A stretch of DNA of 36,108 bases from a virus: positions 1 through 36,108 of IMG/VR virus record IMGVR_UViG_3300021138_000093; one strand, 5' to 3'. Of the stretch, positions 1 through 36,108 are shown piece after piece. Under the pieces are notes generated by a model. It did no database searches. It worked only from the letters and a program-made list of their open reading frames with translations, and was not told where the DNA came from. The translations under genes were made by a program, and so were the position numbers. The stretch's first letter is position 1; every line of letters begins with the position of its first letter.

Positions 1-92
1 GTGCTCGAGTTCAGTCCGCCCCCGGCAGGTTGCGCTACCTTGCGGCCACCATGCCCAGCAGCGACGAGCTGCGTGTGTTGATGTCGCTGTGA
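1..92 (+). CDS. 3' end of an unidentified forward gene (partial)
   Basis: An open frame enters from the left edge (codons from position 3) and stops with TGA at 90-92. Third codon positions are strongly G/C, as in the neighbouring genes. The stop overlaps the GTG start of the next gene (GTGA), a junction type used repeatedly here. Only about 29 residues are visible and no family is recognised. If the two window ends were joined directly this frame would meet a stop a few codons upstream, so it could also be a very short gene starting at ATG 51. Low confidence. Confidence 0.35.
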   Translation, partial: ARVQSAPGRLRYLAATMPSSDELRVLMSL

Positions 93-301
93 CAGGGTCC
101 GCCATAGTTTCCGACAAAGGCGAAAAGTTGCCCGTCGCCGAAGTGTGCGAAAACCTTTGCCAAGAACTGGAAGTGCTCTGGGACGTCCAATACCCTGACC
201 ATCTTCCGGTGGTTGCTTCGCTTTACCTTGATCGTGGCAAAGGCGCACTCTGGCAACTTCTCTCGCTTCTCAACCCCGAATGCTTAGAGCAAACGGACTG
301 A
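89..301 (+). CDS. Small hypothetical protein (70 aa)
   Basis: GTG start overlaps the upstream stop (GTGA), suggesting translational coupling; no Shine-Dalgarno is visible. The 70-residue product is mildly acidic, with two tryptophans and no membrane segment or metal-binding motif. It is not recognised. It heads a run of small forward genes (89-788) typical of phage early regions. A later in-frame GTG at about 140 is an alternative start. Confidence 0.55.
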   Translation: MTGSAIVSDKGEKLPVAEVCENLCQELEVLWDVQYPDHLPVVASLYLDRGKGALWQLLSLLNPECLEQTD

Positions 302-313
302 CACCCTGATGGC

Positions 314-430
314 ATGGATCCGACCTACATCAAGTGCCTGCTCGCCGTGGCCGTCTTTTCTTGGTTCATCGGCGACATGTGGGGCGAATACGAGCAGGAC
401 AAACGCGACCGTGAAGAAGACGGCTGGTGA
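314..430 (+). CDS. Very small membrane-type protein (38 aa)
   Basis: ATG at 314 to TGA at 428-430. Residues about 5-18 are hydrophobic (cysteine, leucine, alanine, valine, phenylalanine, tryptophan), followed by a highly charged tail rich in Asp, Glu, Lys and Arg. This suggests a short single-pass membrane peptide with a cytoplasmic tail. The stop overlaps the GTG of the next gene (GTGA), the same coupling as at 89-92, which is the main argument that it is real. Function unknown. Confidence 0.5.
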   Translation: MDPTYIKCLLAVAVFSWFIGDMWGEYEQDKRDREEDGW

Positions 431-648
431 TCCCACACAACGTCACGACCGTGCTGGCCGCCTGGTTGCTTGGGTATTGCTACGGGGCTTACAAGTCCTG
501 GCGCCGTCGTAGGCGGTCACGTCGAGTTCGACGGGTGGTCTACGAGGTCGGCGTGGCCGTTGCTCGGCACGACGAGAACGGCATGACCCGCAAGGCTTGG
601 GTGCGACAGATCTACTCACGCCGTGGGCTCAAACAGCCACCTTCGTGA
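427..648 (+). CDS. Small basic protein with N-terminal hydrophobic segment (73 aa)
   Basis: GTG start at 427 is coupled to the preceding stop by a 4-nt overlap. The protein has a short hydrophobic stretch (residues about 5-20), then an arginine cluster (about 26-36) and a mixed charged C-terminus. It could be a membrane-anchored or nucleic-acid-binding early protein; no family is recognised. The next 70 bp hold a GTGACA direct repeat and no gene until 723. Confidence 0.5.
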   Translation: MIPHNVTTVLAAWLLGYCYGAYKSWRRRRRSRRVRRVVYEVGVAVARHDENGMTRKAWVRQIYSRRGLKQPPS

Positions 649-663
649 CCTGTGTGCATTTCT

Positions 664-679
664 GTGACACCCCGTGACA
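664..679 (+). promoter_or_regulatory. GTGACA direct repeat (operator-like)
   Basis: Two GTGACA half-sites (664-669 and 674-679) separated by CCCC lie between the genes at 427 and 723. The same half-site builds the palindromes at 8565, 8659, 31578 and 35195. Here the halves are direct, not inverted, so binding by the same regulator is less certain. Confidence 0.35.
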
Positions 680-722
680 AGTAAAGGGGCACACGAAACG
701 ACCGGGTGCGAGAAGGAGAAAC

Positions 723-788
723 ATGAACATTCCCGAACCCTTGGTATTTTGCGAAAACGGCTGTGAAGCCGGGCTGGTGTTCGACTAA
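723..788 (+). CDS. Tiny two-cysteine peptide (21 aa)
   Basis: ATG at 723 is preceded by a good Shine-Dalgarno (GAAGGAG, 5-6 nt spacing); TAA at 786-788. The product has two cysteines four residues apart and an acidic character. The strong ribosome site is the main evidence. It converges on the portal gene, whose TAG (785-787) overlaps this stop on the other strand. Function unknown. Confidence 0.4.
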   Translation: MNIPEPLVFCENGCEAGLVFD

Positions 789-3016
789 GCGTCTGCGTTG
801 CCGTTGGCGTCTACGGGTACCACAACGCAACGGCAGTTGTAAGTCTCTTCAGGTGAGCCACTTGGGTCGCCGGGGAACATGAGCAAATCCGCGCCAACCT
901 CGAACGGCTGCTCCATCGGGATTGGGTCGCCCGAATACTTAGCGTCGGCCTCGACGTGGGTGTCTCGCACCTTCTCGTCGCCCATCGACTGCCACGACTT
1001 CATCTGGGCGCCCTGGCTTGAGTAGGTAGCCAGTGCCAGGTCGTTGGTCATGCTGTGGGCCGTGTTGGTAGCCACCTGGATCGCACGGTCACCAAGCACG
1101 TCACCCGTGACGACTTGGCCGTCGGTGTTGATGGTCACGCCAAGCATCTCGGCAACCTTTCCGAGCGTGTCCATGACTGAGGTCGGTTCGAGCTTGGCGG
1201 TGTCGAGGATGCCTTGCAAGTCACGACCAATCGCGTCATTCCAGGGCAACCCACCCTTCGGGCCGGTGGTGAGCAACACGTCGAGGCGGCGCTGGATCAC
1301 TTCTTGCTGGGCGGGCAACATCGTCAGTGATGGCTTGCGGTAGTGAACCGCGAGCACGCCGAGCGCGAGGGCCGCGAGGTCCTTGAGCTTGTCGTGAGTG
1401 TCTTGCTGTAGCTCTTGGTTGAACGATCCAATGGCAAACACGTCGGCGGCGTTGAGGTGCGGCGTGTTGGTCTTGCGGGCGGCGTCGGTGTCTTTGGCGT
1501 TGGCCTGCGTCTTGATCGCACCCGCTACGCGGCGGTAAACGCGCTCGTGGTAGCGCTGGGCGAAGGCACCGAAGTGGTCGATGCCATCGTCAATGGCGCC
1601 GTCAAGACCAACGGCGAGATCGTGCGGCCCTTGCGCCGCACGAACTAAAGGGAGCGGATCGGCCTCCCGAGCTGCAAGATCGCCGACGCTGTGGCCGACT
1701 GTGGTGCCGGGCTCTGCAGGTGGCGGCGTGATGATGGTGGGCGACTTGGTGTCAGACACATACGTCGAGCCCTTCTCGCCACCGATTGGGGGAAGGCCAA
1801 CGGTTTCGCGAGCTTCGTCAAGCGTGACCAACCCGGCGTCCCACAGCTGTACGGCCTGGTTGAGCTTGTAGCTCGTGTCTTCGGCCAGCTCGGGCACATC
1901 GTTGGGCTCGAAGTAGAGCTCGTAGCCCATCTGCCGGGTGGCAGCCGAAAGCGCCGAGGCAATCAGCGTCAAGCGGGCCAGGATCATGTTCTTGAAGTAG
2001 GCGGCCAGTTCGACGCGCTGGTTCTCGTAGGTGCGGGCGCCACCAATGCCGAGACGTGAAGGCGGCATGTACCAAGTCGAGAGTGCGTCTTGGCGAGCGA
2101 CGTTGGCGAGGTCAGCCCAGCCCTGTCCCGGTGCCGTGGTTGAAAGCGGCTCGTACTTCGTGTCGGTGCCGAACACCAAGAGCTTGCCCTTGTTGGTCGG
2201 GTCGGTCAGTCGGCTATTGAGCTGGCGTTCGTAAAGGCCCAACTCGTCATCTGGCACGTCCTCGTCGAGCACATTGACGATCCCACCCGGCACGCCACTG
2301 TTTGCCATGAGGCTGCGGATCGCGAGGTTCGAGTAGTGAACGGTTGAGATCGGAATGGCGGCGTTGGCCACGAACGGCTGCGCCTTGTAGGGGTCGCCAG
2401 GAAAGCCGTAGTGGATGCGGTGAAGTCGGCCCTGGGCGGTGCCACTAATCGCGTAGCCCTGCTCGTTGTAGCGACCGATCTCGATGCCCTGCATGTTGCG
2501 CTCGATGTAGCCCGCGATAATCGCACGGGAACCGTCTTTGTTGAGCTGGCCAGGTGCGGCCTTTACGACACTGATCTTGCGGTCGTAAAGCGGCGAAAGC
2601 GTGACGCCACCACCAGGGGCGGGCATCTCTTGCAAGAACACCTCACCCGTGAAGTCGAGGGCAAGACTGACGAACGAACGAAGCGCGACGGCGTGTAGCG
2701 ACTGGTTGGCGGCGACGTTAAAGGCGTGGCAGTAGGGGTCGGTGTCGGTGATGTCCTTGCCAGTGCCGAGCTGACGGGCCTTCATCTCGAAGTTGTTTAC
2801 ATTGGCAACGTCGGCAGCTACGGCATTGACGATGGCGGCGAGCAGCGTCTCTTGGCCGTGGCCTTGATCGCCATTGATGACCTGGCCAAAGCCGAGGTCT
2901 TGGAACACCCCACCACCAGTGCCGATTGAGGCCCAGCCAAGATCACGTGTCTCTGTTGCGGGTGCGTCAGTGGTGGTTGTCTCACGCTGGCGCTTGCGCC
3001 CGAAGAAAGTAGCCAC
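785..3016 (-). CDS. Portal protein fused to MuF/SPP1-gp7-like head morphogenesis domain
   Basis: 743 residues from a GTG start at 3016 with an ACAGGAG ribosome site. Residues about 20-430 have the pattern of HK97-type portal proteins, forming the dodecameric DNA channel of the procapsid; the segment ends with the LDEARETVGLPPI-like motif common at portal C-termini. A long helical region follows. The last 100 residues carry the MuF signature: a Trp-rich helix, an Arg-Asp-Thr-His element, FEVGADLLMFPGDP and the terminal Cys-Arg-Cys pair. These are usually two adjacent genes; here one frame spans both without a stop. Last of the packaging genes, 56 bp after the large terminase. Confident for both domains; the fusion is read directly from the open frame. 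Confidence 0.85.
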   Translation of the reverse strand: MATFFGRKRQRETTTTDAPATETRDLGWASIGTGGGVFQDLGFGQVINGDQGHGQETLLAAIVNAVAADVANVNNFEMKARQLGTGKDITDTDPYCHAFNVAANQSLHAVALRSFVSLALDFTGEVFLQEMPAPGGGVTLSPLYDRKISVVKAAPGQLNKDGSRAIIAGYIERNMQGIEIGRYNEQGYAISGTAQGRLHRIHYGFPGDPYKAQPFVANAAIPISTVHYSNLAIRSLMANSGVPGGIVNVLDEDVPDDELGLYERQLNSRLTDPTNKGKLLVFGTDTKYEPLSTTAPGQGWADLANVARQDALSTWYMPPSRLGIGGARTYENQRVELAAYFKNMILARLTLIASALSAATRQMGYELYFEPNDVPELAEDTSYKLNQAVQLWDAGLVTLDEARETVGLPPIGGEKGSTYVSDTKSPTIITPPPAEPGTTVGHSVGDLAAREADPLPLVRAAQGPHDLAVGLDGAIDDGIDHFGAFAQRYHERVYRRVAGAIKTQANAKDTDAARKTNTPHLNAADVFAIGSFNQELQQDTHDKLKDLAALALGVLAVHYRKPSLTMLPAQQEVIQRRLDVLLTTGPKGGLPWNDAIGRDLQGILDTAKLEPTSVMDTLGKVAEMLGVTINTDGQVVTGDVLGDRAIQVATNTAHSMTNDLALATYSSQGAQMKSWQSMGDEKVRDTHVEADAKYSGDPIPMEQPFEVGADLLMFPGDPSGSPEETYNCRCVVVPVDANGNADA

Positions 3017-3072
3017 GTCGTCTGCTCCTGTCCGCGGTTAGTAGGTCTAAGGAAATCCGCGTGCTGTGGTTG

Positions 3073-4518
3073 TCACACTTGCTGCGAGGAGCCCGGTCCA
3101 ATGGTGAGGGTGCTGGGCATGCCCTGGATGAGCCCGGCTTCGTAGTCCATTTGGCTTTCGAGGTCGGCCCGTCCAGCAAAGCGAGCGCGCTTCTTGGGCT
3201 TGGTGCTCGCCATGAAAAGGGCGTAGCGCAACGCGTCGGCTGCGTCGTCATTCTTCTTGACCGGCTTTTCTACCGGGTCGCCTTTTGCATCGACCGCCCA
3301 GCGGTAGCCGTTGAGCTCTTGCCAAAGCTTCGGACACGCGTCGAGGTCCACGACGAGACTGCCCGAACTGATCACGCCTTGCACCGTGCGGATGCCTTCC
3401 ATGACCGAGGTCGGGCCTTTGGTGGTGTCCTTGACTGGCAACCCGCGGCGACGCTGCTGGTTGGTGGTCTGTGGAAAGTTCACGTCAGACCAGACGACGT
3501 GAGGCCGCCACAGGGCCAACGTCGGCGCGATCATGTCGTACCAGTCCTGCTCGGTTGCGGCTGGTTTTACGACTTCGGCCACTGCGCACCAAGTCGTTCC
3601 GACGCGGGCGAGGATGATCAACGCGCTGGGGTGCTCGGTGCCGAGGTCTTGCCCGGCGATCACTTCTTCGGCGGTGTCTGGCGTCGGCCACACCAACGGT
3701 TCGTCAAGGCTTTCGTCACAGCGCCAACCTCGTGAGTTCTTGACTTGCGAGAGGCCCTTGTAAATCTGACCGCGAGCGTTGAGCACCATGCCCAGCACTT
3801 CTTGCTCGTAGAGGTCGGTGCCTTCGTACATTGATACGAGCGACGACTTCCAGCTCTCGTCGGTGTGGGCATTGGCAAACGATGACGGCGGTGGGTCGGG
3901 TGGCAGCGTCGGATCGTTCGAGCCGACATAGACCACGCCGGGCATTGGGGCCTTCTTCAGCCACTGGCGGCTCCACCAGTTCTCGCCGTCGGGGGTGGTG
4001 GCCATAAGGATGCGCGAGGGCGTGCCGTCGGGGAGTTTGAGACGCGTGATTAGTCGTAGCTGGTTTAGGGCTTCTTCGGGCCAGAAAGCCACCTCGTCGC
4101 CGACGCTGCCGTGGGCGTTAGTTCCTCGAAGCGAGGCCGGGCGGTCGGCACTACCGAGACGGATCACCGAGCCATTGGCAAAACGCAGCTCGGCGCGACC
4201 AGGTGAGCGCGAGAACGCCTTGTCCCACGAACCCCCATCAAGCAAAGCTTCGAGGTTGTCGCCCCCGTTGCCACCCATGATCTGCCAGCGCAACCCACCC
4301 TCACCCTCGGCGAGCACTCGGATACATTCGGCCCAGGTGCGCCCAACGGCCATCCACGTCGTGTCCGGGTAGGTCAGTGCTTGGGTGATGAGCCAGCGAG
4401 CTTCGTTCCAGGTCTTGCCAGCGCCACGACCCGCGAGCAGAACGCAGGTGTGCCAGGTGCCGCTCGGGATGACCTGGTGCGGTTGCACCTTGATCCGGTA
4501 TTCGATCTCCACGGTCAC
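3073..4518 (-). CDS. terL: Terminase large subunit
   Basis: 481 residues, the usual length. It is the ATP-driven DNA packaging motor and nuclease that docks on the portal. Walker A is AGRGAGKT (residues 29-36), Walker B is VGDEVAFW (139-146) and the coupling motif is ATTPDGE (about 173-179). The RNase H-fold nuclease acids are D291 (AGQDLG), D345 (SDVNF) and the DDAADAL cluster (425-430). The start overlaps the small-terminase stop (ATGA), so the two are coupled. A late-motif-like sequence (CAGCAAGTGTG) covers the stop codon. Confidence 0.93.
   Translation of the reverse strand: MTVEIEYRIKVQPHQVIPSGTWHTCVLLAGRGAGKTWNEARWLITQALTYPDTTWMAVGRTWAECIRVLAEGEGGLRWQIMGGNGGDNLEALLDGGSWDKAFSRSPGRAELRFANGSVIRLGSADRPASLRGTNAHGSVGDEVAFWPEEALNQLRLITRLKLPDGTPSRILMATTPDGENWWSRQWLKKAPMPGVVYVGSNDPTLPPDPPPSSFANAHTDESWKSSLVSMYEGTDLYEQEVLGMVLNARGQIYKGLSQVKNSRGWRCDESLDEPLVWPTPDTAEEVIAGQDLGTEHPSALIILARVGTTWCAVAEVVKPAATEQDWYDMIAPTLALWRPHVVWSDVNFPQTTNQQRRRGLPVKDTTKGPTSVMEGIRTVQGVISSGSLVVDLDACPKLWQELNGYRWAVDAKGDPVEKPVKKNDDAADALRYALFMASTKPKKRARFAGRADLESQMDYEAGLIQGMPSTLTIGPGSSQQV
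3074..3084 (-). promoter_or_regulatory. Late-motif variant over the terL stop codon
   Basis: CAGCAAGTGTG on the reverse strand differs from the late consensus CAGCAA[N][N]GTC only at the last base. It lies 57 nt before the portal GTG, farther than the other copies, so promoter activity is doubtful. Overlap with a stop codon fits the habit of the family to sit at gene ends. Confidence 0.3.
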
Positions 4519-4934
4519 GCGTCCTTCGGCGTGATCTCTTCCACAATGCGCAACACGGTGACGGGAACGTCGCCGCTGTGCTCGACTTTCGTCGGCATGT
4601 CGGCGCCGGTGAGCTTGGCGATCTCTTTAAGGCTGGCGAGCTCTTGGGCGAGGTAGCGCACGGCTGCGCCATCGTCGGCGTTTTGCCGGGCTGCAAGGTA
4701 GCCACGTCGAGCGTCCAGAGCGGCTTGCTGGTGTCGGTAGATCAAGTCTTGGCGAGTTTCCTCGACGGTGCCTTCCATTCGCTCTTGCAGGTCGAAGGTT
4801 CGATACGCAGTCCAACGCTGCTGGACGACTTTGGGGGTACAACCGACCTGGGCGGCAACGGCACGACGAGACATGCCAAGCAGCGAGAGCTCAATGATTT
4901 GCTGTTCTTGCTCGGGGGTTAGGCGCTTGGCCAT
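4515..4934 (-). CDS. terS: Terminase small subunit-like DNA-binding protein
   Basis: 139 residues. The N-terminus (about 5-45) is a helix-turn-helix of the small-terminase type (TPEQEQQIIELSLLGMS, then AAQVGCTPKVVQQRW), followed by a long helical, charged region suited to oligomerisation and a short C-terminal strand. It would recognise the packaging site and load the large subunit. ATG 4934 has GGAG 8 nt upstream and overlaps terL by 4 nt. A late motif (4965-4975) lies 30 nt upstream. Assignment rests on the helix-turn-helix and position next to terL. Confidence 0.8.
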   Translation of the reverse strand: MAKRLTPEQEQQIIELSLLGMSRRAVAAQVGCTPKVVQQRWTAYRTFDLQERMEGTVEETRQDLIYRHQQAALDARRGYLAARQNADDGAAVRYLAQELASLKEIAKLTGADMPTKVEHSGDVPVTVLRIVEEITPKDA

Positions 4935-4964
4935 TTGGGGTTCTCCGTGGTATCTGGTACCCCG

Positions 4965-4975
4965 GACACTTGCTG
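4965..4975 (-). promoter_or_regulatory. Late promoter-like motif before terS
   Basis: CAGCAAGTGTC, one base after the TAG of the zinc-ribbon gene and 30 nt before the terS ATG, with GGAG between. The same layout (motif, about 30 nt, start) is seen at 6446, 26565 and 28524. Confidence 0.6.
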
Positions 4976-4976
4976 G

Positions 4977-5198
4977 CTACTCGTCTTCGGATTTGTCGAT
5001 CGGGTTAAGCGTGCCGTCGGAGATGAACTCGGCGCCACAGAGCATGCACATGCCACCGGGGTAGATGCCATCCACGGTCGTCGCGGTTGATACGCCGTAG
5101 AGGACGTAAAGCAAGTCGCCACCGCACTCACATGGTTCGTCGAGGACTGCGAGGCTCCAACCGATGAGGGTGGCGTAGGGCTCGGTGGATTCACTCAT
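4977..5198 (-). CDS. Small zinc-ribbon protein (73 aa)
   Basis: The start is set at ATG 5198, because a terminator lies just upstream and the late motif sits 6 nt before this ATG. Two cysteine pairs (CECGG near residue 23 and CMLCGAEF near residue 51) form a likely four-cysteine zinc ribbon; the rest is acidic. Function unknown; it may bind nucleic acid or assist packaging, given its place just ahead of the terminase genes. No convincing Shine-Dalgarno apart from AAGGG inside the motif, so it may be leaderless. Confidence 0.7.
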   Translation of the reverse strand: MSESTEPYATLIGWSLAVLDEPCECGGDLLYVLYGVSTATTVDGIYPGGMCMLCGAEFISDGTLNPIDKSEDE

Positions 5199-5204
5199 AA
5201 GCCC

Positions 5205-5215
5205 GACCCTTGCTG
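5205..5215 (-). promoter_or_regulatory. Late promoter-like motif, leaderless-type spacing
   Basis: CAGCAAGGGTC, 6 nt from the ATG at 5198. It follows directly on the T-rich tail of a terminator (5226-5255), as expected if transcription is stopped and restarted here. Confidence 0.65.
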
Positions 5216-5255
5216 AACAAAGCAAAAGGCGCGGCCCCCGAAGAGACCGCGCCTT
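5216..5255 (-). terminator. Intrinsic terminator after the gene at 5270
   Basis: On the reverse strand a perfect 9-bp stem, AAGGCGCGG/CCGCGCCTT (5247-5255 with 5226-5234), is followed by TTTTGCTTTGTT. It closes the unit 6781-5270. Confidence 0.8.
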
Positions 5256-5269
5256 GCTTGTTTCATTTG

Positions 5270-5497
5270 TTAGTTGCTTGGTAGCATGACCGCAAGGGTG
5301 CCGGTGCCCGACGCTGTGCAGGCGTAGACCGGGCCCTGACCAAACCAGGCGTCGCCCGGGTTGAGCACGAGACCCAGCGCCGAGGTGCAAGTTTCGGCGG
5401 TGGAGTTGATGTAAACGATGTCGGTGCCGGTGTTCTGAAGATCGCTGTTTCCGATCTCCTTTGGCACAACGAGGGTGGGGGTCGTGGTGATGTTCAT
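5270..5497 (-). CDS. Small hypothetical virion-region protein (75 aa)
   Basis: ATG 5497 with AAGGAG 5 nt upstream; the upstream gene's TAA (5506-5508) lies just before that Shine-Dalgarno. The protein is strand-rich (Thr, Val, Gly, Asn), with two cysteines and no charged clusters, suggesting a compact beta domain such as a small decoration or fibre-associated protein. That is inference; no family is recognised. Last gene before the terminator. Confidence 0.6.
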   Translation of the reverse strand: MNITTTPTLVVPKEIGNSDLQNTGTDIVYINSTAETCTSALGLVLNPGDAWFGQGPVYACTASGTGTLAVMLPSN

Positions 5498-5505
5498 GAT
5501 TCTCC

Positions 5506-6414
5506 TTAGAAGCTCAATCCCCACTTGGTGCGCAAGTAGAGCTGGACGTTGGCAACCTCAACCGACGAAAGCGAGCGGTTGAAGAGCAGGTATTCGCAGA
5601 TCTGGCCGTCAAAGTGCAAAGCCTGCGTCTGTGGGGTCTGGATCATGGCCAGTCCGAGCGACCACGGACCCTGCGGCGTGTTGTAGCCCGTGTTGCCAGT
5701 CACCAAAGCGCCACCATTGACCTGGCCGGTCGAGGGGCTGCCGTTGATGAGAGTGACCAGGTTGGGGCCAGCGACTACTCCCGTCACTTCAAGGGCGGAG
5801 CCACCAAAGAAGATTACCTTGCTGGTAGTGAGCTGGAAGTTGCCGTGGTCGTTGGCAGCTTCCATAACGACGTTGTGGTTGTCGACCGAAGGTGGGACGA
5901 CAACCGAGATCATGGTCCAGTTGGGGCTCGTTGCAACATTGGCGATCTGGAAGCCGGTCTGCACGCCGCCGACACCGAACTGAAGGGCGGGAAGGCCGTT
6001 TACCGCGTTCGGAACAAGAACTGGTGAACCAACGCCGAGGAACTGCGTTGCGTTGTTGCCCGTGCCCGACCGGTCGCCCCACTGCATGACTGATGAACCC
6101 GACATAGTCAGCGAGGTGGCGTCCGAGGCGTCAAACCAGGCGAGCATGTTGGGAATAGCGGCGGGAGAAAACGGCGGGATCAAGATGCCGGTGACCGCCT
6201 GCGTGTTGTCGTCAAGGTTCTCGCAAAGCACCTGGGCGCCGACTTGGGGAAGCGAAGGCGCATACACCGGCAACGCGACACCAGTGCCGCCGCGGATGTA
6301 GTTCACGGTCGCAGTGATACCCACTGGGTCCACAGAAATGACGGTGCCAACGCGAGCCTGGCTGGATGGTGTCGAGGAAGTCGTGCCGCCTGATGTGCGC
6401 TTGGGGATAAGCAT
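5506..6414 (-). CDS. LamG/concanavalin-like virion protein (302 aa)
   Basis: ATG 6414 has CGGAG 9 nt upstream; an in-frame extension to 6579 lacks a ribosome site and overlaps the upstream gene. The N-terminus (about 1-90) is Thr/Ser-rich, with an OB/baseplate-like strand pattern (GTVISVDPVGITATVNY). Residues about 95-300 match the LamG-type jelly roll seen in phage fibres: MLAWFDASDATSL, WGDRSGTGNNA, then a C-terminal DGQICEYLLFNRSLS. Such domains bind sugars, so receptor binding is plausible. It lies upstream of the terminase genes, not in the tail cluster. The late motif at 6446-6456 precedes it by 31 nt. Confidence 0.72.
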   Translation of the reverse strand: MLIPKRTSGGTTSSTPSSQARVGTVISVDPVGITATVNYIRGGTGVALPVYAPSLPQVGAQVLCENLDDNTQAVTGILIPPFSPAAIPNMLAWFDASDATSLTMSGSSVMQWGDRSGTGNNATQFLGVGSPVLVPNAVNGLPALQFGVGGVQTGFQIANVATSPNWTMISVVVPPSVDNHNVVMEAANDHGNFQLTTSKVIFFGGSALEVTGVVAGPNLVTLINGSPSTGQVNGGALVTGNTGYNTPQGPWSLGLAMIQTPQTQALHFDGQICEYLLFNRSLSSVEVANVQLYLRTKWGLSF

Positions 6415-6445
6415 AAAGAGAACTCCGAGGGTCGCGGGTGGTGGT

Positions 6446-6456
6446 GACGGTTGCTG
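6446..6456 (-). promoter_or_regulatory. Late promoter-like motif before the LamG gene
   Basis: CAGCAACCGTC, one base after the TGA of the gene at 6458 and 31 nt before ATG 6414, with CGGAG between. Confidence 0.6.
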
Positions 6457-6457
6457 C

Positions 6458-6781
6458 TCAGCAGGGGTTGATCGTGACGGCGCTACCAGGGGAAGTGTCC
6501 GCTTGGTAGCAGTAGTCGGGCGTTTGCCAAGTGACCGTTGAGCCGGTGATTGTGGTCGCTTGGTTTTGCAAGCTCTCACCCGCCGCCTGGCTCAAAGCGT
6601 CGCTCCAAGTGAGCCCGGTGTCGTAGTAGGCGTTGGCCGCTTCGACGATGGCATTGATCGACGCGGTGGCCGAAGTCTGCGCGGATTGATCCACGAGCGG
6701 CTGCAGCTGATTGATCGACGCGGCGGTCAAACCACCCACCAGGCCGAGCGAAAGCAGGAGTGAAAAAAGGCGAGTGAGCAT
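6458..6781 (-). CDS. Small membrane-anchored or secreted protein (107 aa)
   Basis: ATG 6781. Residues 1-22 form a signal or anchor sequence: a basic start, a leucine-rich core, then a Gly-Gly-Leu-Thr-Ala turn. A helical, Ala-rich segment follows, then a Thr/Ser/Cys-containing C-terminus with two cysteines about 13 residues apart. The shape resembles pilin-like or small anchored virion-region proteins, but no family is certain. Just upstream is GCGCCGACGGT, 7 nt from the ATG; no good Shine-Dalgarno is visible. First reverse gene of this block, divergent from 7045. Confidence 0.65.
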   Translation of the reverse strand: MLTRLFSLLLSLGLVGGLTAASINQLQPLVDQSAQTSATASINAIVEAANAYYDTGLTWSDALSQAAGESLQNQATTITGSTVTWQTPDYCYQADTSPGSAVTINPC

Positions 6782-6788
6782 AGGGATC

Positions 6789-6799
6789 ACCGTCGGCGC
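6789..6799 (-). promoter_or_regulatory. Early-type -10-like motif before the gene at 6781
   Basis: GCGCCGACGGT ends 7 nt before ATG 6781, the same sequence and spacing as at 15641-15651. No good -35 is found 16 bp upstream (CTTTTG), so this copy is weaker than the others. Confidence 0.5.
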
Positions 6800-6819
6800 A
6801 AAAGTTTTTGCAAAAGGTC

Positions 6820-6847
6820 TTGACAAACGCAAGGCACCTGGGACTGT
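6820..6847 (+). promoter_or_regulatory. Early-family promoter driving the structured leader and gene 7045
   Basis: TTGACA (6820-6825), a 16-bp spacer, GACTGT (6842-6847). The geometry is the same as at 8761, 11638, 12530, 15641, 34732 and 35769. Transcription would begin near 6854. Confidence 0.65.
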
Positions 6848-6853
6848 CCTATA

Positions 6854-7044
6854 CGCACCGCAAAAGCGATGACAACGAAGTACCCCAGGCAAAAGCCCTG
6901 GGGTCGCGCAGGACGGCGCAGCGGTGGTGTGAGTTTTTTCTCCTCCTATCCACCATCCCCGCGCCGTTCTGCGGGACCTCAGGCCCCAAGCAACCAACCC
7001 CGAACTTCGGGGCGTGGCCCCGGAGCGAAAGCAAAGGAGCCACC
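6854..7044 (+). ncRNA. Long structured 5' leader (candidate regulatory RNA)
   Basis: About 190 nt separate the promoter from ATG 7045. Visible helices: CCCCAGG/CCTGGGG (6883-6889 with 6897-6903); a 13-bp stem with one G-U pair (6907-6919 with 6961-6973), extendable outward by GGGGTC/GACCTC (6900-6905 with 6975-6980) and inward by GGTGG/CCACC (6923-6927 with 6950-6954); and CCCCGA/TCGGGG (about 6999-7013). The first helix and the outer extension compete for 6900-6903, as in a two-state switch. T6 and a pyrimidine run occupy the large loop. The class is unknown; it may be a riboregulator, a stable small RNA or a binding site for a phage protein. Confidence 0.5.
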
Positions 7045-7431
7045 ATGGCAACTGTCCTATCCACCGACTTCGCGTCTCTTCTCATGGCATTCGCCAAGAA
7101 CGACCCGAACTTCAACCCCTTCGAGGTTCTCGAGGGAATGTCTACCGAGCAGCTGCAAAAGTTCATCGAGACTTCAGTGCGCAACTTCAAGCACCAGCCG
7201 ATGAGCTCGACCAAGCGGTTCGAGATGAGCCACGTGATCTACCTCGCGTTTTGCGCGATGCAAGTTCGTGACGAGAAGCTCTTCATGGACTTGGTTAGCC
7301 AGACCCTCGGTTGGGTTGCTTGGGAAAGCATCCTGGAAAACTTCGAGGAAGTCTTCGAAGACACGCGTGGGGATTTCTTCACGGACTTCGACGACGAGAA
7401 CTGGTCAAACTTGGATTTCGACGACTTCTAA
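7045..7431 (+). CDS. Highly acidic early protein (128 aa)
   Basis: ATG 7045 has AAAGGAG 6 nt upstream; earlier in-frame starts lie inside the structured leader and are rejected. The protein is mainly helical and ends with a strikingly acidic, aromatic tail (about residues 100-128) of Asp, Glu and Phe. No family is recognised. An isolated, strongly expressed early gene with its own promoter, leader and terminator, coding for an acidic protein, fits a host-takeover or anti-defence role (DNA mimicry is one possibility); that is inference only. Confidence 0.7.
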   Translation: MATVLSTDFASLLMAFAKNDPNFNPFEVLEGMSTEQLQKFIETSVRNFKHQPMSSTKRFEMSHVIYLAFCAMQVRDEKLFMDLVSQTLGWVAWESILENFEEVFEDTRGDFFTDFDDENWSNLDFDDF

Positions 7432-7435
7432 GAAC

Positions 7436-7475
7436 AACCCCCTACCGGCATTGGCTGGTAGGGGGTTGCTTTTTT
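7436..7475 (+). terminator. Strong intrinsic terminator after gene 7045
   Basis: Perfect 11-bp stem AACCCCCTACC/GGTAGGGGGTT (7436-7446 with 7457-7467), followed by GC and TTTTTT. Confidence 0.9.
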
Positions 7476-7878
7476 AGTCGAGTAGTTCGCGGGCGATGGC
7501 GGCCCCAGTGAGCGTCTGATCTCGCACGGCCATTGATTTGGCCTCTTCCCACTGGGCGTCGTTGGGGACCTGTCCATTGGTCTCGAGCTTCCAGTAGCTC
7601 ATAAAACTTTCCGCCGCGGCAGACACCATCCACGAGTGAAACGGGCACGATTGTTCGTGGATCAAGCACACCAGCGGAATGAAGAGCCACTTGCCGCAGT
7701 TTGCGCAGTGCAAGCAGTCGGGGAGCTCGCCGGTGATCTCCACCACTTGGAACTCCAAGATGGCGGTCATGTCCCTAAATCCTCCAAGTAGCAGGATTGA
7801 GGCACAGTCTGGGTTGCATACGGGTATCCATGAGCCATCTGTATCGACGTAGACCAATACTTTGCGCTCTTTACCCAT
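7474..7878 (-). CDS. Hypothetical cysteine-rich protein (about 134 aa)
   Basis: The frame is open from ATG 7899. ATG 7878 (AAGG about 10 nt upstream) is chosen, but ATG 7770, with a much stronger GGAGGA site, would give a 98-residue form. The N-terminal part has a Cys-Asn-Pro-Asp-Cys pair; the middle has CLHCANCGKW plus further Cys and His residues, consistent with one zinc site. The C-terminus is helical. Unknown function; convergent with gene 7045 and separated from it by the terminator. Start uncertain. Confidence 0.6.
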   Translation of the reverse strand: MGKERKVLVYVDTDGSWIPVCNPDCASILLLGGFRDMTAILEFQVVEITGELPDCLHCANCGKWLFIPLVCLIHEQSCPFHSWMVSAAAESFMSYWKLETNGQVPNDAQWEEAKSMAVRDQTLTGAAIARELLD

Positions 7879-8017
7879 TGTGTTGAGCCTTGATTTCATG
7901 CGTCGCTTGCCACCTGTGTGGATTGCCGTTTGCCCTTATCACACATGGGATTTTGTCCGTCGTAGCTTTCCATGCACACGCCCCGCCCTATTTCCAAGTG
8001 TCCGCCCCTCGTCGCAA

Positions 8018-8428
8018 TCAGAACTCTGGGTCGATCACGGCTACGGCATCGGTCCAGTCGCCGTATTCGGACAGGTCGGGCGCCTCTTCCCAGTCCTCGC
8101 TAACGAAGCTGTTGTGGCCGAGCATGGCCAAGAGCTCGTCGTAGCGCGGCGGCGGGTTCAGGATCGAAAGGTCTTGTTGAGTGGCGATGTCGAGCACGTC
8201 GAGGGCGGTGACGATCAAGCCCACGCTGAGAGCGTCGGGCACGGTGTTCCAGTCCCAGATCGTGACGGCGGGCACGGTGACGGTGATCCGGTCGCGGTGC
8301 TCTTGGTAGCCCAACGAGTCGTCCACCATGATGCAGGGCCCAGGCTTGGTCGGGAACAGCGGCGGGTTGCAGTTGCTCCATACGACCGTCAGCTGTGCGG
8401 TCTCTTCGGGGGTGAGTTCGGTAGTCAT
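8018..8428 (-). CDS. Hypothetical acidic protein (136 aa)
   Basis: ATG 8428 with AAGGAG 7 nt upstream. The product is acidic, with mixed alpha/beta pattern and many aspartates near the C-terminus (EDWEEAPDLSEYGDWTDA region); no family is recognised. It is transcribed divergently from the replication genes from a likely early-family promoter (8503-8530). A long hairpin sits in its 5' leader, close to the ribosome site. Position opposite the early operon would suit a regulator, but no DNA-binding motif is visible. Confidence 0.65.
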   Translation of the reverse strand: MTTELTPEETAQLTVVWSNCNPPLFPTKPGPCIMVDDSLGYQEHRDRITVTVPAVTIWDWNTVPDALSVGLIVTALDVLDIATQQDLSILNPPPRYDELLAMLGHNSFVSEDWEEAPDLSEYGDWTDAVAVIDPEF

Positions 8429-8452
8429 TGGGTCTCCTTAGATCGGGGGACC

Positions 8453-8487
8453 GGGTGCTTGTTGCAAACCCAGAGGATCAAGCACCC
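8453..8487 (-). other. Leader hairpin before gene 8428
   Basis: Perfect 9-bp stem GGGTGCTTG/CAAGCACCC (8453-8461 with 8479-8487), with additional pairing outside it. It lies between the putative promoter and the Shine-Dalgarno of the reverse gene. No U-tract, so it is a leader structure and not a terminator. Confidence 0.5.
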
Positions 8488-8502
8488 GATCCCGTATCTC
8501 TA

Positions 8503-8530
8503 ACGGTGCGGGGCAAAAGTGATTGTGCAA
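8503..8530 (-). promoter_or_regulatory. Early-family promoter, reverse, for gene 8428
   Basis: Reverse strand: TTGCAC (8525-8530), 16-bp spacer, CACCGT (8503-8508). The -10-like element matches the family at five of six positions. Confidence 0.5.
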
Positions 8531-8564
8531 CCCTTCTTTTTGGGAGCACTCGGCGTCACGCTTT

Positions 8565-8578
8565 TGTCACGCGTGACA
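8565..8578. promoter_or_regulatory. TGTCAC/GTGACA palindrome (operator)
   Basis: Perfect 14-bp palindrome TGTCACGCGTGACA, identical to 35195-35208. Additional half-sites lie at 8555 and 8588-8604. Confidence 0.6.
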
Positions 8579-8598
8579 GGTTCAGTGCGTCACGCTGA

Positions 8599-8627
8599 TG
8601 TCACAGCACCAGAAACAGAAATAGAAA
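8599..8627 (+). repeat. 29-bp composite module, copy 1
   Basis: TGTCAC, 4 nt, then CCAGAAACAGAAATAGAAA. An inverted copy with identical layout lies at 35146-35174. The purine run is unusual for this genome and sits in the early regulatory/possible origin region. Confidence 0.6.
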
Positions 8628-8658
8628 AGAAACTTCCGCTGCGCGCTGGGCCTTGTTT

Positions 8659-8673
8659 TGTCACCCCGTGACA
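8659..8673. promoter_or_regulatory. TGTCAC/GTGACA palindrome (operator)
   Basis: TGTCACCCCGTGACA: inverted TGTCAC arms with a 3-bp centre, just upstream of the promoter-like pair at 8678-8705. Confidence 0.55.
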
Positions 8674-8677
8674 GAGA

Positions 8678-8705
8678 GTGCAATACGCAAATCACACCGG
8701 ACGGT
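8678..8705 (+). promoter_or_regulatory. Early-family promoter-like element
   Basis: GTGCAA (8678-8683), 16-bp spacer, GACGGT (8700-8705), followed 4 nt later by an ATG opening an 11-codon frame (8710-8745). The -35 element is imperfect. Confidence 0.45.
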
Positions 8706-8709
8706 AGTC

Positions 8710-8745
8710 ATGCGAGAACGGCCCCAAGCTCACCCATTCGGGTGA
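8710..8745 (+). CDS. Possible 11-residue leader peptide
   Basis: ATG at 8710 and TGA at 8743-8745. The stop lies within the 3' arm of the hairpin 8725-8750, so a translating ribosome would disrupt that hairpin. No Shine-Dalgarno; the ATG is only 4 nt after the GACGGT element. The frame is very short and could be chance. Confidence 0.2.
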   Translation: MRERPQAHPFG

Positions 8746-8757
8746 ACTTGAAAGTTT
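8725..8757 (+). terminator. Attenuator-like hairpin
   Basis: CAAG-c-TCACCC/GGGTGA-a-CTTG (8725-8735 with 8740-8750), one mismatch and a 4-nt loop, followed by AAAGTTTT. Weak as a terminator because the T-run is short and offset. It separates the element at 8678 from the promoter at 8761. Confidence 0.4.
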
Positions 8758-8760
8758 TAC

Positions 8761-8788
8761 TTGACACACCGTGACAGGTCCGGACCGT
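8761..8788 (+). promoter_or_regulatory. Early-family promoter for the replication operon
   Basis: TTGACA (8761-8766), 16-bp spacer containing a GTGACA half-site, GACCGT (8783-8788). Overlap with the operator half-site suggests repression by the same regulator. Start of the 8856-11614 unit. Confidence 0.65.
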
Positions 8789-8807
8789 CCTCACCACGAA
8801 GGTTAAA

Positions 8808-8824
8808 CCGACCAAGTAGGTCGG
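8808..8824 (+). other. Leader hairpin before gene 8856
   Basis: CCGACC/GGTCGG with loop AAGTA, in the untranslated leader about 30 nt before the ATG. No T-run. Confidence 0.4.
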
Positions 8825-8855
8825 GCCTTCTACCAGGGTTGAGGAGACCCACAGA

Positions 8856-9635
8856 ATGACCAACATCACCCCCTACACCGAGAGCCAGTCACTGGTCCCA
8901 CCAGCAGCAGAAATCCGTGAGCTCTTCAAGCTCAGCGAGACGTTGTGCTCGACCAACTTTGTGCCGGACTCGTTCCGTGGCAAGCCCGCCGAGACCCTGG
9001 CCGCGATCCTTTACGGTCGCGAGCTCGGCATCGGCCCAATGCAGGCACTCCAGCAGATCAACGTCATCAAGGGCAAGCCGTCGGCCAGCCCCGAGCTGAT
9101 GCGTGCTCTGGTGCGTCGCGCTGGTCACAGCATTGCCACCATCGAGAGCACGCCAGAGACCTGCGTTCTCGAAGGCAAGCGTGCCGACGACGGCACCATC
9201 GAGCGCTCGACGTTCACGATCGCCGACGCCCGCACCGCGGGCCTCGCTGGTGGTGGTGCTTGGAAGACCTACCCAAAGGCGATGCTTTTGGCGCGTGCCA
9301 CTTCGCAGCTGTGCCGTTCGTTGTTCGCTGACGTGATCTCTGGCATCAGCTACACGCCCGAGGAGCTCACCAGTATCGACGCCCCGACCATTCGCCCACT
9401 CGACGTGGCTCCCGTGCAGCTTGACCCTGACCTGGTGCCTGCCGCCATTGCCAAGCGCCAGTTGCTTGACGCGTGCGGTGGTGACGTAGACCGCGCTAAG
9501 GCGATCTGGAACGGTCGAGGCATGGAGCCTCTGACCGACGCCGACGTTGATGCTCTCATCGAGCAGGCCACCAACAAGACGCCCGACGACCTCTTTGGCG
9601 AAGTCGAAGAAGCCGAGATCGTGGAGGCCAATTAA
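8856..9635 (+). CDS. RecT-like phage recombination/annealing protein (putative)
   Basis: 259 residues from ATG 8856, with GAGGAG about 10 nt upstream. The middle resembles a phage protein group usually annotated as RecT-like ssDNA-annealing recombinases: FRGKPAETLAAILYGRELGIGPMQALQ, INVIKGKPSASPELM, then Trp-x-Thr-Tyr-Pro-x-Ala-Met-Leu followed by an RA-x-S-x-LCR helix and a YTPEE turn. These proteins anneal single strands during replication and repair of phage DNA. It opens the replication operon; the next gene overlaps its stop (TAATG). The family assignment is from pattern memory and should be tested by profile search. Confidence 0.6.
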   Translation: MTNITPYTESQSLVPPAAEIRELFKLSETLCSTNFVPDSFRGKPAETLAAILYGRELGIGPMQALQQINVIKGKPSASPELMRALVRRAGHSIATIESTPETCVLEGKRADDGTIERSTFTIADARTAGLAGGGAWKTYPKAMLLARATSQLCRSLFADVISGISYTPEELTSIDAPTIRPLDVAPVQLDPDLVPAAIAKRQLLDACGGDVDRAKAIWNGRGMEPLTDADVDALIEQATNKTPDDLFGEVEEAEIVEAN

Positions 9636-9862
9636 TGAAGCGCCTTAGCCCCACCGCCGTCCGTCTCGTCGAAGTTCTCGAAGAGTGCCCGCCCACCGTT
9701 GATAACGGAACGCTCGCCACTCTCACGGCCCGTCGTACTCGTTCAGTGCAGCGAGCACTGAACGAGCTACGCGCCGCGGGACTTGTGCAGATTGACCACT
9801 ACCGCCCACAGGCCGCGTGCGACACCGCCCGAATGATCCGACTCACCCGGAAGGACGCCTAA
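9635..9862 (+). CDS. Small winged-helix DNA-binding protein (75 aa)
   Basis: ATG overlaps the preceding stop by one base (TAATG), and its own TAA overlaps the next ATG in the same way. Residues about 5-60 fit a winged helix: SPTAVRLVEVLEE, then NGTLATLTARRTRSVQRALNELRAAGLV, then a short wing with Tyr and Arg. It likely binds DNA as a replication accessory or regulator. The only helix-turn-helix candidate close to the operator region besides the initiator, so it is one candidate for the TGTCAC-site regulator. Confidence 0.7.
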   Translation: MKRLSPTAVRLVEVLEECPPTVDNGTLATLTARRTRSVQRALNELRAAGLVQIDHYRPQAACDTARMIRLTRKDA

Positions 9863-10590
9863 TGCAGAACTGGTTCAAAGTGTCCAACAACTTCATGGAC
9901 GACCCGAAGATGCTCGAGATCGGAGCCGTCGGCATTTGCCTTTTCTTGGCTGGCATCGGCTATAGCTCGCGCAACCTGACTGACGGACGTATCCCGAAGC
10001 TCATGGCCAAGCGCCTCATCGTCGAGGACGTGTCCGAGGTGATCCCCCAGATGCTCGAACTCGGGCTCTGGGTGGAAGATGGCAAGGACTACATCGTTCC
10101 TGCCTACCTCGAATGGCAGACAAGCTCCGAAGAAGTCGCGGCCAAGCGCCAGGGTGCGACCCAGCGCAAGCGCCACCAGCGTCAGCGTGAAGTCATCGAA
10201 GCCGCACCTGCCGAGGATGTTCTCGACGCCGCCGCAGTTCGCCGCCGCGTTGCGGATGTCTGCGACAAGGCAGTTTTTGACGGCGACGCCGAAGCGACGA
10301 TGGACAATTACCGCTACGTCTACGAAGTCCTCGTGCCCCAGGCCGCAGTGAAGTACGCCGACGTTAAAGGCATCGGGGAAGCATCGCTGCTCAACAGCGT
10401 TCTTCTGCACGCCGCCGCCACGTTCTTTGGCTCCGACATTGACCCCACGTCAATCCGTCGTCTTTCAGCGTTGCGCCGTGACCACGGCTTCCGCACCATC
10501 CAATACCTGCCCGTCGCCGCTGCTGGTGCGAAGGGTGACCCCATCAACTACCTCACCAGCATCTTGAAGAAGGAGAAGGCCAATGCCTGA
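9862..10590 (+). CDS. Replication initiator-like protein (DnaD/RepA-type N-terminus)
   Basis: 242 residues. The N-terminus WFKVSNNFMDDPKMLEIG is typical of phage replication initiators and DnaD-like proteins, and is followed by a winged-helix-like region with GRIPKLMAKRLIVEDV and a WQ/basic stretch (QRKRHQRQRE, about 105-116). The C-terminal half is helical and may contact the helicase. TAATG coupling upstream and an 8-nt overlap with the helicase gene downstream. It would recognise the origin and load the helicase; inferred from context. Confidence 0.65.
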   Translation: MQNWFKVSNNFMDDPKMLEIGAVGICLFLAGIGYSSRNLTDGRIPKLMAKRLIVEDVSEVIPQMLELGLWVEDGKDYIVPAYLEWQTSSEEVAAKRQGATQRKRHQRQREVIEAAPAEDVLDAAAVRRRVADVCDKAVFDGDAEATMDNYRYVYEVLVPQAAVKYADVKGIGEASLLNSVLLHAAATFFGSDIDPTSIRRLSALRRDHGFRTIQYLPVAAAGAKGDPINYLTSILKKEKANA

Positions 10591-11614
10591 AAACCGCCCA
10601 CAATCAGTTGTGCGCAACGAAATCCCAGGCTTTAAGGACCTGCGCGCTGCACGCCTATCTGAAATAACTGAACCGATGATGGCTCGACTGGAACTCGCCG
10701 CCGAGTTCCCCGACGCCAACATCGAGCCAACCGGTATCCAAGAACTCGACGACGTAGTGCGCTTCCAGCCCGGTCGCCTTTGCGTGATCGGTGGCCGTGA
10801 AGGTGCCGGTAAGTCGGCCCTGGCCTTGCAGATGGCACGCTACATGTCGAGCCGTGGCAAGTCGGTGCTTTACCTCTTGACTGAGATGACCATCGAGGAA
10901 GTGGCTGAGCGCATCGTTGCGAACACGTCCCACATTCCGCTTTGGCAGATCCAAAAGAGCCCGACCCCAGAGCAGCGAGCCAAAGTGCGAGGCGTGCTCG
11001 AGTGGTTCGGTTCCAACACCGACCTGACCATCGTCGAAGTCCAGGGGCAACCGATCGACAAGATCGTTCACCGTGTCCAGGTCTGGGCGTCGCACCAGTC
11101 CAATGGCGTCGGGGCTGTCTTCATTGACAACCTTTGGGGCCTTACCGGTGCGAGTCGTGTCAGTGGCACCGCCTCCGAGGTCAGTCTCGGGATGGGTGAA
11201 GTCACCCGCCAGGTCGCCAGCCTCTCGTTGCCAAAGGCGAGCGGTGGCGTTGATTGTCCGGTGTTCTTGCTTCACCACCTCAACCGCGAAGCTGCTAACG
11301 GACGCACGCCGACAACCGCCGCACTCGGTGGATCGGACCAGATTGGATACTGGGCCAGTCAGGTGATCCTTGTCACCGAGCAAGCTGCACTCGGCACTAC
11401 CGGCGACGTGTTCGACAAGTCAGGGACGCACGCCTTGCACCTGACCAAGAACCGCGGTGGCCGCGCTGGTGTGACCATTCCTCTGACCTTCGTTGGCGAG
11501 CAGATGCGTTTCGAAGGTGTCGGCCCCGCCGTGCCCTTCGCAAAGCCCGCCGTTGCAAACGTCGAAGCCGAGCGCCAGTACCGGACCCGTCTGGCTGAAC
11601 TTCCGGCCATCTGA
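10583..11614 (+). CDS. DnaB-type replicative helicase core
   Basis: 343 residues. RecA-fold ATPase: TGIQELDDVV lead-in, Walker A IGGREGAGKS (69-78), Walker B VFIDNLWG (about 179), an LLHHLNREA motif in place of the usual LSQLNR, and an arginine-finger region LTKNRGGRAG. The N-terminal DnaB collar domain is missing or reduced to about 45 residues, as in some phage helicases. It unwinds DNA at the phage fork. Overlaps the initiator gene by 8 nt. Confidence 0.85.
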   Translation: MPENRPQSVVRNEIPGFKDLRAARLSEITEPMMARLELAAEFPDANIEPTGIQELDDVVRFQPGRLCVIGGREGAGKSALALQMARYMSSRGKSVLYLLTEMTIEEVAERIVANTSHIPLWQIQKSPTPEQRAKVRGVLEWFGSNTDLTIVEVQGQPIDKIVHRVQVWASHQSNGVGAVFIDNLWGLTGASRVSGTASEVSLGMGEVTRQVASLSLPKASGGVDCPVFLLHHLNREAANGRTPTTAALGGSDQIGYWASQVILVTEQAALGTTGDVFDKSGTHALHLTKNRGGRAGVTIPLTFVGEQMRFEGVGPAVPFAKPAVANVEAERQYRTRLAELPAI

Positions 11615-11625
11615 TGTAGGCACGT

Positions 11626-11663
11626 CGTCCGCGCTGATTGCACTCTGGCAGTCAGCGCGGACG
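11626..11663. repeat. 12-bp perfect inverted repeat over the sigma-gene promoter
   Basis: CGTCCGCGCTGA (11626-11637) and TCAGCGCGGACG (11652-11663) with 14 bp between. The arms reach the -35 and -10 elements of the promoter 11638-11665, so it could be an operator for autoregulation, a hairpin ending helicase transcription, or both. No T-run follows. Confidence 0.65.
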
Positions 11664-11665
11664 GT
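11638..11665 (+). promoter_or_regulatory. Early-family promoter of the sigma-like gene
   Basis: TTGCAC (11638-11643), 16-bp spacer, GACGGT (11660-11665), then 7 nt to ATG 11673. There is no Shine-Dalgarno, so a leaderless transcript is likely. The sequence ATTGCAC-N10-AGCGCGGACGGTA is shared with 34732-34759. Confidence 0.7.
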
Positions 11666-11672
11666 AGTGGCG

Positions 11673-12527
11673 ATGGAATCCGACGCCCCATTGTGGGAGG
11701 CCCTTGCCGAGGCCCGACACGCCAACAATGACGCCCTCGTAGCGTCTTTTCGTGCTCAGATCGTCGAGCACCACCTCGGCTTTTTTATCAACTACGCCCG
11801 CGCCAATGCGTTCGCTTCGTGGAGCGAAGACCAGGTCACCGAATACCTGCACGAGATCGTCTTGGTCGCACTCGCCAAAGTGGACGCCTACGACCCCACC
11901 CGCGGCGCCAAGTTCGTGACACACGTCAAGCCATACCTTCAGCCAGTGCGCTGGAAGCTCGAGGGCAACGCTGCTCCGATCCGAACCGGCTACGAGACCC
12001 AACGCCTCCACGCCCTCATTCGACGCCGCCAGTCCGAAGCGATGGGCGAGGGTATTGAGCTTTCTCTCGAAGACCTGGCCGCCCAGCTCAGCGAAGCCCA
12101 CGGAAAGTCCATCGGTATCGAACGCGTGCGTCGGATCGTCGAACGCCCCCGAGTGGTATCCGGCGACGAGGTGATGCCATCCACTGACGACTTCACTGTG
12201 TTTGAGACCGTCACAGACGATCTCGACATCGAGAGCGCCTTGCTGGAACAAGAGGACCGCGATGCCACGAGCCAAGCGGTGCAGGAGGCTCTCGCCAGCC
12301 TTGATCTCACCGAGATTGAGGCGTTCATTGTTGCCGAGGTTTTTATGGCGGAACCACGCAAAGTCGTGGGTGGCGAAGTGGTCGCCCGTGGTCCGTTGTC
12401 AGACCGAGAGGTTGCCCAGGGCTTTGCTGATCCGAAGGTCAAGCCCAACGACCTGCGAGAACTCGAACAAGGCGTGCGCGACCTTCGCGAGGCCCTTGCG
12501 GAAAAGCTCAGATTTTTCCTGGGGTGA
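11673..12527 (+). CDS. Sigma-70-family transcription factor
   Basis: 284 residues; ATG 11673 is chosen because the promoter/-10 element lies 7 nt before it and earlier in-frame codons run through the helicase gene. Region 2 is recognisable at about 30-103: EHHLGFFINYARAN, a long linker, then VDAYDPTRGAKFVTHVKPYL and PVRW, corresponding to the FDP-x-RG-x-KFSTYA-xWWI motif. A region-3-like helix is at 130-160 (SLEDLAAQLSEAHGKS). Region 4 is at 203-275: ALASLDLTEIEAFIVAEVF, then LSDREVAQ and LRELEQGVRDLREAL, matching the recognition helix pattern. It should direct host core RNA polymerase to phage promoters. The divergent sequence and its own promoter suggest a dedicated temporal role. Confidence 0.8.
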   Translation: MESDAPLWEALAEARHANNDALVASFRAQIVEHHLGFFINYARANAFASWSEDQVTEYLHEIVLVALAKVDAYDPTRGAKFVTHVKPYLQPVRWKLEGNAAPIRTGYETQRLHALIRRRQSEAMGEGIELSLEDLAAQLSEAHGKSIGIERVRRIVERPRVVSGDEVMPSTDDFTVFETVTDDLDIESALLEQEDRDATSQAVQEALASLDLTEIEAFIVAEVFMAEPRKVVGGEVVARGPLSDREVAQGFADPKVKPNDLRELEQGVRDLREALAEKLRFFLG

Positions 12528-12529
12528 GG

Positions 12530-12557
12530 TTGCCAAATGACCCCGGGCGGGGACTGT
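12530..12557 (+). promoter_or_regulatory. Early-family promoter of gene 12565
   Basis: TTGCCA (12530-12535), 16-bp spacer, GACTGT (12552-12557), 7 nt to ATG 12565. No Shine-Dalgarno; leaderless layout. Confidence 0.65.
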
Positions 12558-12564
12558 AAAAGCT

Positions 12565-12747
12565 ATGAACTTCTTTACCGTCTACCTCGTTGATGGCCAG
12601 CCACGGGTCGAGCCCACAGGCCGCCTGTCCAAGCCTTTGACCATCGACGAGTGCGTCGAGCTGTCGTTCGATCTCACCGTTGCCGTGCGCGAAGCGTGCG
12701 AGCTGCGCGAGATGTGGGAACGGGCTCGAGAAGCTGGCGAAGAGTAG
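12565..12747 (+). CDS. Small hypothetical protein (60 aa)
   Basis: ATG 12565 lies 7 nt after the GACTGT element. A strand-forming N-terminus (FFTVYLVDGQPRVEPTG) is followed by two acidic helices. Unknown function. It ends 6 nt before the tRNA-Asp gene, so the same promoter could also express the tRNA. Confidence 0.6.
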   Translation: MNFFTVYLVDGQPRVEPTGRLSKPLTIDECVELSFDLTVAVREACELREMWERAREAGEE

Positions 12748-12753
12748 ACACCC

Positions 12754-12827
12754 GGTCCGTTAGCGCAGTTGGTTAGCGCGCCACCCTGTCACGGTGGAGG
12801 CCACGGGTTCGAGTCCCGTACGGATCG
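12754..12827 (+). tRNA. tRNA-Asp (anticodon GTC)
   Basis: Complete cloverleaf: acceptor GGTCCGT with ACGGATC (one G-U pair), D-arm AGCGCAGTTGGTTAGCGC, anticodon loop CTGTCAC giving GTC, and T-loop GGTTCGAGTCC. The discriminator is G. CCA is not encoded (CCG follows). The phage arm repeats begin 7 nt downstream. Probably a phage-carried tRNA; it is full length, unlike the tRNA-Gly half nearby. Confidence 0.93.
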
Positions 12828-12833
12828 CCGCTC

Positions 12834-12854
12834 TGCACACATTCTGCACACATT
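12834..12854 (+). repeat. Paired integrase arm-type repeats, left
   Basis: TGCACACATT at 12834-12843 and 12845-12854, 11 bp apart (one helical turn). The same pair recurs at 13088-13108, across the tRNA-Gly core. Between them and the core are further short tandem repeats (GGCTACGAAT/GGCTGCGAAT and CTGGGTATTC/CTGGGTATCG, about 12857-12898). Confidence 0.75.
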
Positions 12855-12980
12855 TGGCTACGAATGGCTGCGAATCACTGGGTATTCCTGGGTATCGAAA
12901 AAGTGGGCCGTTATTGGGTTATCCCAGAAACCACAAGGGATTTCTAGGATTTCGGGGGTCTCAATCCGACCGCGCCCACT

Positions 12981-13019
12981 GCTTGGGAAGCTGATGCTCT
13001 ACCATTGAGCTACGCCCGC
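12981..13019 (-). other. attP: attP core: 5' half of a tRNA-Gly gene
   Basis: On the reverse strand, from 13019 down, the sequence is a tRNA-Gly 5' half: GCGGGCG acceptor strand, TAGCTCAATGGTAGAGC D-arm, and an anticodon arm ATCAGCTTCCCAAGC with anticodon CCC. Similarity to a tRNA ends 2 nt after the loop; no T-arm follows. Arm repeats flank it, and xis/int follow. Together this is the layout of a tyrosine-integrase attachment site. Most tRNA attP cores carry the 3' half; here it is the 5' half. TATAAAA lies about 20 bp upstream on the same strand and could be a promoter for the hybrid tRNA after integration. Confidence 0.72.
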
Positions 13020-13024
13020 TAGAG

Positions 13025-13046
13025 CCCTTATTTTATAAGGGTTTTT
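13025..13046 (+). terminator. Intrinsic terminator beside attP
   Basis: CCCTTAT/ATAAGGG with loop TTT, then TTTTT. It would end forward transcription from the 12565/tRNA-Asp unit before int. Confidence 0.75.
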
Positions 13047-13087
13047 GGCACTACAATGGCTTCCAGATGCTTGCCGCTTCCGCCCGT

Positions 13088-13108
13088 TGCACACATTTTG
13101 CACACATT
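13088..13108 (+). repeat. Paired integrase arm-type repeats, right
   Basis: TGCACACATT at 13088-13097 and 13099-13108, again 11 bp apart. Mirror partner of the left pair. Confidence 0.75.
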
Positions 13109-13249
13109 GGGGGGAATCACGCACAACTGGGAACCACTGTCACTAGAGATTACTCGCCTGGGCGCAGTGGTGACGGCGTATGCACTGGCGAGCGCGATGG
13201 GGATACTAAGACCGGTTGCCTTTTACAAGCAGCCGGAAAGAGATACACA

Positions 13250-13426
13250 ATGGACAAGAAGTGGATGACCTACCAGGAAGCGATGGACTATCTGGGCGTC
13301 TCGCGATCCACCCTCGACCTCTGGCGCCGTGGCGGGCGCCTGACCTTTGCGAAGCTTCCCAACGGGCAGCTTCGTATCCGCACCGCGGACCTCGATACCT
13401 GGCTCGAAGATTTGGTGGTTGCCTAA
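13250..13426 (+). CDS. xis: Excisionase-like helix-turn-helix protein (58 aa)
   Basis: ATG 13250 with GGAAAGAG upstream. A single MerR/excisionase-type domain: MTYQEAMDYLGVSRSTLDLWRRGGRL, then KLPNGQLRIRTADLDTWLE, the canonical pattern. It would bend attP DNA and bias recombination toward excision. Its TAA overlaps the integrase ATG (TAATG), and it lies next to attP. No clear promoter could be placed; the upstream 140 bp contain the arm repeats and no gene. Confidence 0.82.
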   Translation: MDKKWMTYQEAMDYLGVSRSTLDLWRRGGRLTFAKLPNGQLRIRTADLDTWLEDLVVA

Positions 13427-14748
13427 TGGCGCGGCACCAACGAGTCACCGTTCAGGAGAAAATCTCCGAACTCCCAAATCGCCCAAGCCCCTACGTCGTC
13501 AAATGGCGCGTCAATGGCGAGGCCACGTCCCGTTCGTTCCGCAAGCTCATGGGCGACGGCGGAGCCGCTCAGTTCCACGCCGACCTCTGCAAGGCCGTCA
13601 ATGAGGGCGTGCGCTGGAACCCCGTCACGCTGCTCCCGGTCACTATGGACGTGATCGAAGAGGTCTTGGTCCTCGACTTCATGCGTTCCTACATGACTGG
13701 CCGCTGGGCCCGTCTGTCTCCACGAACCCGCCGCACCTACTCCGAGGGCATTTCCTATTTCGTCCTCGCCGCTGTTAAGCCAAACGCCACTGCTCCCCAG
13801 GTCGCCTGGGTCACCGAAATCCAGAACTGGCTTCGCGAATGTGCCAAAGGTGAAGCCGCAACCTTGCCCCCCGACCTGACCAAGTGGATCGCCCGCTTCG
13901 GTCTTCACATCAACGACCTCGACGCCGACACGCTTGTTCGTGTTGCCGAGAACATGAAAACGTCCCCATCGGGAACCGCACTTGCCCCGGCGTCGTACAG
14001 CGCACGCCGCCGTCCCGCTGTCACCGCACTCAAAGCTGCTGTCACCGCCAAGCTTCTCGACAAGGTGGAATGGCCCGCCACTTCTACCGGTGCCGAGCTC
14101 AAAAGCGAGATGACCCCGCCCAAGGCAGCCAAGTACCCCAACACCTTTACGCTCCACAAGATCATCGAGGCAATGGCCACCGACGAGCCGTCGACCTACC
14201 GCTGGCAGTGCATGAGCGCGATCTCTGGCTTGCTTGGTCTGCGTCCGTCAGAAGTCGCCGTGCTGGAAGTCGAGGACTTTGACTTTACGGGTGACCGTGC
14301 GACGGTGACGGTCGCGCGGGCACTCAACGACGACGATGGCAAGTGGTCAGAGACATCAGAGGTCGTGGGATACCCCAAGACTTCGCGTAGTTTCCGCACG
14401 TTGCCACTGGTTCCCTACGTCGAGCGTTTGGTGCTTGAACACATGGAGCGCACCGGCATCACCTCGGGCCCGCTGTTCAAGACGAGCAAGGATTGCTGGC
14501 CGACGACCAATCACTGGGGCACCGTGCTCCGCCGGGGCAAGGTCAAGGCGGGATGGGCACCGAGGTTTACGGTCTACGACTTGCGCCACTGCGCGGCCAG
14601 TCACCGCGTCCGCGTCTTTGGTCTTGCTGCCACCGCCGCAGCTCTTGGCCACTCCGTCGAGACCCTTACCCGCAACTACTTGCACGACGAAGAGTCAGAC
14701 CCCGAGACCGAGCAGCGTTTGCTCGAAGTGTTGTACTCATTTGAGTAG
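13426..14748 (+). CDS. int: Tyrosine recombinase (integrase)
   Basis: 440 residues. The N-terminal arm-binding and core-binding domains (about 1-230) include YVVKWRVNGEATSRSFRK. The catalytic domain has the first Arg in GLLGLRPSEVA (about 271), the second Arg in YDLRHCAAS (about 386, with Tyr in the usual first His position), LGHS (about 408), and the nucleophile Tyr in TRNYLHDE (about 418). Catalyses integration between attP and a host tRNA-Gly gene (inference from the core). Convergent with the next gene; the coding ends overlap by 12 bp. Confidence 0.92.
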   Translation: MARHQRVTVQEKISELPNRPSPYVVKWRVNGEATSRSFRKLMGDGGAAQFHADLCKAVNEGVRWNPVTLLPVTMDVIEEVLVLDFMRSYMTGRWARLSPRTRRTYSEGISYFVLAAVKPNATAPQVAWVTEIQNWLRECAKGEAATLPPDLTKWIARFGLHINDLDADTLVRVAENMKTSPSGTALAPASYSARRRPAVTALKAAVTAKLLDKVEWPATSTGAELKSEMTPPKAAKYPNTFTLHKIIEAMATDEPSTYRWQCMSAISGLLGLRPSEVAVLEVEDFDFTGDRATVTVARALNDDDGKWSETSEVVGYPKTSRSFRTLPLVPYVERLVLEHMERTGITSGPLFKTSKDCWPTTNHWGTVLRRGKVKAGWAPRFTVYDLRHCAASHRVRVFGLAATAAALGHSVETLTRNYLHDEESDPETEQRLLEVLYSFE

Positions 14749-15633
14749 TCGGCGCAGTAGCTCTTCGTCGCTCATTGTGGCGAAGTGCTTGATGGTGCCA
14801 TCGAGGTCATCGCCAAGCTGGGCGATGGCCCCGATGGCACTGATCCGAAGTTGATCAAGACCACGCTTAGGCAGCATGGCGATGGCGAGCTTGCGGGAGA
14901 TTGGGTAGTCAGGTGGCAAGAGCTGCGCGGCCCGGCAACTGACGCGCACCACATCTCGCGAACCATGACGACGAGCCATGACGAGACCGGTTGAAGTCAC
15001 CGACGAAAAGGCGCCAACGAATCCAAAGCGTGCGGCGTCGGGCTGCTTGTAGACGTTGAGAAAGTAGTAGTCCCGGTTCTTGACCAATGGCAGGTCGTCA
15101 CGAAGCCAACGCACGATGAGCTCGTCCATCGTTGCGGTGGAACCTTTAGCAGCGCCGTAGGTGCGAATGTCAAAGTCAGGGTCGACGGCCCAATGAACGA
15201 ACGCAGCCAAACTGAGACCGTTATCACCTGCGGCCAACGCATTGCGCGGGGTTTTTACATTCACAGGAACCCCGACCGGCCCCGACGAAGTAATGAACTC
15301 AACCCAAATGTCGGCGGGCGGTCTTTCTCCCGACAGGGCTTCGATGATGACGCCTTGCAGTTGTTCAATGCCCCGCTTCTTGGACAAGACTGCTACCTCG
15401 GCGCTGATCTTGTTGATCGTCGCTGGCTTCTTGAGTCGAGCAATCAAGGCGCGCTCGTAAGGCTTGCCCCACTCTTGATCTTGGGGAATGTGGCTAACGT
15501 CACCGCGGGCGTCTTCAATCGCTTTCGCAAATGACTTAGTGGCGCCGAGAACGTCAAAGTAGCTGGCCAAACGTTCGAGCCAGAGGTCACTGGGCGCGTG
15601 AGGTGCCGTGTCAAAGAGAGATTGCTGTCGCAC
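14737..15633 (-). CDS. Possible PD-(D/E)xK-type nuclease; lysogenic-conversion candidate
   Basis: 298 residues from a GTG start at 15633, placed 7 nt after the GACGGT element. Residues about 105-130 read ADIWVEF, then VPVNVKT. D108 and K127 fit a PD-(D/E)xK nuclease core in which the middle acid is Asn, so catalysis is uncertain. The N-terminal region is helical (FDTAPHAPSDLWLERLASYF), and a Lys/Arg-rich C-terminus follows. It lies between int and the lysis genes, the usual site of cargo expressed in lysogens, and has its own promoter. A restriction-like or exclusion role is inference. Confidence 0.5.
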   Translation of the reverse strand: MRQQSLFDTAPHAPSDLWLERLASYFDVLGATKSFAKAIEDARGDVSHIPQDQEWGKPYERALIARLKKPATINKISAEVAVLSKKRGIEQLQGVIIEALSGERPPADIWVEFITSSGPVGVPVNVKTPRNALAAGDNGLSLAAFVHWAVDPDFDIRTYGAAKGSTATMDELIVRWLRDDLPLVKNRDYYFLNVYKQPDAARFGFVGAFSSVTSTGLVMARRHGSRDVVRVSCRAAQLLPPDYPISRKLAIAMLPKRGLDQLRISAIGAIAQLGDDLDGTIKHFATMSDEELLRRLLK

Positions 15634-15640
15634 CGTTTTT

Positions 15641-15668
15641 ACCGTCGGCGCAATCTGGGCGAATGCCA
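15641..15668 (-). promoter_or_regulatory. Early-family promoter of gene 15633
   Basis: Reverse strand: TGGCAT (15663-15668), 16-bp spacer, GACGGT (15641-15646), 7 nt to the GTG. The core GCGCCGACGGT is identical to 6789-6799. Confidence 0.6.
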
Positions 15669-15683
15669 GGAGGTAGCTAAGAG

Positions 15684-16013
15684 TTAGCGCACCTTTTCTT
15701 CGATGCGCTTAATGCGTGCTTCGATGGCGTCACGTTGCTCGTCTTTGATCAAACGGGCGCCGATCTTGGTGCCGATGTACGAACCGGTGAAGTTGCCAAC
15801 TACGCCAGCGACCAAGACCGCAACGGTGCCAGCTACTCCGTGGTGCATGCCTACGTTGTTGTAGTAGATCGCCAGAAAGTAAACGAGGCCGTAGACGGCT
15901 TCAGTCACACCAGCCAGAACGGGTTTGTTGCGTGCCTCGGCTTGCGTCATGGCTACGCACGCAAGGTTCGAAATAAAGAGAGTGATCAAACACAGAAGCG
16001 CAACACTCAACAT
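15684..16013 (-). CDS. Multi-span membrane protein, holin candidate (109 aa)
   Basis: Hydrophobic segments at about 2-22, 35-55 and 60-80, then a charged, coiled-coil-like tail (KDEQRDAIEARIKRIEEKVR). Three membrane spans, small size and position two genes after the endolysin fit a holin, which would release endolysin or depolarise the membrane. AAAGG precedes ATG 16013, and the upstream stop is 2 nt away. Confidence 0.65.
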   Translation of the reverse strand: MLSVALLCLITLFISNLACVAMTQAEARNKPVLAGVTEAVYGLVYFLAIYYNNVGMHHGVAGTVAVLVAGVVGNFTGSYIGTKIGARLIKDEQRDAIEARIKRIEEKVR

Positions 16014-16015
16014 GG

Positions 16016-16381
16016 CTAAGCCTTTGGTAGCTGCTCGGCAAGGGCGATGATTGCTTCTTCGGTTCGGCGCACGCGGTCTCCGAGCCGGTTGGTCTGGCCA
16101 CCGTTAGGCGTGACTTCCCTCTTCAACGCGGCAACAGCCGCTTCGAGGTTGTCGAGGCGTTCAATGAGACCAGGGGCAGGCGAGGGCTCTTCAATCGACG
16201 AGGGCTTGCCAACGATGGCCTCGTAGAGAGCGTCGATCTTTTGATTGCGGCGGCGTACGTGCTTCCAGACCTTGACCACAAACGGGGACCCGGCCACGCT
16301 GAGCGCAGTGAAAATCAAACCAATAGCCCAGTAGGTGTACGTGACACCGCTTGGGATTACCGATGAGGCAATCAAGTGCAT
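16016..16381 (-). CDS. Single-span membrane protein with coiled coil, holin-like (121 aa)
   Basis: Start ATG 16381, 2 nt after the endolysin stop; an upstream extension to 16438 overlaps the endolysin gene and is rejected. One membrane segment at about 14-36 is followed by a basic stretch (WKHVRRRNQK) and a heptad-patterned region (about 75-118). This shape is common next to actinophage lysins. With the next gene it forms a likely two-component lysis membrane system. Confidence 0.65.
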   Translation of the reverse strand: MHLIASSVIPSGVTYTYWAIGLIFTALSVAGSPFVVKVWKHVRRRNQKIDALYEAIVGKPSSIEEPSPAPGLIERLDNLEAAVAALKREVTPNGGQTNRLGDRVRRTEEAIIALAEQLPKA

Positions 16382-16383
16382 AG

Positions 16384-17526
16384 CTACTTCTTTCGACGGT
16401 AGAGGGTTGGGATTGCAATAGACAGGACCGCGAAACAAATGACGAGGTAGAGACCCCAGGGGCTACCGGATGACGGGACCGGCTGCGGGATAGGCACGTT
16501 GACCGTCGAAGAGGTCACCGGAGCGTGCGCGGCTTCGTAAGCGGCGAGGGCACGAATAGTTGTAGGTCCCCACATGCCGTCACACTGCGCGGCGGGCAGG
16601 CCGAGCTTGTGCTGCAAGAGCATGACGCCGTAGAGCGTGGCTTGACCAAACGCGCCGTCGATCTTGTTGGACGGGTAAAGGTGGAACTTGGCCAGCGTCT
16701 TCTGAATCAAGACCACGGCAGGGCCCGTCGAGGGTTCCGTGTAGATCGGCGATGCTGGCTGCGATTTGGTGGGTGGAGAGACGAGAACCGCGCCGAGGCC
16801 GTTGGCTTTCATCCATGCAGGCGTCGTGACCGAAGCATCGCCCTTGTATCCGGGCACAAACAGCGCGTCAGTGAACTGCCAGATAACGGCCGAGTTCCAG
16901 ACGCCGGTGCGCGGAGCGTTGAACCCACACCCGTAAGCGTGAATACCCTTGGGAACTACGCCCTCGCCAAGCGGGTACGCCGCAATCCACAGCGGCGCGA
17001 TGTTGGCAATGACGTGGCTCTGGCTAAACGCGTAGTAGGCGCCGGTGTAGACGATGGCGGTGCGGTGCGTAAGTGCGTCCACTTCGTGAAGCCACGCGAC
17101 AGCCCAGGCCCAAGTTGCCGCGGGACTGGTGGCGGTGACTTCGAGGTCGAGCACCGGTGGGAATGAAGCGTGTGGGTTCGAGTGCGCAACGAAGTAGCGG
17201 GCGTCGAGAGCCGGGTTGTCCTTGCCCGGCTGCGCGTAGTCATAGTTTCCAAACGGAAGACCGGCCTTGACCGCGCCAGCTTCTTGCGAAGGTGCGAGGG
17301 GGTTGGAGTACCAAGTGCCCTCGGTCGTCTTGATGTAAGCGCCCGCGATCCCGGCTTTGGCGACGGTTGCCCAAGCTACGGCGCCGTTGTTCGAGCTCAC
17401 GTCAATCAATCGGAGCCACTGCGAGCACGGCACGGTTTGGATCGGTGGGTTGCTCGCGGCACCAGCTGGCACCCCGATCACGGCAACGGACGTGACAAAA
17501 GCGAGAAGGGCAAACAAGCGGCGCAT
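16384..17526 (-). CDS. lysA: GH25 endolysin with signal peptide and C-terminal membrane anchor
   Basis: 380 residues; the ATG at 17526 is fixed by the late motif 7 nt upstream and the signal peptide that follows (MRRLFALLAFVTSVAVIG, then a PAGAAS cleavage-like site). The GH25 muramidase domain is at about 40-230, with IDVSSNNG (catalytic Asp42) and DLE (127-129) on the barrel strands, ending in IWQFTD. A peptidoglycan-binding repeat follows at about 270-340. The C-terminus is a hydrophobic span (about 356-374) with an RRKK tail. It cleaves host cell-wall glycan. Carrying both an export signal and a C-terminal anchor is uncommon. Confidence 0.88.
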   Translation of the reverse strand: MRRLFALLAFVTSVAVIGVPAGAASNPPIQTVPCSQWLRLIDVSSNNGAVAWATVAKAGIAGAYIKTTEGTWYSNPLAPSQEAGAVKAGLPFGNYDYAQPGKDNPALDARYFVAHSNPHASFPPVLDLEVTATSPAATWAWAVAWLHEVDALTHRTAIVYTGAYYAFSQSHVIANIAPLWIAAYPLGEGVVPKGIHAYGCGFNAPRTGVWNSAVIWQFTDALFVPGYKGDASVTTPAWMKANGLGAVLVSPPTKSQPASPIYTEPSTGPAVVLIQKTLAKFHLYPSNKIDGAFGQATLYGVMLLQHKLGLPAAQCDGMWGPTTIRALAAYEAAHAPVTSSTVNVPIPQPVPSSGSPWGLYLVICFAVLSIAIPTLYRRKK

Positions 17527-17533
17527 GACTGGG

Positions 17534-17544
17534 GACGCTTGCTG
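17534..17544 (-). promoter_or_regulatory. Late promoter-like motif before the endolysin
   Basis: CAGCAAGCGTC, 7 nt from ATG 17526; no separate Shine-Dalgarno. Confidence 0.65.
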
Positions 17545-17557
17545 CAAGACGACGTGG

Positions 17558-18022
17558 CTACTTTGCAGGCGCAATCAGGCCCGCGATGTATTGGGAACCT
17601 TCCCAGTCCGCGTGAGCCACGCTGTGGGCACCCCCGACGCCGCGGTGGTGGTAGGCACAAAGCCAGATCAGGTTGGCGGCGCTATTGACCCAAGTCCCCA
17701 CTTCGTCGGGGTTGCTAACGCCCGGGTAGTCCATTTCGAGGGCCGCGAGGTCCACCCCAGCGATCAACGCGAACTCGATGTGGTGGTGGTGCAGCTCGAG
17801 GCCGGGTTGTGGGCCGCGCGCAGGCACCGGGGCTGGGTTGCCAAACTCGTCGCGGCAGTCTTGGTATCCGATCCGCTCACCAATGTGACAGCGAGCCGTT
17901 GCGCGGTGCTTGCGGTGATAGGCGTTGAAGTCGGCGTAGTGCGGGTCGTGCGCTCGCGGGGCGTGATCTGGGTAGTGGATCAAGTAGCTGTGGTGCGCGG
18001 CGTGGTCGTGCTCGGCGGTCAT
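17558..18022 (-). CDS. HNH-type nuclease domain protein (154 aa)
   Basis: Start ATG 18022 set by the late motif 7 nt upstream. The C-terminal half carries an HNH pattern: LELHHHHIEFAL, then about 35 residues, AANLIWLCAYHHRG. The N-terminal part has Cys and His residues (CHIGERIGYQDCRDEFG) that may bind zinc. The protein resembles a group found near actinophage lysis or tail genes. It may act as a packaging-associated nuclease or be a selfish nuclease; position between tail and lysis genes does not settle it. Confidence 0.72.
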   Translation of the reverse strand: MTAEHDHAAHHSYLIHYPDHAPRAHDPHYADFNAYHRKHRATARCHIGERIGYQDCRDEFGNPAPVPARGPQPGLELHHHHIEFALIAGVDLAALEMDYPGVSNPDEVGTWVNSAANLIWLCAYHHRGVGGAHSVAHADWEGSQYIAGLIAPAK

Positions 18023-18029
18023 AGACCGG

Positions 18030-18040
18030 GACGCTTGCTG
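18030..18040 (-). promoter_or_regulatory. Late promoter-like motif before the HNH gene
   Basis: CAGCAAGCGTC, 2 nt after the tail-gene TAG and 7 nt before ATG 18022. Identical in motif and spacing to the copy at 17534. Confidence 0.65.
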
Positions 18041-18042
18041 AC

Positions 18043-21000
18043 CTACTTTTGGCGAAACAGCGCGTCGTACAAAGTCGAGAGCAGCTCGGGCGAGTGCATT
18101 GAGCGGGCTTCGGGAGCTACGGGGTTTCCGTTGGCGTCGATGGTCACCTTTTCCAACTGGCATTGCACCTGGAAACTGTCAGAGGCACCGTCCGCAACGA
18201 CGACCGTCAAGGTCACAATGCGCGCGGGGAAGGTGATCAACCCACCAAGCGTCGATACCTCTACCGTGCAAAAGTCCCCAACGTGGAAGTCGAGAACGCC
18301 GTAGGGACGAAGCGGCGGGCCAGCGTCATAGGTGACCTGCGCCGTGACGAGCGTCTTGCCGTTGTTCTGGACGTATTGCTTCGAGAGCTGCTCGAGCGAG
18401 CTGGCTTCGGTGAGCGACGTTGCCGACAACGGCGTCACGTGGCGACCGTATCGAGCAAGGTTCGCCACAGCAGACGTGGTGTCCGCATCGGTCGCCGTTA
18501 AGTCTGTTGGCCATTCGCCGTACACCGTCGTCGGGTCGGTGGCGGTTCCGTTCGTGGTCGGCGTCGGGTTCATAACGCCGGTGCCCTCGGCGCGCACGAC
18601 AGTGGCGAGGTTGTCCCACTTCGCGTCCATCTGAATGGATACAGAGTTGCGCTCGGTAAAGACGAGATCGCCGATGCGGTTTTCTCCGCGAAGGTCGGCA
18701 ACCGTGAACTCGCGCGTTGCGGGGTTTACCCAGTATTCAGCGCCACCGACAGTTTGCGACCCGACCTTCTGCATGGCGGCACTAATCAACATGTTGCGCT
18801 CGAAGGCGATACCGCCCTGCAACTGAATGTCGGTAGTCATGGCGTTCTTCCACCCGAGGCCAAGGTGACCGTAGGGTTTGGCCTGCTCGCGGTTGATCAG
18901 GTCCTCGAAGACCGCCGAGATGTATTCGTCGTTGTAGACGAGCATGTTGGGATCGGCGGGCAAGACTCCCGTGCCCACAACGCCACTGTTCTCGATCACG
19001 CGGTGCGCCAGTTGCTCGGTGACGTTCATCGCCACTACCTGAATGGACGCCATCGCCGTGTCAAGTGAGTACGAAGTGATCGGACCCTGCAGGCGGATTT
19101 CGTCGCCGATGCTAAAGACGGCCTCGACCACGTCCGGCTCTAAAAGATCAAGGGCGGAGTCTCCAGCCTGGGCGAGTCGTCCGTACAAGATGCGTTGCGT
19201 CACGGGGTCGGACCAGCGTCGGTAAATCTCGGCAATCGACACCGTGAACTGCAACTGTCCCGAACCCTTGAGGGCTTCGCTGCACTGCAACGATGCGTAC
19301 TCACTGAGGTAGCAAACGGGCGTCAGCTCACCGGTTTGACGGTCGAGCAGTTGAAGCATCAGCGTCGAGGTTTCGTTCTTGACCACGCCACGCACGAGCG
19401 TTTTCGGACCTGATCCCACCGAGTTGGTCGCCCAAATGTAAAAAGAAACCGGACCCGTGTAGCCGTCGGCGGGCGTAAAGGTGATGCGCGTTTGAGTTGG
19501 GCCAACCGCGGACTGGCTAAGTGTTCCCGATCCCGAAACGAGGCTGTACGAGAAGGTGTCGCCATTGTTGGCTGGGTTGGGGTCAGAGACCGTGAAAATC
19601 TGAGACGTGGAGCTACCAGGTTGGGCACCAGGCATCGTGTCGGGAAATGGAGCACCAGGTGCAACCGGGTGGTTAGTCACGGTGCCCGAGAAGAATGAAA
19701 CAGCCCCGGTGATCGGTGCCTTCTTGTGGGCCACGTTCACGGCGCGAGCGGCAAAGTGGTAGCCACCAGAGAAGCCCGTTGGTGGGGTAATCACCAAGTG
19801 GCGAGCGAGCTTGCTGCTGTTTGCCGCGGGTGTGGCCATGACGGTCACGTACGGCTGCTCGAGGTTGGATAGGAATGGGTCGGTCACCGGTATTTCGAGA
19901 ACGACGGCGCCACCACTTCGCCCCGCGTAGTCGGATACCTTCGAGAGCACGCTCCACACGACGGCATTGGTTGCCGGGTTGTAAAGGCCGAGCTCAAGCC
20001 ACCAGCTACTGCCGGTCAGGCCAATGTCCGGGTCGGTCCACTCAATGTCCACCTCGGCGATGTTGTTTTCGATGATCGTCGGGGCGACTGTCGTCGAGCC
20101 CGAGATCGTCGGGGCGGTCGGTCCGGTTGGTGGCGTGACCGTGACGGTAATTTCTTTCCACTGCGACCAGTTCGTGGTGCCGGTTTCGTTGGCAACGAGG
20201 TAGAGCGTCCGAGAGCCGGTCCACAAGTCGGTCGAAGCGAACGACACTTGTGCCGACAGGCCGGTTCCGGTCACTGCAATCTCTCCGATGTCTACGCCCG
20301 TCGTCGGATCAACGAGCAAGAGGCTCGTAAACAATCCGGACAATGAGTAGGTCGGGTCTGGGAAGTTGCCGAAATACCAACTGATCGACGACGAGTTGGG
20401 GTCGGTCGTGGTGAACGTGGCGATGCTGTTGCCGCCAAGTTCAACGGATGGCAACAATCCCTGTGGTTGCGTTGGGTAAACGGAAGAACCGGTCGTGCCG
20501 CCATTGTTTACGGCTACGCCGAGGTTAAGGTTTTCGTCAATTGAGGTAAGCCAGATGTGCGATGCGGCCGTCACACCATCACTTACCGACGGGCCTTGAC
20601 CGATTGAAGTTGTCCAGGCGATGCCGACAGACGACGTGCCACCGACCATCGCGGCGGTTCCTGCCACTGCCAATGACAGGGGCGTGACCATGTTGCCGCT
20701 TGCTGTCGGTGACGATTTTGCGGCGACGCTAAGGCCAGAAGCCGAGTCGTAAGCGGTCAAGGCGACGCCACCAACGTTGTGCTGGTAATCGGTTCCGAAG
20801 ATGGTCGTCGGGTTGTAGTAGCTGTCTCCCGCTTCGCGGTACCCCGAAGAAACAAAAGCGACTACTTTGCCGTCGCCAAAGTTTCCGGTGCCAGTGGCTC
20901 CGGCAAAAAGTCCGTAGTTGGTCAAGAGTTTGGTGACTTGTGTGGCTAAACCGTCGGCCAAGTCGCTGGACGTGTAGCCAACCAGGAAGGAACACGCGTC

Positions 21001-22200
21001 ACCGTCACTCGATCCAGGACTGGCTACTTCGATTCCGTTCGGGCTCTTGAAACTGATGTTGGCACCAGCCGTAATGTTGTCGGAAGCCACCCACACAACG
21101 TCAGACGAGGGGTCGTAGGTGATTGGGGCGTGGGTGAGGCTACTTCCGTAATGAGATGTCTCTACGACCAACGCTTCTCCACCGAGTCGGTTCTCGGCCA
21201 TGTAGAAGTGAAACAGGCGACTACCACGACGCCAGCCTTCCGACAGTCGCCATCCTGACGGAGGAGTTCCGCCACTGCGCCAGTCGGTGGTTCGCAGGTT
21301 GTAATCCATTGCGCTTGCGTTGCTGATTTGACCGCCACCGACCACCGTGCCGGGCTGGTCAAAGCTCCACGAGATGTTTTCGGCAGTCGTCAGACTCCAG
21401 TCACCAACATCGCGACCGATTGTTGCCAGTGCGTACAAGCTGTCTCCGTGAGCCGCCATCGACTCGACAATGACGAACGGGGACTGCACGCTGTTGAGGT
21501 GTCCCACGCTCGGCGTTTGTCCGACCGTGAACATTGCGGTCTGCATGGTTTCGGTTCCTGGACCAAAGATGAAACGTTGAAAAATGGAAGCCGTCGAGGT
21601 AAGAGTTTCGCCAGTGTCTTGCTGAGCAACTGCGTGAGCTACGTAGAGGTTGCCGGTTCCGCCGCTCGTCATCGCAGTAATGCGTGGCAAGTAGTCGTCC
21701 GCCGACGTGTAGGTCTTGGGAATGTCGCCGCGGTAAGTCCAGTTGCCGGAGTAGGACGTTCCCGACACCGAGGCCAGCCCGTACACCGCGGATCCATTGA
21801 GGTTGCCACTTGGGGCAGCCGCCATCGTAAAAGTCGTGCCGTCCTCGGATCGCATAACAGGGCGGTCCGTTGATCCGAGCATCCACACATCAATGCCGAT
21901 GTAGAGATCGCCCGTGTCTGGATCGGTCGCCAGCACTGGCTTGATCTGCGACGCGAGACCGTCAAGGCCTTCAATCGAACCGTACGCGATTGCGTTCCCC
22001 GAGGTGTCAAGCAAGACAGCCACAAGCGTCTCGCCAGTGGTCGCGTCGACGCGGGTGCCTGCAGAGATTGTTTTGCCCGCAACTTCGAGGGTGTCGCCAC
22101 GGAACGAGTAGACCGCCCACGTGTTGCCGCTCGTTGCGCCAATCGTTTGCGGAATGACACGACTACCCGTGACGGGGTATTGGTGAATGTTCGTGCTCAT
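18043..22200 (-). CDS. Large tail tip protein with C-terminal Gp37-like domain (1385 aa)
   Basis: ATG 22200 overlaps the preceding stop (ATGA). The N-terminal two thirds are rich in Gly, Ser and Thr, with propeller- or fibre-like repeats (DGLYALATIGR-type turns, many Trp), then Ig/cadherin-like segments (about 640-930, for example PTGPTAPTISG and SFYIWATNSVGSGP). The last 450 residues (from about 935: LMLQLLDRQTGELTPVCYL, LQCSEALKGSGQLQFTV) match the ReqiPepy6 Gp37-like minor tail proteins that form the tail hub. It likely joins host recognition with the hub. One of the longest genes, as expected for a tip protein. Confidence 0.8.
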   Translation of the reverse strand: MSTNIHQYPVTGSRVIPQTIGATSGNTWAVYSFRGDTLEVAGKTISAGTRVDATTGETLVAVLLDTSGNAIAYGSIEGLDGLASQIKPVLATDPDTGDLYIGIDVWMLGSTDRPVMRSEDGTTFTMAAAPSGNLNGSAVYGLASVSGTSYSGNWTYRGDIPKTYTSADDYLPRITAMTSGGTGNLYVAHAVAQQDTGETLTSTASIFQRFIFGPGTETMQTAMFTVGQTPSVGHLNSVQSPFVIVESMAAHGDSLYALATIGRDVGDWSLTTAENISWSFDQPGTVVGGGQISNASAMDYNLRTTDWRSGGTPPSGWRLSEGWRRGSRLFHFYMAENRLGGEALVVETSHYGSSLTHAPITYDPSSDVVWVASDNITAGANISFKSPNGIEVASPGSSDGDACSFLVGYTSSDLADGLATQVTKLLTNYGLFAGATGTGNFGDGKVVAFVSSGYREAGDSYYNPTTIFGTDYQHNVGGVALTAYDSASGLSVAAKSSPTASGNMVTPLSLAVAGTAAMVGGTSSVGIAWTTSIGQGPSVSDGVTAASHIWLTSIDENLNLGVAVNNGGTTGSSVYPTQPQGLLPSVELGGNSIATFTTTDPNSSSISWYFGNFPDPTYSLSGLFTSLLLVDPTTGVDIGEIAVTGTGLSAQVSFASTDLWTGSRTLYLVANETGTTNWSQWKEITVTVTPPTGPTAPTISGSTTVAPTIIENNIAEVDIEWTDPDIGLTGSSWWLELGLYNPATNAVVWSVLSKVSDYAGRSGGAVVLEIPVTDPFLSNLEQPYVTVMATPAANSSKLARHLVITPPTGFSGGYHFAARAVNVAHKKAPITGAVSFFSGTVTNHPVAPGAPFPDTMPGAQPGSSTSQIFTVSDPNPANNGDTFSYSLVSGSGTLSQSAVGPTQTRITFTPADGYTGPVSFYIWATNSVGSGPKTLVRGVVKNETSTLMLQLLDRQTGELTPVCYLSEYASLQCSEALKGSGQLQFTVSIAEIYRRWSDPVTQRILYGRLAQAGDSALDLLEPDVVEAVFSIGDEIRLQGPITSYSLDTAMASIQVVAMNVTEQLAHRVIENSGVVGTGVLPADPNMLVYNDEYISAVFEDLINREQAKPYGHLGLGWKNAMTTDIQLQGGIAFERNMLISAAMQKVGSQTVGGAEYWVNPATREFTVADLRGENRIGDLVFTERNSVSIQMDAKWDNLATVVRAEGTGVMNPTPTTNGTATDPTTVYGEWPTDLTATDADTTSAVANLARYGRHVTPLSATSLTEASSLEQLSKQYVQNNGKTLVTAQVTYDAGPPLRPYGVLDFHVGDFCTVEVSTLGGLITFPARIVTLTVVVADGASDSFQVQCQLEKVTIDANGNPVAPEARSMHSPELLSTLYDALFRQK

Positions 22201-23045
22201 AGCGTGTATCCGTCGTTCCAAGTAATCGACGTGACTACCGCGGAGCCGCCAGTAGTGGTCAAGGTCACCGTGTTATTGCCGGGCTTGATTGTGGGCCACG
22301 TCGACCCGGCTTGTCGGGATTTGATGGCACGTACGGGGGCTGCCGAGCCTTGTTGAACCTGAACGTCTTCAAAGCCTGGTCGCGTAGTAATCGAGATCGT
22401 CCCGCTGTCGGTTAGCGAGAGACCGGTCAGGTTGAAGTAATCAACCGAGCCGTCTTCGTGGGCAATCGACAAATTCAGGGCGCTCACAGCGCCCGTCGTG
22501 GCAAGTTCGATGGAAGGGTAGCTAAGAACGTTGCCGTTTGAGGTCGGTCCCGAGCTTTGCGACGGGTCCCAAGTGGTCGGTACCACGTTGCTTGCAAATG
22601 GTTGGCCAGCTACGAACGCGATCTCATAGCCAATCTGAAACCCGCCCATCGGGGTCGGCTTCAAGCTCTGCACGACGCCTTGTAGCTCGAGGGTCAGGGT
22701 GGACTGGTAGGCGGGGAACGGCACGAACTGCAAGTGGATCACGTCGGTAAGTGGGTCACCGCAGATTTGCGAGAGCTGCTGCCAGAGCTGGTTTGCGTTG
22801 TCGATTGACGAGCCGATAATCGTGCCCGTGATCTTTACGTCGCGAATGTCGGGGTGGCCGCTGGCAACGATGCCACCGGCAAAGGTGGGCATTTTCTGGC
22901 GACGAACGACGAGTGGAGCTGGAGAAATGTCGAGCGTGTCAAGTGTGTAGCCAGTGAACGAGCCTTGGCCGTCGAATGAGACTTTGCCCAAAAATGCCTT
23001 CGTCGTGAGGTCGGGGGCAATAATTGCGAGTTGAGAAAGGATCAT
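22197..23045 (-). CDS. Distal tail (Dit)-like protein (282 aa)
   Basis: Lies directly after the tape measure (4-nt ATGA overlaps on both sides), the position of Dit in siphoviruses. N-terminal segment LGKVSFDGQGSFTGYTLDT plus strands with VKITGTIIGS and LTLELQGVVQSL fits the Dit ring domain; the C-terminus is a beta-rich Gly/Thr domain. It would form the hexameric ring joining the tail tube to the tip. Confidence 0.72.
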   Translation of the reverse strand: MILSQLAIIAPDLTTKAFLGKVSFDGQGSFTGYTLDTLDISPAPLVVRRQKMPTFAGGIVASGHPDIRDVKITGTIIGSSIDNANQLWQQLSQICGDPLTDVIHLQFVPFPAYQSTLTLELQGVVQSLKPTPMGGFQIGYEIAFVAGQPFASNVVPTTWDPSQSSGPTSNGNVLSYPSIELATTGAVSALNLSIAHEDGSVDYFNLTGLSLTDSGTISITTRPGFEDVQVQQGSAAPVRAIKSRQAGSTWPTIKPGNNTVTLTTTGGSAVVTSITWNDGYTL

Positions 23046-25225
23046 GCGGGCACCCTCGTGGTTCGTGTGTACTTGGACGCGGCGTCGCGACTAAGGCGGT
23101 CGAGCTCGCGGGCCAGCGACTGTGCGTCGAGGTTCTGAGCGTTGTGGACCGTGATGTTGAACGTATTGCTGCCAACCATGCCGCCTACCGTTGGCGCCAA
23201 CGCCGAGACATAACCGGCTCGCTTGGAGTGAGGCACTACGTCTTCAGGTTCGCCACCCTCGGCAAGTTGAACGATGCGGCCGGTTGGGTAAACGGTGCCG
23301 CCAGTGGCCATTTGGTTCATTCCGAACTTCTGCATAAGCCAGGACGTGCCGCCGTAGGCAAGTCCACCAGCGAGACCAACAAGGGCACCTTCTGGGCCAC
23401 CGATACCAAAACCCAGAGCCGCACCACCAAGCGCGTCTTTCAGGACGCTCCCACCACCGACGTGGTTGTGGGCCTGGTCCATTACTCCCGAGGCCAGTAG
23501 TCCGGCACCTAAAAGACCAGACCCCACGCGAGCGACGGGTGACGACATGATCCCAGCAAGTCCACCCATACGCCCACCGGCCTCTGATGCAGCAAGCTCT
23601 GCTTGAGCAGTGGCGTCCGCTTGCGCGGCACCGGCGTTTGTCACTTGTTCGGCGGTAAGTCCGGCAAGGGCAGTCCCTTCACCAACAGCGGCTCCGGTTG
23701 CGGCCTCTTCTGCGGCTGCATCGGCAGTTTGAGCGCCCGCGTCTACCGCTGCGGCGTCAGCGGCGGCGACTGACGTGCTCGTTTGTGCTTCTTTGGCAGC
23801 GGCATTGTTCTTCGAGGACGCTGTGTCAGCGTCCTGGGCCACGGTGTTTCCGGTGATCTTGTTCTTGGCCCAGTCGAACGCGTTCCCGATGTCCGTGATG
23901 ATCGTCTTCATTGACGTGTAGCCGTCTTTGAGAGCCTTGACCGCAGTGCCCATTTTGGTCAGTGCAAGGGTGCCGAGCGTTGTGTAGACGATGGTGCTCT
24001 GCAGCCACTTGGGTGAGTCGGTGAAAAGCTTCATCATGCTCTGCAACGGACCCATCACGTCTTTGAGGACGGGCAAAAGCGTTCCGCCGAGGTTCTCCTC
24101 GAAGTTGGCAAACGCGGCCTTAGTCTTGGCGAGCTGTTCCGCCGATCCATTTTGGTTCTTGTTGAAGAAGTCGTTGTACTGGTTCGTCTGGTCGAGAACG
24201 AGGTTGTAGGCAGCTTGCGCCTTTTGAGCCTGAGTCAGTGCCGGGACCTTGCCCTGAACTGCTTTGGCGTAGTCGGCCTCGTTCTTTGTGATGCGTGCCT
24301 GAATGACCGCAACTTCTGAAGAGTTAGCGCCGTACTTGACGATGGCTTTGGTCAGGTCCTCTTGCAGCATGGCGTGTTCGGCTTGGAGCAGGTTGGCCTT
24401 TGTTTGGTCACCCGAGTACTTGACGAGGCCGAGGCGCAGCGCTTCTTGCTGCAGGGTCGTGTTGTTGATGATGACGCCGTATTGGGCGAGCGCTCGGGCT
24501 GGCTTGCCCGCAACCGCGGCGGACATGGCGGTCACGAGGTCGGCCTGGCGGCTTTGGATCTCGGCCAGGCTTCCACCGGCGGCGTAGGCAATGTCGTTCG
24601 AACGCTTGATCAGGTTCTCGGACATCGTGGCGGCTTGTTCTTGACTAACCCCCATCACCTGGTGAACGATGTTGCCGACGTGGTTGGTCTGTTGCAAAGC
24701 GAGGTCGTTTGCGAGGCCCATTGTGTTGGCGGCGCCTTCTGCGAACTTCTTAACGCTTTCGGCGGCCTTGCCAAAGACGATCTCAGCAGTCTGGGCTGAT
24801 GCCTCGGCGGACATGGCAGCTTCGACGCCCTTAAATGCAACGAAAGCACTACCCATTCCGACGAGCGAGGTCATAGCCGAGTGAGCCTTGCCGACGGATG
24901 CCAAAGCGCCTTCGCTCTTGGCGGCGGCCATCTCTGACGACTTCTTGGTCGCGGCTACGGTTTCTTCGCCAGCTTTAGCGACACCGGGGGCCACGCCAGC
25001 GGCGTAGGCGTCTCCAGCTTTGGCACCGGCCTCACCCGCAGAGGCGACTGATCCGTCAAACGCCGTCGCCGTGCTGTCAGTGATCTCCGCGCTGGCGGTC
25101 TTTGAGAACTCTGCCGAGAACTCGTCGGCGGCATTGGTAGCCGCTTCCTTGACCTGGGCCTGCATCGCGGCAACGTCAAGCTCGGGGCGTATCTTCAAGA
25201 TCGCCTGCATCAAGCTTTCGGCCAC
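23042..25225 (-). CDS. Tail tape measure protein (727 aa)
   Basis: GTG 25225 with GGAGGACTGAC upstream is chosen; ATG 25210 is an alternative. A long Ala/Lys/Glu/Gln-rich helical N-terminus is followed by a hydrophobic region, low-complexity alanine runs (about 490-540), then Gly-rich membrane-like segments near 560-645 and a beta-type C-terminus. Composition, length and position after the frameshifting chaperone genes identify it. It sets tail length and assists DNA entry. Short for the class, implying a short tail. Confidence 0.88.
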   Translation of the reverse strand: MAESLMQAILKIRPELDVAAMQAQVKEAATNAADEFSAEFSKTASAEITDSTATAFDGSVASAGEAGAKAGDAYAAGVAPGVAKAGEETVAATKKSSEMAAAKSEGALASVGKAHSAMTSLVGMGSAFVAFKGVEAAMSAEASAQTAEIVFGKAAESVKKFAEGAANTMGLANDLALQQTNHVGNIVHQVMGVSQEQAATMSENLIKRSNDIAYAAGGSLAEIQSRQADLVTAMSAAVAGKPARALAQYGVIINNTTLQQEALRLGLVKYSGDQTKANLLQAEHAMLQEDLTKAIVKYGANSSEVAVIQARITKNEADYAKAVQGKVPALTQAQKAQAAYNLVLDQTNQYNDFFNKNQNGSAEQLAKTKAAFANFEENLGGTLLPVLKDVMGPLQSMMKLFTDSPKWLQSTIVYTTLGTLALTKMGTAVKALKDGYTSMKTIITDIGNAFDWAKNKITGNTVAQDADTASSKNNAAAKEAQTSTSVAAADAAAVDAGAQTADAAAEEAATGAAVGEGTALAGLTAEQVTNAGAAQADATAQAELAASEAGGRMGGLAGIMSSPVARVGSGLLGAGLLASGVMDQAHNHVGGGSVLKDALGGAALGFGIGGPEGALVGLAGGLAYGGTSWLMQKFGMNQMATGGTVYPTGRIVQLAEGGEPEDVVPHSKRAGYVSALAPTVGGMVGSNTFNITVHNAQNLDAQSLARELDRLSRDAASKYTRTTRVPA

Positions 25226-25226
25226 G

Positions 25227-25532
25227 TCAGTCCTCCACAACAATCACGCGGCCCTTGTGACGTTCCAAACCACGCAAGAGCTCGTCCGTAGACTTTGGCC
25301 GCTCTTCTTCCCTCTTGACCGTTGCTGAAATGAATACCTCGCGCACCCGTGCTTCTCGGGTTAGGCCCGCGATCAGCTCAACGAACTCAACGGCGGGCAA
25401 GCTTGGTAAATCGTCACGCGTGACGCCGTACTCCCTGCGAAGGTCAGCCCGAGCGAGCGCTGGTGACGCCTCGTAAATACCGACAACGAAGAGCGCGTAG
25501 TAGAGGTGCCAGCACTCGATCAGGCAGCGGCT
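25227..25532 (-). CDS. Tail assembly chaperone, frameshift extension (T part)
   Basis: This frame has no good start of its own; it continues the gene at 25936 after a -1 slip at 25532-25538. The extension adds 101 residues (helical, RADLRREYGVTRDDLPSLPAVEFVELIAGL) to 135 of the G part, giving about 236 residues. In lambda the analogous GT protein wraps the tape measure during tail assembly. It ends just before the tape-measure GTG, as expected. Confidence 0.8.
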   Translation of the reverse strand, partial: SRCLIECWHLYYALFVVGIYEASPALARADLRREYGVTRDDLPSLPAVEFVELIAGLTREARVREVFISATVKREEERPKSTDELLRGLERHKGRVIVVED

Positions 25533-25936
25533 TTTGGGTCCGGCACGGTCTCTCCAAATCCAAGCGTGGCCAAAGCATCGGCACAAAACGACATGAATGC
25601 GGCGGTGTCCACGGTGGGGTCTTTGGCAATAGCCATGACCAACTCGTTGCCGAACACGGCACCGGCCAGCTCCACCACTACCTCGATGTCGCCTTCGATC
25701 AATCGCCGGGGCAAGTCCGCCACAGCGTCGGGGCCGAGGTTCTTGTAGATGGCGAGAATGTCATTCGTCGAAAGCGACGCCACGATTTCGTAAGTCTTCG
25801 GGATGCGCTCACCAGCGGCATTGAGGTCGTAGACGATCTCTTGCCCGGCCTCGGTCTTTTCGAGGTGGTGATGCCACCCAATGCAGACGGTTTCCGTTAG
25901 CTGCTTGGGTGGCTCACTCGTGTTGTAGTTCTTCAT
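25520..25936 (-). CDS. Tail assembly chaperone (G part, 138 aa)
   Basis: ATG 25936 with GGAGGACGCC upstream. A helical, acidic product lies between the major tail protein and tape measure, matching the lambda G position. Its C-terminal codons CCA AAA sit in a classic slippery heptamer, and the overlapping -1 frame stays open for 101 codons. Most ribosomes should end at 25520; a minority make the GT fusion. Confidence 0.82.
   Translation of the reverse strand: MKNYNTSEPPKQLTETVCIGWHHHLEKTEAGQEIVYDLNAAGERIPKTYEIVASLSTNDILAIYKNLGPDAVADLPRRLIEGDIEVVVELAGAVFGNELVMAIAKDPTVDTAAFMSFCADALATLGFGETVPDPKAAA
25532..25538 (-). other. Programmed -1 ribosomal frameshift site
   Basis: Reverse strand reads C CCA AAA in the zero frame (X XXY YYZ). 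A -1 slip gives CCC AAA and enters the 25227 frame exactly. The site lies 12 nt before the zero-frame stop. Confidence 0.8.
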
Positions 25937-25967
25937 GGCGTCCTCCGCGTTGGACTATTTGGATTGA

Positions 25968-26534
25968 TTAAGCAGCTGGCTTGGTGACGTAGACCGTGTA
26001 GCCACCGACAGGGCCCGAGTCCGAAGGCGTCAAGATTTCAAACTCAACGGCAACTTCGGTGTACTTGGTGTTGTCGAAGCTCAAGGTCTGCGCAGCCGAG
26101 TAAATAACGCGCTCGGCAACAAGGGCCACCGACTGGCCGCCAGGCCAGGGGCCGACAACCACGAGGCTGAACTTGGGAGCAGGTCCGATACCGGCAGGGG
26201 CGAACGAGTCGGCGTTGGTGCCGGTCGTCATCGTGCCACGGATCAAGTCCGAAAGGCGGGCCTCGGTCACTTCACGCAGCGTCGTTTTAACGGTGGTGGC
26301 AATGGCCGAGATCGAGGCGTCGAGGTCGCGAGCCTGCTGCTGGCTGGTGGCCTTAACCCAGGTAGGCGTGTCCACAATGTCCACGGCGGCAGTGGTCTCA
26401 CCCACCGAGCTCCAGCCCGAAAGGGTGCCAGCCATCAAAGAGGCGAGGTCGGCGGCAGCGGGCAGTGCCGTGCCGTAGGGGGCGACGTAGATGTGGCCGG
26501 GGCCCTGGATGAGGTTGTCTACTGACGAGGACAC
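25968..26534 (-). CDS. Major tail tube protein (188 aa)
   Basis: GTG 26534 with AAGGAG 8 nt upstream. N-terminus GPGHIYVAPYGTALP is typical of siphovirus tail tube proteins; the rest is a beta-barrel-like Val/Thr-rich sequence (EVAVEFEILTPSDSG near the end). Located between the tail terminator and chaperone genes. It polymerises into the tube. Preceded by a late motif 30 nt upstream, in line with high expression. Confidence 0.85.
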   Translation of the reverse strand: MSSSVDNLIQGPGHIYVAPYGTALPAAADLASLMAGTLSGWSSVGETTAAVDIVDTPTWVKATSQQQARDLDASISAIATTVKTTLREVTEARLSDLIRGTMTTGTNADSFAPAGIGPAPKFSLVVVGPWPGGQSVALVAERVIYSAAQTLSFDNTKYTEVAVEFEILTPSDSGPVGGYTVYVTKPAA

Positions 26535-26564
26535 GGGTTAGCTCCTTGTGTTGGGATTGGTGGT

Positions 26565-26575
26565 GACGGTTGCTG
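26565..26575 (-). promoter_or_regulatory. Late promoter-like motif before the major tail protein
   Basis: CAGCAACCGTC follows the TAG of the upstream gene without a gap and lies 30 nt before GTG 26534. Confidence 0.65.
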
Positions 26576-27013
26576 CTACTGCTGGCGGTTCCAGATTTGG
26601 ATCTGGGCATTGATGAGGACCCGGGCAAAGTTGCCAGGATCGACGCTTTGGGTGACGCTCAAGACGCGGGCGGCGACGATCTCGGCGCTGTTGTCCACAA
26701 AGTGCGTCGTATCTAACGTGGCCAACAAACGGGAAACTTGCTGGGCAAGCGACCACGCAGCCACGTTGTCGGGCAAGTCGTCCAGTTCGGAGCCACGTCG
26801 ACCAGCCAGGCAGTAAATGGGAACTGTCCACCGCTCGTAGGCGTCTACGTTGCGCGAGGGCGTCGTGGTGGGGCCGCCACCGACAGGGCCGATCACGATT
26901 GCGGGAAATCCGGCGTCGGGCTGCAAGATCGTCGAAATGCGGCCTTCGGTAGTCGCTGCAATGTTGGCGTCAGAGTTGAGCCAAGTGACCATGAGTTGCG
27001 GAATGGCGATCAC
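26576..27013 (-). CDS. Tail terminator-like protein (145 aa)
   Basis: GTG 27013 overlaps the preceding stop (GTGA). Mixed alpha/beta product: WLNSDANIAATTEGRISTILQPDAGFPAIVIGPVGGG, later AWSLAQQVSRLLATL, and a C-terminal strand. The length, fold pattern and position before the major tail gene fit the tail terminator/completion family that caps the tube. Confidence 0.7.
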   Translation of the reverse strand: MIAIPQLMVTWLNSDANIAATTEGRISTILQPDAGFPAIVIGPVGGGPTTTPSRNVDAYERWTVPIYCLAGRRGSELDDLPDNVAAWSLAQQVSRLLATLDTTHFVDNSAEIVAARVLSVTQSVDPGNFARVLINAQIQIWNRQQ

Positions 27014-27438
27014 TTCTTGCCTCCATCTTTGGCCCACTCAATCCATTCAGGGGCCACGGTGTATTCGACGCCGAGCTCTTCGAGAGCCTTTTCGTAGGGT
27101 CGGGTTGGGTGTGGCTTTACCTCGTGATCGGGCTCCCAACGCGGGTAGTCCTCGCGAACGGTTAGACCGTTTGGGTCCTCGTGGCCGTACCAGTTGAGAG
27201 CGGCCTGGGCTACTGGGTTGTTGTCCTCGGCGCCCGATCCGAGGGTGGCTTCGGCACCCGTCGTCGTTTCGCTGACCGCGTATTGCATCGAGTCGTAAAG
27301 CTCGCCCGTAAAGACACCCGTGTAGGTGCGAGCTGCGGCGTTGATCGACGTAGACACCTGGGTCAGAACATCGACCATCTCACGGCCGTTCAGAAGATTC
27401 GAGAGCACCGCGTCGTCCACCGTGACTTTGATTTCCAT
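27010..27438 (-). CDS. HK97 gp10-like neck protein (142 aa)
   Basis: ATG 27438 overlaps the preceding stop (ATGA). Helical start with REMVDVLTQVSTSINAAARTYTGVFTGELYDSM, then ALNWYGHEDPN and PTRPYEKALEE near the C-terminus: the common pattern of HK97 gp10 head-tail connectors ('tight turn, TGxLxxS ... RPF'). It lies between the stopper and the tail terminator. Confidence 0.75.
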   Translation of the reverse strand: MEIKVTVDDAVLSNLLNGREMVDVLTQVSTSINAAARTYTGVFTGELYDSMQYAVSETTTGAEATLGSGAEDNNPVAQAALNWYGHEDPNGLTVREDYPRWEPDHEVKPHPTRPYEKALEELGVEYTVAPEWIEWAKDGGKK

Positions 27439-27764
27439 CACGCACCGGCCTTCGTCAGCGTGCAAGAGATGTGGTGAATGGCGCCGGTTGGTCCACGACG
27501 AACTGCGACGCTTTCGACGCGGTAGTTCGTGCCCGCGTCGTCTTGAATAACGCACTTGTGGTCGACGACCGTGGCGGCAGGTAGAAAGGCTTGCCACTGC
27601 TCAACGGTTTGCCAAGTGCCGTTCACGTACTCCTGGGCGTTCTTTTGGTGAAGGTTGCCGACAACGGCGTCGGTGACTTCGTAGGTCGTGACAGGAACGC
27701 CCTCGGCGTCGCGGTCGCCGACGGTGGGCGTCAATACCTTGAGTGCTTGGTTGGCGCCGATCAT
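27438..27764 (-). CDS. Head-tail stopper-like protein (108 aa)
   Basis: ATG 27764 overlaps the adaptor stop (ATGA). Small beta protein: VLTPTVGDRDAEGVPVTTYEVTDAVVG, then FLPAATVVDHKCVIQDDAGTNYRVESV, typical of head-closure/stopper proteins. Position in the connector series supports this. Confidence 0.7.
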   Translation of the reverse strand: MIGANQALKVLTPTVGDRDAEGVPVTTYEVTDAVVGNLHQKNAQEYVNGTWQTVEQWQAFLPAATVVDHKCVIQDDAGTNYRVESVAVRRGPTGAIHHISCTLTKAGA

Positions 27765-28492
27765 TTGCGCAACCGCCGGTACGGGGCGGCGAGGGTGAGG
27801 CACTGGCCGCCGAGGTCTTGCGCCGCCTTGAGCTTGCGAGGAACTGGGTAGCCGTCGGGTCCGAGGATGGTGCCGGGCACGAGCGTGGCCGAGAACTCCC
27901 CAGCAATGTTCATCGACTGAATGCCCCGGGGCAGCGCCAAGTTCTCAGCGTTGGATTTGGTGTGGATGCCCCACGCGATTGCCTTCGCCAGTCCCACGGG
28001 CAAGTCGCTCGACAGCTGAAAGGTTGGGTTTGCTTGGACTTCGTTGTAGGGGGTGTAAAGGCCACCCGATCCGTAAGGCGTGTAGCCGCCGGTGTAGGTG
28101 ATGTCGATGCCCTGGACCAAGAAGTAATCGATCGAGTTGGCGTTGAGCCCGTCCGATGTGTAAGCCGCGCCAATGCCGCTGTCGATGCCGTAGTCCGTGA
28201 ATCCGGCTGGATTGACCGGTTCACTCGAGCCGCCGTAGAGGTCCCAGATCAGGTAGACGGCATCGTTGTCGAAACGCCAGCCAGCGGGAACAGTAGTGAT
28301 CGGGGTAGCCCGAGGGTAGAGCACGCCGTCTTTACTGATGGGGAAGATGTGCTCGTTGTAGCTCTGGCTGACGAGCCAGCGGCCAAGTACGTCTTCGAGT
28401 GACGAAACTACATAGTTGTGTAGCGCCTCGAAGTTGTCGGGCGCGGTCGAGCCGGTAAAGAGTTCGTAGTCTTCGGCGGAGATCAGGGTCAT
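27761..28492 (-). CDS. Head-tail adaptor-like protein (243 aa)
   Basis: ATG 28492, with GAGG 7 nt upstream. N-terminus MTLISAEDYELFTGSTAPDN plus the helix ALHNYVVSSLEDVLGRWL match the adaptor (gp6/gp15) fold; a Gly/Tyr-rich insertion in the middle (about 85-165) makes it longer than usual. First gene after the capsid terminator, preceded by a late motif 31 nt upstream. Confidence 0.72.
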   Translation of the reverse strand: MTLISAEDYELFTGSTAPDNFEALHNYVVSSLEDVLGRWLVSQSYNEHIFPISKDGVLYPRATPITTVPAGWRFDNDAVYLIWDLYGGSSEPVNPAGFTDYGIDSGIGAAYTSDGLNANSIDYFLVQGIDITYTGGYTPYGSGGLYTPYNEVQANPTFQLSSDLPVGLAKAIAWGIHTKSNAENLALPRGIQSMNIAGEFSATLVPGTILGPDGYPVPRKLKAAQDLGGQCLTLAAPYRRLRK

Positions 28493-28523
28493 TGCGCGCC
28501 TCGTAGATCGTGGGTTCTTGTTT

Positions 28524-28534
28524 GACCCTTGCTG
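28524..28534 (-). promoter_or_regulatory. Late promoter-like motif restarting transcription after the capsid terminator
   Basis: CAGCAAGGGTC directly follows the terminator T-run and lies 31 nt before ATG 28492. The same terminator-motif pairing occurs at 5205-5255. Confidence 0.7.
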
Positions 28535-28540
28535 CAAAGC

Positions 28541-28581
28541 CAAAAACCCCGGCCACCTCAAAGAGATGACCGGGGTTTGGC
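28541..28581 (-). terminator. Intrinsic terminator after the capsid gene
   Basis: Reverse strand: CCAAACCCCGG stem with CCGGGGTTTTTGG, loop about 17 nt, then TTTG. It ends the head operon. Confidence 0.85.
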
Positions 28582-28637
28582 TACCGCGGTGGAAGGCTGA
28601 CGACGGAAGCGCGGTCTTCCGTCGTCAGTGTTGGGCC

Positions 28638-29867
28638 TTAGGCAGGCAGGTGACCAGTGATCACGCAGAAAGCCTCGGGGCGGACGTTGGTCAGAGCCAC
28701 ACGGATCGAACCACGGAAGCGCACGGCGTCTTCCACGAAGTCGGTACCGACGTTCTCCGAAGCGGCCACAGTGATCTGCTGGCGGTTGACCAGCGAGACG
28801 TACTGCGACGAGCCGACGGCGATGCCGCCCCACTCCGAGTCGTCAGCGATGACCATCTGCGGGCACCATACGACGGGCAGGCCCCACAGCGTGAGCTGCT
28901 GGGTCGTGCTGGTCGGCTGGGCGAACAGGTAGGTACCGATCGTCGAAGTCGCGAGCGAGAGAGCCTCGATGAACGACGCCGAAGCCAAGATGTACGCGGC
29001 AGGCGTGAAGGTCTTCTGCACGGCAGTGATGCCCTGGCGGACGGCCTCGATCGCGTTGATGCGCGTCTGGTTCAGGTTGTTGGCGACAACTTCGTAGGTC
29101 AGCGACTGAGCGCGGCCCGAGCCGGTGACGAGCAGCGAGGGGATGCCGTTGGCCGTGTCGGTCGAAGCAACCATCTGAGCGATGAGGTTGTTCTTGATGC
29201 CGTACACGAGACGGTTCTCGATGATCGAAGCGAGCTGAGCCTGGTCGGCGAGCGTCGAGGTGTCAGTGCGGAAGACCGTACCGACCTTCGAAACCGTCTG
29301 CACGAGGCGGGTGAAGGTGATACCCGACTCGGTGTAAGCGGTGTAGTCAGCAGGCGAACCAGCGCGACGAGCGACAGGAGCCGTGTTGTCGGTGAAGCCG
29401 GTCTCAACGAACACGACCACGGTGTCGGACTGAGTGTTCGACTGTGGGATGTAGTTGAGCAGCGTCAGCGGGGCAACAGGCTTCAGCGCAATGTCGGTCA
29501 GGTAGTCCGGAGCGACGATGGGCGACGAGCCAGAGGCACCGTTCGGGTCGGTGAAGATGTCGAGGGCGTCACGAACATCCGAGATGTCGATAACGGCTTC
29601 GAACGACTTGTCACCGTTGAGAGCACGAGCGAAGACACCCGACTCGATGGCCTTGCGGGCAACGGTCGAACGCGTCGCAGGAGCGGCAGCGGGGACAATG
29701 GAGACAGCCGGGGTAGCGGCGTCAAGGGCGGCGAGCGCATTGAGCAGCGAAGTGCGGATGGACTCGGCGGCGTCGAGGGCGACGGTGTCGAGGGTCTCAG
29801 CACCACGAAGCTCGGCAGCGCGGGCGGCCACCTTGTTGAGCTCTGCGAGCAGTTGCTCACGGTTCAT
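28638..29867 (-). CDS. Major capsid protein, HK97 fold (409 aa)
   Basis: ATG 29867 with AAGGAG 8 nt upstream. Residues 1-100 are helical and Ala-rich (the scaffold-like delta domain removed by the protease). Then the HK97 body: IVAPDYLTDIALKPVAPLTLLNYIPQ, ESGITFTRLVQTVSKVGTVFRTD and a C-terminal QITVAASENVGTDFVEDAVRFRGSIRVALTNVRPEAF, the typical end strand. Downstream of the protease and followed by a terminator. The codons are strongly biased, so a long spurious frame appears on the opposite strand. Confidence 0.92.
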   Translation of the reverse strand: MNREQLLAELNKVAARAAELRGAETLDTVALDAAESIRTSLLNALAALDAATPAVSIVPAAAPATRSTVARKAIESGVFARALNGDKSFEAVIDISDVRDALDIFTDPNGASGSSPIVAPDYLTDIALKPVAPLTLLNYIPQSNTQSDTVVVFVETGFTDNTAPVARRAGSPADYTAYTESGITFTRLVQTVSKVGTVFRTDTSTLADQAQLASIIENRLVYGIKNNLIAQMVASTDTANGIPSLLVTGSGRAQSLTYEVVANNLNQTRINAIEAVRQGITAVQKTFTPAAYILASASFIEALSLATSTIGTYLFAQPTSTTQQLTLWGLPVVWCPQMVIADDSEWGGIAVGSSQYVSLVNRQQITVAASENVGTDFVEDAVRFRGSIRVALTNVRPEAFCVITGHLPA

Positions 29868-29892
29868 GGGATTTCTCCTTGGTCTTGGGGTT

Positions 29893-29903
29893 GACGGTTG
29901 TTT
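29893..29903 (-). promoter_or_regulatory. Late-motif variant before the capsid gene
   Basis: AAACAACCGTC, matching the consensus except at the first and third bases, 25 nt before ATG 29867 with AAGGAG between. A hairpin (29912-29942 region, CCGGCCA/TGGTCGG with one G-U) lies just upstream and may act like the terminator at 28541. Confidence 0.45.
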
Positions 29904-29957
29904 CGCCGCTGTGGTCACAACCGCCGACCACCTCACAAGATGGCCGGTTTGTTGCGG

Positions 29958-30959
29958 CTACCGGCGCCAGGGGCGGCGTCGGGTTGATCGGGCCACGGTG
30001 ACCGTTTCAACAGGGGTGACGGTTGCTGCCATTTCCAGGGAGGTCCCCAGAGCGCTGTTGTCGTCGTCTAAGTCACCAGCTTCGAGCGCCGCATCCTGGG
30101 CGTCGTCGGGGTTTTCTACACCAAGCGCGTCAGAGGCCACGTCTTGGGCCACGTCAGCTGCGGTGTCGATGATGGTGAGAAGTTGGAGCACAAGCGACAG
30201 AGCCGCCGTGGTGTCGTCGGACCCGGCGCGAGTGATGATGCCGGTGATGGCGTCGCGGGCTTCTTCGACTGGCGTAGCCACTGTGTATGCACGATCGAAC
30301 ACCTGGGCTGCCTCAATACCCTCAGCACTGAGTGTCTTACGGCGGCGATCTGAGTATTCACGGTAGGACGTAGTCACGGCTTCTTCGACTGGCGTAGCTG
30401 GGCGGATCACGTCTGCGTAAAGGTCGGCAAGGTCGGCCTCGTCGGTGCCGAGTTCACGAGACAGGTCGATCAGGGCCTTCTTCGAGCTCGGGGCATTGAC
30501 CAGGCTCAGCTCGTGGAGGTCCACCTTCGTAAAGACGACGGTGCCGTCCTTGCGTGCGTAGCCGTCAGTCGGGATGAAACCAACTGACACGCCACGGATG
30601 AAACCACCGTCTACGAGGCCCTGCAGTTCTTGGGCGCGGTCGGTGTCGGCAAACACAAAGCGAACCAGTGGGCCCTCGGGCGTGTCTTCGATGCTGACGG
30701 GCTTGCCGACTGGGTCTTTGCTCTGCTGGTGGTATTCGAGAATGCGGAAGTCGTTTGGGGAGACGTGGGCCATCGCACCGCGCGCCATCGTGGTGCCGTA
30801 GGTGTCAATGGTGGCGGCAGTGCCGTCGTCGTAGCCGTAAGCAAGGGCGGTGTAAATCTTGCGGCCTTCGGCGTCGGTCTCGACGCCACGGCTCTGCAAG
30901 CCTTCGCGGATCGTGAGCGTGCGGTTCTGCACCTTGCCCAGGTTCAACTTGTCCATCAT
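29958..30959 (-). CDS. Prohead serine protease (capsid maturation, 333 aa)
   Basis: Two adjacent ATGs (30959, 30956) follow GAGGAG. Protease domain about 20-165: catalytic His77 in EYHQQSKDPVGKP, Ser125 in GVSVGFIP, and LHELSLVNAPSS, as in HK97 gp4/U35 proteases. It removes the capsid delta domain and degrades itself. A C-terminal extension (about 165-333) has helical, acidic sequence and the heptapeptide ATPVEEA twice, 40 residues apart. A late-motif copy lies inside the 3' end. Confidence 0.88.
   Translation of the reverse strand: MMDKLNLGKVQNRTLTIREGLQSRGVETDAEGRKIYTALAYGYDDGTAATIDTYGTTMARGAMAHVSPNDFRILEYHQQSKDPVGKPVSIEDTPEGPLVRFVFADTDRAQELQGLVDGGFIRGVSVGFIPTDGYARKDGTVVFTKVDLHELSLVNAPSSKKALIDLSRELGTDEADLADLYADVIRPATPVEEAVTTSYREYSDRRRKTLSAEGIEAAQVFDRAYTVATPVEEARDAITGIITRAGSDDTTAALSLVLQLLTIIDTAADVAQDVASDALGVENPDDAQDAALEAGDLDDDNSALGTSLEMAATVTPVETVTVARSTRRRPWRR
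30018..30028 (-). promoter_or_regulatory. Intragenic copy of the late motif (protease 3' end)
   Basis: CAGCAACCGTC lies in the coding frame (encoding Ala-Ala-Thr-Val), 150 nt before the capsid ATG. It is exact, but neither fixed distance to a start is met. It may be an upstream capsid promoter or coincidence. Confidence 0.3.
30258..30398. repeat. 21-bp direct repeat in the protease gene
   Basis: The 21-bp sequence at 30258-30278 recurs at 30378-30398, period 120 bp. It encodes ATPVEEA in both places. The sequence between the copies is not repeated. Confidence 0.8.
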
Positions 30960-31106
30960 TTACTCCTCGTTGGATCGGGTCTCGACTACGGCTTCAGCCG
31001 TGACGAGGGGTAGCGCTGCCGACTTGCGGCTGCGCTTGGGGGTTGCCTCAACGACTGGCGTCGGTGCGGTGCGAAGCGGGCGGCACAGAGTGCAGTCGCA
31101 AGCCAT
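30960..31106 (-). CDS. Small Cys-rich basic protein (48 aa)
   Basis: ATG 31106 overlaps the preceding TAA (TAATG), and the TAA (30960-30962) abuts the protease ATG, so the gene fits perfectly into the operon. The N-terminus MACDCTLCRP has three cysteines in CxCxxC spacing, followed by a basic, Pro/Ala-rich stretch. Function unknown; possibly a small head-morphogenesis or zinc-binding peptide. The perfect junctions are the best evidence. Confidence 0.6.
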   Translation of the reverse strand: MACDCTLCRPLRTAPTPVVEATPKRSRKSAALPLVTAEAVVETRSNEE

Positions 31107-31552
31107 TAGAGAACCTGCGGACCAGCGGCGGGAGCGACGGCTTCTTCGACCGCGGTCTTCACTTCGGCAACAGCGGCGTCTACGAGCTTGTCGGCAATTG
31201 GGTTCGACTCGACGGCCTTTTCAGATTCCTTTTCGGCCTTGACGGCGTCCTTGAATGCCTGGGTGTTCGCGAGCTTGGCGACGGCCTTCTGCACAGCGGC
31301 GTCTTTGCGTACCGAGTTCCAAAGCTTCACAGCGTCACGGACGTAGGGGGCTTCCTTGCGCAAGAAGGCCAGAGCAGCGGTGATGGCCGAAGCAGCTACC
31401 GCGGTCTGGGCCGGGAACGCGCTGTGGGCAGCGGCCACCAAAGAGGCAAGCGAAACGCCGCCGCCGGTAAAGGCAGCGCTGAACAAGGCTTCGACGCCAG
31501 CCTGCTTGTGCGGGGCGGGCGATGGGGTCTGGGGAGTGAAAGGTGCGGGCAT
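31106..31552 (-). CDS. Ala-rich helical protein at the head of the capsid operon (148 aa)
   Basis: Start ATG 31552 set by the late motif 6 nt upstream. Pro-rich N-terminus, then Ala/Val-rich helices (about 20-70), then a Lys/Glu/Ala helical stretch to residue 140. It is not recognised. Its place before protease and capsid is where scaffold or minor head proteins can occur, but the sequence does not prove it. First gene of the head operon. Confidence 0.6.
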   Translation of the reverse strand: MPAPFTPQTPSPAPHKQAGVEALFSAAFTGGGVSLASLVAAAHSAFPAQTAVAASAITAALAFLRKEAPYVRDAVKLWNSVRKDAAVQKAVAKLANTQAFKDAVKAEKESEKAVESNPIADKLVDAAVAEVKTAVEEAVAPAAGPQVL

Positions 31553-31558
31553 GGCCGT

Positions 31559-31569
31559 GACGGTTGCTG
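31559..31569 (-). promoter_or_regulatory. Late promoter-like motif heading the capsid operon
   Basis: CAGCAACCGTC, 6 nt from ATG 31552. No Shine-Dalgarno is present, so this copy argues most strongly for leaderless transcription. The 17-bp operator palindrome is just upstream. Confidence 0.7.
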
Positions 31570-31571
31570 CG

Positions 31572-31600
31572 TTGTGAGTGTCACGGGGTGACACTTATCG
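31572..31600 (+). promoter_or_regulatory. Conventional promoter with an operator as its spacer
   Basis: TTGTGA (31572-31577), a 17-bp spacer that is itself the palindrome GTGTCACGGGGTGACAC (31578-31594), then TTATCG (31595-31600). It faces gene 31618 and backs onto the late motif of the capsid operon. A bound regulator would block it. Confidence 0.5.
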
Positions 31601-31617
31601 AATGCAAAGTCGCAACG

Positions 31618-32721
31618 ATGGGGCAAACTGGTGGGGTGCCAGGTCCTGAAAGAAAGCCCAAAGAACCGTGCTCGGTTGAGGGCTGCGACCTGCTCAAAAA
31701 GTCTCGGGGTTATTGCGAAAAGCACTACAAGCGTTGGCGTCTATACGGCGACCCGTTGCTCACTGCCAAAGCCACCAGACCGCAAGAACCGAAGAAACTT
31801 TGTCGTGCTCCGGGCTGCACTCGCAAGTCATTGACAAAAGGTTGCTGCGACAAGCACTACCGACAGTTGCAAGTCCACGGCGAGTTCTTAGAGAAGAAAC
31901 GCGAGGGCTGCGCGGTCGAGGGTTGTCTGTGGCCAGTTGTGCGTAAAGGCTATTGCCGTCACCACTACTACCGCTTTCAGAGGTTCGGTGATCCGTTGCT
32001 CGGCACGCCAATACCTGAGTACAAGTTTCGCAAATGCGCCGAGACTGAATGCGATCAAGAAGCTGGCCTCGGGCGCTACTGCCGCTATCACGAAAAGCAA
32101 AACAAAGCTCCTGAGAAGGTGGTGCCTTGCAAAGTCGAGGGTTGCGAAAAGAAAGTGTTTGCCAATGGCTACTGCCAGGCCCATAACAAGCGCTGGCGCG
32201 CCTACGGCGATCCGTTAGGTGGCCGGGCCACGCCAATCAAAGATCGGCGGTGTTCGGTGGCCGGGTGCGATGAGCGCAGCTTTGCTCACGGAATGTGCAT
32301 GCCCCACTTCGGCCAGTTTCGATACCACGGCGATCCGACGGTGCGCGTGAATGACCCGACGCGCGGTTGCTCGGTGCCCGGCTGCAATGACCCGCACCGT
32401 GGTCTTGGGTTCTGTGGCAGTCACCTCACGCAATACGTTGGCGGTCCGCGTCGTCGCAACAAAATGAAGATGGCCAAGGGCACTTGCACGGGCCCGCAAC
32501 TAATGGCCCGGATTGACTACTTCGGTGGGTTGTGTTGGATTTGCAAAGACCCAATGGAAGCCGTCGATCATGTCAAACCGATCGTCGCGGGCGGAGCATT
32601 GTGGCCGTCGAACCTGCGCCCGATTTGTCGCACTTGCAACAGCTCGAAAGCTGGTCGATGGTACGGCGTGGCCGGATTGCCAGCCCACGCCGAACGCATT
32701 CGCCAAAAGAAACTCAAATAG
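31618..32721 (+). CDS. Seven-module zinc-finger array fused to an HNH nuclease (367 aa)
   Basis: ATG 31618 (weak ribosome site; GTG 31636 is an alternative). Residues about 18-285 contain seven modules of C-x4-C-x(8-9)-C-x2-H, starting at CSVEGC, CRAPGC, CAVEGC, CAETEC, CKVEGC, CSVAGC and CSVPGC, often followed by a YxRWRxYGDPL linker. The C-terminus (about 300-355) is a zinc HNH domain: CWICKDPMEAVDHVKPIV, then NLRPICRTCNSSKAGRW. Such arrays plausibly bind DNA in register, with the HNH domain cutting; a free-standing homing nuclease is the likely role. Convergent with the methyltransferase gene (8-nt overlap). Confidence 0.82.
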   Translation: MGQTGGVPGPERKPKEPCSVEGCDLLKKSRGYCEKHYKRWRLYGDPLLTAKATRPQEPKKLCRAPGCTRKSLTKGCCDKHYRQLQVHGEFLEKKREGCAVEGCLWPVVRKGYCRHHYYRFQRFGDPLLGTPIPEYKFRKCAETECDQEAGLGRYCRYHEKQNKAPEKVVPCKVEGCEKKVFANGYCQAHNKRWRAYGDPLGGRATPIKDRRCSVAGCDERSFAHGMCMPHFGQFRYHGDPTVRVNDPTRGCSVPGCNDPHRGLGFCGSHLTQYVGGPRRRNKMKMAKGTCTGPQLMARIDYFGGLCWICKDPMEAVDHVKPIVAGGALWPSNLRPICRTCNSSKAGRWYGVAGLPAHAERIRQKKLK

Positions 32722-34723
32722 GCAGCTCGCCCTGGGTGGGCTTGGCAGCTTCTTTCTTGGCCCACTTCACGCGTGCTTCGATGATCGGCCAATACTCTTC
32801 GGTCATCTCGCAACCGCGCCAGTCAAAGCCTTCGAGGATCGCGGCGACGGCCGTAGATCCGCTACCGAGGAACGGGTCGAGCACGGTGCCCCCTGGGGGT
32901 GTGACCAGCTTGACCAAGTAGCGCATCAGGGCAAGGGGCTTGACGGTGGGGTGAAAGTTCTGGGCTTTTGTTGGCGCTGTTTTGTTGATTTCTTTCCGCT
33001 CAATCGAGTTATTCATTGGATAGATAGGCCCATTTGGCAGCCCCCCCAGCCCTGCGTTGCGCTCGGATTTGCTTGCCTTAGCGCAGTAGAAGAAGCGCCC
33101 TGCGTCGTTTGGAAACCCTGCCAGCACTTCCTCGCTTCCGTCGTGGATGACGTTGGCAGGCCAGCGACCCGTGACGGTCGTAGTGCCTGACTTTTCGTTC
33201 TTGTTTCCACCAGTAGTTTCAAAGTTGCCCGAAGTCATTGTCAGGTCGTAGGTGCGCTCTTCGGTCCCAACACGGCTACCGTCAATGTTCAGCGCACCCG
33301 TTCCCCACTCCAGCACGTTTGAGGCGACTGTGCCGGTCAGGGGCTTGCGAGCGACACAGATGGGTTCGTGGGCGGGCTTTAGGGCTGTTCCCCAGCCTTG
33401 CCATTGTTGAGCCTCGGGAGTGGCTGGTGCGGTGATGTCCCATGTTTGGTATTCAGTTTCACCACCGACTGAAGGCAGCGCCGATTTGCCGGTGGTGCTT
33501 CGAGCCTTAGTATCGCTTCCCACCACTTCACGCTCCGCCCCAGCAGCCTTGTCTATCGCCTTGCTCACGTCCAGCGATTTCGGAAAGCCAGAGCCGTAGA
33601 GCCACATAATCTGGTCACGAATCTCGAAGCCAGCGTCCTCGATGGCGACGGTCATTCGGTGGTAGGTGCGAGAGCCGGAGAACGCCAGCAGGTGTCCGCC
33701 TGGCTTTAGCACTCGTAGGCACTCACGCCACATCTCGACGCTGTACGCTATTCCTGTTGCGTCCCAGGTCTTGCCCATAAAGCCCCCGCGCGAACGGTTG
33801 TCACCCAAGAACGATAAAACCTGCGCAGGGAGGACAAGATGATCGAACGACAGTGCCCAGTTTGCGGGGTCAACTACTTGGCTGACCCCGGTCGTCTCAA
33901 ACACGGTCGGCAGACCACTTGTTCCCGAAAGTGTTCCTACGAGCTGCGGGCTAAGAAGCTCGAACGACTCGTCACCTTTCATTGCGCCGTCTGCGGTAAA
34001 GAGATCGAACGCCCCGCGAGCCACGTCAAAGGCAAGCACGGCGCCCAGTTCTGCTCCCGGGCTTGCCACTACAAAGGCCGTTCCACTGGCCTCTCCAAGA
34101 GAGTCGTCGCCGCACCCTATACCGTCACTGAGGCTGGAAGGGTCGGTGCTCGGCGCGGACAGGCCAAAGGCGTCGCGAAGCGCATAGCCGCCAATAACTA
34201 CGGGCACTCCGAGGAGACCAGGCGCAAGTTGTCGAACGCAACCGCACGAGCCTTGGCAGAAGGGCGAGTGTCCCGTGTCTCGAAGTTGGAGGACAAAGTT
34301 GCCGCTGTTCTTGACGGTCTTGGTATCGTTTACGAGCGACAAGTCGGGGTCCGTGGTGATGGCGGCCGCTACATTGGCGTTATTGATTTCGTGCTCGAAG
34401 ACGGGGTTGCTCTCGAAGTAAACGGAACCTACTGGCACGCCGACCCTCGGGTCTATTCCGAACACAACGCGACGCAGGCCCACAACGTCAAGAAGTTCGC
34501 GATCAAACTTGCTGAACTTCGGCGCCTTGGCTACCGCGTTGGTGAGTTGTGGGAGTTGGACTTCAAGAAAGACCCCGCGAAGGCAGTGATCGAAGCCCAC
34601 AGGCGGGCGTCCTGACGTTAGTTCGTACGGGGGGTCGGTCACGATGCTGTCAATGGAGCAGTCGGGGATCTTTTTGAGCTCGGTGAGGCAGTCGCCCTTG
34701 TAAAGGTTTTTAATCTTGGACAT
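32714..34723 (-). CDS. DNA methyltransferase (beta-class N6A/N4C) with an insertion
   Basis: 669 residues in one open frame from ATG 34723, 8 nt after a GACGGT element. Residues 1-37 hold the first half of the domain, ending in the catalytic DPPY (30-33). The domain resumes at GGFMGKTWDATGIAY (about 312), with ECLRVLKPGGHLLAFSG, DAGFEIRDQIMWLYGSGFPKSLDVSKAID and, at the C-terminus, HPTVKPLALM and LDPFLGSGSTAVAA (SAM-binding). The roughly 275 residues between are simply the antisense of the forward homing-endonuclease gene 33839-34615. Normal relatives run directly from DPPYELTS to the FMGK segment. The frame is kept, but activity of the interrupted enzyme is uncertain. It methylates phage DNA if functional. 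Confidence 0.82.
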   Translation of the reverse strand: MSKIKNLYKGDCLTELKKIPDCSIDSIVTDPPYELTSGRPPVGFDHCLRGVFLEVQLPQLTNAVAKAPKFSKFDRELLDVVGLRRVVFGIDPRVGVPVGSVYFESNPVFEHEINNANVAAAITTDPDLSLVNDTKTVKNSGNFVLQLRDTGHSPFCQGSCGCVRQLAPGLLGVPVVIGGYALRDAFGLSAPSTDPSSLSDGIGCGDDSLGEASGTAFVVASPGAELGAVLAFDVARGAFDLFTADGAMKGDESFELLSPQLVGTLSGTSGLPTVFETTGVSQVVDPANWALSFDHLVLPAQVLSFLGDNRSRGGFMGKTWDATGIAYSVEMWRECLRVLKPGGHLLAFSGSRTYHRMTVAIEDAGFEIRDQIMWLYGSGFPKSLDVSKAIDKAAGAEREVVGSDTKARSTTGKSALPSVGGETEYQTWDITAPATPEAQQWQGWGTALKPAHEPICVARKPLTGTVASNVLEWGTGALNIDGSRVGTEERTYDLTMTSGNFETTGGNKNEKSGTTTVTGRWPANVIHDGSEEVLAGFPNDAGRFFYCAKASKSERNAGLGGLPNGPIYPMNNSIERKEINKTAPTKAQNFHPTVKPLALMRYLVKLVTPPGGTVLDPFLGSGSTAVAAILEGFDWRGCEMTEEYWPIIEARVKWAKKEAAKPTQGELPI
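33839..34615 (+). CDS. Homing endonuclease (zinc ribbons, NUMOD3, Vsr/EDxHD-type nuclease), nested antisense
   Basis: ATG 33839 has an excellent GGGAGGACAAG ribosome site. Two zinc motifs at the N-terminus: CPVC(G)...CSRKC (about 7-32) and CAVC(G)...CSRAC (about 48-75). A NUMOD3 DNA-binding helix follows, GHSEETRRKLSNATARALAEG (about 120-140). The nuclease domain (about 147-258) has the Vsr/EDxHD look: KLEDKVAAVLDGLGIVYERQ, GVIDFVLEDGVALEVNGTYWHAD. The gene lies entirely within, and opposite to, the methyltransferase gene; its TGA is the complement of the Ser codon after DPPYELT. It likely cuts methyltransferase genes lacking the insert. Confidence 0.85.
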   Translation: MIERQCPVCGVNYLADPGRLKHGRQTTCSRKCSYELRAKKLERLVTFHCAVCGKEIERPASHVKGKHGAQFCSRACHYKGRSTGLSKRVVAAPYTVTEAGRVGARRGQAKGVAKRIAANNYGHSEETRRKLSNATARALAEGRVSRVSKLEDKVAAVLDGLGIVYERQVGVRGDGGRYIGVIDFVLEDGVALEVNGTYWHADPRVYSEHNATQAHNVKKFAIKLAELRRLGYRVGELWELDFKKDPAKAVIEAHRRAS

Positions 34724-34731
34724 GCACGGAT

Positions 34732-34759
34732 ACCGTCCGCGCTTGTCTCAATGGTGCAA
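34732..34759 (-). promoter_or_regulatory. Early-family promoter of the methyltransferase gene
   Basis: Reverse strand: TTGCAC (34754-34759), 16-bp spacer, GACGGT (34732-34737), 8 nt to ATG 34723. The -35 lies in the end of the RusA gene. Confidence 0.65.
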
Positions 34760-35110
34760 TGGGCTAACCGCGATCCGCACTAATCCGTCGCCACCAACCA
34801 CGAGCACTGGCTGACGTATCTCGACGAACTCGGCAGTGTCATCTGGCCAACATCCGGCGTCCACCATCCCGTCGATCACGGCTTTGACGACCGTGCCGAC
34901 GTAGTTCATGGGGTCCCGGCGCCCGTTTCTGGCAAACGGCAGCGAGATCGTCACCAGCGAAGGCGGCAGCTCACTTAACCCAGCCGCAACGCACTCGACG
35001 TGGCTACATTGCCGCCACGCTTTGACCAGCTTGGCTCTCTGTGCCCAGTGAAGGTTTCTGTCCCGGTTGGTAGACCACACGTCGGCTGGTGGGGCGAAGG
35101 TGATCTCCAT
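34748..35110 (-). CDS. rusA: RusA-family Holliday junction resolvase (120 aa)
   Basis: Start ATG 35110, 6 nt after a late motif. RusA fold markers: NRDRNLHWAQRAKLVKAW near the N-terminus and the catalytic segment RRDPMNYVGTVVKAVIDGMVDAGCWPDDTAEF with conserved Asp residues and Lys. It resolves four-way junctions during phage recombination and before packaging. Its genome neighbours are the methyltransferase and homing nucleases, away from the RecT-like gene. Confidence 0.85.
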   Translation of the reverse strand: MEITFAPPADVWSTNRDRNLHWAQRAKLVKAWRQCSHVECVAAGLSELPPSLVTISLPFARNGRRDPMNYVGTVVKAVIDGMVDAGCWPDDTAEFVEIRQPVLVVGGDGLVRIAVSPLHH

Positions 35111-35116
35111 GCCAGT

Positions 35117-35127
35117 GACCCTTGCTG
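35117..35127 (-). promoter_or_regulatory. Late-type motif before RusA
   Basis: CAGCAAGGGTC, 6 nt from ATG 35110. It is the one clear late-type copy before a DNA-metabolism gene; resolvases can be needed late for packaging. Confidence 0.6.
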
Positions 35128-35145
35128 GCGTGTTCAAGATTTCTA

Positions 35146-35174
35146 TTTCTATTTCTGTTTCTGGGAGCGTGACA
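35146..35174 (-). repeat. 29-bp composite module, copy 2 (inverted)
   Basis: Reverse strand: TGTCAC, 4 nt, CCAGAAACAGAAATAGAAA, identical in layout to 8599-8627. Another TAGAAAT follows, extending the purine run. Confidence 0.6.
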
Positions 35175-35194
35175 CGAGCGTGACAGGGTCAAGC

Positions 35195-35208
35195 TGTCAC
35201 GCGTGACA
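35195..35208. promoter_or_regulatory. TGTCAC/GTGACA palindrome (operator)
   Basis: TGTCACGCGTGACA, identical to 8565-8578. Extra GTGACA half-sites lie at 35169, 35180 and 35213. Confidence 0.6.
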
Positions 35209-35221
35209 AAGGCGTGACACA

Positions 35222-35254
35222 AAAAGACCCCCAGCAAAGTGCTGGGGGTCTTTT
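35222..35254. terminator. Bidirectional intrinsic terminator
   Basis: AGACCCCCAGC/GCTGGGGGTCT (35225-35235 with 35241-35251), flanked by AAAA and TTTT, so either strand gives a T-run. It ends the reverse gene at 35254. Confidence 0.85.
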
Positions 35255-35688
35255 CATCCAACGTTGTGGTACATGGTCAGGTCGCGTGTTTCTGGCACCT
35301 GACAGATGAAGTTGCCGTACTCCAAGTTGTTCATCGAAGACACGGCAATACGAATCCTGCCGTGTTCCGGATGTTGATCGGTGAAGGACCGGCTTAGTTG
35401 GTAAACCAGGTTCATACCGGCTTCACCGATTGCAGTTAGCTCGTGGTCGGTCTCGTTGTGGCGATAATCGTTGCCGCTTGACCGGCAGAACTCTGGAGCC
35501 ACGATCCTGATAATCAACACAGGCCAACGGCCCGGGTTGTACGACGGTTGCACGAGTAGATCAAACGCCTCTACTTGAAAGACCCCCAACTCTTTGTAGC
35601 GGGTTAGTTCCTCCAAGAAAAACGAGCCGATTACCTCGATTTGCTTCTCGTCTTGCGGGGTGGTCTTACCCGTTCCTTTTCTTAACAT
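35254..35688 (-). CDS. Hypothetical protein (144 aa)
   Basis: ATG 35688 with AAAGGAG 5 nt upstream. A Lys/Glu-rich N-terminal helix, then hydrophobic strands (GRWPVLIIRIVAPEF), then SSMNNLEYGNFICQVPETRD. No recognised family. Transcribed from a likely early-family promoter (35729-35756), divergent from gene 35842. Confidence 0.6.
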   Translation of the reverse strand: MLRKGTGKTTPQDEKQIEVIGSFFLEELTRYKELGVFQVEAFDLLVQPSYNPGRWPVLIIRIVAPEFCRSSGNDYRHNETDHELTAIGEAGMNLVYQLSRSFTDQHPEHGRIRIAVSSMNNLEYGNFICQVPETRDLTMYHNVG

Positions 35689-35728
35689 CAGTCTCCTTTG
35701 TCGGGTGGGCGAAATACCCACGACTCGG

Positions 35729-35756
35729 ACCGTGCGCGCAAGTTGGTGGATTGCCA
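35729..35756 (-). promoter_or_regulatory. Early-family promoter for gene 35688
   Basis: Reverse strand: TGGCAA (35751-35756), 16-bp spacer, CACGGT (35729-35734), about 40 nt to the ATG with a Shine-Dalgarno between. Confidence 0.5.
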
Positions 35757-35768
35757 CAAAAGTTTCCC

Positions 35769-35796
35769 TTGCATTCTTGCAAACGCACCGGACGAT
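35769..35796 (+). promoter_or_regulatory. Early-family promoter for gene 35842
   Basis: TTGCAT (35769-35774), 16-bp spacer, GACGAT (35791-35796). Divergent from the pair at 35729. If the genome is circular it would feed the small genes at 89-788. Confidence 0.55.
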
Positions 35797-35841
35797 CTTT
35801 GGTATCCCGCCACGGTGGTGAGTCTTTACTTAGGAGGACCG

Positions 35842-36108
35842 ATGTCCGATACACCAATCAATCCAGTGCTTGCTCGCCTTATCGAAGAGCGCGATGCGAC
35901 GCACTATTCCGAGTTCAAGATTCTTTGGGCAGCTGCCGCAGAGAGGGTTGCTCTTGTCGAAGCCGCCCTTGCCGCGCAAGCTGAGATTGACGACGTTGGT
36001 CGTGCTGCGAATGGCACCCTTACCGTGGCGCGTGCGGCGCAGAACAGTATCAGCCGCTTGGCACTCACAGCTGCCAAGCGCTTCGGCATCATTGACAGCG
36101 AGGTGCAG
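35842..36108 (+). CDS. Hypothetical helical protein (partial, runs off right edge)
   Basis: ATG 35842 with a strong TAGGAGGACCG ribosome site. The 89 visible residues are almost entirely Ala/Glu/Arg helix with heptad-like hydrophobic spacing (ERVALVEAALAAQAEIDDVG), suggesting a coiled coil. No stop before the edge. Unknown role; probably first gene of the early small-gene cluster. Confidence 0.65.
   Translation, partial: MSDTPINPVLARLIEERDATHYSEFKILWAAAAERVALVEAALAAQAEIDDVGRAANGTLTVARAAQNSISRLALTAAKRFGIIDSEVQ

Follow-up and report, generated by a model that had tools for sequence, protein, structure and literature searches.

The sequence CAGCAASNGTC, repeated along the late strand of a small temperate siphophage and its relatives, is probably a late promoter element of this phage family that is read by the phage's own sigma factor, as judged from comparison of the genomes and their predicted proteins. 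The window analyzed here is the whole of IMG/VR record IMGVR_UViG_3300021138_000093 (36108 bases), which, from its sample numbers, we take to be of freshwater origin. By its gene content, the window virus is a temperate siphophage, with an early operon on the plus strand (RecT, replication initiator, DnaB-like helicase, sigma-like gene, tRNA-Asp, HTH protein, and integrase) and late genes on the minus strand (terminase, portal, protease, capsid, tail, and endolysin). It has two relatives of about its own length, G004 (IMGVR_UViG_3300006111_000003, 36450 bases) and G008 (IMGVR_UViG_3300021142_000090, 36230 bases), and fragments were found as well. Neither the DNA search nor the sigma protein search found a cultured relative, the TerL and DnaB protein searches gave weak matches alone (<30% identity), and none of the prophage relatives sought in bacterial genomes was confirmed. 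The G+C content of the window is 60%, and its weak terminase matches include Microbacterium and Gordonia phages, among others, together suggesting that the host is an actinobacterium.

Repeated motif on the late strand

The pattern CAGCAANNGTC matched the window exactly at 11 sites, all on the minus (late) strand, against an expectation of 0.47 from dinucleotide shuffles (0 of 100 shuffles reached 11), and it was the commonest pattern of the 6-N2-3 form in the window. Alignment of 27 sites from the window and its relatives gave the consensus CAGCAASNGTC, which has no palindromy. The original prediction had listed nine exact copies, all on the reverse strand, and two variants, at 3074 (one mismatch) and 29893 (two mismatches); every coordinate proved exact, but the list missed two exact copies lying inside genes, at 25317 and 30018 (Table 1). 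The distances from the end of the motif to the start codon were also as described for each listed site, namely 6–7 nt in one group and 30–31 nt in the other, with 25 nt for the capsid gene; the portal variant lies 57 nt away. A preceding stop codon ends 0–2 nt ahead of the motif at 26565, 6446, 4965, and 18030, and a terminator scan recovered both of the predicted intrinsic terminators ahead of motifs. The placement of the motif at the starts of structural and lysis genes was borne out for many copies, but the motif-bearing genes extend beyond these classes to a RusA-like gene and a histidine-rich, HNH-like gene, the latter without a Pfam match.

Table 1. Motif sites, terminators, and early genes of the window, with the corresponding sites in the two relatives
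Feature	Position	Strand	Context in the window	Relatives
Variant CAGCAAGTGTG	3074..3084	−	57 nt before GTG, portal gene 785–3016	G004: 1102, CAGCAACTGTG at 52 nt; G008: 22034, 68 nt from start
Motif	4965..4975	−	30 nt before ATG, probable terS gene 4515–4934	
Motif	5205..5215	−	6 nt before ATG, small gene 4977–5198	
Intrinsic terminator	5226..5255	−	just before 5205 motif	
Motif	6446..6456	−	31 nt before ATG, virion gene 5506–6414	G004: 5395, CAGCAACCGTA at 29 nt; G008: 27935, precedes a different long gene
RecT-like gene	8856..9635	+	first gene of the plus-strand operon holding the sigma gene; exact motif absent on plus strand	
DnaB-like helicase gene	10583..11614	+	early operon, directly upstream of sigma gene	
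Diverged sigma-70-family factor gene (284 aa)	11673..12527	+	proposed motif reader; 58 bases after helicase gene	
Motif	17534..17544	−	7 nt before ATG, endolysin gene 16384–17526 (GH25 + PG_binding_1)	G004: 17548; G008: 3191; 6 nt in both
Motif	18030..18040	−	7 nt before ATG, gene 17558–18022 (histidine-rich, HNH-like by eye)	G004: 4091, 7 nt; G008: 25449, 9 nt
Motif	25317..25327	−	inside ORF 25227–25586, ~75 nt upstream of tape-measure ORF	same codons in G004 and G008
Motif	26565..26575	−	30 nt before GTG, major tail protein gene 25968–26534	G004: 25924, 29 nt; G008: 11014, 28 nt
Motif	28524..28534	−	31 nt before ATG, connector-region gene 27761–28492; directly after intrinsic terminator	G004: 27888; G008: 12984
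Intrinsic terminator	28544..28578	−	between capsid gene and 28524 motif	
Variant AAACAACCGTC	29893..29903	−	25 nt before ATG, major capsid gene 28638–29867	G004: 29245, CAACAACCGTC at 26 nt
Motif	30018..30028	−	inside 3' end of head-protease ORF, upstream of capsid gene	same codons: G004 CAGCAACCGTT; G008 CAGCAACTGTT
Motif CAGCAACCGTC	31559..31569	−	6 nt before ATG, gene 31106–31552	same in G004 (region near-identical, copy not independent)
Motif CAGCAAGGGTC	35117..35127	−	6 nt before ATG, RusA-like gene 34748–35110	G008: 17461, CAGCAAGTGTT 7 nt before ATG

Conservation of the motif in relatives

The search of related genomes that the original prediction had proposed showed that the motif stays mostly upstream of the same genes. 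Eight exact copies were found in G004 and seven in G008, so that in all three phages the exact copies lay solely on the late strand, the location expected of late promoters read by a phage sigma. When a weight matrix was built from the relatives alone, the 13 sites of the window took ranks 1–13, all on the minus strand and none on the plus strand. The motif was retained even where a gene had a different position: in the window, the gene following the 18030 site lies beside the endolysin gene, and its homologs in G004 and G008 lie near terS. At the connector-region gene, both relatives carry a terminator-like hairpin (identified by eye) followed by the motif, as in the window. The two fixed distances held within the window but broadened when the relatives were included, to 6–9 nt and 25–32 nt, plus 52–57 nt for the portal gene. 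At the terS-like gene the class itself differs between sister phages; the motif lies 30 nt from the start with an intervening Shine-Dalgarno sequence in the window and 6 nt before a GTG without one in G004.

In all three phages, both in-gene copies are written in the codons xCA GCA Axx GTY. Because these codons are shared despite the rarity of GCA, which makes up 10–11% of Ala codons, selection appears to act on the DNA at these positions, and the in-gene copies may provide the tape-measure and capsid genes with additional promoters. A coincidence of coding sequence was considered and judged unlikely, since the rare GCA, TCA, and CCA codons are used in all three phages.

Predicted transcription start and leaders

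The sequence downstream of the motif carries a signature resembling that of a transcription start. Pyrimidine-A (YA) is the usual bacterial initiation dinucleotide. Among the 17 informative sites, that is, those without a start codon at 6–7 nt, 13 have YA exactly 6 or 7 nt after the motif (CA in 12), compared with a background of 9% and with none at the offsets flanking +6/+7. The enrichment corresponds to a P of about 5e-11 if the sites are independent, and as some sites are shared by descent, nominal P values overstate it. The other four informative sites have no YA there; the in-gene copies mostly lack it, for which coding constraint could account. Transcription is thus predicted to start at the seventh, sometimes the eighth, nucleotide beyond the final C of the motif; if the seventh base is taken as +1, the motif would occupy −17 to −7.

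With this start point, the near class (15 sites with a start codon 6–9 nt after the motif) would have leaders of 0–3 nt and the far class leaders of mostly 19–26 nt, or 46–51 nt for the portal gene, so that about half of the messages seem to be leaderless or to carry a leader of ≤3 nt. In agreement with the original prediction, no −35 element is conserved: no column from −62 to −18 exceeded 0.27 bit in the 27 aligned sites, and information was confined to −17 to −7. The aligned sites share one conserved element, which the YA signature would put at the −10 position.

A diverged sigma-70-family protein in the early operon

The protein encoded at 11673–12527 was not matched by the Pfam sigma-70 models, and it is therefore regarded as a diverged member of the sigma-70 family. 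In all three phages it matched PHROG 351, annotated as "RNA polymerase sigma factor" (1.6e-4, 6e-8, and 2.6e-8), and hhalign against E. coli RpoS and FliA gave an E-value of 3.6e-6 over 220 columns, with homology across sigma regions 2–4. A profile search of the PDB was led by RpoS, with a weak score (E 0.05). An AlphaFold model built from three sequences was of moderate confidence (mean pLDDT 69), its pTM of 0.37 meaning that the relative placement of the domains is not trustworthy; an earlier model from two sequences (pLDDT 47) was too poor and was discarded. Foldseek returned 116 matches to the model at E ≤ 0.001, and each of the best 50 of the 116 was a chain from an RNA polymerase holoenzyme or transcription complex, with the sigma subunit as the match wherever the chain was named. 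The predicted fold matched sigma factors across residues 1–284, with sigma-70 domains 2, 3, and 4 in order, and domain 2 superposed on sigma-70 with a Z of 11.4 and 2.1 Å over 96 residues. The original prediction had overlooked this probable reader of the motif.

The sigma-like proteins of the three phages share 46–52% identity and the adjacent helicases 72 and 69%, with the motif unchanged. The best-conserved run of the sigma is GYETxRLxALxRRRQSEAMG, a nearly invariant helix region that we tentatively map to the region-3 neighbourhood, which in sigma-70 reads the extended −10. A residue-level mapping of the −12/−11 reading positions onto sigma-70 was dropped, as the alignments disagree on a 6-residue gap there. 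The sigma is present in all three motif-bearing phages, and in G006, a distant relative with a 27%-identical capsid, neither a motif copy nor a sigma was detected. From this co-occurrence (three related phages and one lacking both) and from the fit between protein and site, the 11673–12527 sigma probably reads the motif.

The pairing of sigma and motif comes from co-occurrence, and other genes, among them those for an HTH protein (13067–13426) and a protein without assigned function (8018–8428), are also common to all three phages. The same start point could accordingly be served by the sigma of the host together with an activator from the phage, or by some other DNA-binding protein of the phage, the sigma-like protein then having a different function. 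We regard this arrangement as unlikely, because the scanned late stretches contain no E. coli-type −35/−10 and none is conserved in the alignment, because a single asymmetric 11-bp box at −17 to −7 fits sigma regions 2.4/3.0 and not a usual activator site, and because a protein of sigma-70 fold is encoded by the window phage, with homologs in both relatives.

Shine-Dalgarno pairing in the two distance classes

Predicted pairing with the anti-Shine-Dalgarno sequence was −3.7 kcal/mol in the near class, close to random (−4.1), and −7.0 kcal/mol in the far class (P 2e-4), so the contrast described in the original prediction, no independent Shine-Dalgarno in the near group and a clear one in the far group, was upheld. 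These values also bear on whether the motif is a translation signal, that is, a start-associated sequence in the mRNA that replaces or supports the Shine-Dalgarno, as in mycobacteriophages of cluster K, where such sequences lie 3–7 bp from starts (PMC3203893). The 6–9 nt of the near class is a usual ribosome-binding distance, and its spread, which counts against a promoter, would be allowed by a translation signal. However, the same motif also lies 25–57 nt from start codons with a separate strong Shine-Dalgarno between, the YA offset is fixed relative to the motif and not to the start codon, and copies occur directly after terminators and within genes, leaving a role in translation very improbable. 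An operator or binding site for a repressor or a replication or packaging protein, with no promoter, would likewise give short dispersed sites on one strand, distributed like the cluster A stoperators, but the link of the sites to the starts of genes, their start-site signature at a fixed offset, the absence of exact copies on the early strand, and the lack of palindromy make this explanation hardly credible.

Proposed mechanism

The promoter with a constant start point put forward in the original prediction is supported by the conservation at orthologs, the YA at a fixed offset, the Shine-Dalgarno contrast, the missing −35, and the phage sigma-like protein. We propose that the early plus-strand operon supplies the sigma-70-family factor, which would bind the host core RNA polymerase and recognize the element, at −17 to −7, as a −10 and an extended −10 in one, with no −35 needed. 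Transcription would begin 7, sometimes 8, nt past the last C of the motif, late in infection as suggested by gene content. Where the start codon lies 6–9 nt downstream, the product would be a leaderless message or one with a leader of ≤3 nt, and where it lies 25–32 nt downstream (52–57 nt for the portal gene), a message with a leader and a normal Shine-Dalgarno. Many late genes or gene groups would thus own a copy, two of them right after terminators.

The box lacks A at −11 and T at −12 and mostly lacks T at −7, and to our knowledge its G+C-rich sequence is unlike any known −10 element. We consider it likely, with less assurance than for the promoter and its reader, that the sigma has a specificity without precedent, namely for an 11-bp G+C-rich −10/extended −10 box with no −35 that routinely yields leaderless late mRNAs, terS being leaderless in one sister phage and leadered in another. 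The sigma and its promoter would then form a complete, testable pair from a small temperate phage that infects uncultured freshwater bacteria, and the promoter would depart from the TATA-like rule for −10 elements. Such a compact system could show how domain 2 of a sigma-70 protein opens a G+C-rich −10 and how lysis and virion-region genes make use of leaderless messages, and the motif aids the annotation of late genes in related metagenomic phages.

Comparison with known systems

The late promoters of T4 have no −35 element, and their use depends on a sliding clamp. They consist of TATAAATA at −13 to −6, read by the phage sigma gp55, and resemble the present system in the phage-encoded sigma, the single element at the −10 position, and the many copies ahead of late genes (PMC1524935). 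The window element differs in being longer (11 bp), G+C-rich, and not TATA-like, and in belonging to a temperate 36-kb siphophage in which about half of the sites would yield leaderless or nearly leaderless messages; a T4 gp55 late promoter proper is ruled out by the consensus, CAGCAASNGTC versus TATAAATA. The phages phiEco32 and 7-11 are lytic podophages, unlike the temperate siphophage described here. Their sigma, a distant relative of the sigma-A family, has an extended −10-like motif that was identified by computation (PMC4331800), and is comparable as a diverged phage sigma with its own motif, although the 7-11 motif has a TGATGT core.

The cluster K start-associated sequence, GGGATAGGAGCCC, contains the Shine-Dalgarno core AGGAG, occupies the ribosome-binding position, and accompanies non-structural genes; like the window motif, it is repeated, mostly on one strand, and a few bp from many starts (PMC3203893). 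The window motif is distinguished by a near class without Shine-Dalgarno, by its association with late genes, and by its two distance classes, and identity with the cluster K sequence is ruled out by the different consensus and by the random-level anti-Shine-Dalgarno pairing of the near class.

In the leaderless genes of Actinobacteria, a −10-like TANNNT lies ~12 bp before the start codon. Such genes make up >20% of genes in Actinobacteria (PMC3160421), and in mycobacteria roughly one transcript in four is leaderless (PMC4633059). There, as proposed here, an element at the −10 position sets the transcript start at the start codon; the element of the window is phage-specific, is not TANNNT, and is probably not read by a host sigma. 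By analogy, the window system would combine the mode of T4 gp55 with the leaderless gene arrangement that is common in Actinobacteria. Late promoters read by a phage sigma are a known mode, with T4 gp55 as an example.

Inversion of the HNH endonuclease gene and neighboring features

The HNH endonuclease gene lies on the plus strand in the window and in the relative G004 (IMGVR_UViG_3300006111_000003), whereas its homolog in G008 (IMGVR_UViG_3300021142_000090), 68% identical, lies on the minus strand; on sequence comparison, this difference is an inversion within the late region. At the start of the window's plus-strand HNH ORF, and immediately upstream of the late-motif (CAGCAASNGTC) copy at 31559, there is a perfect palindrome, AGTGTCAC-GGG-GTGACACT, which occurs once in the window and may be an operator. 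Another exact motif copy lies within the tail-terminator-like gene of G004, away from any gene start, and is without an equivalent in the other phages.

Coordinates of features in the window and in related phages
Feature	Location	Strand	Domains
Portal protein with fused C-terminal Mu F-like domain	window 785–3016		PF04860, PF04233
tRNA-Asp, complete	window 12754–12829		
tRNA-Asp, location differing from the window's	G004 3229–3305	−	
Apparent 5′ half of tRNA-Gly gene	window 12980–13045		
Apparent 5′ half of tRNA-Gly gene	relative-phage stretch L045 12935–13000		
Endolysin	window 16384–17526		GH25, PG_binding_1
HNH endonuclease	window 31564–32721	+	PF01844
HNH homolog	G008 15957–17075	−	
Palindrome	window 31577–31595		
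Motif copy	G004 26023–26033 (relative-phage stretch L047 8023–8033)		

Possible attachment site and endolysin

By eye, what appeared to be half a tRNA-Gly gene was seen near the integrase in both the window and L045, adjoined in each by a hairpin with a T run; together, the half gene and hairpin are possibly an attachment site. The endolysin has an apparent signal sequence at its N-terminal end and a hydrophobic stretch followed by RRKK at its C-terminal end, as if, judging from these termini, it were an exported or membrane-anchored protein.
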